Program-made: the position numbers and the translations under genes | In this document: in pieces, positions 1-64,000 of the stretch | How positions within the stretch are numbered: position 1 is the first letter of the stretch | How the letters are laid out: the number at the start of each line of letters is the position of its first letter | Source: an uncultured Paracoccaceae bacterium | GTDB lineage: Bacteria; Pseudomonadota; Alphaproteobacteria; Rhodobacterales; Rhodobacteraceae | Assembly: GCA_947499635.1 (NCBI GenBank) | Contig: CANMPD010000018.1 | Span: 1 to 64,000 of the forward strand | Direction of reading: 5' to 3' | DNA: 64,000 nt | The notes under the pieces: generated by a model | Told to the model about the DNA's origin: nothing | The model's database searches: none | The model's input: the letters and a program-made list of their open reading frames with translations, nothing else

Positions 1-76
1 CGGTTGTAGCTCAGCTGGTTAGAGTACCGGCCTGTCACGCCGGGGGTCGCGGGTTCGAGCCCCGTCAACCGCGCCA
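1..76 (+). tRNA. tRNA-Asp (anticodon GTC), lacks its first base at the window edge
   Basis: Cloverleaf tRNA whose anticodon GTC (window bases 34-36) reads aspartate codons. The sequence is identical to the complete copy at 125-201, so only the first acceptor G lies outside the window. The T-loop motif ggttcgagcc and an encoded 3' CCA (74-76) are present. Confidence 0.97.
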
Positions 77-124
77 TTTCACACATTGGATATTTTGGAT
101 ATAGTTGGTATTACCAACACACGC

Positions 125-201
125 GCGGTTGTAGCTCAGCTGGTTAGAGTACCGGCCTGTCACGCCGGGGGTCGCGGGTTCGAGCCCCGTCAACCGCGCC
201 A
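125..201 (+). tRNA. tRNA-Asp (anticodon GTC), second tandem copy
   Basis: Complete 77-nt tRNA. Acceptor GCGGTTG pairs with CAACCGC, the discriminator is G and the CCA end is encoded at 199-201. The anticodon GTC is at 159-161. It is identical to the copy that ends 48 nt upstream, so the two form a tandem duplication, probably cotranscribed. Confidence 0.98.
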
Positions 202-423
202 ATTTTTCTTGATATTTCTTACGTTACACATTTGCGACTGTATGTCTGTGACACTGAGCAGGCGCGACGTAAGGTCAGCTTTCTGGGCTGTTGTGTCAAA
301 ATTCTTTACAAATCGCGTGGAAATTCACCTGATTGCCACATTTTGCTCTTTTGGCGCGACCTATTCCCTGCGACAACGGGTCGCAAAGACGCCCATAGCC
401 CGAGCCTTTCAGGAGCCCTTGCC

Positions 424-819
424 ATGCACGACGGAATTCAGCCGCCAGAAGTTCAACCAACCGTTCGTGTGATCGCGATGCCCACTGATACCAACCCTGC
501 AGGGGACATCTTTGGTGGCTGGTTGATGAGCCAGATGGACCTTGCTGCTGGGACGATGGCTGCACGGATCAGCCGTGGCCGCGCGTCGACGGTCTCGGTG
601 GATCAGATTCAGTTTCACAAGCCAGTGCGTGTGGGCGATGAAGTTTCGTTTTATGCTGAGATGCTTAAGATCGGCCGCACGTCTATGCGCATTCATGTGC
701 GTGTCTGGAGCCGCGCGCGTCACCAAGAAGAATTCGCACCGGTGACCGAGGGGATATTCACCTTTGTCGCATTGGACGAAAATGCGCGTCCGCGTCCTGT
801 GTTGCGGGACGCTTCCTAG
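424..819 (+). CDS. Acyl-CoA thioesterase, YciA/hotdog family
   Basis: Predicted cytosolic acyl-CoA thioesterase of 131 residues, hydrolysing acyl-CoA to free acid and CoA. The hotdog-fold signature is visible as TNPAGDIFGGWLMSQMD near residues 22-38, followed by the SVDQIQFHKPVRVGDEV segment typical of YciA-like enzymes. The ATG at 424 is chosen because AGGAG lies 8 nt upstream (411-415). The reading frame stays open to 232, but the upstream part has no family similarity and is probably not translated. The gene stands alone and converges with the EamA transporter gene, ending 40 bp from it. The family is clear; the physiological acyl-CoA substrate cannot be read from sequence. Confidence 0.9.
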   Translation: MHDGIQPPEVQPTVRVIAMPTDTNPAGDIFGGWLMSQMDLAAGTMAARISRGRASTVSVDQIQFHKPVRVGDEVSFYAEMLKIGRTSMRIHVRVWSRARHQEEFAPVTEGIFTFVALDENARPRPVLRDAS

Positions 820-859
820 GGGTAAGCTGCGGAGCGGGGCCGGACGATATAGCGCCGGC

Positions 860-1735
860 TTATGCCGTGTCGCGCTGTGCTTGGGTTTTGTGATGGTTTC
901 TCAGCGAGGCGAGGCCAGACAGGGCGATCAGGCTAAGCCCCGCGAAAGAATAGAGGTCAGGCCAGTCGTCAAAGACCACAACGCCCAGAACGGTTGCCGT
1001 GATCAGTTGGGTATAGACCAGTGGTGCGATCAGGCTTGCTTCGGCGTTGCGATTTGCCACGGCCAGCAGTAAATTCCCTCCTGCAGAGGCCAGCGCGCTG
1101 ATTAGGATGAGCAGGACCATGTAGGGCGTCATATCGGGGAGTGCAGCTTGCATCCCCAGTGGCGTCACGGCGATAGAGCCAACGATCAGCTGGGTCATCA
1201 ACAGCAAGCGTGGGCGATACAGAGGCGAGGTGACCCGCGTCAGCATCAGGTAACAGCCATAAGATATCCCCGCGATCACGCCATAGACCATACCGAATGA
1301 TGCGCCAAAGCCGGGTTTGACCACCAAAAGCACACCCACAAACCCCAAGCCAAGCAAGACAGCCCGCATGCGCGAGGGCTGTTCGCCAAGGAAAACCATC
1401 GACAGAATAAACGAAATCAGCGGCGCGATGAACAGAGCGCCGAACACGTTTGCAACGGGTTCATGCAACAGCGCCATTTGGATGCAGAATATCGCATTGG
1501 TGATACAGGCCGCACGCAAAAGCACCCGCCAGTCACGCAGGCTGTTCAGCTCTGACAGTTTCAAGCCGCTAAAGGGCAACACGACGACGACACCGATGAC
1601 CAAGCGGGTCCAGGCGACCATGATCGGCTCAACACCCCGCGCACTCAGCAGTTTACCTGCCACATCGCCGATCACCACAAGGCTGACCGCGACAAAGACA
1701 ACAAAGGCGAGGCGGATCAGGGCAGAGAGTGTCAT
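860..1735 (-). CDS. EamA/DMT-family inner-membrane transporter
   Basis: 291-residue, very hydrophobic protein with about ten predicted membrane helices arranged as two EamA repeats, typical of the drug/metabolite transporter superfamily. Members export or import small metabolites; the substrate here is unknown. The N-terminal helix (residues 5-27) and a second repeat starting near residue 140 (motif MVYGVIAGISYGCYLML) are visible. It converges with the thioesterase gene and I see no strong terminator between them. The C-terminus is short, charged and cytoplasmic. Confidence 0.85.
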   Translation of the reverse strand: MTLSALIRLAFVVFVAVSLVVIGDVAGKLLSARGVEPIMVAWTRLVIGVVVVLPFSGLKLSELNSLRDWRVLLRAACITNAIFCIQMALLHEPVANVFGALFIAPLISFILSMVFLGEQPSRMRAVLLGLGFVGVLLVVKPGFGASFGMVYGVIAGISYGCYLMLTRVTSPLYRPRLLLMTQLIVGSIAVTPLGMQAALPDMTPYMVLLILISALASAGGNLLLAVANRNAEASLIAPLVYTQLITATVLGVVVFDDWPDLYSFAGLSLIALSGLASLRNHHKTQAQRDTA

Positions 1736-1864
1736 GCGCGCGCTTTCTTTGGACTAGGCCTTTGCGCTAGCACGTTGGTGAAGAAACCAAAACCCTCGCC
1801 GCGCCAGTGGTACAATTTCGCACGACACCGTTGCAAAGGCGCGGGCGGGCAGGGGTGTCTGCGA

Positions 1865-3412
1865 TCAAGCCAGCGCCAGCAAAGACGTCGCGTGGGACAA
1901 AAGGGTTTCCACCACGCGCAGCAGCCACAGGCCGAAGTGCTCAAAATCGACGCGCAGCCAGTGGCTGATCCAATACAGCGCAGCGATGATCGCGCCGATG
2001 CAAGCCGTTCCGATGCTTGCCGCCAGAGCGGTACCGACCAGTGTCCCCAGATCATCTGTCTCGCCTGATTGGATCAGATGCGCGATCCATTTCTTTAGTC
2101 GTTGCGGCAGCCAGGTAAAGCCGCTGAGCAGCATGAGCACCGTATGCACCAAGGTGGGCACCAATGTGGTCAGCATCGACAGATAGAGCCAAGTGAATTC
2201 GCCGCGTGTGTCTGGGTTGTGCAATCCGGCGATGATGGCAGCGACATCGAAATGCGGCACCCCGGCCAGCGCGTTGATCAGTGTCACATAAAGCCCCAGC
2301 GTGGTGCCAAGCGTGATAAGGATCAGCAGCGCCACGATGATGTCGATCAACCAGAGCAGGGGGATCAGATGGTTGTTATCATCCTTTTGACCCGTGTTGA
2401 TCAGCGCAAGGGTCAACCCGTAAGAGAGATAGTCAAACACAGCATTGATCAGCGGCAGCGCGCTGAGTGCGAAGAACAAGAGACGGAAGTTATCAGGGAG
2501 GTCTGCAAGAACGAGTGTAGCAGAGGTGGCGAATAAGGCGCTGATGATCAGCAATCCATAACCCAATGTCGCGCGGCCTTGATTGACAAGATAACCAGTC
2601 AACGCTGCGCCTGCGAATGCAACTGCGCACGTTAATGCACCTACGACTAGGGCTGCGAATGCGAATGCGAATGCGCCGGCGATTGGGACTGCGACTGCGG
2701 TTGCGAATACGACTACGACTGGGACTGCGAATATGCCTGCGCCTGCGAATGCGACTGGGACTGCGAATGCGCTTGGGGCTGCGAATGCGACTGCGACACC
2801 TACTACCACCCAAAACAGCCCGTCAGCAGGCATTTTAAAAACACCGTGCTGACGGGCTGACGCCACAATACGGTACAGCAAGAGCATAACAATGAGGCTT
2901 ATCAGCACGGTACGCGGCCAGATGCGACCCTCGGCCTCGATCAGGGGCGCCCCGGCAAGGCCGGTTTCATCCCCGGTCCACCCCCATTGCAACAGCATGA
3001 ACAGCAGCGGATAGATCACGGCGAGTTTCAGCGCCAGATTCAGGATCGGCCAAGACCATGGGTTTTTCAATAACGTGGTCGCGGTTTCGTTGTCTTGTGC
3101 ACGCGGTGTCATGTACCACACGAATCTGCCCTGCCCGGATGGGGGTTTGGGAGTATCGGTTTCCAGCGCAGGCGAGATCAAGCGCGCGAGGATCACACTC
3201 ATCCAGTTGATCAGCGCGGAATAGACGTACAGGTTATCGCGCTGCTGGATGACGGCGAGGATCCTTTGGCGATCCGCAGGAGAGTTGTAGTTCAAAACCG
3301 CAAACATAAGGCCCCACAGCACAATCAGCGCATAGGCCCAACCGGGCATGGCAACCCCTATCATCAAGGCGATCAGCCCGCCTAAAATCACTGTCACAAT
3401 ACCGGTATGCAT
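1865..3412 (-). CDS. Polytopic membrane protein with a Val/Phe-Ala dipeptide repeat, function unknown
   Basis: About 515 residues with many predicted membrane helices throughout; no catalytic motif is recognised. A central stretch (encoded at 2650-2797) consists of alternating Ala with Val or Phe and is written in DNA as a degenerate hexanucleotide repeat. The ATG at 3412 has AGGA 9 nt upstream; an in-frame ATG at 3433 would add seven residues and has a weaker ribosome site. Comparable large hydrophobic proteins with Ala-rich repeats occur in many proteobacteria without assigned function (general knowledge, not checked here). The next gene upstream, a small secreted peptide at 3563, is divergent and shares a 150-bp spacer. 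Confidence 0.75.
   Translation of the reverse strand: MHTGIVTVILGGLIALMIGVAMPGWAYALIVLWGLMFAVLNYNSPADRQRILAVIQQRDNLYVYSALINWMSVILARLISPALETDTPKPPSGQGRFVWYMTPRAQDNETATTLLKNPWSWPILNLALKLAVIYPLLFMLLQWGWTGDETGLAGAPLIEAEGRIWPRTVLISLIVMLLLYRIVASARQHGVFKMPADGLFWVVVGVAVAFAAPSAFAVPVAFAGAGIFAVPVVVVFATAVAVPIAGAFAFAFAALVVGALTCAVAFAGAALTGYLVNQGRATLGYGLLIISALFATSATLVLADLPDNFRLLFFALSALPLINAVFDYLSYGLTLALINTGQKDDNNHLIPLLWLIDIIVALLILITLGTTLGLYVTLINALAGVPHFDVAAIIAGLHNPDTRGEFTWLYLSMLTTLVPTLVHTVLMLLSGFTWLPQRLKKWIAHLIQSGETDDLGTLVGTALAASIGTACIGAIIAALYWISHWLRVDFEHFGLWLLRVVETLLSHATSLLALA
2650..2797. repeat. Degenerate hexanucleotide repeat inside the membrane-protein gene
   Basis: On the coding (minus) strand the units read GCATTC, GCAGTC, GCAACC and similar, always in frame, giving Ala-Phe and Ala-Val pairs. 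Perfect triple units occur at the low-coordinate end (gcgaat three times on the plus strand). The codon monotony suggests growth by replication slippage in multiples of six, which preserves the reading frame. Confidence 0.85.
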
Positions 3413-3562
3413 TAATGCCTGTCCTGAAAACACATATAACCATTCCGCGCTGTCCCTGCGCGTTGCGCTGAATCTTGCTGATTTTCCTATGGTTGTACAA
3501 GTGTTTCGACGGATGGTGCCGGTCGCCGCGTGTTAGGTGCATAAGTTTTGAAAGGAACTGTT

Positions 3563-3724
3563 ATGAAACTCTATTCCCCGGCGCTTGCGGCGCTTTTGGT
3601 TCTTGCGGCTGTTGCACTGGTTGTTGGGCCACATCCCGGTGGCGGACACGGACATGGTGTTGGCCATGGCGGGGTCGGAATTGGGCATGGCGGGGCGTCA
3701 TTTGGGGGCGGGGCGCGCCACTAA
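3563..3724 (+). CDS. Small Gly/His-rich secreted or membrane-anchored peptide (53 aa)
   Basis: A 53-codon ORF beginning MKLYSPALAALLVLAAVALV, a clear signal peptide or anchor, followed by a tail made almost only of Gly and His (PHPGGGHGHGVGHGGVG and similar). The AAGGA ribosome site (3552-3556) lies 6 nt before the ATG. The tail has six His residues spaced by Gly, which would suit binding of a transition metal or simple structural disorder; neither is demonstrated. It is divergent from the large membrane protein and converges with the M20 peptidase gene. No family is recognised. The signal sequence, ribosome site and compositional bias make it a probable real gene. Confidence 0.7.
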   Translation: MKLYSPALAALLVLAAVALVVGPHPGGGHGHGVGHGGVGIGHGGASFGGGARH

Positions 3725-3815
3725 CGCATCGCAGCCACCCGTGTCTTTTAAACTGCGCCGCGTCCCGTCATACAATATGGGGCGCGGCGCAATGCGTCGT
3801 TGGTTAAATCGAACG

Positions 3816-5201
3816 TCAGCTCAGCGCGTCGAGGATCCGTGCCCAAGAACGGATGCCCTTGTGAAAGCTGTTCAGGTCGTATTTCTCGTTGGGCGAATGG
3901 ATCGCGTCATCGTCATTGGCAAAGCCGATCAGCATCGCATCCATGCCGAGGATGGATTTGAAGTAACCGGCCACGGGGATGGATCCGCCCATGCCTGCAA
4001 AGACAGCTTCGCGATCCCATTCATCCGTAAGCGCGGCACGTGCGGCGGCGAATTCAGGCCGGGTGGTGTCGATCACATAGGCGGGCGCGCCGTCGATATC
4101 TTGGTCCCATTCGATATGGCAATCTGTCGGCAGGCGCGCTTCGACGTGGGCGCGGATTTGGGCGCGCACATGGACGGGATCCATATCGCCCACAAGGCGG
4201 CAGGTCAGTTTGCAATGGGCCTTGGAGGGGATCACGGTCTTGCTGCCCGCGCCTTGGTAGCCGCCCCATAATCCGTTGATTTCCAACGTGGGTCGCGCCC
4301 ATTGTTGTTCGAGGGTGGTGTAGCCCTTTTCGCCATGTGCCTGCGTGTAGCCTGCGGTTGCAAAATAGTCCGCTTCGTCAAAGCCACAGTTGGCCCATTG
4401 CTGCAAGATGTCGTCTGGAACCTGAGAGACGCCGTCGTAAAAGCCCTCAACCGCAACCGCGCCCGTTTCAGCGTCATGGAAGGATGCGATGATATTGGAA
4501 ATTTCACGCAGCGGATTCAGGCCGGGGCCGCCATAAAACCCCGAGTGCAGGTCGATTTTGGGGCCGGTCAGGGTGAACTCTTCTTTCAACATACCGCGCA
4601 GTTGTGACGCCACAGAGGGCACGCCCCGCGACACCATGCCTGTGTCACAAATCACAGCGATATCCGCCTTAAGCGCGTCTTTGTTGGCTTCGAGAAAGGG
4701 GATCAACGAGGGAGAGCCGCTTTCTTCTTCGCCTTCGAAAAAGAAGATAATGCGGCAGGGGAATGTGCCGTGGACTGCTTTCCAGGCGCGGCAAGCTTCG
4801 ACAAAAGTCATCAGCTGGCCTTTGTCATCCGAAGACCCGCGACCCCGGATAACGGTGCCGTTCGGGGTCTCTTCGAGAGCAGGTTCAAAGGGCGGGCTGT
4901 CCCAAAGGTCAAGAGGATCAACAGGTTGCACGTCGTAGTGACCATAAAACAGCAAATGCGGTGCATCGGTGTTATCGCTGTCGATATGACCCATCACCAT
5001 TGGATGCCCGGGGGTGGGACATTTCTGCGCGTCAATTCCGATCGAAGCGAGGTCTGCCACCAACCAATCCGCCGCCGCGTCACAATCGGCTTTGAACGCG
5101 GGATCGGTGGAAATGGATGGGATGCGCAGAAATTCAAGCAGCCGCTGCGTGGCGGTATCAACATCGGTGTCGATGCGATTAAGGACATCATTGAGGGACA
5201 T
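3816..5201 (-). CDS. M20 family zinc dipeptidase
   Basis: 461-residue cytosolic metallopeptidase of the M20 (ArgE/DapE/CPG2) family, expected to cleave dipeptides or short peptides with two zinc ions. Metal-site motifs are visible: HYDVQPVDP, then GRGSSDDKGQ, the EGEEESGSP glutamates, and a late HSPNEKYDLNSF histidine. The ATG at 5201 follows GGAG at normal spacing. The frame stays open upstream to 5579 but that part has no family resemblance and lacks a better start. A bestrophin-like or multi-domain fusion is excluded by the normal length. Spacer 5202-5464 separates it from a divergent gene. Confidence 0.92.
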   Translation of the reverse strand: MSLNDVLNRIDTDVDTATQRLLEFLRIPSISTDPAFKADCDAAADWLVADLASIGIDAQKCPTPGHPMVMGHIDSDNTDAPHLLFYGHYDVQPVDPLDLWDSPPFEPALEETPNGTVIRGRGSSDDKGQLMTFVEACRAWKAVHGTFPCRIIFFFEGEEESGSPSLIPFLEANKDALKADIAVICDTGMVSRGVPSVASQLRGMLKEEFTLTGPKIDLHSGFYGGPGLNPLREISNIIASFHDAETGAVAVEGFYDGVSQVPDDILQQWANCGFDEADYFATAGYTQAHGEKGYTTLEQQWARPTLEINGLWGGYQGAGSKTVIPSKAHCKLTCRLVGDMDPVHVRAQIRAHVEARLPTDCHIEWDQDIDGAPAYVIDTTRPEFAAARAALTDEWDREAVFAGMGGSIPVAGYFKSILGMDAMLIGFANDDDAIHSPNEKYDLNSFHKGIRSWARILDALS

Positions 5202-5464
5202 AATTTTCTCCGCAGTCACAATTTCGTGCAGGCTATCAGCGCTTTGAACGATGTGCCAGCCAGAGTGGCGCGGCGAGTGGTGATTTTGGCAGTGTGTGGG
5301 AAATGGCTGCGAATTTAAGCTCTGTTGCAAGGGCTTAGGTCGGCTTGGGTTTTGTCTTGACTTAGAGTTGCTCCAAGGGCGTAGGCCAAGGATGTCCGGC
5401 AGAGATGCGACACAGATGCGGCGGGGATGCGACGGGCATACATGGAATATGGAAAGGACATCAC

Positions 5465-5884
5465 ATGACACAGGACATGACACAGGCAGAACACGCGACA
5501 GAGCAAACACGGCGCGAACGCGGCAAGCAAGCGCTGGACCGGATTGATGGGGCGGCGGGGCAAAAGGTGATCGACTCACTCGCCGAGATCGCGCCGGATT
5601 TTGCGACCTATCTGTTTGAGTTTCCGTTTGGCGATATCTATTCGCGGCCCAGACTTGGATTGCGTGAACGCGAAATTGCCACGGTTGCTGCGTTGGCGGC
5701 GATGGGGACAGCGCAGCCGCAATTGAAAATACATATCGAGGCGGGGCTGAATGTCGGGCTGACCCGCGAGGAAATCACCGAGGTTTTGATGCAAATGTCT
5801 GTCTATGCGGGCTTTCCGGCGGCGCTTAATGGTTTGGCCATCGCAAAAGAGGTGTTTGCCGAGAGGGCGAGCGACAGGGTGTAA
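5465..5884 (+). CDS. Carboxymuconolactone decarboxylase-family protein
   Basis: 139-residue all-helical protein of the CMD/AhpD-like family. It resembles 4-carboxymuconolactone decarboxylases (IEAGLNVGLTREEITEVLMQM and the following GFPAALNGL segment), but lacks the CxxC of AhpD peroxidase partners, so a decarboxylase-like or unknown role is more likely than peroxide reduction. The ATG at 5465 follows AAAGGA. The last codons and the TAA stop (5882-5884) are inside the first unit of the 17-bp tandem repeat. It is a single gene with no catechol-pathway neighbours, so assignment to protocatechuate breakdown would be unsafe. Confidence 0.85.
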   Translation: MTQDMTQAEHATEQTRRERGKQALDRIDGAAGQKVIDSLAEIAPDFATYLFEFPFGDIYSRPRLGLREREIATVAALAAMGTAQPQLKIHIEAGLNVGLTREEITEVLMQMSVYAGFPAALNGLAIAKEVFAERASDRV

Positions 5885-5941
5885 TATACCACAGGGTGTA
5901 ATATACCACAGGGTGTAATATACCACAGGGTGTAATATACC
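5874..5941. repeat. Four perfect 17-bp tandem repeats
   Basis: The unit acagggtgtaatatacc is repeated exactly four times with no spacers. The first unit supplies the last residues and the stop codon of the preceding gene. The remaining units are intergenic. Identity of all copies suggests recent slippage expansion. Each unit contains an imperfect dyad (ggt...acc around taatata). Confidence 0.95.
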
Positions 5942-6138
5942 ATTGTTCCCAGGACGGCACTTGTTTTGGGGCAAAACTATCTATTGTTGCGAGGTCGGGC
6001 ATGGATTGGCAGGGGGCGGATGTCTGAGGGATCGGAATCTGCGGCAAATTGACCTTTCATACACACGGGGCTGTGAAAACCATTGCGAGGGCTTGTTGCA
6101 AGTTTTGAAAGGTTCTAAGTTGTCGATCAAAGGTGAGT
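5942..6138. other. Intergenic region upstream of hemA
   Basis: I see no gene between the tandem repeat and the FNR box. Open frames on either strand here have no ribosome site and no recognisable product. Together with 6139-6268 it forms the 5' regulatory region of hemA. Confidence 0.6.
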
Positions 6139-6152
6139 TTGATCTGTATCAA
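6139..6152. promoter_or_regulatory. FNR/FnrL-type box upstream of hemA
   Basis: TTGATCTGTATCAA matches the FNR consensus TTGAT-N4-ATCAA in every defined position. It is centred about 123 bp before the hemA start. A weak -10-like TGTAAA at 6172-6177 would place the box near -40 relative to a start site at about 6185, the class II activator position (inference). FnrL control of hemA is established in Rhodobacter sphaeroides. Confidence 0.85.
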
Positions 6153-6268
6153 GGCGACGGTCGCTGGGCGGTGTAAACCCCCCTTATGGCAGGGCTCGTT
6201 GAGACCAGATTACATGCCACGCAGAGGCCTCAGCAATGGGGGCTTTCATCGTAGCGAAGGAGACGTTG

Positions 6269-7492
6269 GTGGACTATACCGCGAAATTGGATGTTGCTTT
6301 GGATCGTCTTCACGATGAAGGCCGGTATCGAACCTTTATTGATATCGAGCGTAAGCGTGGTAAATTCCCTCATGCTGTGTGGAACCGTCCTGACGGCACA
6401 GAGCAGGATGTGACGGTCTGGTGCGGCAATGATTATCTTGGGATGGGCCAGCACCCTGTTGTCCTAAAGGCGATGCGCGAAGCGCTGGACGCCACAGGGG
6501 CAGGCTCTGGTGGTACGCGTAATATTTCGGGCACCACTGTGTATCACAAACGGCTTGAGGCTGAACTGGCGGACTTGCATGGCAAGGGGGCCGCGCTGGT
6601 GTTTACCTCGGCTTATGTGGCCAATGATGCCACCTTAAGTACATTGCCCAAGCTGTTTCCTGGGCTGATAATTTATTCTGATGCGCTGAACCACGCATCG
6701 ATGATCGAAGGGGTGCGCCGCAACGGTGGTGCCAAGCGTATTTTCCGTCATAACGACATGGATCACCTGCGCGAATTGCTGGCAGCCGATGATCCTGACG
6801 CGCCCAAAGTGATCGCTTTTGAGTCCGTCTATTCGATGGACGGCGATTTTGGTCTGATCAAAGAGATCTGTGATTTGGCCGACGAATTTAATGCGCTGAC
6901 CTATCTGGACGAAGTACACGCAGTGGGCATGTATGGCCCACGTGGTGGCGGGGTGAGCGAACGGGACGGCCTTGCAGATCGCATCGATATTATCAATGGC
7001 ACCCTTGGCAAAGCTTATGGGGTCATGGGGGGGTATATTGCGGCATCTGATAAGATGTGTGATGCGGTGCGCTCTTATGCGCCTGGATTTATCTTTACCA
7101 CATCTATTGCGCCTGCAGTTGCAGCAGGTGCTGCGGCATCTGTTGCCTATTTAAAGACAGCACAAAGCCTGCGTGATGAACATCAAGAACAAGCGCGTAT
7201 CCTAAAGATGCGTCTTAAGATGATGGGCCTGCCGATCCTTGATCATGGCAGTCATATTATCCCTGTAATGGTTGGTGATCCTGTACATACCAAAAGCATT
7301 TCTGACATGTTGTTAGAGAACTATGGGATCTATGCACAGCCAATCAATTACCCCACTGTCCCTCGTGGAACTGAGCGTTTGCGGTTTACACCGTCGCCTC
7401 TGCACGGGGGGAAAGATATGGACACTTTAGTACAGGCGATGGATCAACTTTGGGCGCATTGTGCGCTAAATCGTGCTGAATTAGCCGGATAA
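6269..7492 (+). CDS. hemA: 5-aminolevulinate synthase
   Basis: PLP enzyme condensing glycine and succinyl-CoA to 5-aminolevulinate, the C4 (Shemin) entry to heme, typical of alphaproteobacteria. The protein follows the family throughout: [10 protein letters not shown] near the N-terminus, [23 protein letters not shown], and the PLP-lysine motif [10 protein letters not shown]. The GTG at 6269 is preferred because AAGGAG (6257-6262) is 6 nt upstream and it gives 407 residues, equal to the Rhodobacter HemA length; an ATG at 6236 would add eleven residues ahead of the ribosome site. The FNR box upstream implies oxygen-responsive control of tetrapyrrole synthesis. The gene is monocistronic as far as can be seen. 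Confidence 0.97.
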
Positions 7493-7622
7493 ACGCACTC
7501 GCTGGTTTTCCCAAATACAAAGTATGTTATCGTTTTCTACATAAATCTGTATTCGAATCGAAATATCGGACGAATCACGGAGGTGTCTTAAAATTAAGGC
7601 AGAGAACGATGGGACTACAGGC

Positions 7623-8819
7623 ATGATTAGGCGCTTTTCCTTGCGCAGCGCGGACCTACGCGAAGAATTGTCAGAACCTAAAGGTTTTGATGATTTTCAA
7701 GTGCGGCTTGGCGATACAATGCGCGGCGAACGCGCCACCATGGGTAAGTCGTTGCTGGATGTTCAGCGCGATTTGCGCATCAAAGCCTCTTACATCGCGG
7801 CTATCGAGAACTGTGACCCAACTGCCTTTGATACGCCTGGTTTCATTGCAGGCTATGTGCGATCCTATGCGCGTTACCTAAACATGGATGCCGAAGACGC
7901 TTTTGCAACCTTTTGCGAGGAAAGCGGCTTTTCTGTTGCGCATGGCATGTCCGAAGCAGCCTCGGGGCGGCGCCCTCAAGGTAACGAATTGCCTATTGGT
8001 GGTGGATTGGGGCGGGATGCATTTGTGTCTCCGTCCACACCTTATATTCCCAAAAGCTCGGCCATCTTTGAAAGCGTAGATCTGCGCGCGATTGGGTCGG
8101 TTGCTGTGCTTTTGGCGGTTATTGCAGGTCTTGGATACGGTGGATGGCGCGTGTTGCACGAGGTGCAACAGGTGACTTTTGCCCCTGTGGATCAGACTCC
8201 GGATGTTCTGGCCGATCTTGACCCACTGGATGCAGCTGTCCCGCGTGATACGACGCAAACGGAAGATACCGCCTTGGATCGTTTGTACCGTCCACAGGCG
8301 TTGGAGGTTCCGGTTCTGGTGGCACGGGATGCACCAATTTCGACATTGGACCCACGTGAATTTGGTAATTTTGCCCGCCCAAGCGCGCCGAGCATCGTGC
8401 TGGCTGATGCGATCTTACCCGAACAACAAACATCAGACATTGGACCAGCTGTGCCCAAGGTTGTCCAAGACGTTGCGCCATCGATCACGGTTTTGGCCGT
8501 GCACCCCTCATGGGTTCAGATCAAGACTGCGGATGGCAGTGTGATCTTTGAAAAAATCATGGAGCCGGGACAAAGCTATGAGGTGCCAACGGATGCTGGC
8601 GCACATGAATTGGGGACTGGCGAAAGCAGCGGAATTTATTTTGCGGTCAATGGCCAACATTATGGCCCCGTTGGGGCGCGCGGTTCCGTTACAAAGCAAA
8701 TCGATCTATCCGCTGATGAGCTGACACAGAGATTTGAGGTTGCGGATCTGAACGCAGAGCAAAATCGCCCACTGGCAGTTATGATTGCACAGCTTGAGGC
8801 GCAGTCCGAGACAGAGTGA
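7623..8819 (+). CDS. RodZ-like protein: N-terminal helix-turn-helix, one TM helix, periplasmic DUF4115 domain
   Basis: 398 residues. The N-terminal third carries a RodZ/HTH_25-type domain (LLDVQRDLRIKASYIAAIE, then GFIAGYVRSYARYLNM). A single membrane helix follows near residues 160-182, then a Pro/Asp-rich linker and a C-terminal beta domain (SWVQIKTADGSVIFEK) of the DUF4115 type. RodZ ties MreB filaments to the envelope and shapes rods; alphaproteobacterial versions are often only annotated as helix-turn-helix proteins. It lies 105 bp before ispG on the same strand, an arrangement common in this group. Confidence 0.85.
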   Translation: MIRRFSLRSADLREELSEPKGFDDFQVRLGDTMRGERATMGKSLLDVQRDLRIKASYIAAIENCDPTAFDTPGFIAGYVRSYARYLNMDAEDAFATFCEESGFSVAHGMSEAASGRRPQGNELPIGGGLGRDAFVSPSTPYIPKSSAIFESVDLRAIGSVAVLLAVIAGLGYGGWRVLHEVQQVTFAPVDQTPDVLADLDPLDAAVPRDTTQTEDTALDRLYRPQALEVPVLVARDAPISTLDPREFGNFARPSAPSIVLADAILPEQQTSDIGPAVPKVVQDVAPSITVLAVHPSWVQIKTADGSVIFEKIMEPGQSYEVPTDAGAHELGTGESSGIYFAVNGQHYGPVGARGSVTKQIDLSADELTQRFEVADLNAEQNRPLAVMIAQLEAQSETE

Positions 8820-8924
8820 ACCTTGGCTTGATATAAAACCTGCGATCGCTGATTGCCCCTGCCATTGCAGTGCATAGGTCTTAAGACTATGTAGAGGCTA
8901 AGGCCGAATAGCAGGGAACACCCG

Positions 8925-10052
8925 ATGTCCATCAATCATATCCGCCCGTGGCGTAATATTGAACGTCGCAAAAGCCGCCAAATCCATGTGGGCAATGTTC
9001 CTGTTGGGGGGGATGCTCCGATTGCGGTGCAAACCATGACCAATACACTGACCACGGATGTGGCCGGTACGCTGGATCAGATACAGCGCGCAGCAGAGGT
9101 TGGGGCAGATATCGTACGGGTTTCGGTTCCTGATGAGGCATCGGCGAAGGCGCTGAAAGAGATCACACGCGAAAGTCCGGTTCCGATCGTGGCGGATATC
9201 CATTTCCACTATAAACGTGGGATCGAGGCCGCAGAGGCGGGGGCTGCCTGTCTACGGATTAACCCCGGCAATATTGGCGATGAAAAACGTGTGGCCGAAG
9301 TTATTCGTGCGGCACGGGATCATAACTGTTCGATCCGGATTGGGGTCAATGCGGGCAGCTTGGAAAAACATTTACTGGATAAATATGCAGAACCCTGCCC
9401 AGATGCGATGCTGCAAAGCGGGTTAGATCATATCAAAATTCTGCAAGACCACGATTTCCATGAGTTTAAGATTTCGGTCAAAGCGTCGGATGTTTTCATG
9501 TCTGCAGCAGCCTATCAGATGTTGGCAGATGCCACGGATGCGCCGATTCACCTGGGAATAACCGAGGCCGGCGGGCTGATGTCGGGAACGATTAAATCCG
9601 CCATTGGCTTGGGGCAATTGCTGTGGATGGGGATTGGTGACACCCTGCGCGTCAGCCTGTCAGCCGATCCAGTGGAAGAGGTCAAAGTTGGTTTTGAGAT
9701 CTTAAAATCGCTGGGGCTGCGCCACCGAGGGGTGAATATTATTTCCTGCCCATCCTGCGCGCGTCAGGGGTTTGATGTCATCAAGACCGTTGAGACATTG
9801 GAAGAACGCCTGGAGCACATTAAAACACCTATGAGCCTGTCTATCATTGGATGTGTCGTCAATGGTCCAGGTGAGGCTTTGATGACGGATGTGGGCTTTA
9901 CCGGTGGTGGCGCAGGGGCAGGTATGGTGTATTTGGCGGGCAAGGCCAGCCATAAGATGACCAATGCGGAAATGGTTGAAAATATCGTCGAAGAAGTCGA
10001 GAAAAAAGCAGCGCTGCTTGATGCAGAAGCCGCTGCTGCGGCGGCGGAATAA
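8925..10052 (+). CDS. ispG: 4-hydroxy-3-methylbut-2-en-1-yl diphosphate synthase (flavodoxin/ferredoxin)
   Basis: 375-residue IspG/GcpE of the non-mevalonate (MEP) isoprenoid pathway, converting MEcPP to HMBPP with a 4Fe-4S cluster. Conserved blocks are visible: VQTMTNT near the N-terminus, [18 protein letters not shown], and the cluster cysteines in SCPSCAR with the later [10 protein letters not shown]. The C-terminus ends in an Ala-rich tail. It probably shares a transcript with the RodZ-like gene. Length and motifs are complete, so it should be functional. Confidence 0.97.
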
Positions 10053-10234
10053 TCTGCGATTTCTGATTTTGATGATGTGAGAGCGAAGAAGGCCTGCGAG
10101 CGTTCTTATGGAAACGTTCGTGGTGCAATCGAAATTTCGCCGTGGTGTTTGTGCAATACCTTAGGCGCGCGGCCAAAACGATCATCAAAACGCAGGCCTT
10201 ACATGAATTTAATCCTCGTGAGTGGAGTTCTATT

Positions 10235-11155
10235 TTGAGCGAAGTAACAGTTGTCGGCAGTATTAACATCGACATGACGTCTTATTTAGAACGATGGCCA
10301 CAGGTCGGAGAAACCGTAACCACGCGGCAAACACAGATCACATTGGGGGGAAAAGGCGCCAATCAGGCCGTGGCGGCGTCCCGTATGGGGGGCAATACCA
10401 CATTTATTGGCGCTATTGGTGGTGATGCGTTTGGCTCTGATGTTGAGGCGCGGTTGAAGGGGTATGGTGTTAACACCAAGCTGTCGCTTCAAGCAGACTG
10501 TGCCACGGGCATGGCCTTTATTGATGTGGGGCCAGGTGGCGGCAATATCATAAAGCTGAGTGCAGGTGCCAATGCTGCGCTTTTGGCTGCGTCTATCGAG
10601 GCTCACGCGCATGACCTCTCGAACAGTAAGGTCCTGTTGCTGCAAAATGAAATTCCGTTTGAGGCATCGCGTCGCGCTGCGCAGATTGCGCGTGCTGCTG
10701 GTGCACTGGTTCTTATGGATCCAGCGCCTGCTCCGGTCCCGTTTTGGCCGCATGACGCCTTGGCTGCGTTTGACGTGCTGACACCCAACGCGCATGAAAC
10801 AAAGCTTATCACAGGTCATGAACCACAAAGCCTGAGCGAGGCGTTAGATGCTGCGCAAAAGCTTGGAGACTATGGCGCAGGTGGCGCGATTGTCACGATG
10901 GGCAAGATGGGGGTTGCGTGGTTCATCGACGGTCAGAGCGGGCAGAAAACCGCTCCCAAAGTGAGTGCTGTCGACACAGTGGCGGCCGGAGATTGCTTTA
11001 ATGGGACTTTCGCAGCAGGTCTTGCATCTGGGCGATCTGTTGAGGCCTCTATAGAGCTTGCGGTGCAAGCTGCGGCACTAGCGACAACCCGTAAGGGGGC
11101 GGCTGCTTCAATACCAAATCTTGAGGAGCTTACCACCACAACGGTGTTTGGATAA
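10235..11155 (+). CDS. rbsK: Ribokinase (PfkB family)
   Basis: 306-residue sugar kinase phosphorylating ribose to ribose 5-phosphate. N-terminal VVGSINIDM and GGKGANQAVAA motifs and the C-terminal catalytic block DTVAAGDCFNGTFAAG are present; the aspartate in AAGD is the base. The most plausible start is TTG at 10235, with GGAG at 10224-10227 seven nt upstream, giving the usual family length; an in-frame ATG at 10142 would add 31 unrelated residues. No ribose ABC transporter genes are adjacent, so nucleoside salvage is equally possible. It is followed by a strong terminator. Confidence 0.92.
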   Translation: MSEVTVVGSINIDMTSYLERWPQVGETVTTRQTQITLGGKGANQAVAASRMGGNTTFIGAIGGDAFGSDVEARLKGYGVNTKLSLQADCATGMAFIDVGPGGGNIIKLSAGANAALLAASIEAHAHDLSNSKVLLLQNEIPFEASRRAAQIARAAGALVLMDPAPAPVPFWPHDALAAFDVLTPNAHETKLITGHEPQSLSEALDAAQKLGDYGAGGAIVTMGKMGVAWFIDGQSGQKTAPKVSAVDTVAAGDCFNGTFAAGLASGRSVEASIELAVQAAALATTRKGAAASIPNLEELTTTTVFG

Positions 11156-11242
11156 GGTGTGTGGCATAGGCTTGGCTGACGTCGCAGATCCAATCCTGCA
11201 AAGGGGCTGTCTGACGTTCTTATTATAAAACGATCAAATGCC

Positions 11243-11273
11243 GCCCCTTTGATAATGTCTGAATCAAAGGGGC
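11243..11273. terminator. Bidirectional terminator hairpin between rbsK and the DsbA-like gene
   Basis: Perfect 10-bp stem GCCCCTTTGA/TCAAAGGGGC with an 11-nt loop, followed by an AT-rich tract (gatttgtatttta). It lies between convergent genes and can serve both. Confidence 0.85.
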
Positions 11274-11299
11274 GATTTGTATTTTATCTTACTGGCGCG

Positions 11300-12073
11300 T
11301 TAGCCGCGGGCCTCGCGTATGTCTTGGATCATCAGTTGCATTTGGGCGGCAGGCAGATAGCCGCGCAGCAATTCTTGACCCAGAACAAAGCTAGGGGTGC
11401 CAGAGATTTGTAGGTTTTGCGCCAAAGCACGGGTCCGGGTGAGGGCCTCGGTGATTTCGGGAGCGTCCATTCGTGCAAAAATCGCATCGGTGTCGAGGCC
11501 AAAACCATCAGCCATACGGCGTAGGGTCACGTCATTTGGTTCACCGCGCATGGTGAGCAAAGCGTCGTGCACGGCTTTGTAAGCGTCATCACCTGCAACC
11601 TGTTTCGTCGCAACAGCAAAGCGTGAGAAGATCAGCGAAGCCTCTCCGAGGATTGGGAACTCCTTGATGACCAGACGCACATTGCCGTCTTGCTCTAGCA
11701 ATTTAGCAACCTCTGGGGCTGCGCGGCGGCAGTAGCCACAGCGATAGTCCATAAACTCAACAATGGTGATATCGCCGTCAGGATTACCCCCGACCCAGGA
11801 AAAGCCATCGTCCTGCAGCTCTGGCAGGTAATGCGCAACCAAAGCTTCGTCACGGGCGGCTTCGGCGCTGGCTTGTTGTTGTTCCAACTGGTCGACGGCT
11901 TCGAGAATAACCTGAGGGTTCTCAAGTAGGTAACTGCGAACGGCGGCACCAAAAGCATCTTGTTCGGACGCAGACATCTCAGAGATGTCAAAAGCCTGTG
12001 CTGGTGTGCTCAAAGTCAGGGCGCATGCAAGGGCGCAGGAGGCACTGGACGCCCAGCGTGAAAGCGCATTCAT
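11300..12073 (-). CDS. DsbA-family periplasmic thiol oxidoreductase
   Basis: 257 residues with a signal peptide (hydrophobic core near residues 10-25, cleavage after TPAQA). A helical N-terminal segment precedes a thioredoxin-fold domain with active site CGYC (in DYRCGYCRRAAPEV) and the cis-Pro region SGTPSFVLG. This matches the DsbA/Com1 or ScsC-type family that oxidises or isomerises periplasmic disulfides; which of these cannot be decided. Its ATG overlaps the TGA of the upstream M48 peptidase gene by 4 nt, so the two are translationally coupled and may form an envelope quality-control pair. Confidence 0.9.
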   Translation of the reverse strand: MNALSRWASSASCALACALTLSTPAQAFDISEMSASEQDAFGAAVRSYLLENPQVILEAVDQLEQQQASAEAARDEALVAHYLPELQDDGFSWVGGNPDGDITIVEFMDYRCGYCRRAAPEVAKLLEQDGNVRLVIKEFPILGEASLIFSRFAVATKQVAGDDAYKAVHDALLTMRGEPNDVTLRRMADGFGLDTDAIFARMDAPEITEALTRTRALAQNLQISGTPSFVLGQELLRGYLPAAQMQLMIQDIREARG

Positions 12074-13419
12074 TTGTTTTTCCTCTTCTCATTTTGTTCG
12101 ACTGCAAGCTGAATATCTTCGGCACGTCGCCATGCTGGAGACCCGTTGGGTAAAATGCCCATCGCCCGTTTGGCATGAAATCCAGCGTCGTCTAGGCGCC
12201 CGCGCAGGGCGTAGCGTTCGGCGGTGACAACTGCGGCCATTCCGGGCTGATTGGTTTGGGCGTAGGCAAGTGACATATCACGCAGCAGTTTTGTGTTGCG
12301 GAAATCCAACTGCCGGGCGCGATCCATGGTGCGTAAGGCCTCGGACGGATCATTTGTTGCCAGTTCGGCGCGGCCAAGGCTGGCAACGACCAAGGGATCC
12401 GTCGGCGCAAGGGCTACGGCGCGTTCATAGGATGCACGGGCCTCTTGCCATTCGCGGTTTTCGAACAAGAACTGACCCCTGAGTTCGTGCAAATGCGCGT
12501 CGCGGGGACGCAGCTCAAGGATCTGATCAATTTGCGCCAGCGCATTGGGCAGATCATTCTCGCGGAAACTTGCAATGGCACCGCGCATCAGGCGGATATC
12601 ATCGTATTCTTCGATCTCAAGACGGCTTTGTGTCCATTTGGGCGCGCGTTTAAAGGCCGAGATTTTGCCTTGTGCCCGCTTAAGCCAATAGGCCGTGTCG
12701 CGCAGTGATTTGGTTGTCACTTTGTGTGTCGAGACAAAGGCCTGTGCTGCACGTACACGGTCCCGGCTGACGGGGTGGCTGCGCATGTAGGGGTCTTGTC
12801 TTTCAGCGCTAAGCGCTTCTTGGCCCGCAAAAAGACGGTGTACGTCTAGCAGGCCACGAGGGTCGACTTCGGCACGGAACATCAGGTCAAGGGCGGTACG
12901 GTCGGCAGCGGCTTCTTCGGCACGGGTATGGCTGAGGAAGTTGCGCAATGCGGAGCTTTGGGTGCCAATGGCAATCCCACCCGCTGCTTCACCTCCACCC
13001 GCAGCCGCTGCTAAAATCGCAAGGGCGGTGCCAAAACCCGCTGCGGTTCCTGCGCTGCGGGCATTTTCTGTGCGCCGACCAATGTGGCCGTTTACAATAT
13101 GTGCGGTTTCATGGGCAATCACACCCTGCAACATCTCGGGAGAAGAGGCCTTGAGGATCAGGCCATGATTGAGAAAAATCGCGGATTGATCGAGAACAAA
13201 CGCGTTAAAGTTGGGGTTGTCGACCACCAAAATCCTCACACGATCAGAACTTAGACCCGCAGCCTGTAAAATTGGCTGGGCGAGGCGATTTAACGAATGT
13301 TCAATGTCAGCGTCTCGCAGAAGCGTAAAACCCTGTGCATGTGCACCCATTGCTGTGGAAATTGTTGTGAGAACGCAAAGGGTAAAGGCCCAAAGTGAAT
13401 GAACGAGAATGTGAGGCAT
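12070..13419 (-). CDS. M48-family metalloprotease with C-terminal TPR repeats (BepA/YfgC-like)
   Basis: 449 residues: signal peptide (to about residue 30, AHAQG), M48 zinc protease domain with HETAHIVNGH as the HExxH motif, and a C-terminal tetratricopeptide region (QIDQILELRPRDAHLHELRGQ and following). BepA-type proteins degrade or assist assembly of outer-membrane proteins. The start at 13419 gives a normal signal peptide; another ATG at 13434 is possible and neither has a good Shine-Dalgarno. It is the first gene of an operon with the DsbA-like protein and divergent from the aminotransferase. Confidence 0.9.
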   Translation of the reverse strand: MPHILVHSLWAFTLCVLTTISTAMGAHAQGFTLLRDADIEHSLNRLAQPILQAAGLSSDRVRILVVDNPNFNAFVLDQSAIFLNHGLILKASSPEMLQGVIAHETAHIVNGHIGRRTENARSAGTAAGFGTALAILAAAAGGGEAAGGIAIGTQSSALRNFLSHTRAEEAAADRTALDLMFRAEVDPRGLLDVHRLFAGQEALSAERQDPYMRSHPVSRDRVRAAQAFVSTHKVTTKSLRDTAYWLKRAQGKISAFKRAPKWTQSRLEIEEYDDIRLMRGAIASFRENDLPNALAQIDQILELRPRDAHLHELRGQFLFENREWQEARASYERAVALAPTDPLVVASLGRAELATNDPSEALRTMDRARQLDFRNTKLLRDMSLAYAQTNQPGMAAVVTAERYALRGRLDDAGFHAKRAMGILPNGSPAWRRAEDIQLAVEQNEKRKNK

Positions 13420-13552
13420 ATTTGAGTGATACATTGTGATAAAGGGAATAGATCGCTCATGCCTGTTGCGGAGGGCAACAAACTGGCGGTGCGGGATTGA
13501 CGTCCGAAAAAATACACGGTCAAAGATCATGGCCGTACAATGGGAGAAGATC

Positions 13553-14698
13553 ATGCGAAACTCAACCCGTTCAAATGTCGATCCCTTTATCGTGATGGAT
13601 ATAATGGAGGCCGCGCGCCAAGCCGAAGAGGCAGGGCGTCATATTATTCACATGGAGGTGGGACAACCTGCCACCGGCGCACCTGCGGGCGCGCGCAATG
13701 CGATGGCACGGGCGTTAGAACACGATTCGCTTGGCTATACTGTGGCTTTGGGCTTGCCACAGCTGCGTGCACGCATCGCGCAGCTCTATGGGGAGTGGTA
13801 TAATGTTGACCTCAATCCAGAGCGTGTGGTGGTCACATCGGGCTCTTCTGCTGCCTTTTTACTTTCGTTTACTGCTTTGTTCGATTCTGGGGATCGGGTG
13901 GGCATTGGCGCGCCGGGTTACCCCAGTTATCGCCAAATCCTGCGCGCTCTGGGGATGGAGCCGGTGGATTTCCTATGTGCGACCGAGAATCGCCTGCAGC
14001 CTGTGGCGGCTGATTTACAAGGCCTGGACCTCAAGGGGTTAATGGTTGCTTCACCTGCAAACCCGTCGGGCACGATGCTGGACCGCGATGCTTTGGGCGC
14101 GCTGATGGGTGGTGCAGCCGAAGCCGGAGCAAGTTTTATTTCCGATGAAATTTACCATGGTATCGAATACGAGGCCAAAGCGGTAACCGCGTTGGAGATT
14201 TCCGACGAAGCTTATGTGATTAATTCTTTTTCGAAATATTTCTCGATGACGGGTTGGCGCGTAGGGTGGATGGTCGTGCCCGAAGATCATGTGCGGGTGG
14301 TTGAGCGGCTTGCGCAAAATATGTTCATCTGCGCCCCTCATGCCAGCCAAGTTGCGGCACTGGCTGCGATGGAATGCAACGAAGAACTGGAGGCCAATCT
14401 TGCGGTATATCGGCGCAATCGCGCGCTGATGTTGGCAGGGCTGCCCGAGGCGGGATTTGACAAGATCGCACCACCGGACGGGGCGTTTTATGTCTATGCA
14501 GATGTGTCGGATTACACCAGCGACAGCCGTGCCTTTGCCGCGGAAATTTTGGCGCAGGCTGGTGTGGCTGTGACGCCGGGGCTGGATTTTGACCCCATAC
14601 GTGGGGCAACGACCTTGCGGTTTTCCTATGCCCGCGCCACGGATGATATCATCGAGGGGCTTGCCCGGTTGAAAACATTCATGGAGGCACGTAAATGA
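13553..14698 (+). CDS. Class I/II PLP-dependent aminotransferase
   Basis: 381-residue fold-type I aminotransferase. The N-terminal HMEVGQPATGAP, the LGYTVALGLPQLR segment and the PLP-lysine region SFSKYFSMTGWRVGW are visible. Substrate is unknown; relatives are annotated as aspartate- or alanine-type enzymes. The ATG at 13553 follows GGGAG (13542-13546) by 6 nt, so upstream in-frame ATGs at 13436 and 13529 are unlikely. Its stop overlaps the start of the amidase gene (ATGA), indicating coupled translation, although no functional link is evident. Confidence 0.9.
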   Translation: MRNSTRSNVDPFIVMDIMEAARQAEEAGRHIIHMEVGQPATGAPAGARNAMARALEHDSLGYTVALGLPQLRARIAQLYGEWYNVDLNPERVVVTSGSSAAFLLSFTALFDSGDRVGIGAPGYPSYRQILRALGMEPVDFLCATENRLQPVAADLQGLDLKGLMVASPANPSGTMLDRDALGALMGGAAEAGASFISDEIYHGIEYEAKAVTALEISDEAYVINSFSKYFSMTGWRVGWMVVPEDHVRVVERLAQNMFICAPHASQVAALAAMECNEELEANLAVYRRNRALMLAGLPEAGFDKIAPPDGAFYVYADVSDYTSDSRAFAAEILAQAGVAVTPGLDFDPIRGATTLRFSYARATDDIIEGLARLKTFMEARK

Positions 14699-15915
14699 GG
14701 TTTCTAACGTCTTGTTTAGCAGTGTTTTTAATGCTTTCCACTATGGCCGGCGCGCAAGAGTTTTCAGGGCTTGCACGGGTCTTACCATCGGCGACACAGG
14801 CGACAGAGACAGGTGACGAAACCGAAGTCACCCTCTCTCTAAGCCAAGGGGTGCCGTTTCGTGTGTTTACGGAAACCAATCCTGAACGTGTGGTGCTTGA
14901 TTTCCAAGAAGTGGATTGGAGCGGTCTGTCTGCCAGCAATTTTGCACGTGCCACCCGAATTTCAGGGGCGCAATTTGGCGGATATATCCCTGGTTGGTCA
15001 CGGCTGGTTCTTGAACTGGCGCAGCCAATGGAGGTCACGGTGGCTGCGATGGAGATTGACACGGTAACGGCCAATGCGGTGCTTACCTTGCGCATGTCGC
15101 CGACAGATGCCGAACATTTTGCCGCACATGCGGGTGCGCCGGTTGGTACAGGGTGGGATTTGCCCGCGCCTGCGCCGATCAAATTGCGCGCGCCGCGAGA
15201 TGTAGACGCGCCATTGGTGGTGATGTTGGACCCGGGGCATGGTGGCCTGGATCCAGGGGCAGAAACGGACCATGGGGTTTCTGAAAAACACTTGGTTCTG
15301 CGGTTTGCCTATGAGCTGGGCGAAATGATGATGCGTACCGGCAATTATGAGGTTTTGCTGACACGGGAGGGGGATTACTTTGTCTCGCTCGAGCGGCGCA
15401 TTGCTATGGCACATCAAGCCGGAGCGGATCTGTTCATCTCGTTACATGCGGATTCTCTGGCTGAGGGGGTGGCGCATGGGGCGAGTGTTTATACCCTCTC
15501 TGAGGAGGCCTCTGATATCGCGTCGCAAAAACTGGCCGAACGCCATGACCGGTCTGATTTGTTGCTGGGCACAGATCTGAGCGCCACCGATGATGAGGTG
15601 ACAGATATCATGTTGGATCTGGCACGTGTGGAAACCCAACCTCGCAGTCAGTCATTGGCTGAGTCTGTTGTGTCAGGGCTGGAGGAGGTTGACACCAAAA
15701 TGTACCGCCGCCCACTGCAATCGGCAGGGTTCTCGGTGTTGAAATCGGCAGATATCCCTTCGATTTTGATTGAACTTGGCTATTTGTCGAGCCCCAAAGA
15801 CTTTGTCCTTATCAACGACCCCAAATGGCGTGCCCGCACTGCACAAGGCATCCTAAATGGCCTGAATGCTTGGCGTCTTGCAGACGAAGCACGCCGTGGG
15901 TTGGTGCGTCAATAA
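14695..15915 (+). CDS. N-acetylmuramoyl-L-alanine amidase (AmiC-type)
   Basis: 406-residue periplasmic zinc amidase that cuts the bond between MurNAc and the stem peptide during cell separation. Signal peptide (residues 1-20), N-terminal AMIN domain for septal targeting (about 25-135), then an amidase_3 domain from about 172: zinc motif LDPGHGGLDPGAE, SLHADS, and the late IELGYLSSPKD that carries the catalytic glutamate. It overlaps the aminotransferase stop by 4 nt. PBP1A lies 0.7 kb downstream, giving a small cell-wall neighbourhood. Confidence 0.93.
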   Translation: MRFLTSCLAVFLMLSTMAGAQEFSGLARVLPSATQATETGDETEVTLSLSQGVPFRVFTETNPERVVLDFQEVDWSGLSASNFARATRISGAQFGGYIPGWSRLVLELAQPMEVTVAAMEIDTVTANAVLTLRMSPTDAEHFAAHAGAPVGTGWDLPAPAPIKLRAPRDVDAPLVVMLDPGHGGLDPGAETDHGVSEKHLVLRFAYELGEMMMRTGNYEVLLTREGDYFVSLERRIAMAHQAGADLFISLHADSLAEGVAHGASVYTLSEEASDIASQKLAERHDRSDLLLGTDLSATDDEVTDIMLDLARVETQPRSQSLAESVVSGLEEVDTKMYRRPLQSAGFSVLKSADIPSILIELGYLSSPKDFVLINDPKWRARTAQGILNGLNAWRLADEARRGLVRQ

Positions 15916-15923
15916 GGGGGGGG

Positions 15924-16421
15924 TCAAAGATTGAGGACGTAAAAGTAGTCATTGTAAGACTGCCCGTCGATACGAATCGTATCGTAATGTGTCGCGATAC
16001 GATGAAAGCCTTGCGCTTCGTAGAATGCAATCGCGCGCGGGTTTTGTGTGTCGACATAAAGCTCGAGTTTGGCGATTCCATTTCTGCGGGCCTCCTGAGC
16101 GACACCTTTCATCAATATTTGGGCGGCTCCGGTGCCTTGGTAGGTTGGGCTGACAAAAAAAGGTCCCAGTTCGGCGCGATGTTTAATGCGTGACATTTGG
16201 TGTGTGTGATAGCCACAAAAACCGATTAATTGAGTCTGCTCAAAAACGCCCCGAAATGCCCCGCCTTGCAGGATATTACGACATCGTTCTAGGGGCGTTG
16301 ATAGGGCTTCTTTCAATGAAGTCATGAAGCCGAGCGGAAAATTTTTGACACCAGCAACCCTAAGGTCTTGCCATGTTGCGGCGTCATCGGCTGTGAGCTG
16401 TCTATAAGTGAAGCTGTTCAT
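15924..16421 (-). CDS. GNAT-family N-acetyltransferase
   Basis: 165 residues with a GNAT fold: the acetyl-CoA pyrophosphate-binding segment FVSPTYQGTGAAQILMKG and the C-terminal ELYVDTQNPRAIAFYEAQGF block are typical. The acceptor substrate is unknown. It sits between the amidase and PBP1A genes on the opposite strand, with only 8 bp to the amidase stop and no visible terminator. Confidence 0.88.
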   Translation of the reverse strand: MNSFTYRQLTADDAATWQDLRVAGVKNFPLGFMTSLKEALSTPLERCRNILQGGAFRGVFEQTQLIGFCGYHTHQMSRIKHRAELGPFFVSPTYQGTGAAQILMKGVAQEARRNGIAKLELYVDTQNPRAIAFYEAQGFHRIATHYDTIRIDGQSYNDYFYVLNL

Positions 16422-16593
16422 GCTGCGTCATGTCCAAGGTTTTCGACGTCGGAATTACGATGCTATAGTAGTTCCTATTTGGTGACAACAAGCGCAGCCA
16501 GTGGGCACTATATTGCGCGGATGCGTAACAGATTTTGACCCTTCTACAGAACCTCTCTATATAGAGGACACTGCGTGAGAGAGGCTGCCAGAC

Positions 16594-19086
16594 GTGCTAC
16601 GGTTTATTCTATCTTTTTTTGGTTCTATTTTCAGTACTGTGACTCTTGGTATCGGGGTTTTGGCCTTGTCCCTAGGGGCGATTTTCTGGGTCTATGGCCA
16701 TGATCTTCCCAGTCATGAATCTCTGGCGCAATATCAACCGCCAACCATCAGCCGGATTTATTCGGGCGAGGGGCAGTTGATTGACGAATTTGCCAAAGAA
16801 CGTCGTTTGTTCACACCCTCCAGCGATATTCCTGATTTGGTGAAGCAGGCATTTATCTCGGCCGAGGATAAGAACTTCTATACACATGCTGGATATGACG
16901 CACGCGGGATTTTGGCGGCGGGTGTGCAAGCGGTGCAGTCGCGGGGGCAAAATGTACGCGGTGCCTCGACGATTACACAGCAGGTGATGAAGAACTTTTT
17001 GCTGTCAGGTGATCGCCAAGCAGAACGTAAAATCAAAGAGATCATCCTTGCCACCCGCCTAGAAGAGACGCTGGACAAGGAGGATATTCTTGAACTGTAT
17101 CTGAATGAAATTTTCCTAGGTCAGAATTCATATGGTGTGGCGGCAGCGGCGCAGACGTATTTTAATAAGACTTTGGATGATTTGACCCCGCATGAGGCTG
17201 CGACTTTGGCATCGATGCCCAAAGCGCCGTCTGATTTCCATCCGGTGCGCCGCAAAGAACGACTGCGTGAGCGGCGGGATTACGTGCTGCGCGAGATGGA
17301 AGACAATGGTTATATCTCACAAGAGGTCTATGAAGCTGAGGTCCAGAAACCGCTGCGTTCGGTGCAAAACGGCGATTTCGAAGCCTTCCGTACAGCCCTG
17401 CCACCACGGGATTATTTCACCGATGAAGTCCGTCGCCAGTTGTCGCAAGATTTTGGCGAGGGCGAGTTTTTCACCGGTGGCTTTACCATTCGAGCGACAA
17501 TCGACGCAGAAATGCAGCAAGAAGCCGCCTTGGCCATGCGCAAGGGATTGGAAAAGTTCGACCGGACGCGCGGGAATTGGCGCGGCACCGGTCTGGTTTT
17601 AGAAGATGTGGATTTAAGCGACGAGGCTAGCTGGCGTGAAGCGCTCGGGAACACCCGCGCGCCCCGTGATATTTATACAGAAGAGGGCGACTGGCTGCCT
17701 GCTGTTGTGCTTAAGGTCGAAGAACAAAGCCTGACGTTGGGGGTTGAGGGCGTTGAAGGCAACGCGACTGTGCCACGGGCGGATATTCGCTGGCTCAAGG
17801 GTGACTTTTTTGACAATTTCACCGCAGGGGATGTGATCTTGACGATGCAGGTCGAGGATCACTGGTCTGTGCGGCAAGTGCCGGAGGTTCAAGGCGGCTT
17901 TGTGGCGATGGATGTGAACACGGGACGCGTGTTGGCAATGCAGGGCGGTTTTTCTTATCAACATTCGGTCTTTAACCGTGCCACGCAAGCGCAACGCCAG
18001 CCTGGTTCTAGTTTTAAACCCTTTGTCTACGCGGCCGCATTGGACAGTGGCTATAGCCCTGCAACCGTTGTGGTGGATGCGCCCATTGAGATTGATACGC
18101 CTCAGGGATTGTGGCGGCCTAAAAACTCGTCAAACAAGTTTTATGGCCCGACGCCCCTACGTACGGGAATTGAGCAAAGCCGGAACTTGATGACCATCCG
18201 TTTGGCGCAAGAGGTCGGCATGCCGGTGATCGCAGGCTATGCCGAGCGCTTTGGCGTTTATGACCATATGGGGACATTTCTTGCCAACTCTTTAGGGTCG
18301 CAGGAGACGACGCTTTATAAGATGGCAGCTGCCTATGCGATGTTTGCAAACGGAGGTGAACGGGTGGAACCAACCCTGGTAGACCGGGTCCAAGATCGCA
18401 ATGGCCGGACAATCTATCGGCATGACGAGCGCGATTGTATCGATTGCGATTGGGATCAGCTTGAGGTTGGGCGTACCCCTAAAATCGTCAGCCACCGTGA
18501 ACAGGTGATGGATCCGATCACCGCTTATCAGCTGACATCTATGATGCGTGGTGTTGTCGATCGCGGTACGGCCAGCAGTGTGATCAATCTACCGGTTCCA
18601 GCTGCAGGCAAGACCGGTACAACCAACGACAGCCGTGATGCATGGTTTGTTGGTTTTACGTCCAATATCGTGGCGGGGTGCTATTTCGGGTATGATCAAC
18701 CGCGCCCGATGGGACGAGGGGCTTATGGTGGCACCTTGTGCGGACCGGTGTTTCAGCAATTTATGACCAAAGCGACCGAGAAATATGGGGGCGGCCGTTT
18801 TGCTGTGCCTGATGGCGGATCCTTTATTAAAATCGACCGCTTTACTGGTGGTCGTTTGGCGGATGATGCCAGTGGCGATTATGTTGTGGCTGAATATTTC
18901 CGCAACGGTGAAGAGCCGATCTTTGGTCAATCTTTTGATGGCGGCTTTGCCGTAGGATCCAACCTGCCGCTGGTGGATGACGCGCTGCGCGCCAGCAGTC
19001 GCCGTGTCACAACGTCAAATGGCGGGACAGCGGTTTTGGGGCCCAAAGCAACCTTTGGGACGATCAGTTCTGGTGGCTTGTACTAG
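16594..19086 (+). CDS. mrcA: Penicillin-binding protein 1A (bifunctional transglycosylase/transpeptidase)
   Basis: 830-residue class A PBP polymerising and cross-linking peptidoglycan. An N-terminal membrane anchor (residues 5-30) is followed by the GT51 transglycosylase domain with AFISAEDKNFYTHAGYD and QQVMKNFLL, an OB-like domain with the usual PBP1A insertion, and the transpeptidase domain with SxxK (GSSFKPFVY), SxN (SRN) and KTG (GKTGTTNDSRDAW). The start is GTG at 16594 with a GAGAGG ribosome site about 9 nt upstream. A perfect 12-bp palindrome CTCTATATAGAG lies just before it (16555-16566). A textbook terminator follows. Confidence 0.96.
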   Translation: MLRFILSFFGSIFSTVTLGIGVLALSLGAIFWVYGHDLPSHESLAQYQPPTISRIYSGEGQLIDEFAKERRLFTPSSDIPDLVKQAFISAEDKNFYTHAGYDARGILAAGVQAVQSRGQNVRGASTITQQVMKNFLLSGDRQAERKIKEIILATRLEETLDKEDILELYLNEIFLGQNSYGVAAAAQTYFNKTLDDLTPHEAATLASMPKAPSDFHPVRRKERLRERRDYVLREMEDNGYISQEVYEAEVQKPLRSVQNGDFEAFRTALPPRDYFTDEVRRQLSQDFGEGEFFTGGFTIRATIDAEMQQEAALAMRKGLEKFDRTRGNWRGTGLVLEDVDLSDEASWREALGNTRAPRDIYTEEGDWLPAVVLKVEEQSLTLGVEGVEGNATVPRADIRWLKGDFFDNFTAGDVILTMQVEDHWSVRQVPEVQGGFVAMDVNTGRVLAMQGGFSYQHSVFNRATQAQRQPGSSFKPFVYAAALDSGYSPATVVVDAPIEIDTPQGLWRPKNSSNKFYGPTPLRTGIEQSRNLMTIRLAQEVGMPVIAGYAERFGVYDHMGTFLANSLGSQETTLYKMAAAYAMFANGGERVEPTLVDRVQDRNGRTIYRHDERDCIDCDWDQLEVGRTPKIVSHREQVMDPITAYQLTSMMRGVVDRGTASSVINLPVPAAGKTGTTNDSRDAWFVGFTSNIVAGCYFGYDQPRPMGRGAYGGTLCGPVFQQFMTKATEKYGGGRFAVPDGGSFIKIDRFTGGRLADDASGDYVVAEYFRNGEEPIFGQSFDGGFAVGSNLPLVDDALRASSRRVTTSNGGTAVLGPKATFGTISSGGLY

Positions 19087-19153
19087 AGTTTGGCGCAGGT
19101 CCACTGAGGGTGTGTTGCCCTAGGTTGAGAGTGTCATCGAGAGCCTTTAAACA

Positions 19154-19185
19154 AAAAAGGCGGGCAGTATATTGCCCGCCTTTTT
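19154..19185 (+). terminator. Rho-independent terminator after the PBP1A gene
   Basis: Stem AAAAAGGCGGGCA/TGCCCGCCTTTTT of 13 bp with a 6-nt loop. The arms end in A and T runs, so it can terminate transcription from both the PBP1A and carbonic anhydrase genes. Confidence 0.95.
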
Positions 19186-19208
19186 AGGTCTGTATCAAAA
19201 GACGCAGA

Positions 19209-20063
19209 TTAGTTGATCGGGGAGAGAAGATCTGGGTTCATAACCAAATTACGTACGCCGTGAGCGTGGTCTTCTTCAAACGGGTTGTCATGCAACCATG
19301 CATCCACAGAACCGATGTTGAGCTTGATGACCTCTGGACGTACGCTCCAGGTTACTTGGAATGGTGAGCCTTTTTCGTTGTAACTTGGACCGGTTGTTGA
19401 CCCATTATAGACAACTGGAGTGCCCAGATCGCCAGGAAGGTTTGGAACTTGGTTCAGGCCGTCATATTCTTCGATATTGGCCATTTCGCCAAACTCAGCT
19501 CCGCCTTCGGATACTAAGACGGCAACAACAGCTTCGACGCGCAATTGTGGATTGCCAATGGCGTCACTGAGGCAGGTGCCAAGGCCATTGCCGATTGTCG
19601 CTTGGGCAGAGGAGTAGACAAAGTGTATTTCAATCGTGTCACCTGGTACCAAATCGCCGTGCTCGCTTTCACCAACAACGACATCGATATCTGCCAATTC
19701 AGCCTCGGTTAGATCACCGTCGTATTTGAAACCGGTGCCATAGCCGTGGCCGTCGCCGTTACCGGCGTATGTGGTGTATTGGCCACCTTTGTGTTCGGCG
19801 TTTTCGTGGAAATGGATGTCACATAACGTCATATGCTCAACCTCTGGCGCGGTGCCAAAGGAACGGCTGTTTGTGCCGTGAACACTTGAGATGTCACGCG
19901 GGGATTGTGGACCAAATCCTGCGCCAGCTGTGGATGTTGCAAGTGCCGCGCGTTGTTGTGCGATGACGTCATCGGAAACAGCATCATGTGCGTGATCTGA
20001 AGCGAATGCGGTTGAGGCCATAAGTGCTGCTGTCGTTGACAGCAAAAGTGAAATTTTATGCAT
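19209..20063 (-). CDS. Delta-class (diatom-type) carbonic anhydrase, exported
   Basis: 284 residues with a signal peptide (residues 1-22, cleavage near AFASD). The core motif LCDIHFHENAEHKGG (about residues 80-94) with HxH, and a second histidine in IEIHFVYSS (about 147), match the zinc ligands of delta-class carbonic anhydrases (PF10563), first known from the diatom Thalassiosira. Two cysteines at about 81 and 164 could form a disulfide. Its location would be periplasmic, hydrating CO2 to bicarbonate. It is a single gene, convergent with PBP1A. The family call rests on remembered motifs, not on an alignment. Confidence 0.82.
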   Translation of the reverse strand: MHKISLLLSTTAALMASTAFASDHAHDAVSDDVIAQQRAALATSTAGAGFGPQSPRDISSVHGTNSRSFGTAPEVEHMTLCDIHFHENAEHKGGQYTTYAGNGDGHGYGTGFKYDGDLTEAELADIDVVVGESEHGDLVPGDTIEIHFVYSSAQATIGNGLGTCLSDAIGNPQLRVEAVVAVLVSEGGAEFGEMANIEEYDGLNQVPNLPGDLGTPVVYNGSTTGPSYNEKGSPFQVTWSVRPEVIKLNIGSVDAWLHDNPFEEDHAHGVRNLVMNPDLLSPIN

Positions 20064-20310
20064 TAATTTAAGTGCCTTATATGATTAGATCGAAAGATTT
20101 CGTGACCTAGGTGTACGGGTAGAGACTTTACGTTTGCTTGTGAATACTTATGAAATTCAAATGCAACGCAGTTCCTTGATGATGTTTCGATGCTGTTAGA
20201 TGCAGGCGAGCCTTTTAAAAGCCGCTGAATTGCGAGGTGGGTTCAAACATTATTCACCGCTACAGGAGGCTCGTGCATCACACGGATCTGAGAGGATAAC
20301 CTGTGATGAA

Positions 20311-20329
20311 GGCGCGCTTGCTGCGCGCC
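20311..20329 (-). terminator. Possible terminator hairpin after the YceI gene
   Basis: Stem GGCGCGC/GCGCGCC with a 5-nt loop lies 14 bp beyond the stop of the minus-strand YceI gene. The T-run is poor. A second dyad CATCACA/TGTGATG (20276-20282, 20302-20308) abuts it. Confidence 0.4.
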
Positions 20330-20342
20330 CCTTTGCGTTTGT

Positions 20343-20918
20343 TTAATGTTCAAAGATGAAACGTGCCGTTATCGGTGTCGCGCGGGAAATACTGTCGAGG
20401 CTGGCGAGTTCCTGCAATTTATCTATCCCAGCATCTATCCCCAACTCGTCAGTATCAAGAAACAGCATGTCATTTGTTGTGATCATAACGCGGCTGTCCG
20501 ACAGACGGGCGACGAAGATTTCTGTGTAGACATCTACATCTTCGCCTAGCAGTGAGAGAGTGGCCTCCAGTTCCATAGTCGTGGTCTCGCCGGGGTGGAG
20601 AGCCGCCACCGTGTCCATATCTACGGCTGCAGTTAGGGTCGCAGTTGGCGCGGCCTTAAACACATATTTTCCGATCCGTTCGTTACGGATGTCGATGCCG
20701 GTTTCGACGCTGCTCAGCGGGATTTGAATGCTGACCTGTCCGCTTTCGGTGACGGTGCCCGAAAGATTACTAAAGGCGTGCGTTTCCCCAAGGTAGCTAT
20801 TTTTGATCGACCCGAATGCAAGATGGGACGTCTGTGCATCCAAATTCCAGTCATGTGCCATCGCTGCCGAGGCGGTGATGGACAAAGCGATGGCGGCTGT
20901 GGTGAAGAGTTTCGTCAT
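20343..20918 (-). CDS. YceI-family periplasmic lipid-binding protein
   Basis: 191 residues: signal peptide cleaved near AMAHD, then a YceI lipocalin-like beta barrel (SHLAFGSIKNSYLGE, ..VSIQIPLSSVETGIDIRNERI..). Relatives bind isoprenoid or amphiphilic molecules in the periplasm; the ligand here is unknown. The start has a ggtcc-rich leader without a strong Shine-Dalgarno. The gene stands alone. Region 20064-20342, between it and the carbonic anhydrase start, contains dyads but no gene. Confidence 0.88.
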   Translation of the reverse strand: MTKLFTTAAIALSITASAAMAHDWNLDAQTSHLAFGSIKNSYLGETHAFSNLSGTVTESGQVSIQIPLSSVETGIDIRNERIGKYVFKAAPTATLTAAVDMDTVAALHPGETTTMELEATLSLLGEDVDVYTEIFVARLSDSRVMITTNDMLFLDTDELGIDAGIDKLQELASLDSISRATPITARFIFEH

Positions 20919-21155
20919 TTGGACCTCGCAAAATGATGTGTCTCAAAAGCATTACGGTACCAGAGGCATTTGGGAACGTGTTTAGGGGCAATCACACGAC
21001 AATCTGAACGAGAGTGAAGCGATGCGAGGGAGAGGTGATCGGCTTGCGGTGTCTGGATGAGGATAGATCTTGGTCGACAACATGTCTGCGTCGACTTGCT
21101 CACATCGCAACTGTGGTTTATCACCCCAGTCTAATAGAGTGACAGGACCTGCCCC

Positions 21156-22280
21156 ATGCGCGCTGAGATTCAGAATATTGTTGATGATGTTGAAAAATCG
21201 CTTGATCTGCTGGCGCAGCGTCTGAATTGGGAGACGGCGCAGCACCGGCTGGAGGAGTTCAACGCTCGCGTCGAGGATCCAAACCTGTGGGACGATCCAG
21301 CCGCAGCACAAAAACTGATGCGCGAACGTCAGCAGTTGGTTGATGCGATTGAGACGTATACGTCCATCAAGCAGGACCTCAGCGACAATCTTGAGCTGAT
21401 TGAACTGGGCGAGATGGAAGATGACGCCGAGGTTGTAACCGAGGCCGAAGAAACCCTCACGGCTTTGCGCGACACCGCCGCTAAAAAAGAACTTGAAGCG
21501 CTTTTGGATGGCGAGACAGATTCCAATGATGCGTTTCTGGAGATTAAATCCGGTGCAGGTGGCACAGAGGCTTGTGACTGGGCATCGATGCTGGCGCGGA
21601 TGTATATGCGTTGGGCCGAAAGCCGCGGGTTTGAAGTTGAACTGCAAGAAGAGCAGCCAGGCACCGAGGCGGGCATTAAGTCTGCAACATATCAGATCAA
21701 AGGCCACAACGCTTATGGTTGGTTGAAATCCGAAAGCGGCACGCACCGCTTGGTGCGAATTTCACCCTTTGGCAAAGGTACGCGGGAGACATCTTTTGCC
21801 GCTGTTGGGGCTTATCCTGTGATCGACGACAATATTGAGATCGCAGTCAACCCAGCGGATATCCGCATTGATACTTACCGTTCATCAGGGGCGGGGGGAC
21901 AGCACGTTAACACCACGGACTCTGCCGTACGTATCACGCACGCGCCGACGGGGATTGTGGTAACGTCTTCCGAGAAGTCGCAGCACCAGAACCGCGATAT
22001 CGCAATGAAGGCGTTGAAGTCGCGCCTGTACCAGCTGGAACTGGATCGTCGCAACGCTGAGGTCAACGCATTGCATGAATCCAAAGGCGATGCGGGCTGG
22101 GGCAATCAGATCCGGTCATATGTGATGCAGCCATATCAAATGGTCAAAGATTTGCGCACCAACTACGAGACCGCCGATACCAAGGGTGTCCTTGATGGTG
22201 ATCTCGACGAATTTATGGCTGCAACCTTGGCGATGAACGTGGCGGGAAAAAGCCGCGCGGATGCGAAGAGCGAAGACTAG
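21156..22280 (+). CDS. prfB: Peptide chain release factor 2, without programmed frameshift
   Basis: 374-residue RF2, releasing nascent peptides at UGA and UAA. The GGQ motif (SSGAGGQHVNTTDSAVRITH) and upstream SGTHRLVRISPF are present. Many bacteria regulate RF2 through an in-frame UGA and +1 frameshift near codon 26; here that region reads straight through (SLDLLAQRLNW), so this control is absent, as in other alphaproteobacteria. The stop is TAG, which RF2 does not read. It is 180 bp downstream of no other co-directional gene, so it has its own promoter. Confidence 0.96.
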   Translation: MRAEIQNIVDDVEKSLDLLAQRLNWETAQHRLEEFNARVEDPNLWDDPAAAQKLMRERQQLVDAIETYTSIKQDLSDNLELIELGEMEDDAEVVTEAEETLTALRDTAAKKELEALLDGETDSNDAFLEIKSGAGGTEACDWASMLARMYMRWAESRGFEVELQEEQPGTEAGIKSATYQIKGHNAYGWLKSESGTHRLVRISPFGKGTRETSFAAVGAYPVIDDNIEIAVNPADIRIDTYRSSGAGGQHVNTTDSAVRITHAPTGIVVTSSEKSQHQNRDIAMKALKSRLYQLELDRRNAEVNALHESKGDAGWGNQIRSYVMQPYQMVKDLRTNYETADTKGVLDGDLDEFMAATLAMNVAGKSRADAKSED

Positions 22281-22292
22281 ATCTTAGGTCGC

Positions 22293-22601
22293 TTAAGCCT
22301 TGGTTTGCGACAGGCGGCCAAGGCGATATATCATAAGACCGGCCAATACCAATAAAGGGCCTGCAAAGGCGCGGTATGTGATTTTGGCATTATATCCAAG
22401 ATATGCGAAAAAATCGCCGTTGAAATACAGTTGAATGCTGTCTGAAATGGACGCTTCTGCGAAGCCTTGCGATGTATTAATGGCAACTTGGGCAGTGAAG
22501 ATAAGTGCGGCGGCGGCGATAAATCCCCAAAGTCCCCAACGTGTTGGCACGATCATGCCGACCGCCAGTGCAGCAAATGTGATGATGATTAAGATAGTCA
22601 T
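22293..22601 (-). CDS. Small inner-membrane protein, function unknown
   Basis: About 102 residues with three predicted membrane helices (residues 1-18, 20-42, and 72-90) separated by a soluble loop (SISDSIQLYFNGDFF). The start at 22601 follows an AAGGAT-like site about 10 nt away. A longer frame to 22670 exists but its start is unsupported. It converges with prfB (12 bp). I do not recognise a family. Confidence 0.65.
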   Translation of the reverse strand: MTILIIITFAALAVGMIVPTRWGLWGFIAAAALIFTAQVAINTSQGFAEASISDSIQLYFNGDFFAYLGYNAKITYRAFAGPLLVLAGLMIYRLGRLSQTKA

Positions 22602-22687
22602 AGATCTGGCATCCTTAATATGTGTTGCCCAGATGGCTGTTCCGACGAGACAGGTCGCCGTAACAGTCATCTGTGGTCGGTATCTGA

Positions 22688-23485
22688 TTAGCTGAAAGGT
22701 TGATCAAGACGTAGGAGGTGCTTGTGATAAGGGATGATATCTGGCGTGTCGAGAAAACCTGCTTTGCGTGCGGCGGGTAAAGCGTCGCGGACGCTGGGGC
22801 CAAGGTATTCATAAAGCATCCGTATCGCACGATCTCCGCTTTCACTTTCGCGGATGCTGCGGGCGACATAACCGATCCACAAGTTGTTTTCCGCAGAGGA
22901 GACGCGCGCGAGGTAGTTGAAGGAATAGGTGAAACTATTTCGACGTCCCAGAATAAAGGCGACACCGTCCTCGTGATTGGTGACATAGCCGCGGAACTCG
23001 CGCGAGCGCCCATCAGCAGGGAGACCTTGGTAGATCATACCTGCACGAGGTTCTCGACCTTTGATATAGGTTACTTCGCCGTCACGAAAAACATAGATAA
23101 TCCCGACGACAAATTGTTCCCGACCTATAAAGCTGCGTCGCGTGAAGCGATAGAAACCGGTTGGAAACGTGTCTTTCGCAACTTTGTGGACACCAACCCC
23201 GAGAAAGTCTTCAAGAAACCGGGAATTTAGAATTGGATCCGAGGTTTGAATGGAGTCAAAGGGCTCAAGCAAAATACGTGCGTCTACGTGAAAGAATGCG
23301 CAGATTCGGTCTAAGATATCAGGGCGTGGAAAACTCTCGCCAGACAAATAGCGGTTGAATTGGGTTCGATTGATTCCAAGACGGCGGGACAATTCTGATA
23401 TCGAAGGATATCCTTGTGACAGCTGGCGCAGATTCGAGCCAAACATATTGCGTAATTCGGCAGGAGAGCGCGTCGAGTTGTTCAT
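22688..23485 (-). CDS. Helix-turn-helix (XRE-type) transcriptional regulator
   Basis: 265 residues. Residues 25-60 form an XRE-like helix-turn-helix (SISELSRRLGINRTQFNRYLSGESFPRPDILDRIC). The rest is a C-terminal domain of about 190 residues with alternating strands, probably a ligand or effector domain (FLEDFLGVGVHKVAKDTFPTG...). A perfect 8-bp dyad lies 31-54 bp upstream of its start and is a candidate self-operator. It is divergent from the cold-shock-like gene at 23741 and may control it. Confidence 0.8.
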   Translation of the reverse strand: MNNSTRSPAELRNMFGSNLRQLSQGYPSISELSRRLGINRTQFNRYLSGESFPRPDILDRICAFFHVDARILLEPFDSIQTSDPILNSRFLEDFLGVGVHKVAKDTFPTGFYRFTRRSFIGREQFVVGIIYVFRDGEVTYIKGREPRAGMIYQGLPADGRSREFRGYVTNHEDGVAFILGRRNSFTYSFNYLARVSSAENNLWIGYVARSIRESESGDRAIRMLYEYLGPSVRDALPAARKAGFLDTPDIIPYHKHLLRLDQPFS

Positions 23486-23515
23486 AACGTGTCCAGTTAC
23501 TCTTAATTTTAGTTT

Positions 23516-23539
23516 ACACCTATGTCTGTTAATAGGTGT
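23516..23539. promoter_or_regulatory. Candidate operator dyad upstream of the XRE-type regulator
   Basis: ACACCTAT and ATAGGTGT form perfect 8-bp inverted arms separated by 8 bp (23524-23531), so arm centres are 16 bp apart. It lies 31-54 bp before the regulator start in the 255-bp divergent promoter region. Confidence 0.6.
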
Positions 23540-23595
23540 CTAGGGGGAGAGTTGGGAGCCATTTATCAACTTAAACATGTTTTAATCTCCGGTTA

Positions 23596-23625
23596 GACTC
23601 TAATTGGCATCAACATGACTCTAAT
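23596..23625. repeat. Two direct repeats GACTCTAAT spaced 21 bp
   Basis: GACTCTAAT occurs at 23596-23604 and 23617-23625, exactly two helical turns apart, in the AT-rich promoter region of the gene at 23741. A degenerate relative (tactcttaat) occurs near 23498. Candidate activator or repressor half-sites. Confidence 0.5.
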
Positions 23626-23740
23626 ATGTTTCATTAAGATGCAGTTTGCGACACAAATTTCAATAAGATAGAGCGCAATTTTACATGTTTGTGTCCGCTA
23701 AATTACCGCACAATGAAAGGTACATTGATTGGGGAAAAAC

Positions 23741-24253
23741 ATGATTGGCGTTGTTGTCTGGACTGATCAAAAATTAGGAAAAGCTGTGATTTGGTGTGAG
23801 GATCAAAATGATCTTGCATATTACGTGAGATCTAAACTTACACAGAATGCGGATATTACTGACGTAAGCGGGCAGGTCAGTCCGCTTGTCGACCCACATT
23901 TAGGGGCAGACGATTATATTATATTCAGAGAAGGTGATTTAGTGACCTTCGACAGTTATTACGAAGGCCGTTGCCGTATGGCGCGTGGGCTAAGTCTATT
24001 AGAAGAAGAAACACATTCGCAATTGGCTGATATTTTACACGAAGAGTCTGATGTGAAAGAAGACAGAGCTGTACAAAGGACCCCGTGTCAGGGGACCGCA
24101 GGTCTGAATACGAACTTAGCAATATCTGCCTCGATTAGGCCGTTGCCTGGTCTGTCTCGGGTTCAGACTAAGGTGGCGCAGACATCTCATCCCAAAGAGA
24201 TGGGGGATGTTGTGCAGTTAAAGGCGGCGGGACGTAAGCGCCAGATTGGCTGA
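23741..24253 (+). CDS. Hypothetical protein with a divergent cold-shock-like N-terminus
   Basis: 170 residues; the ATG at 23741 follows GGGGA by 5 nt. The N-terminal 85 residues start GVVVWTDQKLGKAVIW and end EGDLVTFDSYYEGRCRMARG, which has the order and spacing of a cold-shock/OB fold (compare GTVKWF...GFGFI and EGQ.V.FE...G..A.N), but the aromatic RNA-binding motifs are replaced. The C-terminal half is polar, Ser/Thr/Gln-rich and probably disordered, ending in basic residues. No family is recognised with certainty. It is followed by a 17-bp tandem duplication and a strong terminator. Confidence 0.7.
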   Translation: MIGVVVWTDQKLGKAVIWCEDQNDLAYYVRSKLTQNADITDVSGQVSPLVDPHLGADDYIIFREGDLVTFDSYYEGRCRMARGLSLLEEETHSQLADILHEESDVKEDRAVQRTPCQGTAGLNTNLAISASIRPLPGLSRVQTKVAQTSHPKEMGDVVQLKAAGRKRQIG

Positions 24254-24254
24254 G

Positions 24255-24288
24255 GCCTGTATCCTGCCCTAGCCTGTATCCTGCCCTA
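24255..24288. repeat. 17-bp tandem duplication
   Basis: The unit gcctgtatcctgcccta occurs twice with no spacer immediately after the stop codon of the preceding gene. Confidence 0.9.
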
Positions 24289-24316
24289 GTATAAGTTGAT
24301 CTGAGATTACTGTTTT

Positions 24317-24350
24317 ACAGAAAACGCGCCACTTTGGGCGCGTTTTCTGT
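24317..24350. terminator. Bidirectional terminator between the cold-shock-like gene and ilvN
   Basis: A 14-bp perfect stem ACAGAAAACGCGCC/GGCGCGTTTTCTGT with a 6-nt loop, between two convergent genes; A-run and T-run inside the arms allow use in both directions. Confidence 0.93.
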
Positions 24351-24391
24351 GTCACAGCTATATAGCGATCACAGCTGTGACGTATTAGGTG

Positions 24392-24952
24392 TTATTCACC
24401 ACGTAGCAGAGCTGCGACGCCTGTGCGGGCGATACGTGACAATCCCAACGGACGCATGAGATCGGCAAAGGCATCAATCTTGTCAGGGGTGCCGGTGATT
24501 TCAAAAATGAAGCTGTTCAGCGTGGTATCCACAACATTGGCGCGGAAAATTTCAGCCAAGCGCATAGCTTCGACGCGTTTATCGCCGGTTCCGACCACTT
24601 TGACGATCGCAAGCTCACGCTCCACAAATGGACCTTCGACGGTGAGGTCGGTGACCTCATGTACAGGTACAATACGGCCAAGCTGGGTTTTGATCTGTTC
24701 GATCACTTGCGGGGTGCCGGTGGTGACAATCGTGATGCGTGACAGTTTTCCGGTGTGGTCGACCTCGGCCACGGTCAGACTGTCGATATTGTAACCACGA
24801 CCTGCAAACAGACCAATCACGCGCGCCAGGACACCGGGTTCGTTTTCGACCAAAACGGTGATGGTATGACGTTCCCGCGTATCCGAAAAGTTCGGGCGCA
24901 GGTTATAGGCTGAATGCTTGGTTGAGCCTTTTTTGATATGTAGGGCAGACAT
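24392..24952 (-). CDS. ilvN: Acetolactate synthase small (regulatory) subunit
   Basis: 186 residues with an N-terminal ACT domain (HTITVLVENEPGVLARVIGLFAGRGYNID starts near residue 29) that binds valine for feedback inhibition, and the C-terminal IlvH domain (FRANVVDTTLNSFIFEITG). It activates the catalytic subunit encoded 77 bp upstream, IlvB, in the first common step of valine, leucine and isoleucine synthesis. The operon ends at the terminator at 24317-24350. Confidence 0.96.
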   Translation of the reverse strand: MSALHIKKGSTKHSAYNLRPNFSDTRERHTITVLVENEPGVLARVIGLFAGRGYNIDSLTVAEVDHTGKLSRITIVTTGTPQVIEQIKTQLGRIVPVHEVTDLTVEGPFVERELAIVKVVGTGDKRVEAMRLAEIFRANVVDTTLNSFIFEITGTPDKIDAFADLMRPLGLSRIARTGVAALLRGE

Positions 24953-25029
24953 TTAGATCCCTTTCCTCAGAAGTCGGGGCAAGGTGCTGTTTTAAATACA
25001 CGCACCTCGCAACATGTATGTATGCGAAT

Positions 25030-26781
25030 TTAAACCAAAACCGCGCCGCTTGATTGGATAACGCCTTGGGTATCCGCATTGCCCAGCAACATTTCGTTGT
25101 GCGCTTTGCCTGATGGGATCATTGGGAAGCAGTTTTCGTGCTTTTCCACCAGACAATCAAAGATCACGGGACCATCATAGTTGATCATTTCCATGATCGC
25201 GTCGTCTAGGTCCTTGGGGTCTTTGCAGATAATACCTTTTGCGCCAAAGGCTTCGGCGAGTTTTACAAAGTCGGGCAGGGCTTGCGACCAGCTTTGGGAA
25301 TAGCGTTCGCCGTGCAGCAGTTCTTGCCATTGACGTACCATGCCGAGACGTTCGTTGTTCAAGATGAACTGTTTCACCGGCAGGCGGAATTGAACAGCTG
25401 TGCCCATTTCTTGCATGTTCATCAACCACGAAGCTTCGCCGGCAACGTTGATCACCAAGGCATCCGGATGCGCCACCTGCACGCCGATTGACGCGGGGGT
25501 GCCGTAGCCCATGGTGCCCAAACCGCCCGAGGTCATCCAGCGGTTGGGGTCTTCAAAGCCCAGATACTGCGCGGCCCACATTTGGTGTTGGCCGACCTCT
25601 GTGGTGATATAGCGGTCTTTGTCTTTGGTCAGCGCCTCAAGACGTTCCAACGCGTATTGCGGTTTGATGGTGGTTTCAGAGCTGGTGTAGCTGAGGCACC
25701 GCACATTTCGCCATTCGCGGACTTGCTCTTGCCATTTCGCAACGTCTTGAGCCTCGGTTTTAGAGCCGCGCTCTTTCCATACCGCCAACAGATCGGTCAA
25801 CACGCTGGTGATGTCGCCAACGATCGGGATGTCGACGGGCACAACCTTGTTAATCGACGAAGGATCGATGTCGATATGCGCCTTGATCGAATGCGGGCTA
25901 AAGGCATCTAATCGACCGGTAATGCGGTCATCAAAGCGGGCGCCGATATTGATCAGCAGATCACAATCGTGCATGGCCATATTGGCCTCATAAAGACCAT
26001 GCATGCCCAGCATGCCCAACCAGTTTTCACCGGATGCAGGGTAGCAGCCCAGACCCATCAGGGTTGAGGTGATTGGGATACCGGTGGCATCCACCAATTC
26101 ACGAAGCAATTTACTGGCCTCGGGGCCGGAATTGATCACACCGCCACCCGTATAGAATACGGGCTTTTTGGCCACTTCAAGCGCTGCAACCAGTTCGGTG
26201 ATCTCTTCGAGGTCACCTTTGGTCTGGGGCTGATAATGGCTGTCCGCAGGCGCGGCCTCTTGATAGGTGCCGGTTGCAAATTGCACGTCTTTGGGGATGT
26301 CGACCAAAACCGGACCCGGACGGCCGGATGTGGCGACATGAAAGGCCTCGTGCAGGGTTGCGGCCAGCGTGTTGGTGTCTTTGATCAGCCAGTTATGCTT
26401 GGTGCAGGGGCGGGTGATACCTACGGTGTCGGCCTCTTGAAAGGCGTCAGAGCCAATCATAAAGGTTGGAACCTGCCCAGACAGAACAACAATAGGAATT
26501 GAATCCAGCAGTGCATCCGTCAAGCCGGTAACCGCGTTTGTGGCCCCCGGACCTGAAGTCACCAGTGCGACGCCTGGTTTGCCGGTTGAACGGGCATAGC
26601 CCTCGGCGGCGTGGATCGCACCTTGTTCGTGGCGTACGAGAATGTGGCGAATGTCGTTTTGCTGAAAGATCTCGTCATAGATCGGTAGCACAGCGCCGCC
26701 GGGATATCCGAATACTGTATCCACACCCTGTTCTTTCAGGGCTTCGATCACCATTTTTGCGCCGGTCATCTCACGTGTCAT
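25030..26781 (-). CDS. ilvB: Acetolactate synthase large (catalytic) subunit
   Basis: 583-residue ThDP enzyme joining two pyruvates, or pyruvate and 2-oxobutyrate, in branched-chain amino-acid synthesis. Motifs: FGYPGGAVLPIYDEI, the HEQGAIHAAEGYAR segment with the ThDP glutamate, central FAD-binding region, and the metal motif around AGEASWLMNMQEM (a variant of GDG..N). The ATG at 26781 has GGAG eight nt upstream; an ATG at 26817 is in frame but poorly placed. A 5' leader with a Leu/Val/Ile-rich peptide and attenuator precedes it, so expression should respond to charged branched-chain tRNA. Confidence 0.96.
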   Translation of the reverse strand: MTREMTGAKMVIEALKEQGVDTVFGYPGGAVLPIYDEIFQQNDIRHILVRHEQGAIHAAEGYARSTGKPGVALVTSGPGATNAVTGLTDALLDSIPIVVLSGQVPTFMIGSDAFQEADTVGITRPCTKHNWLIKDTNTLAATLHEAFHVATSGRPGPVLVDIPKDVQFATGTYQEAAPADSHYQPQTKGDLEEITELVAALEVAKKPVFYTGGGVINSGPEASKLLRELVDATGIPITSTLMGLGCYPASGENWLGMLGMHGLYEANMAMHDCDLLINIGARFDDRITGRLDAFSPHSIKAHIDIDPSSINKVVPVDIPIVGDITSVLTDLLAVWKERGSKTEAQDVAKWQEQVREWRNVRCLSYTSSETTIKPQYALERLEALTKDKDRYITTEVGQHQMWAAQYLGFEDPNRWMTSGGLGTMGYGTPASIGVQVAHPDALVINVAGEASWLMNMQEMGTAVQFRLPVKQFILNNERLGMVRQWQELLHGERYSQSWSQALPDFVKLAEAFGAKGIICKDPKDLDDAIMEMINYDGPVIFDCLVEKHENCFPMIPSGKAHNEMLLGNADTQGVIQSSGAVLV

Positions 26782-26875
26782 CTGTCTTGCTCCGGTTGGC
26801 GATATCCGCTGTTGCATCGCCGTTTGTGTTCATCATTTCGCTGCAGGTTCGTAAAGGCGCAGCACGCATAAAAAA

Positions 26876-26894
26876 GCCCCCGATTTTCGGAGGC
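26876..26894 (-). terminator. Attenuator terminator in the ilvBN leader
   Basis: On the minus strand an 8-bp GC-rich stem (GCCTCCGA/TCGGGGGC, one G-T pair) with a 3-nt loop is followed by TTTTTT. A competing 9-bp pairing, GCGCATGGG in the leader ORF (26927-26935) with CCCATGCGC (26893-26901), shares two bases with the terminator stem and could act as antiterminator. Confidence 0.88.
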
Positions 26895-26919
26895 GCATGG
26901 GATCAGATCTGGTCTACCG

Positions 26920-26967
26920 TTACCGGCCCATGCGCATATATCCAATAATCACGACGAGCGAAAGCAT
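26920..26967 (-). CDS. ilvBN leader peptide (15 aa) for transcription attenuation
   Basis: ORF encoding MLSLVVIIGYMRMGR, preceded by AGGAG (26978-26982) 10 nt upstream. Leu, Leu, Val, Val, Ile and Ile codons fall in the first eight positions, the amino acids made by the operon. Ribosome stalling there leaves codons 11-14 free to pair with the segment next to the terminator; fast translation covers them and lets the terminator form. This is the classical attenuation layout known from enteric ilv operons. The peptide itself probably has no other role. Confidence 0.88.
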   Translation of the reverse strand: MLSLVVIIGYMRMGR

Positions 26968-26997
26968 GTCTTGGGAACTCCTAAAGTGCGTAGACCG

Positions 26998-27026
26998 AAG
27001 TTATGACCCTCTCGCGGGGGCGTCAA
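26998..27026 (-). promoter_or_regulatory. Sigma-70-type promoter for the ilv leader and ilvBN
   Basis: On the minus strand, TTGACG (27021-27026) and TAACTT (26998-27003) are 17 bp apart. The predicted start near 26990 lies just ahead of the leader ribosome site, giving a short 5' UTR. Confidence 0.65.
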
Positions 27027-27179
27027 CAGTGAAACGTTTCAAAATTTGGAGTTTTTTGAAATTTTATTACGATTAAGTGGTATTTTGAGACATATTGACA
27101 ATTTTCCCAGAAATGAGACGACACTCTCATCCGATTTAAGGGTAAGAGAGTCGTTGTCCTTGAGCAAGTTGTGGCCCCA

Positions 27180-27221
27180 GTGATCCCAGGGCAGACATGC
27201 GAGGCATGACACAGGGATCAC
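27180..27221 (-). terminator. Stem-loop after the quinone oxidoreductase gene
   Basis: GTGATCCC (27180-27187) and GGGATCAC (27214-27221) enclose a second hairpin CATGC-gag-GCATG. It lies 15 bp past the stop of the minus-strand gene. There is no clear T-run, so it may act with Rho or as an RNA stabiliser. Confidence 0.5.
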
Positions 27222-27235
27222 GATGTGCCTATGCG

Positions 27236-28225
27236 TCAGAGCTTTAATACCACAGAGCCCGCGCGATCACCACGTGCAACCATGTCATGTGCGGTGGCGC
27301 AATCGGCAAGATCCATGATGTGTGAAACTCTTAGGTTCAGCGCGGATTGGTTTAGAAATTGGGTGAGGTTTGCAATTGCTGTGGCCCGCTGTGTGTCTGA
27401 CAGCAGATAGACAAGTACCAGATCTAAGGTCACTGCTTTGAACATCAGTGGGTAAAACGGTAAGGTGGGTGTCATATCTTTGGCAGAGCCAAAGGTCGCA
27501 ATTGTACCGCCTGGGGCAATCACCTGAGTGTTGGTGTCGATGTTCTTGCCAAACTCCACCTCTATTATACGATCCACAAGCACGCCTTTGGTTTCGGCCA
27601 AGATCTGATCGCCAAGATCTGGGGCGCTGTAGTCGAATACCGCATGGGCTCCGGCCTCCTGTGCGGCGGTGCGACCTGCGTCGCCTTTGGCGGTTGCAAT
27701 AACCCGTGCGCCGGATGCGGCCGCGATCTGAATGGCAAGATGACCGACGGTCCCGGCGCCTCCGCTGACCAAGACGATCTGATCTGCAACACTGCCGCCC
27801 CCAAGAACCGCATGACACGCCGTGAGGGCAGGGATGCCAAGTACAGCCCCCTGTTCGAATGTGATGTGATCCGGCAATGTGACCGCCTGAGGACTGGGAA
27901 GGGCGATATAATCCGCTGCGGTGCCAAAGGCGCGCTGCCATTGACCATTCCAGATCCAAACCCGTTCTCCGATACGCGACAATGGAACGCCATCGCCCAC
28001 GGCCTCAATCACGCCTGCGCCATCGCTGTGGGGGATTATCACATCAAAGGGGGGCTTGGTCACGCCGGGGCGTCCACCGGCACGGGCGCGTACATCGGAT
28101 GGGTTCACGGCAGACGTATGCAATTTGACCAGCACTTCGCCAGCGGCCGGTGTTGGGGTGGCAATGTCTGTAAGGGTTAAGACATCGGCGGCAGTTCCGA
28201 ATGCGGTATAGGTAATCGCACGCAT
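27236..28225 (-). CDS. NADPH:quinone oxidoreductase, zinc-free MDR family
   Basis: 329-residue medium-chain dehydrogenase/reductase of the zeta-crystallin/QOR type. GroES-like N-terminal domain (VKLHTSAVNPSDVRAR) and Rossmann NADPH site (VSGGAGTVGHLAIQIA) are present, and the cysteine and histidine ligands of zinc alcohol dehydrogenases are absent. It likely reduces quinones or enones with NADPH. The ATG at 28225 follows AGGAG by 6 nt; the longer open frame to 28471 has no support. It is divergent from msrB (127-bp spacer), so both may share stress-responsive control (inference). Confidence 0.92.
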   Translation of the reverse strand: MRAITYTAFGTAADVLTLTDIATPTPAAGEVLVKLHTSAVNPSDVRARAGGRPGVTKPPFDVIIPHSDGAGVIEAVGDGVPLSRIGERVWIWNGQWQRAFGTAADYIALPSPQAVTLPDHITFEQGAVLGIPALTACHAVLGGGSVADQIVLVSGGAGTVGHLAIQIAAASGARVIATAKGDAGRTAAQEAGAHAVFDYSAPDLGDQILAETKGVLVDRIIEVEFGKNIDTNTQVIAPGGTIATFGSAKDMTPTLPFYPLMFKAVTLDLVLVYLLSDTQRATAIANLTQFLNQSALNLRVSHIMDLADCATAHDMVARGDRAGSVVLKL

Positions 28226-28352
28226 GGGGGCTCCTGTATATTTTGGGTGACCATAGCTGTAAAGGTGCGCCGTCACAAAGGGTCTACGGGAGATATGATT
28301 GATTTTCCTAGGATCGGGCCCAATATGATATCCAACCAAAAGGAGCCACCGC

Positions 28353-28802
28353 ATGAGTGACAAATCCCCCAAATTCCCTGAGGCCGTCGCGCGCCTTACG
28401 CCCGAGCAGTACCATGTCACGCAGGAAAATGGGACGGAGCGCCCGTTTCGCAATGAATTCTGGAACCACAAGGATGAAGGGGTCTATGTCGATATTGTCT
28501 CAGGCGAGGTTTTGTTTTCGTCGTTGGATAAATTCGACAGTGGGTGTGGTTGGCCCAGCTTTACGCGTCCTGTCAAACCTGAGGTGGTTACAGAACACCA
28601 TGACACCACCCACGGGATGACCCGCACCGAAGTACGATCCGATACGGCAGATTGCCATTTGGGGCATGTGTTTCCAGACGGGCCCGTCGATACGGGGGGG
28701 CTGCGCTATTGCATCAATTCAGCCGCGCTACGGTTTGTGCCGCGTGCCGAGATGGAAGCTGCAGGATTTGGGGCGTATATGACGCTGTTTGATCCTGAAT
28801 GA
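28353..28802 (+). CDS. msrB: Peptide-methionine (R)-S-oxide reductase
   Basis: 149-residue MsrB reducing methionine-R-sulfoxide in proteins. Motifs: [21 protein letters not shown] and the catalytic RYCINS (Cys at about 120). Another Cys at 101 sits where zinc-binding forms have a CxxC, but the full four-cysteine zinc set is not present. AAGGAG precedes the ATG at good spacing. The Rossmann reductase gene is divergent. Confidence 0.96.
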
Positions 28803-28811
28803 GCGTGGGTC

Positions 28812-28835
28812 TGCCGCAGCAGCACAGTTGCGGCA
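28812..28835. terminator. Weak stem-loop between msrB and the response-regulator gene
   Basis: TGCCGCA and TGCGGCA arms (7 bp) with a 10-nt loop between convergent genes; no T-run, so function as terminator is uncertain. Confidence 0.4.
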
Positions 28836-28854
28836 AACCTAATATTCTGCGAGG

Positions 28855-29520
28855 TCAAAGACTTTTAATTGAGCTGCTTTGTAGGACACCGTTCTCTAGT
28901 GCGTAACGGGTCAGGCCTGCGGTTGAGGAAATACCAAGCTTGCGTTTGATGTTTTTACGGTGGGTTTCAACAGTGCGTACCGAGATATCCAATGTCCGGG
29001 CGACTTCTTTGTTTGCACGGCCCTGAGCCAATTCAAGCAAGATTGTTTGTTCCCGCCCTGTCAGGGCCTCGCGTGCTGTGGTCCCGTCTGTCGGATTAAG
29101 CGATCCAGCCGCGCCAGTGCACAGATAGATTTGACCTGCCATGACCGCATCAATGGCGGTTTTTATTTTATCCGGTTGTACATCCTTGAGCACATAACCG
29201 CAGGCTCCGTGATTCAACGCGGTTGAGATATATTCAGGACTGTTATGCATCGATAGAATTAACACACGGGTTTCGGGTTGGTGCTCTAGGATCATTTCGG
29301 TGGCGCCAAGTCCGCCGATGTCGGGCATGTTCAGATCCATCAAGATCACATCTGGCTTCAGTCGCGCTGCGGCTTCAACGGCTTTGCGACCATTGCACGG
29401 CGTGCCAAGGATTTCGATGTCGTCATAACATTCCAAAATAGATTGCAGACCCTCTGCGACCATAGGATGATCATCCACGATCAGGATTTTCGTGGTCTTA
29501 GACTGAACCGTCTCGGACAT
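28855..29520 (-). CDS. NarL/LuxR-family response regulator
   Basis: 221 residues: receiver domain (ILIVDDHPMVAEGLQ with the acidic pair, phosphorylated Asp in DVILMDLNMPDIGG, conserved Lys in YVLKDV) and a C-terminal LuxR-type helix-turn-helix (GRANKEVARTLDISVRTVET). It should be phosphorylated by the histidine kinase encoded 75 bp upstream. The pair lies next to a TRAP transporter and probably controls it, by analogy with MctSR-like systems near carboxylate transporters (inference). Confidence 0.93.
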   Translation of the reverse strand: MSETVQSKTTKILIVDDHPMVAEGLQSILECYDDIEILGTPCNGRKAVEAAARLKPDVILMDLNMPDIGGLGATEMILEHQPETRVLILSMHNSPEYISTALNHGACGYVLKDVQPDKIKTAIDAVMAGQIYLCTGAAGSLNPTDGTTAREALTGREQTILLELAQGRANKEVARTLDISVRTVETHRKNIKRKLGISSTAGLTRYALENGVLQSSSIKSL

Positions 29521-29594
29521 GGCTTATCCCCCCAAGGTGCGATCTTGGCTCCGGTATGGGGCCATAAGGCGTCCCCAGATCGCGTGTTGTCATG

Positions 29595-31025
29595 TTAATT
29601 GCTGACTTCATCACGCTTGCGAAGATGTTTCAAGGGGAGTGTTGCTTCGATAACGAGCCCTTGATGATCGCTTTTTGTATCGTTGAGAGGCCTAATGCGG
29701 AGATGACCATCTAACTGTTCGACGCGTTCTTGCATATTGCGCAACCCAATGCCTGGCGTGATCTTGCGATTGCGGTGTGTCAGACCACAGCCATTATCGG
29801 TGACACGTAGGGTCGCCCCCTTGGCATGGCCGCGCAGGCTGACACTGACCTGCGTTGCACCTGAATGGCGTTCAATATTGGTCAGAGCCTCTTGCCCAAT
29901 GCGGTAGAGCGCGATTTTGCTATCTTGATTGAGGAGATTGCGAAACACCACGGTCTTAAAGTCAGTTTGTATGCCGGTGCGCTGGGCAAATTCATCTGTC
30001 AGGGCTTGTAGGGCGGGGCCAAGACCGAGATCATCCAATAGACCCGGCCGCAGGTCACGGCTTATGCGGCGGACCTCAGTAATCGCGGTTGATAAGCCCT
30101 CTATACCACTGTCGAGGGGGACATTCGGATCTGGGGTTTCAGACGCAGGCATGCGCAGTACGTGTCGCTTGGCAGTTTCTAATTTATACCGCACGCCGAC
30201 AAGGATTTGGCTGATACCATCATGAAGCTCACGCGCAACTCGGCCGCGCTCATCCTCTTGGGCGTCAAGAACACGTTGGTTCAGCTCCTTTAGTTTAACA
30301 TCCGCAAGGCGACGTTCGTGGATGTTCAGCAAAAGTCCGGAGGCAAACACGAGAATCAGAGCAAAGAGTGTAATGACGCCTATATAGACAAAGGTACGCT
30401 GCACGCGTTGTTCAACCTGCGCCCGCGACTGGGCCACCGAGGCGACGACGTCATCGATAAATATACCTGTGCCTACAGCCCATCGCCAATCTTGCAGGCC
30501 AACGACATAGGCAATCATCTGCGCCTCTTGCCCGGTGGATGGTTTGTTCCACAAAAAGGATAACCATCCAGCGCCTTGGCGTGCGGTGTCGACCAGTTGT
30601 TCGATAACCGGGGTGCCGTTGCTGTCCGTCAGGTCGCTCCAATTGCGATTGATTAATTCAGTTTGGCGGGGGCTGACAAGATTGGTGCCGTCATAGTCGT
30701 AAACAAAAAAGAATCCATCACGGCCATAAATCATAGCGCTGAGCATTTGCATCACTTCGCGCTGGGCCTCGATGTCATTCGGGGCTGCGGGGCCGTATAT
30801 ATGGGAAAAGCTGTTGCGGGCTTGGGTCACATAGTTGCGCAATTCTTCTTGTTTTGCTTCTAGGAGCAAATTTTCAAGCGCCTGAATTTCACGTTCTGCC
30901 GTCGCACGGGATTGATAAGCCACCAACGCGGCAATGGCGCAGCAGGCAACGATCAGCGGGAGGGTCGCCAGCATTGACAGCTTTTGCGCGTAGCTTGGTC
31001 GAAGGAGTTTTCTGAATAAGAACAT
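29595..31025 (-). CDS. Cache-domain sensor histidine kinase (HisKA_3/HATPase)
   Basis: 476 residues: N-terminal membrane helix (about 18-38), periplasmic single-Cache sensor domain (about 40-200; GRDGFFFVYDYDGTNLVSP, then LQDWRWAVGTGIFIDDV), second helix (about 213-235), HisKA_3 dimerisation domain with the phospho-accepting His in RVARELHDGISQ, and a GHKL ATPase domain (N-box EALTNIERHSGA, DNGCGL, GIGLRNMQERV). Cache domains of this type sense small carboxylates such as pyruvate or lactate. Transcribed with the response regulator and divergent from the TRAP operon it may sense for. Confidence 0.93.
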   Translation of the reverse strand: MFLFRKLLRPSYAQKLSMLATLPLIVACCAIAALVAYQSRATAEREIQALENLLLEAKQEELRNYVTQARNSFSHIYGPAAPNDIEAQREVMQMLSAMIYGRDGFFFVYDYDGTNLVSPRQTELINRNWSDLTDSNGTPVIEQLVDTARQGAGWLSFLWNKPSTGQEAQMIAYVVGLQDWRWAVGTGIFIDDVVASVAQSRAQVEQRVQRTFVYIGVITLFALILVFASGLLLNIHERRLADVKLKELNQRVLDAQEDERGRVARELHDGISQILVGVRYKLETAKRHVLRMPASETPDPNVPLDSGIEGLSTAITEVRRISRDLRPGLLDDLGLGPALQALTDEFAQRTGIQTDFKTVVFRNLLNQDSKIALYRIGQEALTNIERHSGATQVSVSLRGHAKGATLRVTDNGCGLTHRNRKITPGIGLRNMQERVEQLDGHLRIRPLNDTKSDHQGLVIEATLPLKHLRKRDEVSN

Positions 31026-31417
31026 TTATGACAGCGCTTGCAGTTAAGGTGTGACTAGGAGACGGGATGCTATGGGCTGCCAGTGTGGGCTATACGGTGT
31101 GCGATATCCAGTGCGGCGTCTGATCAGACCGGGGTGAGTGTTTTATAAAAATCGAATCAAATTGTCCCATTCGGTTGTGCTTATAGAAACATGGCGCAAA
31201 TTGGCATGCGATCAATACAGAGACGGGCTTGATTTGATTTGGGTCGCGTTTTTATGTCCAAATTCCCTTGAAACGCGCAAGAAAATGATGTGGCTACGTA
31301 GTAATTGGTATTCACATGTCAAGCCGTGCATCTATGTTCGGACCACTGGACATCGGCGCGATTTGGAGACGCGTCTTGTTTTGAAAAATAAACTGGAAAT
31401 AAACTGGGAGGAAAGAC
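31026..31417. other. Divergent regulatory region between the kinase and TRAP operon, no gene seen
   Basis: 392 bp with stops in all frames at short intervals and no supported ORF. I did not find a convincing sigma-54 (GG-N10-GC) or sigma-70 pair. It must hold the promoters of both transcription units, and binding sites for the response regulator are expected here but cannot be named. Confidence 0.6.
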
Positions 31418-32500
31418 ATGGATCGCCGTTCTTTTTTGAAAACATCTGCGTTGGGTGGCTCGGCTGCTGCAGCAACGTCATTGGCTGCACCTGCATACGC
31501 GCAAGGTAAGCGCACATTGACTATGGTCACCACATGGGGACGCGGTCTTGCGGGAGTACACGACTCTGCACAGCGTGTGGCCGACAACATCACTGCAATG
31601 ACCGATGGTGATTTGACCGTTGACCTAAAAGCTGCCGGCGAATTGGTCGGTGCGTTTGAGGTCTTTGATGCTGTGACATCAGGTCAGGCGGATATGTATC
31701 ATGGTGCGGATTACTACTTTGTAGGTCAGCATCCGGCTTATGCATTCTTTACCACTGTGCCTTTCGGCATGACGGCGCAAGAGCTGGCAAACTGGTATTA
31801 CCAAGAAGGCGGTCATGATCTGCACAACGAATTGGGTCAGATCTTTGGTTTGAAATCATTCCTGGGCGGCAACACAGGTGCGCAAGCCGGTGGCTGGTTC
31901 AAAAAAGAAATCAACAGCCCTGACGATTTCAACGGTTTGAAGTTCCGTATGCCAGGATTGGGTGGCCAAGCCCTGTCTAAACTGGGTGCATCTATCCAGA
32001 ACATTCCCGGTGCCGAAGTGTATCAGGCGCTGTCGTCTGGTGCGATTGACGGAACGGAGTGGATTGGTCCTTGGGCAGATGAAAAAGCTGGCTTCCAAGA
32101 AATCACCAAGACTTATTACGCTGCAGGCTTCCACGAGCCAGGTGCGGGTCTGTCGGTTGCTGTAAACCTTGATGTATTTGAAGGCCTGTCGCCTGCGCAT
32201 CAAAAAGTTGTTGAGATCGCCTCGGCCGAAGCACACCAGTGGAACCTGAGCCAGTTCTTGGCAAACAATGGTACAGCTTTGCAGCGCTTGCAGGCTGGCG
32301 GTGTTAAAGTTCTCGAATTCCCAGATTCCGTCTGGGATGCCTTTGGTCGTGCGTCACAAGAAGTGCACGCCGAAAACCTGGGCGATGACATCTATAAGAC
32401 TGTTCATGACAGTGCGATGGCATCCATGAAAGCCTCTTCTGGTTGGATCAATCGCTCGTCAGGCGCGTACACGGCACAGCGTGACCGCGTCTTGGGCTAA
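31418..32500 (+). CDS. dctP: TRAP transporter substrate-binding protein, TakP-like
   Basis: 360-residue periplasmic binding protein. It starts MDRRSFLKTSALGG, a twin-arginine type signal also found in Rhodobacter TakP, and is cleaved near AYAQG. The ligand region GLKFRMPGLGG carries the conserved arginine that grips the substrate carboxylate, and ALSSGAIDGTEWIGPW resembles the TakP/alpha-keto acid subfamily. Expected ligands are pyruvate, lactate or other 2-oxo or 2-hydroxy acids. GGGAGG precedes the ATG. A strong hairpin follows the gene. Confidence 0.93.
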   Translation: MDRRSFLKTSALGGSAAAATSLAAPAYAQGKRTLTMVTTWGRGLAGVHDSAQRVADNITAMTDGDLTVDLKAAGELVGAFEVFDAVTSGQADMYHGADYYFVGQHPAYAFFTTVPFGMTAQELANWYYQEGGHDLHNELGQIFGLKSFLGGNTGAQAGGWFKKEINSPDDFNGLKFRMPGLGGQALSKLGASIQNIPGAEVYQALSSGAIDGTEWIGPWADEKAGFQEITKTYYAAGFHEPGAGLSVAVNLDVFEGLSPAHQKVVEIASAEAHQWNLSQFLANNGTALQRLQAGGVKVLEFPDSVWDAFGRASQEVHAENLGDDIYKTVHDSAMASMKASSGWINRSSGAYTAQRDRVLG

Positions 32501-32513
32501 GCTTTAAGTATTA

Positions 32514-32535
32514 CCCCTCGCCATGTGGCGGGGGG
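32514..32535 (+). terminator. Intercistronic hairpin after dctP
   Basis: A 9-bp stem CCCCTCGCC/GGCGGGGGG with an ATGT loop, followed by cttctcttg. It can partly terminate transcription or protect the dctP 3' end, giving more binding protein than permease. Confidence 0.75.
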
Positions 32536-32679
32536 CTTCTCTTGTTCGGTAAACCTGAAGCCTGAGGCAAGTGCATTAACGGATTTATAAAGACCAACCT
32601 TTGCATTTTCCTCAGTATTAACGTTGTGCGTTTTTCAGACGCCGCACATATTCAAACACTTTAAATCCCGGGGGGAGCC

Positions 32680-33627
32680 ATGCAAGACGACATGAGTATT
32701 TCCTTTTTCGGCGCGATTGGCGGCTTCCTTTGGTGGGTGGCTCAAAATATCTTTGGCGCTTTTGTAAATTTTGCTGCAGCTGTCAGCTCTCCTTCGCTTT
32801 GGGCGGATTGGTTGAGCTGGAACAACACCACCGAGGATAAGCAATCGCTGATGCGGTTTGTCTATTACGGTGGATCGGTGGAATTCTTCTTTTTTGTTTT
32901 CACGCTGTTCCTCGTGTTGACGGCCTTTGCGATCTATTTTCGCGGCTTTATGTGGGGCATCGTGCGCGCGCTTGAAGGCTTTGCCAATACCATTGGCCGC
33001 TTTGCTGCGTGGGCGGGATTGTTGATGGTGGTTCAACAGATCATAATCGTGTTTATGCAGCGTGTTTTCGCCCGCCCTGACATGAGTTTTGGTCTTGGGG
33101 TGGCACTGGATAAAGACATCAGTTGGTACGCCGAAGAACTTAAGTTTTACAACGCGTTAGTGATCGTGTTTTGCGTAACCTACACCTTTGTCCAAGGCGG
33201 ACATGTGCGCGTTGATCTGGTTTATGGTGGCATATCGCATCGCGCCAAACGCGTCGTTGATATGGTCGGGTCGCTGATCTTTATGATGCCAGTTGCCGTT
33301 TTGACATGGATGTACGGCTGGTTCTTCCTGTGGCGGCATTTGATCGTACCTAAACCTTCGGCGTCGGACCAATTGGAACGTCTGGTTCTCAAGGCGCGTG
33401 CATTGCGCTGGAACGTAGAAACAATCGGATTTTCGCCCAGCGGGTTTAACGGATACTTCCTGTTCAAAATTCTGCTGGTGACCTTTGCCGGTTTGATTTT
33501 TCTGCACGCGATCGCCTTTTTCTATCGCTCGATGCTGGAATTCATCGAAGGCGAAGACAGCGAAGGCAAATATCTTGACAAAGATACGCTTGGCGCAGGC
33601 GAAGAAGCCTATGAAGGCACACATTAA
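32680..33627 (+). CDS. dctQ: TRAP transporter small permease, enlarged DctQ
   Basis: 315 residues, nearly twice the usual 160-180. The canonical four-helix DctQ part is in the second half (VFCVTYTFVQGGHVRVDLVYG is the DctQ signature); the first 130 residues add extra helices and a soluble loop. It assists the large permease in Na+-driven uptake. GGGGGAG precedes the ATG. The DctM start is 18 bp beyond its stop, so the two are cotranscribed. Confidence 0.9.
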   Translation: MQDDMSISFFGAIGGFLWWVAQNIFGAFVNFAAAVSSPSLWADWLSWNNTTEDKQSLMRFVYYGGSVEFFFFVFTLFLVLTAFAIYFRGFMWGIVRALEGFANTIGRFAAWAGLLMVVQQIIIVFMQRVFARPDMSFGLGVALDKDISWYAEELKFYNALVIVFCVTYTFVQGGHVRVDLVYGGISHRAKRVVDMVGSLIFMMPVAVLTWMYGWFFLWRHLIVPKPSASDQLERLVLKARALRWNVETIGFSPSGFNGYFLFKILLVTFAGLIFLHAIAFFYRSMLEFIEGEDSEGKYLDKDTLGAGEEAYEGTH

Positions 33628-33645
33628 TTAGGGGGCAGTATACCC

Positions 33646-36000
33646 ATGCTATTCGGACTTGATGGCGTTGAGATCGGCCTGATCATCGTCTTTTTCTGTC
33701 TCTTTGGAGGCATTCTTTCTGGCTTTCCAGTGGCCTTTGCCATTGGCGGAGCAGGGCTCATTGCATTTGGAATTATCGCGGCGCTTGATAGCGCTGGTTT
33801 GTTGATCCATCAGGCAATTGATACCTCAAGCCAAGCTTATCGCGATATCGTCGGAACCGGTGTACGCCCAGATTCGATATCGATTTTCCGGTATCCTGAT
33901 TTGCCACGTCTCGCAGAACCTGTGTTCCCACAGGGCTGGGAAATGGCGATGGATCGCAACCTGTCGTTCCTTGTGAACCGTATCAATGAACGTGTTCTTG
34001 CGGGTGCTTCGATCGAGACCCTGTTGGCCGTGTTGATGTTCGTCCTGATGGGGATCACGCTGGAGCGTTCGAAGATTGCGAATGATCTTCTGACCACGAT
34101 GGCACGCGTCTTTGGACCACTGCCCGGTGGCCTTGCCGTATCTATTGTGGTTGTAGGTGCCTTTCTGGCGGCCTCAACTGGGATCGTGGGGGCAACGGTT
34201 GTCACCATGGGGTTGTTGGCGTTGCCGACCATGCTGCGCAACAATTACAGCCCAGAGCTGGCGACGGGTGTTATCGCAGCGTCAGGGACATTGGGACAAA
34301 TCATCCCTCCGTCGATTGTGATCGTTTTGCTTGGAACCTTGGCGGGGGATTTATACTCCACCGCACAAGAGGCACGCGCGCAGTCATTTGGTTGTTCTGA
34401 TGCGTTGACTTATTTGGGCGAACCGGCCGTTGTCTCGGTTGGGACGTTGTTTCAGGCGGCGTTGTTGCCCGGTATTTTGTTGGCACTGCTTTACGCGCTT
34501 TATGCCTTTGGCTATGCGCTGCTTAATCCGGAAAAAGCACCACCTGTTGTGTTTGCTGAAAGCACACAAACCCCGATTACCCGCACTGAGGGCCTGACAT
34601 GGTTCTTGGGTGTGCCTGTTGCATTGATTGTTGGCGTTGTCCTGTTGGGCAATCTGGGACTGGTTGGAACACAAGATCTGACAGTGTCAGGTTTCTCTGA
34701 TGCGGGCCAGACGGCCTCGCTGCGTACAAGCGTTTCAGAGGCATGCCAGGCGGCGATGATTGAATTGCATGGCCAATCAGCATGGGATTTCGCGGTGTCT
34801 GAGCAACAAGCGATCGATGCCGCAGGCGGTGTCGCGGCATCGACCAAACTGAGCGTTGATGAAATTGCAGCACTGCGCGAGACGAGAATTGCCAATGCGG
34901 CTCCGATTGGGACCGGTGTTGCCATCATACTTGTACTGATCGGCATGGTTTTGACCGTTGGGCGCGGTGTTTCACCATCGCGTGACGCCAAGCCATTGAT
35001 CGTTGGTGTCATAGGCTTGTTGTTGATGGCTTTGGTGGACATCGTTTTGATTTCCCCAACCACATCCGCGTTGTTGTCTGTTATCTTGCTGTTGCCGCCT
35101 TTGGCTTTGGCAATGTACGGCGCCAAAGAAGCGGCGTTGCGTTCGGCGCAAAACGATTTGATCCGCGTGGTATTCCCACCCCTGGTGCTGATCGTTGCAG
35201 TTCTGGGCTCAATTTTGGGCGGTATTACCAACCCAACACCGGCTGCTGCACTTGGGGCAGGTGGGGCAATTATGCTGGCGGCTTATCGTCGGCTGCGTGA
35301 TCAAGGCGAAAGCGGGGCTGTCATTTTATGGGCAACTGCAGCTGTCGCGCTTGCGATCATTACGGGTATGAACTTTGATCTGCGGATCAACCAAAGCGAT
35401 GTCGGCGTCGAAACAATCGTTGCGTTTATCTTTGCCTATGGGTGTTATCTGGTTGCATTGTTTGGCCTGCTGTATGGTTGCTGGGTGCTGTTTAAAGGCG
35501 GGGTTCTAAGCCCGATTGTCCGTGAAACAGCCAAAGTGACATCTATGGTCTTTACGATCTTGATCGGCTCTCAGTTGTTGAACCTTGTGGTGATCTCCTT
35601 TGGTGGGGAACATTACATCCAGCAATTCCTCAAGAGTTTTGACAATGAGCTGACAGTCTTTTTGATTGTTATGTTGGTGTTGTTCATCTTGGGATTTGTT
35701 TTGGATTTCCTTGAGATCATCTACATTGTGATCCCGATTGTCGGGCCCGTGATCTATGGTGGGTCGTTTGACCCCAAATGGGTGACGATCATGATCGCGG
35801 TGAACTTGCAGACCTCGTTCCTGACACCGCCCTTTGGTTTTGCGCTGTTCTACCTGCGCGGAGTTGCCCCCAAAGAGGTCACGACGGCACAGATCTATCG
35901 AGGGGTTCTGCCGTTTGTGATGATCCAAGTGTTGGGACTCGCGATTTTATGGCTGTTCCCATCGATTGTCACAATCGTTCCAGCGCTCATGTCGAACTAA
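33646..36000 (+). CDS. dctM: TRAP transporter large permease, enlarged DctM (784 aa)
   Basis: The membrane carrier of the TRAP system. Normal DctM proteins are about 430 residues; this one has 784. Family motifs are split: an N-terminal half (GGILSGFPVAFAIGG, later ASTGIVGATVVTMGLLALP and SGTLGQIIPPSIVIVLLGT), an inserted periplasmic or cytoplasmic segment near residues 50-105, a long central insertion with additional helices (about 300-520), then the C-terminal half (LEIIYIVIPIVGPVIYG, SFLTPPFGFALFYLRGVAP). Such long forms accompany long DctQ in some carboxylate TRAPs. Frame is intact. Confidence 0.92.
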   Translation: MLFGLDGVEIGLIIVFFCLFGGILSGFPVAFAIGGAGLIAFGIIAALDSAGLLIHQAIDTSSQAYRDIVGTGVRPDSISIFRYPDLPRLAEPVFPQGWEMAMDRNLSFLVNRINERVLAGASIETLLAVLMFVLMGITLERSKIANDLLTTMARVFGPLPGGLAVSIVVVGAFLAASTGIVGATVVTMGLLALPTMLRNNYSPELATGVIAASGTLGQIIPPSIVIVLLGTLAGDLYSTAQEARAQSFGCSDALTYLGEPAVVSVGTLFQAALLPGILLALLYALYAFGYALLNPEKAPPVVFAESTQTPITRTEGLTWFLGVPVALIVGVVLLGNLGLVGTQDLTVSGFSDAGQTASLRTSVSEACQAAMIELHGQSAWDFAVSEQQAIDAAGGVAASTKLSVDEIAALRETRIANAAPIGTGVAIILVLIGMVLTVGRGVSPSRDAKPLIVGVIGLLLMALVDIVLISPTTSALLSVILLLPPLALAMYGAKEAALRSAQNDLIRVVFPPLVLIVAVLGSILGGITNPTPAAALGAGGAIMLAAYRRLRDQGESGAVILWATAAVALAIITGMNFDLRINQSDVGVETIVAFIFAYGCYLVALFGLLYGCWVLFKGGVLSPIVRETAKVTSMVFTILIGSQLLNLVVISFGGEHYIQQFLKSFDNELTVFLIVMLVLFILGFVLDFLEIIYIVIPIVGPVIYGGSFDPKWVTIMIAVNLQTSFLTPPFGFALFYLRGVAPKEVTTAQIYRGVLPFVMIQVLGLAILWLFPSIVTIVPALMSN

Positions 36001-36027
36001 ATATGCCATATACGGCGAACCAAAACT

Positions 36028-36059
36028 GCAAAGGGCTGTACGTAAGTACAGCCCTTTGC
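36028..36059 (+). terminator. Terminator after the dctPQM operon
   Basis: A perfect 14-bp stem GCAAAGGGCTGTAC/GTACAGCCCTTTGC with a 4-nt GTAA loop and a following ctttaaat tract. Confidence 0.93.
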
Positions 36060-36227
36060 CTTTAAATCACCCGTTTATGCCGAATAGGAACGGTATTTTG
36101 TGCAAATATAACGAACCTGTTGTGACCTTGTTATCCATTCATAACATGTCCTCTTGGCCCAGCTGCACCTAAATGATACTGTATTCACAAGACCTGAGCA
36201 TCTTAGTAGGCGAACTCTTATTTTATC

Positions 36228-37043
36228 ATGCGTCATACCCTTCCTATTGCCCCTCAGTTTTATGTGACTGCCCCGCAGCCATGTCCCTATCTGCAAGATC
36301 GGCTGGAACGGAAGTTGTTCACAGCTTTACAGGGCGAGGGGGTTGATCAACTCAACAACAGTTTGTCGCAACAAGGGTTTCGCCGCTCGCAAAACGTACT
36401 GTATCGCCCCTCGTGTAGTGACTGTAATGCCTGCCTTTCTGCACGCATCAATGTGACGGAATTCACAGCATCGCGCAGCCAGCGTAAGACCAGCAATCGA
36501 AATGCGCATCTGATACGGCGCGCGACCTCGCCTTGGGCAACCGAAGACCAATACGCGCTGTTTCGGACCTATCTTGACAGTCGTCACGCCGAGGGCGGTA
36601 TGGCGGATATGGATGTGTTCGAATATGCTGCGATGGTTGAAGAGACGCCGATCCGCAGTCGTGTTATTGAATATATGAATTCGAAAACCGGCGACCTGAC
36701 AGCTGTGGCTTTGACAGATGTGCTCGAAGATGGGCTGAGCATGGTTTATTCATTCTACCAGCCGGATCTCCCCCAGCAGTCTTTGGGCACTTATATGGTG
36801 CTAGACCACATCAATATCGCCCGCGAAGCTGATCTACCTTATGTGTATCTAGGCTATTGGGTGCCTGGCAGTGCTAAGATGGCGTATAAATCGAAATTTG
36901 CGGGTCTGGAAGTTTACGCTGACGGCCAATGGCAAATGCTGGAGAACCCAGACCAGTTTTCGGATGTGGACGATCATAAAAACAACACGCCTATAGCGGA
37001 GCAGGTTGCGAACATCCAACTGCCCCAAAAAAACACGGGCTAA
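36228..37043 (+). CDS. bpt: Aspartate/glutamate leucyltransferase (bacterial N-end rule)
   Basis: 271 residues of the ATE/Bpt family, which transfers Leu from Leu-tRNA to proteins starting with Asp or Glu and so marks them for ClpS/ClpAP degradation. The Cys-rich N-terminal pattern CPYLQDR and [15 protein letters not shown], the [11 protein letters not shown] segment, and C-terminal [19 protein letters not shown] are typical. Older annotation calls these arginyltransferases. The gene stands alone behind the TRAP terminator. Length is slightly above average because of a polar C-terminal tail. Confidence 0.93.
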
Positions 37044-37440
37044 GTCTGGAGTTAGGTCTAGGCTAAATCTAGGGCCGAGGGGAGGGCGCATTTGCTGTGC
37101 CAGATGTGATCCACGTGCCTCAGCAAACCTCTGGAGACCAGAGAACATTGATCCCGTAAAACTGTAGCCTCTTTCGTCATCGCTTTTGAGATGTAGTGAG
37201 TACTGCGTGCACGTTTGGATTATGCGGCTGATCTCACTTGCAATCATCGCCACGCCTGAGATGGCTGTGGGGACGTGGGCGAAGAACACATCCCTGATGA
37301 GCAAAATAAATGGCCGATCAACCTGATACCGCATTATTTTGAACACGTGGCAGATTGATCGGTATCCTGTGAAAGGGACGAGGGCAGGTCGGTTGAAAAG
37401 TCAACATAGACCGCCTGTGACGCCCCTTTCGAAATGGATT
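37044..37440. other. Intergenic region after bpt, no gene recognised
   Basis: Open frames exist on the minus strand, but they run into bpt in antisense and have no ribosome site or family resemblance. A small hairpin CTCTGG-aga-CCAGAG lies at 37129-37143. The next element is the long inverted repeat at 37441-37502. Confidence 0.5.
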
Positions 37441-37502
37441 ACGTAGGTGGCTGGGCAAGCATTGAACGTGTCAGGCCAACGATTTGCTTTATCCACCTAC
37501 GT
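37441..37502. repeat. Long inverted repeat beyond the oxoprolinase gene
   Basis: ACGTAGGTGG (37441-37450) and CCACCTACGT (37493-37502) are perfect 10-bp arms around 42 nt. An inner pair AAGCA/TGCTT extends the potential stem. It is 43 bp past the minus-strand stop codon, so it may be a factor-dependent terminator or a mobile-DNA scar. Confidence 0.7.
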
Positions 37503-37544
37503 CGTTGCCGAGACATACAATGCCTCAGATGTCGCGGCTTATGA

Positions 37545-40500
37545 TCATGCCGCTCCATATCCGCCGCCGCCCGGCGATTTCAATACATAGACATCGCCCG
37601 GCTTCATATGCGCCACGTCATTGCCATCCATGGTTTCGATTGTCCCGTCCACGCGTACAACAGAATTTTCACCCATAGCACCGGCAGCCCCGCCAGCCAC
37701 ACCGTGAGGCGCAGTTTTGCGGTGTGATGTAAGGGTTGTCACTGTCATCGGTTCATTAAAGCGTAACTTGCGCACGATGCCGTTGCCGCCGGTGTATTGT
37801 CCAGCACCCCCAGATCCATGTCGGATAGAGAATTCATCGACACGTACTGGGAACCTCGTTTCCAGAACCTCAGGGTCGGTCATGCGTGTGTTGGTCATAT
37901 GGCTATGCACTGCGCTTGCACCATGAAACCCGTCGCCTGCACCGGTTCCGCCACAAATCGTTTCGTAGTTTTGATAAATGTCATTGCCGTAGACGAAATT
38001 GTTCATCGTCCCCTGACTGCCAGCGATGACCCCCAGAGCGCCATAAAGCGTATCTGCGATGGCTTGTGAAACCTCGGTATTGCCCGAAATCACAGCTGCC
38101 GGTTCATCGGGGTTGATCATTGACCCGTTTGGAACCTTCAGATGCAATGGTTTCATGCACCCTTCATTCATTGGAATATTGGATCCAACCAAGGTGCGGA
38201 AGACATAAAGAACAACCGCACGGCAAATCGAAAGCGGGGCATTATAGTTCAGATCGTCTTGTCGCGATGTGCCGGTGAAATCGATCTCGGCAGTGCGCGC
38301 TATTTTGTCGACGGTGATCTTTACCTGTATCTGCGCGCCACTGTCCAATGGGTAGGTGAACTGGCAGTCGTGCAATACATCCAGCACGCGGCGCACGCTT
38401 TCTTCGGCATTGTCCTGTACGTGGCCCATGTAGGCATGCACGACATCTAGTCCAAATTGTTTTGTGATCTTTTGAAGTTCCCGTTCTCCGGTCGCATTGG
38501 CTGCAATCTGTGCGGATAGGTCAGCCATATTTTGATCAACGTTTCGGCACGGGTATTTTGCGGAGGACAAAAGATCACGTGTCTGCTGCTCTTGCAGGAC
38601 CCCTTCTTTTACCAGCCGGAAATTGTCGATCAGCACGCCTTCTTCTTCGATATGACGGCTGTCGGGTGGGGCGGAACCGGGGGTCGTGCCACCAATATCG
38701 GCATGATGCCCGCGCGAGGCGACTGTATAGATGATGTTTTCGCCAGCCTCGTCAAAGACGGGTGTAATCACTGTGACATCCGGTAAGTGCGTGCCGCCAT
38801 TGAACGGGTTGTTCATCATAAACACATCGCCAGGACGAATGTTCCCCGCGTTTTGGCGCAAGATAGACCGAACACTGCCCGACATTGATCCAAGATGGAC
38901 AGGAACATGCGGCGCATTGGCAACCAGATCACCGTGGTGGTCGAAGATCGCGCAGGAAAAATCGAGCCGTTCTTTGATGTTCACCGAATAAGCCGTATTT
39001 GCCAATGTCGCACCCATCTGTTCAGCAATGGACATATACAGGTTGTTGAAAACCTCTAGCATGACAGGGTCAACGGATGTTCCAATGGCCTCGGTGCGTT
39101 CCAGTGGTACGATGCGGCGCAACACAAGGTTCCCACCTTTCACGCATTCGGCCTGCCAGCCGTCCTCGATGATATTTGTGCCGGTTGGCTCGGTTAAAAT
39201 TGCCGGGCCGGATACGGTTTCACCAATCGCGAGGGTTGCACGATTTACCAGTGGCACATCCATCCAAGTGTTCTGAGAATACATGCGTGCCGTCTGCGTT
39301 TTCGCATCCACATGGGCAGTATTCGGGAGAGTTACATTTTCTCCGGTTGACCCAATTGCTTCTGCCGTGAGCAAGTCAATAACGAGGTTTGCATCATGAG
39401 GCACAAATCCAAATCGTGTTTTGTGGGCCGCGTTGAAGCTTTCGGTCATCTGTTGAGGGGTGCTGAAAGGGACGTCCAATGTTTGATGTGCGCCATCTGT
39501 GCGAATATGGGCGGTCACAATCGTCGAAATATCCCCCTCGCTGATCCCCTGCGCCGTCACATCCGCCTGTGCTGCTTCAACGAGGTTACGGATGGCCGTT
39601 TCAGCCTGTGTTATGTCGTTGATCGAGCTGGCAAATTGATGTTCATGAATAGAGCGCACATCCGCAAGCCCCATTCCAAACGCGGACAAGACACCTGCAA
39701 ACGGGTGGATAAAGATGCTTTCCATCCCAAGTGTATCCGCCACAAGACAGGCATGTTGCCCACCTGCACCGCCAAAGCAGTTCATCGTGTATTTGGTCAC
39801 ATCATAACCGCGTTGAACACTGATCTGCTTGATCGCATTGGCCATGTTCTCAACAGCGATCCGCAAAAAGCCTTCGGCAATTTCTTCGACCGATTTTTCG
39901 GTGCCAATGTCTGCTTTGAGGGCCGAGAATTTTTCACGAACCACATCAGCATCGAGTGGTTGGTCTGCATTGGGGCCAAAAACCGACGGGAATTGTGTGG
40001 GTTGGAGTTTGCCAAGCAGGACATTGCAGTCCGTCACCGTTAGGGGACCACCGCGCCGATAGGCGGCAGGACCGGGGTTGGCACCTGCGCTTTCGGGGCC
40101 GACTTGCATGCGTCCGTCACGATAAGACAGGATCGATCCTCCTCCCGCGGCAACGGTGTGAATCGACATCATCGGCGCGCGCATGCGTACGCCCGCGACC
40201 TCTGTTTCAAAGGAACGCTCGTACTCGCCTGCATAGTGGCACACATCTGTAGATGTGCCGCCCATATCAAAACCAATCAGGCGGTCCATTCCCAAATCGG
40301 CTGCTGTGCGCACCATGCCCACAACACCCCCTGCAGGGCCTGACAAAATGGCATCTTTCCCTTGGAAACGCCCCGCATCGGTTAAGCCTCCGTTGGATTG
40401 CATGAACATCAATTTGTCACAGCCACCTTTGTCTGCATTCAAGGCAGATGCGACCTGGTCGATGTAACGACGCAAAATTGGTGACAGGTAGGCATCAACA

Positions 40501-41141
40501 ACTGCAGTGTCCCCACGTGAGACCAGTTTAATCAATGGGCTTGCTTCGTGGCTAAGCGAGACTTGGGTAAATCCAGATTGATGCGCAATGTCCCCTAATC
40601 GCTTTTCGTGATCGGTGTATTTATATCCATGCATCAGTGCGATAGCGACCGATCGGTATCCTTCAGAATAAGCCTGTGAAAGCGCGTCTTGTGCCTTGGT
40701 TGTATCAAGGGGGGTGATGACTGTGCCATCGGATGCGACACGTTCGTCTATTTCGATGACGTTTTCATAGAGCAGTTCTGGGAGTTTAATATCTAATGCA
40801 AACAGGTCAGGGCGGTTTTGGTATCCGATGCGCAGAAGGTCACGCAAACCCTTTGTGATGAGCAAAACCGTGCGTTCGCCTTTGCGTTCCAGCAGCGCAT
40901 TCGTGGCGACAGTGGTGCCCATTTTGACGGCAGCGATCTGACCTGACAAAATTTCAGCATTTGGATCGATGCCTAGAAGAGACTTAATTCCATGAACGGC
41001 GGCATCGGGATAAACTTCTGGATTTTCAGACAAAAGTTTATAGGTCTTGAGCGTCCCATCCGGTTTGCGTGCGACGATGTCTGTAAAGGTGCCCCCACGG
41101 TCAACCCAAAACTGCCACTTACCTTTGCATTTATAATCCAC
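37545..41141 (-). CDS. Fused hydantoinase A/B (5-oxoprolinase-type ATP-dependent amidohydrolase)
   Basis: 1198 residues joining an actin-fold ATPase HyuA half ([51 protein letters not shown]) with a HyuB half from about residue 690 ([10 protein letters not shown]..., [44 protein letters not shown] in parts). The family opens 5-oxoproline or N-substituted hydantoins using ATP; which ring is used here is unknown. The start is a GTG at 41141 with GGAGG 5 nt upstream. It is divergent from a TRAP operon across a 113-bp spacer holding a 21-bp palindrome, implying shared control and a shared substrate. Confidence 0.92.
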
Positions 41142-41183
41142 GTGAACCTCCAAGAATCAATTTTATGTTGCTTTATTTGTATA

Positions 41184-41204
41184 ACGCTGACAAATTGTCA
41201 ACGT
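41184..41204. promoter_or_regulatory. 21-bp palindromic operator candidate in the oxoprolinase/TRAP divergent promoter
   Basis: ACGCTGACAA-A-TTGTCAACGT has nine of ten matched pairs around a central A (41194). Symmetric TTGTCA/TGACAA cores are typical of winged-helix (MarR or GntR) operators. It is 43-63 bp before the oxoprolinase GTG and 51-71 bp before the TRAP ATG, so one bound protein could block both. Confidence 0.75.
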
Positions 41205-41254
41205 AATGGATTCGAATAAACCAGATCCATACTGACTCGATAGGGAAACACCTC

Positions 41255-42214
41255 ATGAAACACATTCTCTTCGGCACCGCTGCGCTCTTTTGCGCAACAG
41301 CTGCAACTGCACAAGATTGGGATATGCCAACGCCATACGGCGACAGTACGTTCCATACGCAAAACATCGCCCAATTCGCTGACGACGTCCGCACGGCGAC
41401 AGATGGCGCGTTGAACATTACACTTCACTCTGCCGGATCGCTTTTTCCACATGCGGAAATCAAAGGCGCAATTCGCAATCGCTCTGTCCCACTTGGTGAG
41501 TTCTTTTTGTCGCGTTTGTCCAACGAAGACCTGGCGTTTGGTGTCGACAGCCAACCGTTCGTGGCGACATCTTATGAAGATGCCGCGCGCCTTTGGGCCG
41601 CACAAAAGCCAGTCATCACCGAGCTTTTGGCGGAACAAGGTCTGATGCCGTTGTTTTCCGTGCCATGGCCGGCGCAGGGTCTTTATACCAACGGAGAAAT
41701 CGCAACGGTTGATGACCTGAATGGTTTGCGTTTCCGTGCTTACAACGCGGCCCTCGAAGAATTTGCAACACTGGCCGGTGCTGCACCGGTTCAAATCGAA
41801 GCCTCTAACATTCCACAAGCTTTTGCGACTGGTCAGGTCGAAGCGATGATTACGTCCCCCTCAACGGGTGTGAATTCAACCGCTTGGGATTTCGTTACCC
41901 ATTATGCACCGATCAATGCATGGGTTCCAAAGAATATCGTGGTGGTGAACCAGCGCGTGTTTGATCGGTTGGACGCCGATACACAAACCGCTGTTCTTGC
42001 CGCTGCCGAGGTCGCCGAAGCGCGAGGGTGGGACATGTCTGTTGCTGAGGCAGAAAGCATGACAGCTGCGCTCGCGGAGAACGGCATCACAGTTTACGAG
42101 CCAAGCGAGACGTTGATTGACGGTCTACAAGGCATCGGAGCAACCATGCTTGAGACTTGGGAGTCCTCCGCATCTGATAGCGCTCGTAAGGTTCTTGAAG
42201 TTTATAACAACTGA
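41255..42214 (+). CDS. dctP: TRAP transporter substrate-binding protein (second system)
   Basis: 319-residue DctP-family protein with a signal peptide (residues 1-19, cleaved near ATAQD). The DctP signature DDLNGLRFRAYNAALEEF with the ligand arginine, and VEAMITSPSTGVNSTAWDF later, are seen. It differs clearly from the TakP-like protein at 31418, so the ligand differs. It starts an operon with the following small and large permeases, and the divergent oxoprolinase suggests a ring-containing or N-carbamoyl carboxylate ligand (inference). Confidence 0.92.
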   Translation: MKHILFGTAALFCATAATAQDWDMPTPYGDSTFHTQNIAQFADDVRTATDGALNITLHSAGSLFPHAEIKGAIRNRSVPLGEFFLSRLSNEDLAFGVDSQPFVATSYEDAARLWAAQKPVITELLAEQGLMPLFSVPWPAQGLYTNGEIATVDDLNGLRFRAYNAALEEFATLAGAAPVQIEASNIPQAFATGQVEAMITSPSTGVNSTAWDFVTHYAPINAWVPKNIVVVNQRVFDRLDADTQTAVLAAAEVAEARGWDMSVAEAESMTAALAENGITVYEPSETLIDGLQGIGATMLETWESSASDSARKVLEVYNN

Positions 42215-42286
42215 TACCTCCCTGAACTGGCCGGTCGTATGTCAATGCATACTTCCGGCCTCTTTTCATAAAAGAAGGATTGGTTT

Positions 42287-42814
42287 GTGATGTCTTACAT
42301 ACTTCAGAAACTATATGATTTATGCGGTATGATCGCAGGCGGATTGATTTTATGTATCTGCCTTTTGATTTCTGCGCAGATTTGTCTGAATGCTTTTGGG
42401 CGGGTCGCTCCGGGAGTTTTCCCGTCAACAATACCGTCTTACGCTGATTTTTCAGGGTTCATGCTTGCGGGGGCTACGTTTCTTGCGATGGCACATACAT
42501 TGCGTGCAGGAGGCCATATTCGGGTCAATCTTGTCGTGTCTCGTCTGCCCCAAAACGTGCAATTCTTTGCCGAGATCTTTGTACTAGGGGTCGCTATCTG
42601 CCTGATCGGGTATGGCACCTATTTCATGGTCGCATTGGTTGCGGAAAGCCTCCATTACGGCGATGTTTCAAATGGGATTGTTCCGATTTCTCTTTGGATA
42701 CCTCAGAGTGTTGCCGCCTTTGGTATAGCTCTTTTGCTGGTGGCTGTAATTCATACGCTGTTTGAGTTGGTCTCGGCACGTAAACCAATCCTTCCTAGCC
42801 CAGGGGAGGTTTAA
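42287..42814 (+). CDS. dctQ: TRAP transporter small permease
   Basis: 175-residue DctQ of standard size with four membrane helices; the signature AHTLRAGGHIRVNLVVSRLP is present. The frame offers GTG at 42287 and ATG at 42290; AGAAGGA lies 7 or 10 nt upstream, so both are possible. The stop is 2 bp before the DctM start, indicating coupled translation. Confidence 0.9.
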   Translation: MMSYILQKLYDLCGMIAGGLILCICLLISAQICLNAFGRVAPGVFPSTIPSYADFSGFMLAGATFLAMAHTLRAGGHIRVNLVVSRLPQNVQFFAEIFVLGVAICLIGYGTYFMVALVAESLHYGDVSNGIVPISLWIPQSVAAFGIALLLVAVIHTLFELVSARKPILPSPGEV

Positions 42815-42816
42815 CA

Positions 42817-44118
42817 ATGTCTGACCCTCTTATCGGTTTGGTCCTACTTGGACTTCTTATCACCCTTCTGGCAAGTGGTGTTTGGGTTGCCGTGTCACTG
42901 TCTTTGGTTGGCTTAACTGGCCTTGTTTTTTTCTCAAACGCGCCGTCTGGATTAATCTTGGCGTCGACGTTTTGGGGGCACTCTCACAGTTGGGCTTTGA
43001 CCGCTTTACCATTGTTTATCTTGATGGGGGAAATCCTGCTGCGGTCGCGGATGAGCGATGACATGTTTACGGGTCTTGTGCCCTGGCTTAGTCGAGCGCC
43101 GGGACGTTTGTTGCATGTAAATGTGTTTGGTTGCGCAATCTTTGCTGCGGTTTCGGGATCTTCTGCGGCAACGGCTGCAACGATTGGGCGTATGTCCGTG
43201 CCTGAATTGACGAAACGGGGATATCCTGAGAGCCTTATTTTGGGCACTCTGGCGGGGTCCGCAACATTGGGTTTGCTGATCCCTCCGTCCATCATTTTGA
43301 TCGTGTATGGTGTGGCCACAGAGCAATCTATCGCGCGTCTGTTCATTGCCGCAATCATTCCCGGTCTGTTGTTGATGACTTTGTTTGCAAGTTATGTTGC
43401 CGTCCGCGCATGGATGAACCCTGATTTGATACCTGCAATCGACGAGACATTCTCGCTTCGTGAGAAGTTTCGAGCATCGCGCAGGCTGATCCCCGTGGCC
43501 TTGTTGATTGGGGGCGTTATCGGGTCTATCTATGGTGGACTGGCCTCACCGACGGATGCCGCGGCATTGGGCGTTGTGCTGGCCACTATCCTTGCCTGGG
43601 CTTCTGGCGCGTTCAGTTGGAAGTTATTTGGCGAAGCCGTCATGTCTGCGACGCGCACCTCATGTATGATTGCGTTTATCCTACTTGGAGCGGCATTCCT
43701 ATCTGTCTCAATGGGGTTCACCGGGCTCCCTCGGAATCTGGCATCATGGATTTCTGACATGAACCTGTCTGTCGGCGCATTGCTGGTTGCGTTGACGGTT
43801 TTCTTTATCATCCTTGGTTGTTTTCTTGACGGGATTTCAGTCATCGTTCTGACGACATCAATCATTATGCCTATGGTAACAGCTGTCGGGATCGACCCCA
43901 TTTGGTTTGGTATCTATCTGGTGATCGTTGTCGAGATGAGCCAAATTACACCGCCGGTGGGGTTCAACCTGTTTGTTATCCAAGGGTTGACGGGGATCGA
44001 TATTTTAAGGATCGCAAAAGCGGCATTTCCATTTTTCCTGCTGCTTTTGTTTAGTGTCTTATTGATCTGCCTATTCCCGAAAATCGTCACGTTCCTGCCA
44101 ACATATATCGCAAACTAA
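42817..44118 (+). CDS. dctM: TRAP transporter large permease
   Basis: 433 residues, the typical DctM length, with about twelve helices. Motifs: LFILMGEILLRSRMSDDMF, FAAVSGSSAATAATIGRM, AGSATLGLLIPPSIILIVYG, and FLDGISVIVLTTSIIMPM plus the TPPVGFNLFVIQG C-terminal block. GGGGAGG precedes the ATG. The 3' end overlaps the convergent MarR-type regulator by 4 nt and no terminator is visible between them. Confidence 0.94.
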   Translation: MSDPLIGLVLLGLLITLLASGVWVAVSLSLVGLTGLVFFSNAPSGLILASTFWGHSHSWALTALPLFILMGEILLRSRMSDDMFTGLVPWLSRAPGRLLHVNVFGCAIFAAVSGSSAATAATIGRMSVPELTKRGYPESLILGTLAGSATLGLLIPPSIILIVYGVATEQSIARLFIAAIIPGLLLMTLFASYVAVRAWMNPDLIPAIDETFSLREKFRASRRLIPVALLIGGVIGSIYGGLASPTDAAALGVVLATILAWASGAFSWKLFGEAVMSATRTSCMIAFILLGAAFLSVSMGFTGLPRNLASWISDMNLSVGALLVALTVFFIILGCFLDGISVIVLTTSIIMPMVTAVGIDPIWFGIYLVIVVEMSQITPPVGFNLFVIQGLTGIDILRIAKAAFPFFLLLLFSVLLICLFPKIVTFLPTYIAN

Positions 44119-44636
44119 AGCGAAGCTGCTGCCCTGCTGGCCTGATCATACTGGCCAGACAGGGCACGTAGGCTTGCCGCAATGTCGCGCATCTCTTCGC
44201 CCGACATATCCAAGCGTGACAACCCATCCAGAAAACACCGATCGCGCATGTCACGGTAGGCTTCGCATAGGGTTTCCCCGGTTGGCGACGTACTGTAAAA
44301 AACTTCTTTGCCTCGTTTCTCTGACACAAGAAGTTCCATTTTCATAAGCTTACGCAAAGCATAGTTTACGGTGTGAGTGTCTTCGATGTTGAGTAGAAAA
44401 CAGATATCGGTCAACCGTTTATCACGTCCACGGTGGTTGGTGTTGTGTAGTACAAGAATTTCCAATGGGGTTAGATCGGTGTTCCCAGCTGCGGACATGC
44501 AACGTGTCATCCAGCGCGAGAATGCGTTGTAAGCAATAATCATGCCATATTCGATCTCTGACGCTTCCCAATTTTCCCCATCAGCGAGATGACGAGATGA
44601 AACGATCCGGCGTTTAGGGACATTATGGTCACTCAT
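44115..44636 (-). CDS. MarR-type winged-helix transcriptional regulator
   Basis: 173 residues: helical N-terminus, winged helix at about residues 55-125 (TPLEILVLHNTNHRGRDKRLTDICFLLNIEDTHTVNYALRKLMKMELLVSEKRG in segments), and a C-terminal helix for dimerisation. It is the most likely local regulator of the TRAP/oxoprolinase or Rieske genes. The AGAGG ribosome site is about 10 nt from the ATG. Two 14-bp direct repeats 46-80 bp upstream may be its operators. Confidence 0.85.
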   Translation of the reverse strand: MSDHNVPKRRIVSSRHLADGENWEASEIEYGMIIAYNAFSRWMTRCMSAAGNTDLTPLEILVLHNTNHRGRDKRLTDICFLLNIEDTHTVNYALRKLMKMELLVSEKRGKEVFYSTSPTGETLCEAYRDMRDRCFLDGLSRLDMSGEEMRDIAASLRALSGQYDQASRAAASL

Positions 44637-44681
44637 GCTTATAGTTCCTCTGCGTTTTACATGTGTTTAGCCTACATATTA

Positions 44682-44716
44682 CACAGAGGGAATTCAAATT
44701 CTCACAGAAGGAATTC
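44682..44716. promoter_or_regulatory. Pair of 14-bp direct repeats upstream of the MarR-type gene
   Basis: CACAGAGGGAATTC (44682-44695) and CACAGAAGGAATTC (44703-44716) match in 13 of 14 bases and are 21 bp apart, two helical turns. An inverted partial copy (cgcagaggaac on the minus strand) overlaps the ribosome site at about 44644-44654. Confidence 0.6.
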
Positions 44717-45261
44717 TGCGTGATGCTGCCCGCTATCCAGAAACTTTAGTCCAATAGACATCGTAGAATTACAGGGCTTGCCTTTGGAACCTTCGTTCTC
44801 AAAGGCGCGTCGATGTTACAGATCTTATGCGTGGATGAGCAAAATATCATAGATGACGCCCATTTGATGCTGAGGGCATCGGTTTGCGGGTTTTACGACT
44901 CCTAATCGCATTGTCGATGCCGGTACGTGCCATGCACAGGCTGAGTCATCTTAGTTTTTCCCTAAGAAGAAACCAGAAACTTACATCTTTATGAACAATA
45001 CCGTGTTTGTCACATTAAGCTCGCGACATTGGGGAATGCAAAATGGTCGATACCGTGGACCCGTTTGTGCGTGTTGTGAGCATGACGTTTCTCTTTGCGT
45101 CGTGCCTCATAACCGCCCACCTCGTGCGCATTCAGAGGGTTATTGAGATGTAAATTTAATAATTGAAGGTGATGTAGTCCATAATATCGCAGATTCAAGA
45201 GAAATCCAACGTAATTACCGAGACTATCGCCCTGAAACGGCTTGAAGATGGAACAAGAGAA
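44717..45261. other. Long upstream region of the Rieske genes
   Basis: About 545 bp with no conserved gene. It contains only one small ORF with a ribosome site (45043-45153, listed separately). The low-quality open frame on the opposite strand at 45010-45513 is the antisense of the Rieske gene start. Otherwise I see nothing. Confidence 0.5.
45043..45153 (+). CDS. Possible small membrane peptide (36 aa)
   Basis: An ORF of 36 residues beginning MVDTVDPFVRVVSMTFLFAS with one hydrophobic segment, preceded by GGGGA 7 nt before the ATG. No family is known and it could be chance. It ends about 110 bp before the first Rieske gene and could be a leader peptide or junk. Confidence 0.25.
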   Translation: MVDTVDPFVRVVSMTFLFASCLITAHLVRIQRVIEM

Positions 45262-46428
45262 ATGAATACAACCGAGCAAGCGCAAAGCTCTATCAACGCT
45301 CTTCGTGATAACGTATCTACTGCGTTTGAAGAAGCGCGTGCGATGCCGCCAGCTGTCTACACGTCTGAAGCCTTTCACGACGCAGAATTGGAAAAGGTAT
45401 TCAAAAAGTCGTGGTTTTGTGTTGGGCGCGCCAGTGCTTTGGCCAAACCGGGCGATTACGTAACATGCGAATTGGCGGGGCAGCCGATCATCGTATTGCG
45501 TGATAAAGATCATGTGTTACGCGCCTTTTCGAATGTCTGCCGCCATCGCATGTCGACTTTGCTGCAGGGCAGAGGTAACGCCAGAACCATTGTCTGCCCC
45601 TATCACGCATGGACCTATAATCTCGATGGTAGCCTGCGCGGGGCACCCGCGATGAAGGGCAACAAAGCCTTCTGCAAGGATCATTACAGCCTGCCTGACA
45701 TTGCTTGCGAGGATTGGCTTGGTTGGGTTTTCATCACCCTCAACCCGGATGCGCAGCCTGTCGCCGAAGAACTGAGCGAGGTCGAGGAGCTTATCGCGGG
45801 CTATGATATGACCCGCTATACTGAAACCTTCTTTGAAGAGCATGTGTGGGACACCAATTGGAAGGTGTTGGCCGAGAATTTCATGGAAAGCTACCATTTG
45901 CCGGTTTGTCATGCTGCAACGATCGGCGGGCTGTCCAAACTGAACGACATGATCTGCCCGCCTGGCCGTAAAGCGTTCAATTACCACACCATCCTTAAGG
46001 ATGAATCTTTGCGCATTGCTATGGCGCACCCGACCAACGACCGTCTGCATGGTGACGCGCGCCGGACCACATTTTTGCTTGCGATTTATCCTAGTCTGAT
46101 GATCACTTTGACGCCTGGCTATTTCTGGTATCTGAGCTTGCACCCGAAAGGGCCCGGGCACGTGCAAATCCGTTTTGGCGGTGGCATGTCAGACGATTAT
46201 AAAGATGATGCGGACGCCCAGCAGCATCTCATCGATCTCAAAACCCTGCTGGATGAGGTCAACGTCGAAGATCGCGGCTGTACTGAGAAGGTTTATCGCG
46301 GGTTATCTGCCGATGGGGCCGTGCCGGGGCATCTTTCCCATTTGGAACGCCCGAACTTCGATTTTGCGCAATATCTGATGAGCCAAATGGATACATCCTT
46401 CCAACCGGTTATTGGAGAGGCGATTTAA
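45262..46428 (+). CDS. Rieske non-heme iron oxygenase, alpha subunit (1 of 2)
   Basis: 388 residues. N-terminal Rieske 2Fe-2S site: CRHRM near residue 93 and CPYHAW about 20 residues later (Cys-X-His ... Cys-X2-His). C-terminal catalytic domain with NFMESYHLPVCHA carrying two iron-binding histidines. Such enzymes hydroxylate aromatic rings or demethylate/oxidise N-methyl compounds, with electrons from a reductase. No reductase or ferredoxin gene is adjacent. The stop is 2 bp before the second Rieske gene. Confidence 0.93.
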   Translation: MNTTEQAQSSINALRDNVSTAFEEARAMPPAVYTSEAFHDAELEKVFKKSWFCVGRASALAKPGDYVTCELAGQPIIVLRDKDHVLRAFSNVCRHRMSTLLQGRGNARTIVCPYHAWTYNLDGSLRGAPAMKGNKAFCKDHYSLPDIACEDWLGWVFITLNPDAQPVAEELSEVEELIAGYDMTRYTETFFEEHVWDTNWKVLAENFMESYHLPVCHAATIGGLSKLNDMICPPGRKAFNYHTILKDESLRIAMAHPTNDRLHGDARRTTFLLAIYPSLMITLTPGYFWYLSLHPKGPGHVQIRFGGGMSDDYKDDADAQQHLIDLKTLLDEVNVEDRGCTEKVYRGLSADGAVPGHLSHLERPNFDFAQYLMSQMDTSFQPVIGEAI

Positions 46429-46430
46429 CT

Positions 46431-47528
46431 ATGCAGAGTTTATCGACGCAATTGCAAAACATCGCATCACTGCCCGCGGATCGCCCAATGACAATGCCGG
46501 GAGTGTTTTATACCTCTCAGGAGCAATTTGATCGAGAAGCAACATCAGTTTTACGTCGCGGCTGGCATTGCCTTGGGCGGGTGGATGAAATTCCCAGCTC
46601 TGGCGATTTCTTTACTGTCCAGTTGTTGAATGAACCGCTTGTTGTGGTACGGCAACAGGATGGTCAGATTGCCGTGTTGGCCAATGTATGTCGCCACCGC
46701 GGGATGCCTTTGGCCGAAGGAAGCGGTAATGCAAAGAGGTTCGTGTGTTCCTATCATGCTTGGTCTTACGACTTGGATGGTGGTCTGTTGCGAGCTGCAC
46801 GTATGAAAAATGCAGGTTTTGACGCCAAAAACTGCGCTTTGCACCGCCATAATATGCAGCTATGGCAAGGGTTTATTTACGTGAACCTAGACGGGGATGC
46901 CGCGCCGTTTGTACATCAGACCCTTGATGCGATGCTCGCCAATTACGAAAGCCAGAGCTTTCGCGTCGCTCATGTTGCAGAAGGGGTCTGGAACACGAAC
47001 TGGAAGTGTCTCGTTGAGAATTTCATGGAAGGGTATCATCTTTCTGTTGTTCACCCCAAAACTCTGCACAGCTACACACCTACAGGCCTTGCTCGCAAGC
47101 TAGAAAGCGGTGACGGTTTCACATCATATGCGGCAAACTATCCCAAGTCGATCCCATCACGTGGCATGGGCGCGCCCAATCTTACGCAAGATGAACGGCT
47201 CCGATCTACGTTGTTTGCTTTGTTCCCGACGCAAGTTGTTAGTCAAGCTGCGAGCCTATTGGTTTCAATAAGTATTTTCCCACTGAACGCAGGGCAGATT
47301 AGGGTCAAATGGACCCTGTCTACCTATGGGGATGATCTTGATAAGGATACCGTAGCTGAACGTATCGCGCTTTGGGAAAAGGTCAATCAAGAGGACCGGG
47401 AAAAGCTGGAACGAATGCAAGTTGCGCTTGCTTCCGAGCATGCGTTGTCGGGACCACTGGCCGAAGACGATTACGAAGGCACCATCCGCGATTTCCAACT
47501 ATGGCTTGCCGCGCAAGATCGAATGTAG
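46431..47528 (+). CDS. Rieske non-heme iron oxygenase, alpha subunit (2 of 2)
   Basis: 365 residues, a clear paralogue of the preceding protein: CRHRGMPLAEGSGNAKRFVC with the CSYHAW half, and NFMEGYHLSVVHPKTLH in the iron site. Both genes keep all ligand residues seen here, so neither is degenerate. They may form a heteromeric oxygenase or act on successive intermediates. GGAGAGG precedes the ATG. The Rieske pair is followed by a LysR gene. Confidence 0.93.
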   Translation: MQSLSTQLQNIASLPADRPMTMPGVFYTSQEQFDREATSVLRRGWHCLGRVDEIPSSGDFFTVQLLNEPLVVVRQQDGQIAVLANVCRHRGMPLAEGSGNAKRFVCSYHAWSYDLDGGLLRAARMKNAGFDAKNCALHRHNMQLWQGFIYVNLDGDAAPFVHQTLDAMLANYESQSFRVAHVAEGVWNTNWKCLVENFMEGYHLSVVHPKTLHSYTPTGLARKLESGDGFTSYAANYPKSIPSRGMGAPNLTQDERLRSTLFALFPTQVVSQAASLLVSISIFPLNAGQIRVKWTLSTYGDDLDKDTVAERIALWEKVNQEDREKLERMQVALASEHALSGPLAEDDYEGTIRDFQLWLAAQDRM

Positions 47529-47624
47529 AGACCCTTTCTTGCGTTCAACATCGCGGGCGACTCCGCTGCTGAGCAAGAGCTTATGGAATGTCGTCGGGCG
47601 GCCGGTTACGGAGCATCCTGATAC

Positions 47625-47666
47625 GACTAAGGCATGGAATGATTGACACTATTCCATGTCTTAGTC
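47625..47666. promoter_or_regulatory. 16-bp interrupted dyad just before the LysR gene
   Basis: GACTAAGGCATGGAAT (47625-47640) and ATTCCATGTCTTAGTC (47651-47666) pair in 15 of 16 positions around a 10-nt spacer. The dyad ends 10 bp before the LysR ATG. It may be an operator (LysR sites are interrupted dyads) or a terminator for the Rieske genes, but lacks a T-run. Confidence 0.7.
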
Positions 47667-47676
47667 AGCATAAGCT

Positions 47677-48576
47677 ATGCAAACACGATTCTCACTTAGA
47701 CAGCTCGAGTATTTCACCTGTACAGCTGAAACGGGCAGTATTGCTGGGGCCAGCCGTGTATTGAATGTCTCGTCGCCCTCCATCTCAACTGCGTTGACTC
47801 AGTTAGAAGATGAGTTGGATACCAAATTGTTTGTGCGCAAACGTGCACAGGGTCTGTCTCTTACCGAGGCAGGGCGCACATTGGCGGCCCAAGCTGCAAA
47901 GATCTTATTTGAGGTGTCAGAACTAAGCCGCCTTGCAGGGGATACATCTGATACGGTCCAAGGCCAGCTGAGGCTGGGATGTCTTGTCAGTTTTGCGCAG
48001 ATTATCATGCCAAAACTACGCCGCAGTTTTACAGAACAACACCCCGCCGTCGTTCTGAGCCAATTTGAATTGACGCAACCCGAGATTTTTGCCGCGCTGC
48101 GCCGCGCTGAGATCGACCTGAGCCTTAGCTATGCAATGGAGGTTCCCAAAGATCTAGAGTTTCATCAGATTAAAACCTTGCCGCCCTATGTCATGCTTGC
48201 AGCCAACCACCCATTGTCAGCGCGCAACCAACTGACCGTCGAGGATCTTGTTGAACACGAGATGGTCCTTTTAGATCTTCCTCTTAGTACCGACTATTTT
48301 TTGTCATTTTTCAATGTCGCAGGGGTGAAGCCTGTAATCTCGGAACGGACCAAAGATATGGCGGTCGCGCGCAGTCTTGTGGCAAATGGATTTGGCTATT
48401 CCATCGTTAATTTCCGTCCCGTTGGAACTCTTGCACCGGATGGTAATCCATTGATTTTTATTCCACTTATTAGCAATCTTCCCCCAATTCCAGTGGGGAT
48501 TTTAGCGGCCAAAGGTGCGATGAAACGGCGTACCTGCGCATCGTTCTTACAGCATTGCATTGAAGAAATGACTTGA
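47677..48576 (+). CDS. LysR-family transcriptional regulator
   Basis: 299 residues: N-terminal helix-turn-helix (FSLRQLEYFTCTAETGSIAGASRVLNVS) and a substrate-binding domain with the usual LRLGCLVSFAQIIMPKL start. It is co-directional with the Rieske genes and converges with the ABC/ATC-hydrolase operon. It may respond to a catabolic intermediate and control one or both. No strong ribosome site is visible. Confidence 0.92.
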   Translation: MQTRFSLRQLEYFTCTAETGSIAGASRVLNVSSPSISTALTQLEDELDTKLFVRKRAQGLSLTEAGRTLAAQAAKILFEVSELSRLAGDTSDTVQGQLRLGCLVSFAQIIMPKLRRSFTEQHPAVVLSQFELTQPEIFAALRRAEIDLSLSYAMEVPKDLEFHQIKTLPPYVMLAANHPLSARNQLTVEDLVEHEMVLLDLPLSTDYFLSFFNVAGVKPVISERTKDMAVARSLVANGFGYSIVNFRPVGTLAPDGNPLIFIPLISNLPPIPVGILAAKGAMKRRTCASFLQHCIEEMT

Positions 48577-48685
48577 TATCCCCCCAGAAAATATTGGGCT
48601 TGTCGCGGTTTGGAAATTGCGTTTTTGATTGTATTTTCATTACCGAACGGTAAGATTCTGCTTGATATCATTCAAAGTGATGACG

Positions 48686-48725
48686 CCCCAGCACCTGCAT
48701 AACACATCATGCAGATGCTGGGGGC
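48686..48725. terminator. Long stem-loop between LysR and the ABC/ATC-hydrolase operon
   Basis: CCCCAGCACCTGCAT and ATGCAGATGCTGGGG pair over 15 positions with one mismatch and an 8-nt loop, located between two convergent units. The following tract is not T-rich, so function as a terminator is likely but not certain. Confidence 0.7.
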
Positions 48726-48759
48726 AACGTGTTGGAACCTATCTCTCAGCGATTGTCGA

Positions 48760-49269
48760 TCAGGATTCCTTGTTTTTCATACGGTAGCGAAAGTCGCAAT
48801 GTGTGGCACCTTTCATCAGAGTTTGAGTCCGTGTCAGCTCCATATCAGGGTTGTAACCGATGCAGAAATCGGCATCGCGGTTACATGACAAAAGGTGGCC
48901 GATATCGCCTAAACCCATTTCTTTATAGGCTTCGGAATAACGGCACCGCGTGACATTGAAATCCAGCTTTTCAGGGGAGGCTTCTAGGGTTTCGATTTGC
49001 AGAGCGTCTTCGCGTGTCCAGTTTGGTTGGATATCGGCGAAATCGGTTAGATCAGGCGTCCGGCCCAAGGCTTGGGCCAATTGCTGACCTTGCTCAATCG
49101 GAGAGCGTGAACAGGTTTCACCAATGATGGCTTCGGCTTCAGCCCGATCATGTCGATCTGTGATGACCTCTAAAACATGTTTGAGGAGCATTGCCTCGAT
49201 CTTACGGCGCACAAGGATTGGAACCGCGTTGATTTCCATGCCTTCGGTGGGGGCGCTATCAGTCGTCAT
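48760..49269 (-). CDS. L-2-amino-thiazoline-4-carboxylic acid hydrolase family protein
   Basis: 169 residues. The C-terminal half has the family pattern (PF14196): FNVTRCRYSEAYKEMGLGD, then LSCNRDADFCIGYNPD and LTRTQTLMKGATHCDFRY. The type enzyme AtcB opens 2-amino-thiazoline-4-carboxylate to S-carbamoyl-cysteine in Pseudomonas; other members are uncharacterised, so the substrate may differ. It is the last gene of the seven-gene minus-strand operon, 12 bp after the FAD oxidoreductase. Two conserved Cys positions suggest thiol chemistry. Confidence 0.85.
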   Translation of the reverse strand: MTTDSAPTEGMEINAVPILVRRKIEAMLLKHVLEVITDRHDRAEAEAIIGETCSRSPIEQGQQLAQALGRTPDLTDFADIQPNWTREDALQIETLEASPEKLDFNVTRCRYSEAYKEMGLGDIGHLLSCNRDADFCIGYNPDMELTRTQTLMKGATHCDFRYRMKNKES

Positions 49270-49281
49270 TGGGTGTCATCC

Positions 49282-50583
49282 TCATGTGTTTGGTTCGCGC
49301 AGGTCTTGGCGTTTCAGCCATGCCAGATAAGTGGGCGCGACGCGGCGTACTATGTTGTGGAGTGGAAAGGGCTGCGGGTCGCTTATCGGCAAGGCAAGCT
49401 CATCCATGTTGGTGCCTGCGGCTGCACGGCCTAATTCGCGACCAAGGGCTGTCCCCAATGCGACACCGCGTCCATTGCAGCCAACCCATGCCCAGCCGTT
49501 TTCGCCAAGACTGTGTACGCGAGGAAAGCGGTCCCAATTCATCCCGATATACCCTGACCACACGTGGGTCATCTCTGGGACACCAAGATCGGGGAAAGCT
49601 TCGCCTAAGTTACGCGCTGCTTTGGCGCGGACGCGTTCTAAAACTTTAAAGTTCCCCATAACTGCGCCTCCGGTGATCAGACGATTTCTTGCATCGTACC
49701 GAAAAAATCGCAAATCACCACGTGTGTCGGATACGGCTTGGCGGCCGGGCAGAATTTTGCGGCGCAGATCATCCTCCAAAGGTGGCGTTGCCATTTGCCA
49801 ACTCAGCACAGGCACGACGGATTTTGCTATTTTAGGAGCCAGAGAGGCGGTCTGCTCGCCCGTATAAGCATTGGTCGCGAGGATGAGTGCACGGGCCTTG
49901 AGGGTGCCGGAATCCGTTTTGACAACCCAATGGGCACCTTCACGAGTATAGCTGATAACGGGCGAGTCCTCGCATATTTTAGCGCCTAATCCTTCGGCGG
50001 CCTTTGCCATACCACGTGCAAGTGCCAAAGGGTTCACATGCCCGCCTGTAGGGTTATACATCCCCCCAAACCAAAAATTGGTCCCCAGCAAATCGCGACA
50101 CTCTTCAGCCGTTTTCAATTCAGCAGGAAAGCCGTAACGTTGCCATGTCTCAACCCGCTTTTGAGAGAGCGCAATACGGCCGGGGCTGTGCGCAGGTTGG
50201 AACCAGCCGGATTGTTCGGCCTCGGCTTCTATGTTGAATTCACGTACCAGATCAAAGACGGTATTAGCAGAGTTGCCGATCAGCTGCACCATCCGTTCCC
50301 CTGCGGCACCGTATCGCTTGATCCACGCGTCAGGTTCGGCAGAGGTCAGAATCGGGATTACTTGACCGTTGTTACGTCCTGATGCGCCCCAACCTACGGT
50401 TTTGCCCTCTAGTACAGTAACCGACCGACCGTCGCGTGCGGCTTCGATTGCGGCGGAGAGGCCTGTAAAACCTGCGCCGATGATTGCCACGTCGGTTTCC
50501 TGCGTGCCTTCTAGGCGGGCGGACTGAACGCGCGCAGGCGCAGTGTCCGCCCAAAGAGATGCCATGAAGGCGGTTTGCATCAT
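49282..50583 (-). CDS. FAD-dependent amine/amino-acid oxidoreductase (DAO superfamily)
   Basis: 433-residue flavoprotein. The dinucleotide-binding motif DVAIIGAGFTGLSAAIEAARDG is near residue 31, followed by GRNNGQ, and the C-terminal FAD contacts include WSGYIGMNWDRFPRVH and GCNGRGVALGT. It resembles gamma-glutamylputrescine oxidase (PuuB/OrdL) and D-amino-acid dehydrogenases. The ATG at 50583 overlaps the stop of the class V enzyme (ATGA), so translation is coupled. Substrate is probably a secondary or primary amine. Confidence 0.9.
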   Translation of the reverse strand: MMQTAFMASLWADTAPARVQSARLEGTQETDVAIIGAGFTGLSAAIEAARDGRSVTVLEGKTVGWGASGRNNGQVIPILTSAEPDAWIKRYGAAGERMVQLIGNSANTVFDLVREFNIEAEAEQSGWFQPAHSPGRIALSQKRVETWQRYGFPAELKTAEECRDLLGTNFWFGGMYNPTGGHVNPLALARGMAKAAEGLGAKICEDSPVISYTREGAHWVVKTDSGTLKARALILATNAYTGEQTASLAPKIAKSVVPVLSWQMATPPLEDDLRRKILPGRQAVSDTRGDLRFFRYDARNRLITGGAVMGNFKVLERVRAKAARNLGEAFPDLGVPEMTHVWSGYIGMNWDRFPRVHSLGENGWAWVGCNGRGVALGTALGRELGRAAAGTNMDELALPISDPQPFPLHNIVRRVAPTYLAWLKRQDLREPNT

Positions 50584-52220
50584 GCGGATTGTTCCATCTC
50601 GATCGGAGCGACGGGTGTGGTTTCCTGAGGCAGCCAAAACCACCGCAGCTCTTCTTCTTCGGGGTTCATTGCAATGTTGTCGGGGCAGGGCTGTGTGTTG
50701 GCGGCATCTGCCAGAATGCGCGCTTCTGTCAGACAGGTTTCAAACGACGGCGCTGAGGCTGTGTCTTGCGCCTGTGTTGTTGTCCAAAGTTCGCTCAGAG
50801 ATAATGGGCCGCTATCATCCACATCCCGGTTGGCTCGCCATACACCCCCATCAAGATCGAGGCGATAATATGTTAATATGTCAAGGCCGCGCTCTGCGAT
50901 GAAAGCAATGGCTGCAGCGATGTGATCAACATCTTGGTCATTAAAGAACCAGTTTACGCCAAGCCGCGCCCAACCGGGACGGAACGTAGAATGGCCGAGA
51001 TCAACAGCCCGTTCGTGTCGCAATGTCGTTGCTTCGTCAATGTCCAGCAAGGCGTGACCATATGGGCCGGCACAAGAACATCCGCCGCGGGCTTGAATTC
51101 CGAAGAGATCATTTAATACGGCCACGACGAAATTGTGATGTAACAGTTTGCCTCTGATACGGATGTTGAAGGAAAATACGCCAAGCCGACCTGTAATGTC
51201 GGGTCCCAGTAATTCTACCCCTGGGATTGCGCGTAGGGCCGAATTCATCTTTTCGGTCATTTGTTCTTCGCGGCGTTCGACCTCGACTTCGTCCATGTCG
51301 GCCTTCAGTTGAAGAACCATTCCAGCTCTGATGTTTTCTACAATAGAAGGGGTGCCGGCTTCTTCGCGGCGTTCAGGATTAGAAACGTAATTATGCCCGG
51401 TCGCGGTGACATAGGATACGGTGCCACCGCCCGTGGTCGTGGGGCGTGTGGTATCTAGCATCCAGCGGTCCGCGACAAGTACGCCAGAGGCTCCGGGGCC
51501 GCCCGCATATTTATGCGGCGACAGAAAGGCTGCATCAATACGATCGTCCGCAGATGCAGATGTGGCGGCAAGCCGAATAGGGAGATAGGGCGCAGCAGCC
51601 GCAAAATCTGCCACGCACCAGCCTTTATACGCGTGCATCAGCTTTGCAATTGCGCGTAGGTCTGTGCGTATGCCTGTCACGTTAGATGCGGCAGAGAAGG
51701 CTCCGATTTTCAGGGGCGCATCGGCGTGGTTTGCAAGTTCGTTCTCGAGAGTTTCCAAGCAGATCTGGCCTGCATCTGTCAGAGGAATGCGCACAACTTT
51801 TGCGGCACTTTCCCGCCAAACTAGATCATTTGAGTGGTGCTCGTAAGGGCCCACAAAGACAACAGCTTCGTTGTTCAGAGATTGAAGTGACAAAGCGCGG
51901 ACAAGCTTATCCGCAGCCCCTGTCGCGCCGGAACCTGCGAAAATGACGGCATGATTTTCATCGGCGTGCAGTGCTTTGCGCACTGTTTCGCGTGCGAGTT
52001 CACGAAGCTGGGTTGAACGCCGTCCTGTAAAGGAGGTTTCTGTGTGCGTGTTGCCATAATAGGGCAACACATGGGTACGAATGGCATCTTCAATAAATTT
52101 AAGGGATCTGCCGGATGCGACATAATCTGCATAAAGAATAGCGCGCGGTCCAAAGGGGCCGGGTATGGTATTGCCTTCACCGATAATTGCGCTGCGGATC
52201 GAATTGAACTTGGTCGACAT
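50580..52220 (-). CDS. Class V PLP-dependent enzyme (cysteine desulfurase-like fold)
   Basis: 546 residues, longer than SufS/NifS (about 400). The N-terminal part follows class V aminotransferases: TSFTGRRST, GSGATGAADKLVRAL, and the PLP-lysine motif AAFLSPHKYAGGPGASGVLV. The C-terminal ~100 residues are extra and unassigned. Members include cysteine desulfurases, selenocysteine lyases and isopenicillin-N epimerases; a lyase acting on a cysteine derivative would fit the neighbouring thiazoline hydrolase (inference). AAGGAA precedes the ATG. Confidence 0.88.
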   Translation of the reverse strand: MSTKFNSIRSAIIGEGNTIPGPFGPRAILYADYVASGRSLKFIEDAIRTHVLPYYGNTHTETSFTGRRSTQLRELARETVRKALHADENHAVIFAGSGATGAADKLVRALSLQSLNNEAVVFVGPYEHHSNDLVWRESAAKVVRIPLTDAGQICLETLENELANHADAPLKIGAFSAASNVTGIRTDLRAIAKLMHAYKGWCVADFAAAAPYLPIRLAATSASADDRIDAAFLSPHKYAGGPGASGVLVADRWMLDTTRPTTTGGGTVSYVTATGHNYVSNPERREEAGTPSIVENIRAGMVLQLKADMDEVEVERREEQMTEKMNSALRAIPGVELLGPDITGRLGVFSFNIRIRGKLLHHNFVVAVLNDLFGIQARGGCSCAGPYGHALLDIDEATTLRHERAVDLGHSTFRPGWARLGVNWFFNDQDVDHIAAAIAFIAERGLDILTYYRLDLDGGVWRANRDVDDSGPLSLSELWTTTQAQDTASAPSFETCLTEARILADAANTQPCPDNIAMNPEEEELRWFWLPQETTPVAPIEMEQSA

Positions 52221-52229
52221 TTGATTTCC

Positions 52230-53876
52230 TTAAGCCGCATCTATTTTTCGAACAGGCGGGGTCCATGACCGCCCTGGGATCGAAGACAGAAGGTTTTTTG
52301 TGTAAGGGTGTTGGGGGGCGGCAAAAACGTCTGCGGTAAAACCGCTTTCCACAATCTCGCCTCTTTGCATGACGATAATACGGTCACACAGTTGTGCTGC
52401 GACGCGCAAATCATGCGTGACGAACAGCAGGGATAGGTTCATTCGGTCACGTAAGTCCGCCAGCAGTTTGAGCACCTGCGCCTGCACACTCACATCAAGC
52501 GCTGAAACGGGCTCATCGGCGACAATCACTTTGGGTTCCATTGCCAAGGCGCGAGCGATCCCGATGCGCTGCCGTTGACCGCCCGAGAATTCATGCGGAA
52601 AGCGGTTCGCGGCGGCAGGCGACAGTTCTACCAATTCCAAAAGATCCCGAGCACGGGCACGGGCCTTTTCAGGGTCTTCGCCATGTACAATCGGGCCTTG
52701 GGCAATGATATCAACCACACGCTTGCGCGGGTTAAGCGAGGCCATTGGATCTTGGAACACCATCTGAATGTGTTTGCGCATGGCGCGCAATTCGGGTGGG
52801 GTGCAGGCCAATAGATCCGTGTCGTCCACTTCTACCGCACCTGAGTCTGCATCCAACAGGCGCGTGACCAATCTGGAAACGGTGGTTTTGCCCGAACCAG
52901 ATTCCCCAACTACGCCCAATGTTTCACCTTGATGTAATTGAAAGCTGAGGTCTTTTACCGCTGCAACAGCTTTGCGTTTGCCGCTGAGCAGACCACCACG
53001 GGCGGTAAAGGTCTTTTTTAAACCCGTGCCCTTGAGTACGACAGGCAGCGACGTAAGAGGCTTTGGTGCGGGGGGCTGCAAGTCTGGAACCGATGCAATC
53101 AAGGCTTGAGTATAGGGATGGTTTGGGGTGTTCAGCACCTGATCCGCTGAACCTTGTTCGACCACTTCGCCTTTACGCAGCACGATGACGTGATCTGCGA
53201 TCTCGGCGACCACACCAAAATCATGCGTGATGAATAAAACACCAGCGCCGTCTTTTTGTTGTAGCTCACGAATGAGTTTTAAAATTTGCAACTGCGTTGT
53301 GACGTCCAGTGCCGTCGTGGGTTCATCGGCAATGACCAGTTTTGGTGACAGCGACAGCGCCATCGCAATCATAACCCTTTGACGTTGACCGCCTGAAATT
53401 TGGTGGGGGTAGGCGTTATAGGCGGACTCTGGATCAGGAATATGGACCTGACCAAGCATCTCGATTGCACGCTCGTAACGTTCTTTACGCGATGCATTAA
53501 GGTGAAGCTTGAGCACTTCGTCCATTTGCCACCCGACCGTCTTTTGAGGATTCAGCGCGGTCATGGGTTCTTGAAAGATCATTGAAATGCGATTGCCGCG
53601 TAGCGCGCGCATTTCATTTTCAGTTTTTGAGAGGATGTCTTCGCCCTCAAAAGTGATGCTTCCGTCGGCCACGCTGACATGGGGCTCGGGTAGTAAGCGC
53701 ATAATCGCGCCTGCAGACAAAGACTTGCCCGAGCCAGACTCGCCAACCATACAAACAATTTCACCGGGTCGAACCGTCAAATTAAGCCCCTGTAATGCAA
53801 ACGGCCGGTCAGCGCCTTTTGGGAGCGAAATTTTGAGGTCTTTGATCTCGAGGATTGGTGCTGTTTGGGTATTCAT
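52230..53876 (-). CDS. Peptide-type ABC transporter, fused double ATPase
   Basis: 548 residues containing two complete ABC domains in one chain, corresponding to DppD and DppF. Two Walker A motifs (GESGSGKS near residue 45; GESGSGKT near 330) and two signature motifs (SGGQRQR) are visible. The fusion resembles YejF and glutathione importer GsiA. Its ATG overlaps the upstream permease stop by 4 nt. Confidence 0.93.
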   Translation of the reverse strand: MNTQTAPILEIKDLKISLPKGADRPFALQGLNLTVRPGEIVCMVGESGSGKSLSAGAIMRLLPEPHVSVADGSITFEGEDILSKTENEMRALRGNRISMIFQEPMTALNPQKTVGWQMDEVLKLHLNASRKERYERAIEMLGQVHIPDPESAYNAYPHQISGGQRQRVMIAMALSLSPKLVIADEPTTALDVTTQLQILKLIRELQQKDGAGVLFITHDFGVVAEIADHVIVLRKGEVVEQGSADQVLNTPNHPYTQALIASVPDLQPPAPKPLTSLPVVLKGTGLKKTFTARGGLLSGKRKAVAAVKDLSFQLHQGETLGVVGESGSGKTTVSRLVTRLLDADSGAVEVDDTDLLACTPPELRAMRKHIQMVFQDPMASLNPRKRVVDIIAQGPIVHGEDPEKARARARDLLELVELSPAAANRFPHEFSGGQRQRIGIARALAMEPKVIVADEPVSALDVSVQAQVLKLLADLRDRMNLSLLFVTHDLRVAAQLCDRIIVMQRGEIVESGFTADVFAAPQHPYTKNLLSSIPGRSWTPPVRKIDAA

Positions 53877-54748
53877 TGTTTCTGCCTCGGGTTCATTGCA
53901 TCGTTCAGGCCTTCACCTAAAAGAGAAAAGGACAGGACGGTCAGGACAATTGCGATACCTGGAATGGCTGAGCAGTACCAAGCCGTGCGCAGCACAGCGC
54001 GGCCTTGGCCAATCATATTGCCCCAGCTGGCATAGTTGGGATCGCCGAGACCTAGGAAAGCCAATGCACTTTCCAACAAGATTGCCATCGCCATGATAAC
54101 AGAGGCATAGACGATGATCGGGGGCAGGGCGTTGGGGAGGATTTCTTTGAATATCAGTGCGCTATTTGAGACGCCCAAGTTTCGGGCGGCATCCACAAAC
54201 TCACGATTGCGCAGGGACATAAACTCGGCCCGTACCATACGGGCAGGGGCGGTCCAGCTGACAATGCCAATCGCAAAGGTGATCCATTCGATCTTTGATC
54301 CTAGAATGGCGACCAGTGTGAGCAGCAGCACAAAGTTGGGGATCGTCTGAAAGGCTTCGGTGATGCGCATGAGTAGGTCATCAACCCAACCGCCAAAGTA
54401 TCCAGAAATCGCGCCGATCACGATACCGATCAGTATCGAAATCAACGTCGCGACCACACCAACCAAAAGAGAAATTCGCGCCCCGTAAAACAGTTGGGAC
54501 AAAATGTTACGGCCTAGTTGGTCAGTGCCCAACGGGATCGATGCATCGATAAAGGGTGCGGTCAAGGGTGGGCCCGCGCGGCGTAGCGGATCACCGGAGT
54601 CAACGATGCCAGCAATGGCGGCCATGAGAATGACAAGCGTGAACAAAATGAGGCCGAGGAGAGCCGCGCGGTTGCGACGATAACGACGCCAAAACATTAC
54701 ATAGCGCGGGGGTTCTGCTGGGCGCAGGTCGGTGTCAAGGACGGTCAT
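53873..54748 (-). CDS. Peptide-type ABC transporter permease (DppC-like)
   Basis: 291-residue inner-membrane permease with six helices. The EAA-type motif contacting the ATPase is visible at about residue 190 (EFVDAARNLGVSNSALIFKEILPNALPPIIV). The N-terminal OppC_N helix is present. It overlaps both neighbours by 4 nt (ATGA), a tightly coupled operon. Confidence 0.93.
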   Translation of the reverse strand: MTVLDTDLRPAEPPRYVMFWRRYRRNRAALLGLILFTLVILMAAIAGIVDSGDPLRRAGPPLTAPFIDASIPLGTDQLGRNILSQLFYGARISLLVGVVATLISILIGIVIGAISGYFGGWVDDLLMRITEAFQTIPNFVLLLTLVAILGSKIEWITFAIGIVSWTAPARMVRAEFMSLRNREFVDAARNLGVSNSALIFKEILPNALPPIIVYASVIMAMAILLESALAFLGLGDPNYASWGNMIGQGRAVLRTAWYCSAIPGIAIVLTVLSFSLLGEGLNDAMNPRQKQ

Positions 54749-55734
54749 GTGAGCTCGATCCGGCTGTCGAGACGTGCGTAAAGCAGGTCTGTTAGAAAAT
54801 TAACGAGAATAACGATAATGGAACATAGAAAGATAATGCCCATAAGCGTGTTCATGTCGCGTTGAATGACCGACTGGTAGGCAAGCTGCCCCAGTCCAGG
54901 CAAAGTGAAGATGGTTTCCACCACCACCGAACCGCCAAGCAACGCAGAGAATTGTAGGCCAAATAAAGTCACCGCAGGCAGGAGGGCGTTTCGCATGATG
55001 TGATGCACCATCAGGCGTGTTTCTCCGGCGCCTTTGGCGCGGGCGGTGCGCACGAAATCCTGATCTGCGACCTGTATGACCGAGGAGCGCATCAACCGCA
55101 GATAAAAGGACAAGTAAATCAGCGAAAGCGCAGCCGTAGGCATTACCAAATGGCGCGCAACGTCAACCACGTGATCCCAACCTGTATAAAAGCCCGCGAT
55201 TGTTTTTATGCCGCCAACAGGAAGCCAACCCAATTTCACAGAAAACAATAGCATCATCATTAGTGATAAGAAAAAGCTAGGCGTCGCATAGAAAATCAGG
55301 CCCAGGGTCGAGATCAGATTATCGGTCAGCGAATAGGCGCGACGTGCCGCAAAAGCGCCAAGCACGATACCGATAGAAAATGCAAGACTAAGAGACGTTG
55401 CCATCAAAAGCAAAGTGGTGCCCAAACGGTCAAGCAATACTGTGGTCACCGGTTGTTCATAGACAAATGACTGACCCAGATCGAAGGTTGCCAGCTTCGC
55501 CATATAGCGCCAAAGCTGGACCCATATCGGCTGATCCAGTCCATATTCGGCACGCAATCGCGCAATGAAGGCTGCGTCCGCGCCTCCCATGTCACCAACA
55601 AGCGCATCGACAGTGTCTCCGGGTGCAAGTTTCAGTAACAAAAAGGTGCCTATCATAATCAATATGATCACCGGTATCGCCTGAAAAAGGCGTCTCAGTG
55701 CATAGATGGCAATCGGGGGGATGTTCAGATTCAT
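54745..55734 (-). CDS. Peptide-type ABC transporter permease (DppB-like)
   Basis: 329-residue permease: N-terminal helix (AIPVIILIMIGTFLLLKLAPGD, shared by DppB) and the EAA loop DFVRTARAKGAGETRLMVHHIMRNALLPAVT. It pairs with the DppC-like protein to form the channel. A short hairpin (55783-55800) lies between its gene and that of the binding protein upstream. Confidence 0.93.
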   Translation of the reverse strand: MNLNIPPIAIYALRRLFQAIPVIILIMIGTFLLLKLAPGDTVDALVGDMGGADAAFIARLRAEYGLDQPIWVQLWRYMAKLATFDLGQSFVYEQPVTTVLLDRLGTTLLLMATSLSLAFSIGIVLGAFAARRAYSLTDNLISTLGLIFYATPSFFLSLMMMLLFSVKLGWLPVGGIKTIAGFYTGWDHVVDVARHLVMPTAALSLIYLSFYLRLMRSSVIQVADQDFVRTARAKGAGETRLMVHHIMRNALLPAVTLFGLQFSALLGGSVVVETIFTLPGLGQLAYQSVIQRDMNTLMGIIFLCSIIVILVNFLTDLLYARLDSRIELT

Positions 55735-55782
55735 CTGAGGTACTCGCGGTAAACTTAAAGCGCTTCAAGAGGCGTAGTCGGA

Positions 55783-55800
55783 AGGGCCATCACTGGCCCT
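55783..55800 (-). terminator. Intercistronic hairpin after the ABC binding-protein gene
   Basis: AGGGCCA/TGGCCCT, 7 bp with a TCAC loop, 15 bp beyond the binding-protein stop. As with dctP it could reduce read-through or stabilise the binding-protein mRNA. Confidence 0.6.
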
Positions 55801-55814
55801 CCGGTCTTTGTAAC

Positions 55815-57404
55815 TCAGTCGTCGAGCCACAGGTCATACCAGCTGGAAGAGTTCCAACGAGGCGTGTTGTGGTGGTTCTTCAGTTTCTTGGATGTGATCG
55901 AGATAAAGGGATGTTCGATTGCAAAGATAACAGGAAGCTCGTCCATCTCTTGACGTTGGATTGCATGGTACATCTCTGCCCGTTTTATGGGATCAAGCTC
56001 AGAGGCCGCGGTGTCGATTGCCGCGTCCATCACGTCGCTTTGCCAGCCAAACTGGTTTGTCCAAGGTGTACCTGGCGCTTGACCTGAACGCAGCCACACA
56101 GTGGTGGAAACAGCAGGATCCGAGCGGAACTGGTGCCAGCCATTTGCTGTGTCAAAGTCGTAATCACGATACACACCGTTCAAGAACCCAGGCGCATCAT
56201 TTGCCAAAATCTCAACGTCGATGCCAATCTCACGCATCGATTGTGCGTAATATTCACCCCAAAGCTGGGTGTACTCACCCCAAGGGGCAGGGCGGTGACG
56301 TAACTTGAAACGGAAGCCGTCATCTTTGACGGGATAACCCGCTTCGTCGAGCATCTGTTTCGCCAGCTCAACATCGTATTCATATGTTGTCACATCATCA
56401 GTGTAATTCGCAGCACCGGCCTTGGGGATAGGGCCGCGACCAGGTGCAGCAAAACCGCGCATGACCGTATCGATAGCGTAATCAATATCCAACCCGTGAT
56501 ACATCGCCTGCCGTACTTTCAGATCGGCTAGGATTGGATTGCGATGGTTGAATTCAACTGTTGAGTGAGCAACGTTGTTTTCATACCCTTGGGTGCCAAC
56601 GTCAAAACGGTCGTCTTCTGCGAGACGGACAACATCGGCCATGGACACGCCATTGAATCCGGATTCATGGATTTCACCGGCTTCCAATGCAGCGGCTGCG
56701 GCGGATTTATCTTTGATGAAACGCCAAACGATGCGGTCAAGATAGGGGAAACCTTCGCGCCAATAATCGTCGTTTTTCTCAGCCAACACGTATTGGCCAC
56801 GCTCATATTCAACAAATTTGAACGGGCCCGTGCCTACAGGTGCCGTGTTGTATTTATTGCTCAGGATGTCTGTGCCTTCATAAAGGTGCTTGGGCATAGG
56901 GTGGCCCAAGTCAGGCATCGCGGAGACAAACAGATCCAGCGGCATTGGCTTTGAATAATTGAAGACTGCTGTGTGTGGGTCAGTGCAATCGACAGATTCA
57001 AGATTGGCTTGTAGCGAAGACGAGTAATTCAGTAGCTTTTTCCACATCTCGATGGCGGTAAACGCGACGTCATCACACTCGAACGCTTCGCCATCGTGCC
57101 ATCTTACATTTTCCCGCAGCTTCAAGGTAATTGTCAGACCGTCGTCGGAACCTGTCCATTCGGTGGCCAGCACGGGCTCAAAGCCATCATAGCTTTTGTC
57201 GATCAGCGGTTCCACGATTTTCCCGCTGATGTTATAGACGCCCGTGGACGCGCGCAGTGCGGGGTTCAAGGTGCGTTGCTCGGAAATCATATGGATTACC
57301 GCTGTGCCGCCTTTTTTCACATCTTGCGCAGTCGCCGTTCCCGGCATCAGTGCCGCATTTAATGCCAGCCAAGCGACACCCACATTTAATAGCTTTTGTT
57401 TCAT
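55815..57404 (-). CDS. Peptide-type ABC transporter substrate-binding protein
   Basis: 529-residue extracytoplasmic solute-binding protein of family 5 (DppA/OppA/GsiB). Signal peptide cleaved near TATAQD. Family segments include VEPLIDKSYDGFEPVLATEW and LRENVRWHDGEAFECDDVAF. Ligand unknown: peptides, opines or glutathione-like molecules are possible. It is the first gene of the operon and probably most strongly expressed. Five further genes extend this operon downstream to the ATC hydrolase. Confidence 0.93.
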   Translation of the reverse strand: MKQKLLNVGVAWLALNAALMPGTATAQDVKKGGTAVIHMISEQRTLNPALRASTGVYNISGKIVEPLIDKSYDGFEPVLATEWTGSDDGLTITLKLRENVRWHDGEAFECDDVAFTAIEMWKKLLNYSSSLQANLESVDCTDPHTAVFNYSKPMPLDLFVSAMPDLGHPMPKHLYEGTDILSNKYNTAPVGTGPFKFVEYERGQYVLAEKNDDYWREGFPYLDRIVWRFIKDKSAAAAALEAGEIHESGFNGVSMADVVRLAEDDRFDVGTQGYENNVAHSTVEFNHRNPILADLKVRQAMYHGLDIDYAIDTVMRGFAAPGRGPIPKAGAANYTDDVTTYEYDVELAKQMLDEAGYPVKDDGFRFKLRHRPAPWGEYTQLWGEYYAQSMREIGIDVEILANDAPGFLNGVYRDYDFDTANGWHQFRSDPAVSTTVWLRSGQAPGTPWTNQFGWQSDVMDAAIDTAASELDPIKRAEMYHAIQRQEMDELPVIFAIEHPFISITSKKLKNHHNTPRWNSSSWYDLWLDD

Positions 57405-58018
57405 CTCTTACATCCCTGTCGTATGAGTCCGTTTTAGAAACGCATTTTCTCTGTTGTGCCGCAAACTTGCACAGTATCGAAAAATGCGTCAACGAACTTC
57501 CAACAAAATAATAAAAATAAGTATTTGAGACTACCATATGCAATTTTGGTAGTTTAAAATTTCACCGAACGTGGGAATATAGGTGTTAGATAGTGTCTAC
57601 AGGTTGGGTTTGTGACGCGAATACTATGACGAGAGGCGTTTTTGTGCGGGATTTTGTTCAGACGGGATGCTGTATCGGCTTAATATCTCGCGAGAGGATT
57701 GCGGTGTGCAAACATGTTGTGGTTGTGTGGGGCCAAAGGGGTATATCTTGTCTTACAATGTTAGGCCGAATATTTCGCAACGTAGCAATATGACACATAT
57801 ACCCAGTCAAATATCAGATCGGATCGACAGATTTCATACGTCAAAGGGAGACGTCGCATATAAGCCAGCCCTAGAACGTAACCCAGATCGCGTTCGACTT
57901 GACCAAGGTCACTTTATTGGTTGTTGTGCATGAGGCTTTCGAGGGCCCTGCGCTTTGATCGTGTCTTTAGACTAAAGGCAAATGCAATTATTCACAGTTT
58001 TCAGAAGGAGTTTTCTAA
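57405..58018. other. Divergent regulatory region between the ABC operon and the VOC/Lrp genes
   Basis: 614 bp without a supported gene; open frames at 57593-57933 lack ribosome sites and known products. The AT-rich part next to the ABC operon contains the dyad at 57530-57553. Promoters for both directions must lie here. Confidence 0.55.
57530..57553. promoter_or_regulatory. Candidate operator dyad upstream of the ABC operon
   Basis: ACTACCA and TGGTAGT form perfect 7-bp inverted arms with a 10-bp AT-rich spacer, 126-149 bp before the binding-protein ATG and inside an AT-rich tract that is a likely promoter. The Lrp-type regulator encoded nearby is the natural candidate. Confidence 0.55.
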
Positions 58019-58879
58019 ATGTCTCATCCCGTAAAAGGCGTGGATCATTGCTTTGTTTTGGTTGATGACCTTGAGAGATCAGCTGAACAATACCGGGCAC
58101 TTGGCTTTACCCTCGCGCCCCTTGGTCTGCATTCAAAGGCCAAAGGGTCGGCCAATTATACCATCATGTTTCCGGACGATTATTTTGAACTGCTTGGCCT
58201 GTTACAGCCCACACCTTTGAACGAGGCACTCCGCGCAGCACTTACCGATAGTGGACAGGGTCTGCATGCCATCGCATGTCGGATTGGTACGGCAGAAGAT
58301 GCGGCCAAAGCGCTGACCGAACTGGAGATCGCTACACATGGTCTTGGCAGTTTTGAGCGGCCTGTTGACCTGCCAAATGGGGGCAAAGGTGTTGCTGCAT
58401 TTTCGACGCTATCTTTCGACAAGAGCGAAGTGCCGATGGGATCGGTCTTTATGTGTCAGCACAAAACACCTGAAACTGTGTGGCTGCCGGAATTGCTGAC
58501 ACATGCCAATACTGCTTGCGGTTTGGATGCGATACTCATTGTTACAGATAAACCAAACGAAGATGCCAAACGCTATGCACGGCTATGGGCGGAGGGAGAG
58601 GTTGTGCCTTCTACTGAGGGCTACACTGTACACACAGGGAGCAATTCAGCGCCTTTAAAGCTCATCACGGCTGAACAAATGTCTGCTTGTTATCCTGATA
58701 TGGATTTGTCCCATGCTCCAACAGGGGTGTTTTCTGGGTTGCAAATCAAGGTTAAGGACCTGGATGCGGCCACACGCTGCCTGGAGAATGCAGACACCCC
58801 GTCCATTAAGACCGAGCGCGGCCTGGCTGTTGCCCCGCAATATGCCTCTGGCGTGGTTTTGGAGTTTGTATCTGCATGA
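58019..58879 (+). CDS. VOC-superfamily (glyoxalase-like) protein
   Basis: 286 residues with two VOC/bleomycin-resistance-fold modules: GVDHCFVLVDDLERSAEQYRALGF at the start and a second part near residue 145. A glyoxalase_3-like or isomerase/dioxygenase role is possible, but not all metal ligands are clear. GGAG lies 8 nt before the ATG. Its stop overlaps the Lrp gene start (ATGA), so the two form an operon. Confidence 0.85.
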   Translation: MSHPVKGVDHCFVLVDDLERSAEQYRALGFTLAPLGLHSKAKGSANYTIMFPDDYFELLGLLQPTPLNEALRAALTDSGQGLHAIACRIGTAEDAAKALTELEIATHGLGSFERPVDLPNGGKGVAAFSTLSFDKSEVPMGSVFMCQHKTPETVWLPELLTHANTACGLDAILIVTDKPNEDAKRYARLWAEGEVVPSTEGYTVHTGSNSAPLKLITAEQMSACYPDMDLSHAPTGVFSGLQIKVKDLDAATRCLENADTPSIKTERGLAVAPQYASGVVLEFVSA

Positions 58880-59385
58880 GCGAGAAAATTCGAAAAACGG
58901 GCAGCAAGTCGATTGATAAAATTACCTTTGATGACATCGATCAGAAGATATTAGACATCTTGCAAAAAGATTCTGATACAGTTGTAAACACCATTTCCGA
59001 GGCGGTTGGATTGTCGGTCACCCCTTGCTGGCGGCGGATCAAGCGGATGGAAGAGGCGGGGCTCATCATGAAGCGGGTTGTTCTGGTGGATCAGGCCCGT
59101 GCGAATGTCTCGTTGACAGTTTTTGTCGGCGTGACAGCCTCCCGCCATGAGATCGGATGGCTGGAAAAATTCTGTGCGCTGATTGATGAGATACCTGAAG
59201 TTGTGGAGGCATATCGCCTGACAGGCACTGTCGATTATATTCTGAAAGTTGTTGTTCCTGATATGGCGGCCTATGATCAAGTATATAAACTCATGATCGA
59301 AAAGCTAGACTTTAGTCAGGTCAATTCGATGATCTCTATGGAAGAATTGAAGTTCACAACGGCTATCCCGACCAAATATTTGTAG
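58876..59385 (+). CDS. Lrp/AsnC-family transcriptional regulator
   Basis: 169 residues: N-terminal helix-turn-helix (DQKILDILQKDSDTVVNTISEAVGLSVTPCWRRIKRMEEAGLI in segments) and a C-terminal RAM (ligand-binding) domain (VVEAYRLTGTVDYILKVVV). Lrp-type proteins bind amino acids, which fits control of the divergent peptide-type ABC operon and its amino-acid enzymes. Cotranscribed with the VOC gene by 4-nt overlap. Confidence 0.93.
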   Translation: MSEKIRKTGSKSIDKITFDDIDQKILDILQKDSDTVVNTISEAVGLSVTPCWRRIKRMEEAGLIMKRVVLVDQARANVSLTVFVGVTASRHEIGWLEKFCALIDEIPEVVEAYRLTGTVDYILKVVVPDMAAYDQVYKLMIEKLDFSQVNSMISMEELKFTTAIPTKYL

Positions 59386-59395
59386 ACGTACGGTA

Positions 59396-59551
59396 GTCTT
59401 TGATGTCCTTGATAACATCGCTGGCATGCTCATTGGGTCGATAACTGGCGATAGTGGTTCAGGTGCTGGGTATTTCGTCGATCGATTCGATCAGATGATT
59501 GATGATCTTGCCGACTATGCTAATGAAACTGGGTCGAACCTAAACGAATAG
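59396..59551 (+). pseudogene. Possible 3' fragment of an unidentified gene
   Basis: A plus-strand frame of about 50 residues (DNIAGMLIGSITGDSGSGAG, then a DRFDQMIDDLAD tail) ends at 59551. It has no ribosome site, no start codon near its upstream end and looks like the C-terminal piece of a longer protein. It may be coincidence. Confidence 0.2.
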
Positions 59552-59841
59552 CTACCTTGGCTCTCATCGGCTTCCAGAACGCGTCTGAGCATGGCTGGGC
59601 GGCCTTTGCGAAGCTCCAAGGTAATCCGGGGTTGGCTGGCGTTCCATTCTTCGTCCGAAACGTCCATGACACGTTTGAAACGGGCGATGGGCAGATATGC
59701 CAGATTCAGGCTTTCGAGATCGACGCGGCAATCATGGTCCAGCATTTCTTCGCGTGCGTCGGCCAAGGCGTTTTTTGACAGCCCGCGACGGTCCAGCCAA
59801 TCAAGGTACTGGTCAAGTTGGGCCTTAAAGTAGATCGTCAC
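59515..59841 (-). pseudogene. Fragment of an uncharacterised protein, probably decayed
   Basis: An open frame of about 108 residues (IYFKAQLDQYLDWLDRRGLS, later ARFKRVMDVSDEEWNASQP) with a GTG or no proper start and a frame that continues upstream only to a stop. It sits among other remnants. The composition is protein-like, so it is probably the rest of a real gene. I do not recognise the family. Confidence 0.4.
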
Positions 59842-59892
59842 CTTTTCGCGTATCTCGCTTTAGGGCTGATAGCAGTCGTCTGGTGTGATCGC

Positions 59893-60114
59893 TCAAGCTG
59901 GTGGCGGGGCATTTTGCGCAAAACCACACGCTGCATTATTGCAAGTGCTGTAGGCCCGGATTGTCGAAGAGGATTTGAATTCGTAGCTTGATAGGTCAAA
60001 CCCACATTTCATAAAAAGTGCTTCGAGCTTTTCACGGGGATCTTCGTCACCCGCCGCCATGTCCAGAATGAACTTGGCTAGCTAGTTTGCGTCACGGGGT
60101 CTTTTGGGTTTATC
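59893..60114 (-). pseudogene. Broken gene with in-frame amber codon (RPRDxN-LAK family)
   Basis: On the minus strand the frame reads DKPKRPRDAN, then TAG at 60082-60084, then LAKFILDMAAGDEDP and about 47 more residues to a TGA. The KRPRD-N-Q-LAK-ID.A.GE pattern is common in small hypothetical alphaproteobacterial proteins, where Q is expected at the stop position (CAG to TAG). It therefore looks like a recent nonsense mutation followed by divergence of the tail. Confidence 0.55.
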
Positions 60115-60179
60115 TGTCCTAACATCACGATAAGTGCTGCCTCGCGCGAGGGCAAACTTTTATATTTCAAAGTGACCCA

Positions 60180-60917
60180 CTACCAAGTTGAAATAGTCGG
60201 TTCCGTTTTTGGTCGGGTAACTATAATGGAGACGTTAAATGGGTGGGTAGAATCTTTACCCCAAAGCTCGACATGCGTTTCCTGACTATACAAAACGCCA
60301 TGAATGGTTAGATTTGCGCTCTCATTTTCGATTTCGGTGTAGTAACTTGATGACCAGTCCAATTTTCCTATCGATTTTGAACCAAGCGCTTTTGGATTAC
60401 CAATTGCCGATAAGTCAGTGAACCAAAATTGGCACAATCTCCTATCTGAATTGCTTAACAACAATTCGGCAAAATTGGTTCCTTCCGGACTAGCTAAGAA
60501 AATATTCTTCAGAGAAGTCCTATCGTGATTAACTGTAAATGCTTCAAGATCCCTGGAGGATCGTTCCAAAAGTGAAGATGCATGATTTTCCCAGAGTTCA
60601 GTGTTTGAGGCTACCCATGCCTGTAGATCCGCCAGAGACATGCCATTAACGACATCGGGGTTCTTCTTATGCGCCACATCAATCGCAGCTCTGTAAACGG
60701 AGTGCTCAATCGCCGAACTTTCAAGCAGGTTTTCATGTTCTTGATAAAGTGACCATCCTCCGTCAAGCAGTCGATTAACAAGATCACTGTCTCTCATTTG
60801 CGGATCGCTACACGCTCTTAAGGCTTTCTCCATGTCAAAACCAAAAGCTGGAACCAGACCCAAACAGAGAAAACTGGCAGCGAGAAATGATCGAGTCGCG
60901 ACCAAAGAAATGTACAT
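60180..60917 (-). CDS. Hypothetical exported protein
   Basis: 245 residues with a signal peptide (hydrophobic residues 8-24, cleaved near AFGFD). The mature part is mostly helical then beta-rich, with two Cys at about 36 and 163 that could form a disulfide. GGGAGAG precedes the ATG. Codon use is more AT-rich than its neighbours, which with the adjacent remnants and insertion sequence suggests acquisition by transfer. No family recognised. Confidence 0.6.
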   Translation of the reverse strand: MYISLVATRSFLAASFLCLGLVPAFGFDMEKALRACSDPQMRDSDLVNRLLDGGWSLYQEHENLLESSAIEHSVYRAAIDVAHKKNPDVVNGMSLADLQAWVASNTELWENHASSLLERSSRDLEAFTVNHDRTSLKNIFLASPEGTNFAELLLSNSDRRLCQFWFTDLSAIGNPKALGSKSIGKLDWSSSYYTEIENESANLTIHGVLYSQETHVELWGKDSTHPFNVSIIVTRPKTEPTISTW

Positions 60918-61326
60918 TCAAAGACTCTCCCAATTTGTCGGATAACGGTACTATTTCGCCTATCTGTGTCAACAGATTAGGTTACTGAATGTGGAAATGC
61001 ACTACGTCAGCGTCTTCCCTGCCGACTCGCGTCGTAAATTTCGACAATGAACCCTATTGAATTCTAGAGGCGCCAAACAGCGGACTTTGGAGCTGCTGCT
61101 GCGAATTAGTGTTTTGTCCCGCAGACTTCCAGTTCGCCCAGTGCTCGATTTCGCGCTTGCAGCGAATGTCTCTTCTGACGGGCTGCGCTGCAGAATCGAG
61201 AGATAGGGAGGAACGGTAGTTCAGGGCCGTTCGCAGCCTGCAAGTATTGCGTAATTGATGGAGAACGCACCTTGGGCTAAGCAATGATTGCTGCTAAGGG
61301 CTGGAAAAGTTCATGAGGACACCGCG
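60918..61326. other. Intergenic region, no gene seen
   Basis: About 400 bp with no ORF having a start signal or recognised product on either strand. A palindrome AATGTACATT covers the start codon of the hypothetical gene at its left edge. Probably decayed DNA. Confidence 0.5.
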
Positions 61327-61656
61327 ATGATCACACCAACTTCGTTTTTCAAAGACAACCTGCAACTGCTGCCTTCAATTGAGGAAGTTACTCACATCAA
61401 TATCATCGATCACGCGGGCAAAGTTGTCGACAGAATCGAGAACCAGCCTGGCAAGCAGGGCTCTTTGATCGTGTATCAATACCTTGAGCGAAGTTTTGGG
61501 ACCCTAAACCCCCAAGCAGCATTGCATGGTCTGGAAGTATTTGCCGAACATACTGAAGATGCGAAGAACCGCCCAGGCGCGCACCCCAACATTGATAGGC
61601 TTTTAGAAATCCTCGAAAATGGCACCGCTTTGAATATTCAGGTTGTGAAAACCTAA
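61327..61656 (+). CDS. DUF2322 family protein
   Basis: 109 residues; ATG at 61327 follows GAGGA. The segment RIENQPGKQGSLIVYQYLERSFG with the later AEHTEDAKNRPGAHPNIDRL matches the uncharacterised DUF2322 family (PF10084) as remembered. Function unknown; small cytosolic. It stands alone between a decayed region and the insertion sequence. Confidence 0.8.
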   Translation: MITPTSFFKDNLQLLPSIEEVTHINIIDHAGKVVDRIENQPGKQGSLIVYQYLERSFGTLNPQAALHGLEVFAEHTEDAKNRPGAHPNIDRLLEILENGTALNIQVVKT

Positions 61657-61905
61657 AGTTGCAACCTTCGGGGGTTAGGCTGTGCACGAATTGCCCAGCC
61701 GCTTAATCAATATGCGGAACTACACCTCAAATGACCGTTTTGGGGAAGCCGCACCGCAGCAACAACAAGCTTGTCCAAGGTCCGGTTAGGGCCGCTCTTG
61801 CTTATGCAGCTTATCCGACAGCTCAACATACTGCGTTCGGTCTAAGGACCGCAAAGAGCCCAAAATAACGTATGCTGCGATTTGCACGAAGGTCCGTTCT
61901 AAGCC
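61657..61905. other. Spacer between DUF2322 gene and insertion sequence
   Basis: About 250 bp with no gene. It ends in the candidate target duplication AGCC (61902-61905). Confidence 0.5.
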
Positions 61906-61906
61906 G

Positions 61907-61921
61907 ATTCTGTTGAAAAAC
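61907..61921. repeat. Left terminal inverted repeat of the insertion sequence
   Basis: ATTCTGTTGAAAAAC, exact reverse complement of 63413-63427. Confidence 0.9.
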
Positions 61922-61946
61922 AACGTGTTGCGAGCGCAGAAAGTGA

Positions 61947-61992
61947 CGCCTTGAACTGGGCGCGAGCGCCTTGAACTGGGCGCGAGCGCCTT
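61947..61992. repeat. 20-bp tandem repeat inside the left end of the insertion sequence
   Basis: cgccttgaactgggcgcgag occurs twice (61947-61966, 61967-61986) plus six further bases. It lies between the left inverted repeat and the transposase stop. Each junction contains GGCGC-GA-GCGCC, a small hairpin that may stop the transposase transcript. Confidence 0.9.
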
Positions 61993-61997
61993 TTGTA

Positions 61998-63383
61998 TCA
62001 GGCTTTGCTCGTTTGCTGCGGTGCAGGAAAGATCTTGGCTAATTTACGGAGATTTTGAGCGGTGGCTGCGAGGAGGAATTCATCATTTGCACCGCATGGC
62101 CCACGTAATCTTAATCGTCCCAATCCGAGGATGCGTTTGAGGTGGGCGAAGAGCATCTCAACCTTCTTTCTGAGCCGCATCGAGACCACATACTGCTTGG
62201 TTTTGGCGATATCGCGGGCGACCTGACGAGCGCCTTCATGTTCTTCACGCATGATCTTACGCGCATCGGCGTTCGGACAGCATTTCATCTTTGATGGGCA
62301 AGCCTGACAGGTATGTTTCAGTGCCTGGTATTTGGCGACGCCTTTGCCGGTCGGCCCACGATTTGGATTAGAATAGTTGCGCCGGAATTGCTTGAGCGGC
62401 TCACCTTCTGGACAGATGTATTGGTTGTTTGCGGCATCCCATTCAAAGTCAGCGCGAGACCAAGTGCCGTCTGTGCGACCAGATTTATCTAGCACGGGAA
62501 TGTGGGGTTTGATGTTGCGATCAACGAGCCAACCAAGCATTGGCTCAGATCCATAGGCACTGTCTGCTATCAGTCGCTCAGGGTTGATGTCATGTAGATC
62601 TTTGATCCGGTCCAACATGGTGCGCACAGACCCGACTTCAGCCTGTCGGATCGACCGCGTGCCTTCAACGTCTACGATCACGCTATGATCGGTATCGATC
62701 AGGTAATTGGTCGAATAACTGAAGAATGCTGGCCCTTTGCGCGCGGCGGTCCACTGACTGGCGGGATCAGAATGTGACGTGAACTTGGGATCGACTTTCG
62801 ATGCTGCGCCAAAAGCCGCGTCATCGAGGACGTCTAAATATTCTTTCACAGCGCGCGGCGCATCAGCTGGGGCAATGGTGCTGTGATCCCAGTCTTCCTT
62901 TGGTGTAGAGTTCTGTTTATTTGCGTCAGCTTCGATCAAGCTGGCATCTGCCGCAAGGCGCTGGCCGCTCACCAAGCCATCCGCAATGCACCGGGCGACG
63001 GTCTTCTCGAACAAATGCCGCAGGAGCTTGCTTTGCCGGAACCGTCCGTGCCGGTTCTGGGAGAAGGTGGAGTGGTTGGGCACAGGATCAGACAAATCGA
63101 GGCGACAGAACCAGCGGTATGCCAAGTTCAGATGTACTTCTTCGCACAGACGGCGTTCAGACCTGATCCCGAAACAATATCCTACAAGCAACATGCGGAT
63201 CAGCAGTTCCGGGTCGATAGATGGACGGCCTGTGTGGCTGTAAAATTCGGCCAGATATTGGCGGATATCGTCCAGATCAACGAACCGATCAATCGAGCGT
63301 AGCAGATGGTCTTGCGGGACATGACCCTCCAGCGAAAACTCATAAAATAGCGCCGCCTGTGCTTCCTGCTTCGGTCCCATCAT
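61998..63383 (-). CDS. IS1182-family transposase
   Basis: 461-residue DDE transposase. N-terminal domain of the IS1182/IS5 kind (DHLLRSIDRFVDLDDIRQ, RPSIDPELLIRMLLVGYCFG). Catalytic acids are likely in LAADASLIEADANK, LIADSAYGSEPMLGW and KKVEMLFAHLKRILGLG. A Cys cluster (CQACPSKMKCCP) lies before the last acid, typical of the family. Start at ATG 63383 has GGAGGA 7 nt upstream; an in-frame TTG at 63398 is possible. No frameshift or stop. Confidence 0.94.
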   Translation of the reverse strand: MMGPKQEAQAALFYEFSLEGHVPQDHLLRSIDRFVDLDDIRQYLAEFYSHTGRPSIDPELLIRMLLVGYCFGIRSERRLCEEVHLNLAYRWFCRLDLSDPVPNHSTFSQNRHGRFRQSKLLRHLFEKTVARCIADGLVSGQRLAADASLIEADANKQNSTPKEDWDHSTIAPADAPRAVKEYLDVLDDAAFGAASKVDPKFTSHSDPASQWTAARKGPAFFSYSTNYLIDTDHSVIVDVEGTRSIRQAEVGSVRTMLDRIKDLHDINPERLIADSAYGSEPMLGWLVDRNIKPHIPVLDKSGRTDGTWSRADFEWDAANNQYICPEGEPLKQFRRNYSNPNRGPTGKGVAKYQALKHTCQACPSKMKCCPNADARKIMREEHEGARQVARDIAKTKQYVVSMRLRKKVEMLFAHLKRILGLGRLRLRGPCGANDEFLLAATAQNLRKLAKIFPAPQQTSKA

Positions 63384-63412
63384 CGCCAAATCCTCCAACC
63401 AATAAAGGAAGA

Positions 63413-63427
63413 GTTTTTCAACAGAAT
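63413..63427. repeat. Right terminal inverted repeat of the insertion sequence
   Basis: GTTTTTCAACAGAAT, exact reverse complement of 61907-61921. Confidence 0.9.
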
Positions 63428-63432
63428 TAGCC

Positions 63433-63710
63433 CAATTCGGACATTCATCTTGCTGGCCCTAATAACCTCTGCACCCACACAGTTGTCTTTTTTGTTGTGC
63501 CTTAACCGGAACTGAGTAAACCGTCGGTTGCCGACCTAGTGGCTTTGCAATTCCAGCTACTTCACCAAGCTCCGCCGACAGTGGGCTGATCAAATCCACA
63601 AATTTGCCGAAGCCTAGCAGTCAAACTACATGCAGAAAGTTTATTATGACTTGCCGCAAACAAACTGTTGCGAAAATAATCTAGGCAAAAGTACCATGGC
63701 TGTCGAAGTG
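63433..63710. other. Spacer right of the insertion sequence, no gene seen
   Basis: About 280 bp with no supported ORF. The left part (caattcggacattcatc) joins the sequence left of the element into an imperfect dyad if the element is removed. Confidence 0.5.
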
Positions 63711-64000
63711 CTAGCCAATTAGCGCACATTCAGACAAAGCTCTTTCAAGCTCGACCAAATTTGCAGCCGGAGTGGGTTGTGATTTTGCGAGATTTCCGGC
63801 AGGTGTCGCCCCAGCCGAAGCCCTCGCTGTTTCCTGAGCTGCTTGTGCTGCAGCCAAGAGTGATGAAAAGTCAGGAAACTCGCCCCTGGTCAGTTTGTTT
63901 CGCAGCGCGATTCTGTTGCGAGTATAAGCGCTTGCCAGCATATGAAACGCTCCTTGATCGTTTGAATCAGATGCATTGGCGTAACGCAAGGATGCAGAAG
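63711..64000 (-). CDS. Unidentified protein, 5' end outside the window
   Basis: The last ~96 codons of a minus-strand frame that is open to the window edge. A TTG at 63989 could be read as a start but has no ribosome site, so the true start is probably beyond 64000. The visible part has a basic segment (SAYTRNRIALRNKL) and an Ala/Thr/Pro-rich C-terminal tail. No family recognised. Confidence 0.45.
   Translation of the reverse strand, partial: SASLRYANASDSNDQGAFHMLASAYTRNRIALRNKLTRGEFPDFSSLLAAAQAAQETARASAGATPAGNLAKSQPTPAANLVELERALSECALIG

What the first reader, a model, noticed from the sequence alone, without database searches (positions are those of the whole stretch)
37545..59385. Candidate uncharacterised catabolic island for a cyclic, possibly sulfur-containing compound
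One region joins an oxoprolinase/hydantoinase, two importers (TRAP and GsiA-like ABC), two Rieske oxygenases, a class V PLP lyase-type enzyme, an amine oxidoreductase, an ATC-hydrolase family protein and three regulators. ATC hydrolase makes S-carbamoyl-cysteine, 5-oxoprolinase belongs to glutathione turnover, and class V enzymes can desulfurate cysteine, so breakdown of thiazoline, thiazolidine or glutathione-derived compounds is a coherent guess.
Basis: inference. Interest (0 to 1): 0.75.

Follow-up and report, generated by a model that had tools for sequence, protein, structure and literature searches.

The report
Cysteine-recovery operon beside two unrelated modules
The 'island' is three unrelated gene sets lying side by side; one of them looks like part of a widely shared, apparently undescribed bacterial pathway that imports a ring-shaped cysteine derivative and takes it apart to cysteine and sulfide.

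Summary
In relatives the stretch falls into three units: (M1) fused hydantoinase/oxoprolinase + TRAP importer + MarR; (M2) two Rieske oxygenases + LysR, here with a decayed flavoprotein remnant in front; (M3) an operon of dipeptide-type ABC importer, class V PLP enzyme, FAD amine oxidase and ATC-hydrolase-family protein, with divergent glyoxalase-like and Lrp genes. The M3 importer accompanies 66 of the 80 examined relatives of its ATC-hydrolase protein, the oxidase 76 of 80; M1 and M2 genes are absent there save one HyuAB/MarR pair. In 71 of 80 an M20 amidohydrolase gene follows directly (lost in the window). Of 66 importer-type loci, 27 have class V, 9 an L-cysteine-desulfhydrase-like gene, none both, 30 neither. 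Best reading: the oxidase turns an imported thiazolidine-4-carboxylate (cysteine-carbonyl adduct) into a thiazoline, the ATC-hydrolase protein opens it to N-acyl-cysteine, M20 frees cysteine, and a PLP enzyme removes the sulfur. The substrate is inferred; no assay was possible.

The parts
37545..41153 (-). M1: fused hydantoinase/oxoprolinase (HyuA-HyuB)
   Evidence: PF02538 646 bits, PF01968 375 bits; conserved next to TRAP + MarR in some relatives
41255..44118 (+). M1: TRAP importer, P (41255-42214), Q (42287-42814), M (42817-44118)
   Evidence: PF03480, PF04290, PF06808
44115..44636 (-). M1: MarR-type regulator
   Evidence: HTH_27 66 bits; with HyuAB and TRAP in 6 of 20 fetched HyuAB loci
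45087..45242 (+). M2: remnant of the flavoprotein gene that precedes Rieske1 in many relatives
   Evidence: two short tblastn matches (residues 191-205 and about 396-418 of the relatives' protein; E down to 1.7e-5) directly before Rieske1; no match to these proteins at E<=1e-3 in the whole-window search
45262..46428 (+). M2: Rieske oxygenase alpha subunit 1
   Evidence: PF00355 + PF00848; 55 of 198 family genomes, own included, have a homologue at E<=1e-80
46431..47528 (+). M2: Rieske oxygenase alpha subunit 2
   Evidence: PF00848 + PF00355; 60% or more identical homologue near Rieske1 in 8 of 20 fetched loci
47677..48576 (+). M2: LysR regulator
   Evidence: PF03466 + PF00126; 49-80% homologue near Rieske1 in 11 of 20 fetched loci
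48760..49269 (-). M3: ATC-hydrolase-family protein (PF14196), proposed thiazoline ring opener
   Evidence: 116.7 bits; C109, C129, C158 invariant in 51 sequences; AF2 model mean pLDDT 92.2
49282..50643 (-). M3: FAD amine oxidase (DAO); the listed start is GTG, a likelier start is an ATG near 50580-50583 that overlaps the class V stop
   Evidence: PF01266 213 bits; translation; orthologues mostly 430-439 aa by a nearest-start rule
50580..52220 (-). M3: class V PLP enzyme, cysteine-desulfurase-like
   Evidence: PF00266 160.6 bits; aligned with SufS structures; K237, C381, C383, R419 in 54 of 54 sequences
52230..53876 (-). M3: double ATPase of the dipeptide-type ABC importer
   Evidence: PF00005 x2
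53873..54748 (-). M3: ABC permease C
   Evidence: PF00528 + OppC_N
54745..55734 (-). M3: ABC permease B
   Evidence: PF00528 + PF19300
55815..57404 (-). M3: periplasmic binding protein, SBP_bac_5
   Evidence: PF00496 264.8 bits
58019..58879 (+). M3: Glyoxalase_3 (VOC) protein, divergent from the operon
   Evidence: PF13468 100 bits; in 64 of 80 related loci
58876..59385 (+). M3: Lrp/AsnC regulator
   Evidence: PF01037 + HTH_24; orthologues 77-80% in the same place in G128, G137, G138, not found in G048

Best explanation
The finding covers three independent units. The one of interest, M3 (48760-59385), is a copy of a conserved alphaproteobacterial operon that takes up a cyclic cysteine derivative, most likely a thiazolidine-4-carboxylate (cysteine condensed with an aldehyde or keto acid), and recovers cysteine from it. 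Proposed steps: (1) SBP5-type ABC importer; (2) the pipecolate-oxidase-like FAD enzyme oxidises the ring C-N bond to a 2-thiazoline; (3) the ATC-hydrolase-family protein cleaves the thiazoline C-S bond by hydrolysis, giving an N-acyl-cysteine; (4) an M20 amidohydrolase removes the acyl group (gene directly downstream in most of the relatives examined; lost here, where only homologues of 54% identity or less were found); (5) a PLP enzyme, here SufS-like class V and elsewhere Cds1-like, takes the sulfur off cysteine. Lrp presumably regulates. Shown by sequence: module limits, gene order, families, the alternation of two cysteine-type PLP enzymes. Predicted: the fold of ATCh. Inferred: the substrate and each reaction.
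For: Operon conserved: SBP5/permB/permC/ATPase in 66 of 80, DAO 76 of 80, M20 71 of 80, Glx3 64 of 80, HyuAB 1, MarR 1, Rieske 0, TRAP 0 (the best 80 of 497 relatives). ATCh and M20 matches lie 6-60 bp apart in all 71. In the 66 SBP5 loci class V occurs in 27, the Cds1-like gene in 9, both in 0, neither in 30. Cds1-like protein: 561.7 bits against NF052478 'L-cysteine desulfhydrase Cds1', cut-off 600. M20: nearest solved sequence YxeP 1ysj, E 1.5e-80; YxeP deacetylates N-acetylcysteine (PMC9706529, abstract and passages). Class V: aligns with SufS, C383 on the SufS cysteine and K237 on the PLP lysine, both in 54 of 54 sequences. DAO: best NCBIfam hit is L-pipecolate oxidase, a ring-amine oxidase, though below cut-off. 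PF14196: said to cleave the C-S bond of the thiazoline ring (PMC5847659, passage). Bacteria are said to turn thiazolidine-4-carboxylate into N-formylcysteine (PMC9814826, passage).
Against: No substrate test was possible. 30 of 66 SBP5 loci carry neither PLP enzyme, so step 5 is not obligatory. The window and G048 lack the M20 gene next to ATCh. 11 loci use a LIV-type importer and carry a second PF14196 protein, which the scheme does not explain. DAO is far below the AmaA cut-off (262.9 against 600 bits), class V below SufS (146.8 against 475.1), Cds1-like just below its own. Two of the 80 loci (L204, L219) have the PF14196 gene with none of the partners, so it also works elsewhere. The ATCh fold resembles sensor and binding proteins. 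The Glyoxalase_3 protein has no clear role. The mutual exclusion of class V and Cds1 (P 0.006 if loci were independent) is confounded by phylogeny. M20 scores nearly as well with the ectoine enzyme DoeB2 model (325.4 bits, cut-off 550) as with the general amidohydrolase model.
Confidence: 0.5

Rival explanations
1. M3 degrades a sulfur-free cyclic or N-alkyl amino compound (pipecolate-, ectoine- or opine-like). DAO makes a cyclic imine, the PF14196 protein hydrolyses a C=N bond, M20 deacylates a product such as an N-acetyl-diamino acid, and the class V enzyme is an aminotransferase or lyase of another amino acid.
For: DAO's best family is L-pipecolate oxidase. M20 also scores 325 bits with the ectoine enzyme DoeB2. 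SBP_bac_5 importers carry many kinds of solute (family knowledge). 30 of 66 SBP5 loci have neither cysteine-type PLP enzyme.
Against: Two different cysteine-type PLP enzymes alternate in the operon; the SufS cysteine is invariant; the only enzyme activity that I saw stated for PF14196 is on a thiazoline.
Confidence: 0.25
2. The PF14196 protein is not an enzyme here but a ligand-binding (sensor or carrier) protein, so the pathway is oxidase + deacylase + PLP enzyme on an acyclic N-acyl or N-alkyl cysteine.
For: Its AF2 model matches sensor and binding folds: phenol sensors MopR/PoxR, Bet3, H-NOX.
Against: Its gene is tightly packed between DAO and M20 in most loci, it has 19 invariant residues including three Cys in 51 sequences, and the family contains a purified ATC hydrolase (reference 46 of PMC5847659, seen only as a citation).
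Confidence: 0.12
3. The whole stretch 37545-59385 is one catabolic island for a cyclic sulfur compound.
For: The three units are contiguous in this genome.
Against: All three occur separately in relatives; M2 and M3 have both lost an edge gene that relatives have; none of 17 congeners has the ATCh gene at E<=1e-20 and only 1 has Rieske1.
Confidence: 0.03

Closest known systems
DL-2-amino-thiazoline-4-carboxylate (ATC) to L-cysteine pathway of Pseudomonas (ATC hydrolase, then carbamoyl-cysteine amidohydrolase; review PMC10821248, passages)
   Same: A PF14196 protein followed by an amidohydrolase, predicted to end in cysteine that is then desulfurated
   Different: Here an FAD oxidase precedes it, the amidohydrolase is of the M20 aminoacylase type (TIGR01891), there is an ABC importer and an Lrp gene, and no racemase gene is seen in the operon
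yxe operon of Bacillus subtilis (S-(2-succino)cysteine breakdown; PMC9706529, abstract and passages)
   Same: Importer plus oxidative enzyme plus M20-type N-acetylcysteine deacetylase, ending in cysteine
   Different: No acetyltransferase or FMN monooxygenase here; oxidation by a DAO-type FAD enzyme and a PF14196 step instead
Thiazolidine-4-carboxylate (thioproline) oxidation by proline dehydrogenase (citation only) or ProC (PMC12899673, abstract and passages) in E. coli
   Same: The same proposed first chemistry: ring oxidation; N-formylcysteine named as the product in bacteria
   Different: There it is an activity of proline enzymes; here a dedicated oxidase, hydrolase and importer are proposed
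Ectoine degradation (DoeA/DoeB)
   Same: Hydrolytic opening of a cyclic amidine, then deacylation (recalled analogy)
   Different: The ring-opening hydrolase family is unrelated (recalled); M20 scores below the DoeB2 cut-off

Membership tests
ATC hydrolase (PF14196) | Pfam score above the gathering cut-off | tested here: met
   116.7 against 28.1 bits
ATC hydrolase (PF14196) | Cluster of three conserved Cys, V4R/HNOB-like fold (as described in PMC5847659, passage seen) | tested here: met
   C109, C129, C158 invariant in 51 sequences; Foldseek top hits Bet3, MopR, PoxR on a predicted model
ATC hydrolase (PF14196) | Hydrolysis of L-ATC to a carbamoyl-cysteine | not testable with these tools
   needs enzyme assay
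L-pipecolate oxidase AmaA (NF050086) | Score above the curated cut-off | tested here: not met
   262.9 against 600 bits
SufS cysteine desulfurase (TIGR01979) | Score above the curated cut-off | tested here: not met
   146.8 against 475.1 bits
Cysteine desulfurase type mechanism | PLP lysine and nucleophilic cysteine at the SufS positions (their roles are recalled) | tested here: met
   alignment; K237 and C383 in 54 of 54 sequences
L-cysteine desulfhydrase Cds1 (NF052478; gene of relatives, not in the window) | Score above the curated cut-off | tested here: not met
   561.7 against 600 bits
M20 amidohydrolase (TIGR01891; gene of relatives, not next to ATCh in the window) | Score above the curated cut-off | tested here: met
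   341.1 against 153.75 bits
Glutathione importer GsiABCD | NCBIfam GsiA, GsiB, GsiC and GsiD cut-offs | tested here: not met
   GsiA 544.8 against 1077, GsiB 125.3 against 594, GsiC 211.6 against 463, GsiD 200.0 against 484
Caprolactamase / acetophenone carboxylase (M1 HyuAB) | NCBIfam cut-offs | tested here: not met
   best 346.8 against 1000

The most novel reading that the evidence does not exclude
A dedicated pathway, widespread in marine and soil alphaproteobacteria, that imports thiazolidine-4-carboxylates (cysteine-aldehyde or cysteine-keto-acid adducts) and salvages cysteine, sulfur and nitrogen from them through oxidase, PF14196 thiazoline hydrolase and N-acylcysteine deacylase. It would give PF14196 a natural metabolic role, where the activity known to me was found with the industrial substrate ATC, and would show that cysteine locked up by carbonyls is a nutrient.
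Probability: 0.35. Interest if true: 0.8.

Novelty: new variant of a known kind. Interest (0 to 1): 0.58.

Why it matters
If right, formaldehyde- or aldehyde-trapped cysteine is a nutrient with its own importer and enzymes in many roseobacters and rhizobia. A family of proteins now named after an industrial reaction would gain a natural pathway. The prediction needs only a growth assay and three enzyme assays. If wrong, the operon is still a strongly conserved unit of unknown substrate for which I found no description in the ten paper searches made.

Tried and rejected
One-island reading: rejected. Glutathione/oxoproline turnover: HyuAB is not linked to M3 (1 of 80 loci) and all four Gsi models fail their cut-offs. 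Window M20 as a diverged remnant: no match at E<=0.05 in the 500 bp around the ATCh end. M20 gene elsewhere in the own genome: the best of three matches is 54% identical, on contig 3; G128, which has the operon M20, also has such homologues (49-56%), so it is not likely to be the moved operon gene. Genes after M20 in the 30 SBP5 loci without a PLP enzyme: clustered, nine proteins of seven loci named: GGDEF, amidohydrolase, HAD hydrolase, LysR, Bmp binding protein, RTX repeat, TPP enzyme, acyl-CoA dehydrogenase, amidase. None is a cysteine enzyme; most are unrelated flanks, but in L209 and L212 a gene (named HAD hydrolase in L212) starts within about 50 bp of the M20 end and could belong to the operon there. 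PF14196 proteins outside the DAO group in the family: mixed neighbours (homocysteine methyltransferase, GcvT-type oxidases, Asp/Glu racemase family and others), no single theme. The 39-46% class V relatives often lie beside an Lrp gene but not in this operon. Promoter and terminator scan: fewer matches than in shuffles, uninformative. PDB by sequence for ATCh: nothing significant (best E 0.3).

My gene caller used a codon-composition score and called some frames wrongly (for example in L117 and L032); counts were taken from tblastn maps, except the c1 count in M2, which rests on the caller. Searches (40% identity or more; stricter thresholds) differ slightly: DAO 77 and 76, Lrp 20 and 17.
Full report
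OBSERVATION. Between 37545 and 59385 lie a fused hydantoinase/oxoprolinase, a TRAP importer, a MarR regulator, two Rieske oxygenases, a LysR regulator, a PF14196 (ATC hydrolase) protein, a DAO-type FAD enzyme, a class V PLP enzyme, a dipeptide-type ABC system, a Glyoxalase_3 protein and an Lrp regulator. The genome is a 3.6 Mb assembly of 50 contigs; the window is part of the 66,801-base contig 18.

ONE ISLAND OR SEVERAL. I searched 198 genomes of the family (drawn evenly, own included). Close class V homologues (63-75%) are in 4 others; Rieske1 homologues (E<=1e-80) in 55 and HyuAB homologues (E<=1e-250) in 74, own included. By my comparison of the lists, 17 genomes besides the own have both Rieske1 and HyuAB: 15 on different contigs and 2 (G034, G101) on one contig more than 1 Mb apart; some of these assemblies are fragmented. 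Of the four other genomes with the class V-bearing operon, one (G137) has Rieske1 and one (G048) has HyuAB, each on another contig. Fetched flanks of these four (about 20 kb on each side, but only 5.1 kb on one side of G048) show SBP5-permB-permC-ATPase-class V-DAO-ATCh and the divergent Glx3 gene, with Lrp next in three of four. M1 and M2 queries give there only matches of 23-32% identity.

M1 AND M2 STAND ALONE ELSEWHERE. Of 20 HyuAB loci fetched, 6 carry the same TRAP M (58-95%) and MarR (45-92%) genes; others have a different TRAP system (matches of 25-39%) or none; none carries Rieske, DAO or ATCh matches. Of three congener loci, all carry the TRAP genes and two MarR. Of 20 Rieske1 loci fetched, 8 have Rieske2 (60% or more), 11 a LysR homologue (49-80%), none HyuAB, DAO or ATCh. 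By my gene of these 20 also have a flavoprotein gene (c1; Pyr_redox_3). In the window that gene is reduced to two short remnants at about 45087-45131 and 45171-45242, right before Rieske1. The nearest homologue in the own genome is 58% identical, on another contig.

POSITION IN THE GENOME. Five congener regions are collinear with the window from where the fetched stretch starts (14.5-17.5 kb) up to 36.0 kb, and the arginyltransferase gene (36228-37043) is in the opposite orientation there. In the same five congeners the 19 kb or so on the far side of that gene has no nucleotide match to the window beyond the gene itself, and none of the queried module proteins. At the thresholds used, ATCh is in none of the 17 other genomes of the genus, Rieske1 in 1, HyuAB in 5. 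So the right half of the window looks like accessory DNA in which three modules have come together; an IS1182-type transposase gene lies at 61998-63398.

THE OPERON M3. A scan of the species-level genome collection with an alignment of 11 ATCh proteins gave 497 confirmed relatives, of which the best 80 were kept with up to 10 kb on each side. I examined these 80 of 497. At the thresholds: SBP5, permB, permC and ATPase in 66 each; DAO in 76; M20 in 71; Glx3 in 64; class V in 36; Lrp in 17 (a lower bound, since it often lies beyond the flank held); a LIV-type importer in 11 (family assigned on L202), and the same 11 carry a second, divergent PF14196 protein; HyuAB 1 and MarR 1 (both in L200); Rieske1, Rieske2, TRAP and LysR 0. 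The ATCh-to-M20 distance between matches is 6-60 bp in all 71; the DAO-to-ATCh distance is 128 bp or less in 71 of 76. By their titles the hosts are mostly Rhodobacterales and Hyphomicrobiales (orders recalled). The M20 gene directly follows ATCh in G128, G137, G138 and G101 but not in the window or G048. G101 has the operon without class V between ATPase and DAO.

THE END OF THE PATHWAY. An Agrobacterium plasmid locus shows, as annotated by its depositors, Lrp, VOC, SBP, two permeases, ATPase, FAD oxidoreductase, ATC hydrolase, M20 aminoacylase, then a PLP-dependent cysteine synthase family protein. That last protein scores 561.7 bits with the NCBIfam model of L-cysteine desulfhydrase Cds1 (cut-off 600). 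It occurs in 9 of the 66 SBP5 loci, class V in 27, both in none, neither in 30. Chance of no overlap is 0.006 if loci were independent, which they are not: class V sits mainly in Rhodobacterales, Cds1-like mainly in Hyphomicrobiales. Still, two unrelated PLP enzymes of cysteine type in the same operon point to cysteine as an intermediate. Where neither is present, the nine genes after M20 that I named include no cysteine enzyme.

ENZYMES. Class V aligns with SufS structures; K237 and C383 fall on the PLP lysine and the catalytic cysteine (alignment; the roles are recalled) and are in 54 of 54 sequences. M20 is nearest to YxeP (1ysj, E 1.5e-80), then a plant IAA-amino-acid hydrolase homologue and N-alpha-acyl-glutamine aminoacylase; YxeP deacetylates N-acetylcysteine (PMC9706529, abstract and passages). 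DAO is nearest to L-pipecolate oxidase among NCBIfam models but far below its cut-off, and only distantly like sarcosine and glycine oxidases of known structure. ATCh: AF2 model with mean pLDDT 92.2; best structural matches are Bet3, the phenol sensors MopR and PoxR, and H-NOX, at TM-scores near 0.5-0.6 for the first two groups. This relation of PF14196 to V4R and HNOB, the shared three-Cys cluster and C-S cleavage of the thiazoline ring are already in print (PMC5847659, passage). I find three invariant cysteines, C109, C129 and C158, in 51 sequences.

MECHANISM. Oxidation of a thiazolidine-4-carboxylate next to nitrogen gives a 2-thiazoline; hydrolysis at the C-S bond gives an N-acyl-cysteine; an aminoacylase gives cysteine; a desulfurase or desulfhydrase gives sulfur plus alanine or pyruvate. 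The gene content fits this order. Bacteria are reported to convert thiazolidine-4-carboxylate to N-formylcysteine (PMC9814826, passage), and E. coli ProC oxidises thioproline (PMC12899673, abstract and passages); no dedicated operon is named in the passages I saw. The substrate class is an inference. I put this scheme at 0.5, a sulfur-free cyclic amine at 0.25, and a binding role for ATCh at 0.12.

LITERATURE. Ten searches in the open-licence PMC library listed no paper that, by its title, the start of its abstract or the passages opened, describes this operon; subscription papers are mostly not held, and one paper on the Pseudomonas ATC genes was not available. Of the papers cited I saw abstracts or passages only, never the whole text.

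VERDICT. The operon is a new variant of a known kind (an ATC-to-cysteine-like route with an oxidase in front and its own importer), unproven.

Noticed in passing
window 45087-45242: Remnant of a flavoprotein gene (two short stretches) directly before Rieske1; in many relatives the whole gene stands there. A sign that the M1/M2 join is a deletion or recombination scar.
   Followed up: yes
window 36000-37043: Synteny with five congeners ends here; the arginyltransferase gene is inverted relative to them.
   Followed up: yes
window 61998-63398: IS1182-family transposase gene (410.8 bits against a cut-off of 270) at the far edge of the accessory stretch.
   Followed up: no
window 60180-60917: 245-aa ORF without Pfam or NCBIfam match at E<=0.001.
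   Followed up: no
L196, L198, L200, L202, L203, L205, L207, L235, L241, L243, L249: Variant operon with a LIV-type importer and a second, divergent PF14196 protein (for example L202 2663-3325); found in 11 of 11 LIV loci and 0 of 66 SBP5 loci.
   Followed up: partly
L007-L031: A 39-46% class V relative, in 47 of 198 family genomes, has an Lrp homologue beside it (within the 1.5 kb held) in 21 of 25 loci: perhaps an amino-acid-responsive desulfurase unit.
   Followed up: partly
L126, L127: Another PF14196 subgroup sits near homocysteine methyltransferase genes and, in L126, oxidase-GcvT fusions in roseobacters.
   Followed up: no
window 1-201: Two tRNA genes at the window start, the second a tRNA-Asp at 125-201.
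   Followed up: no
[quoted passage not shown]
   Followed up: no
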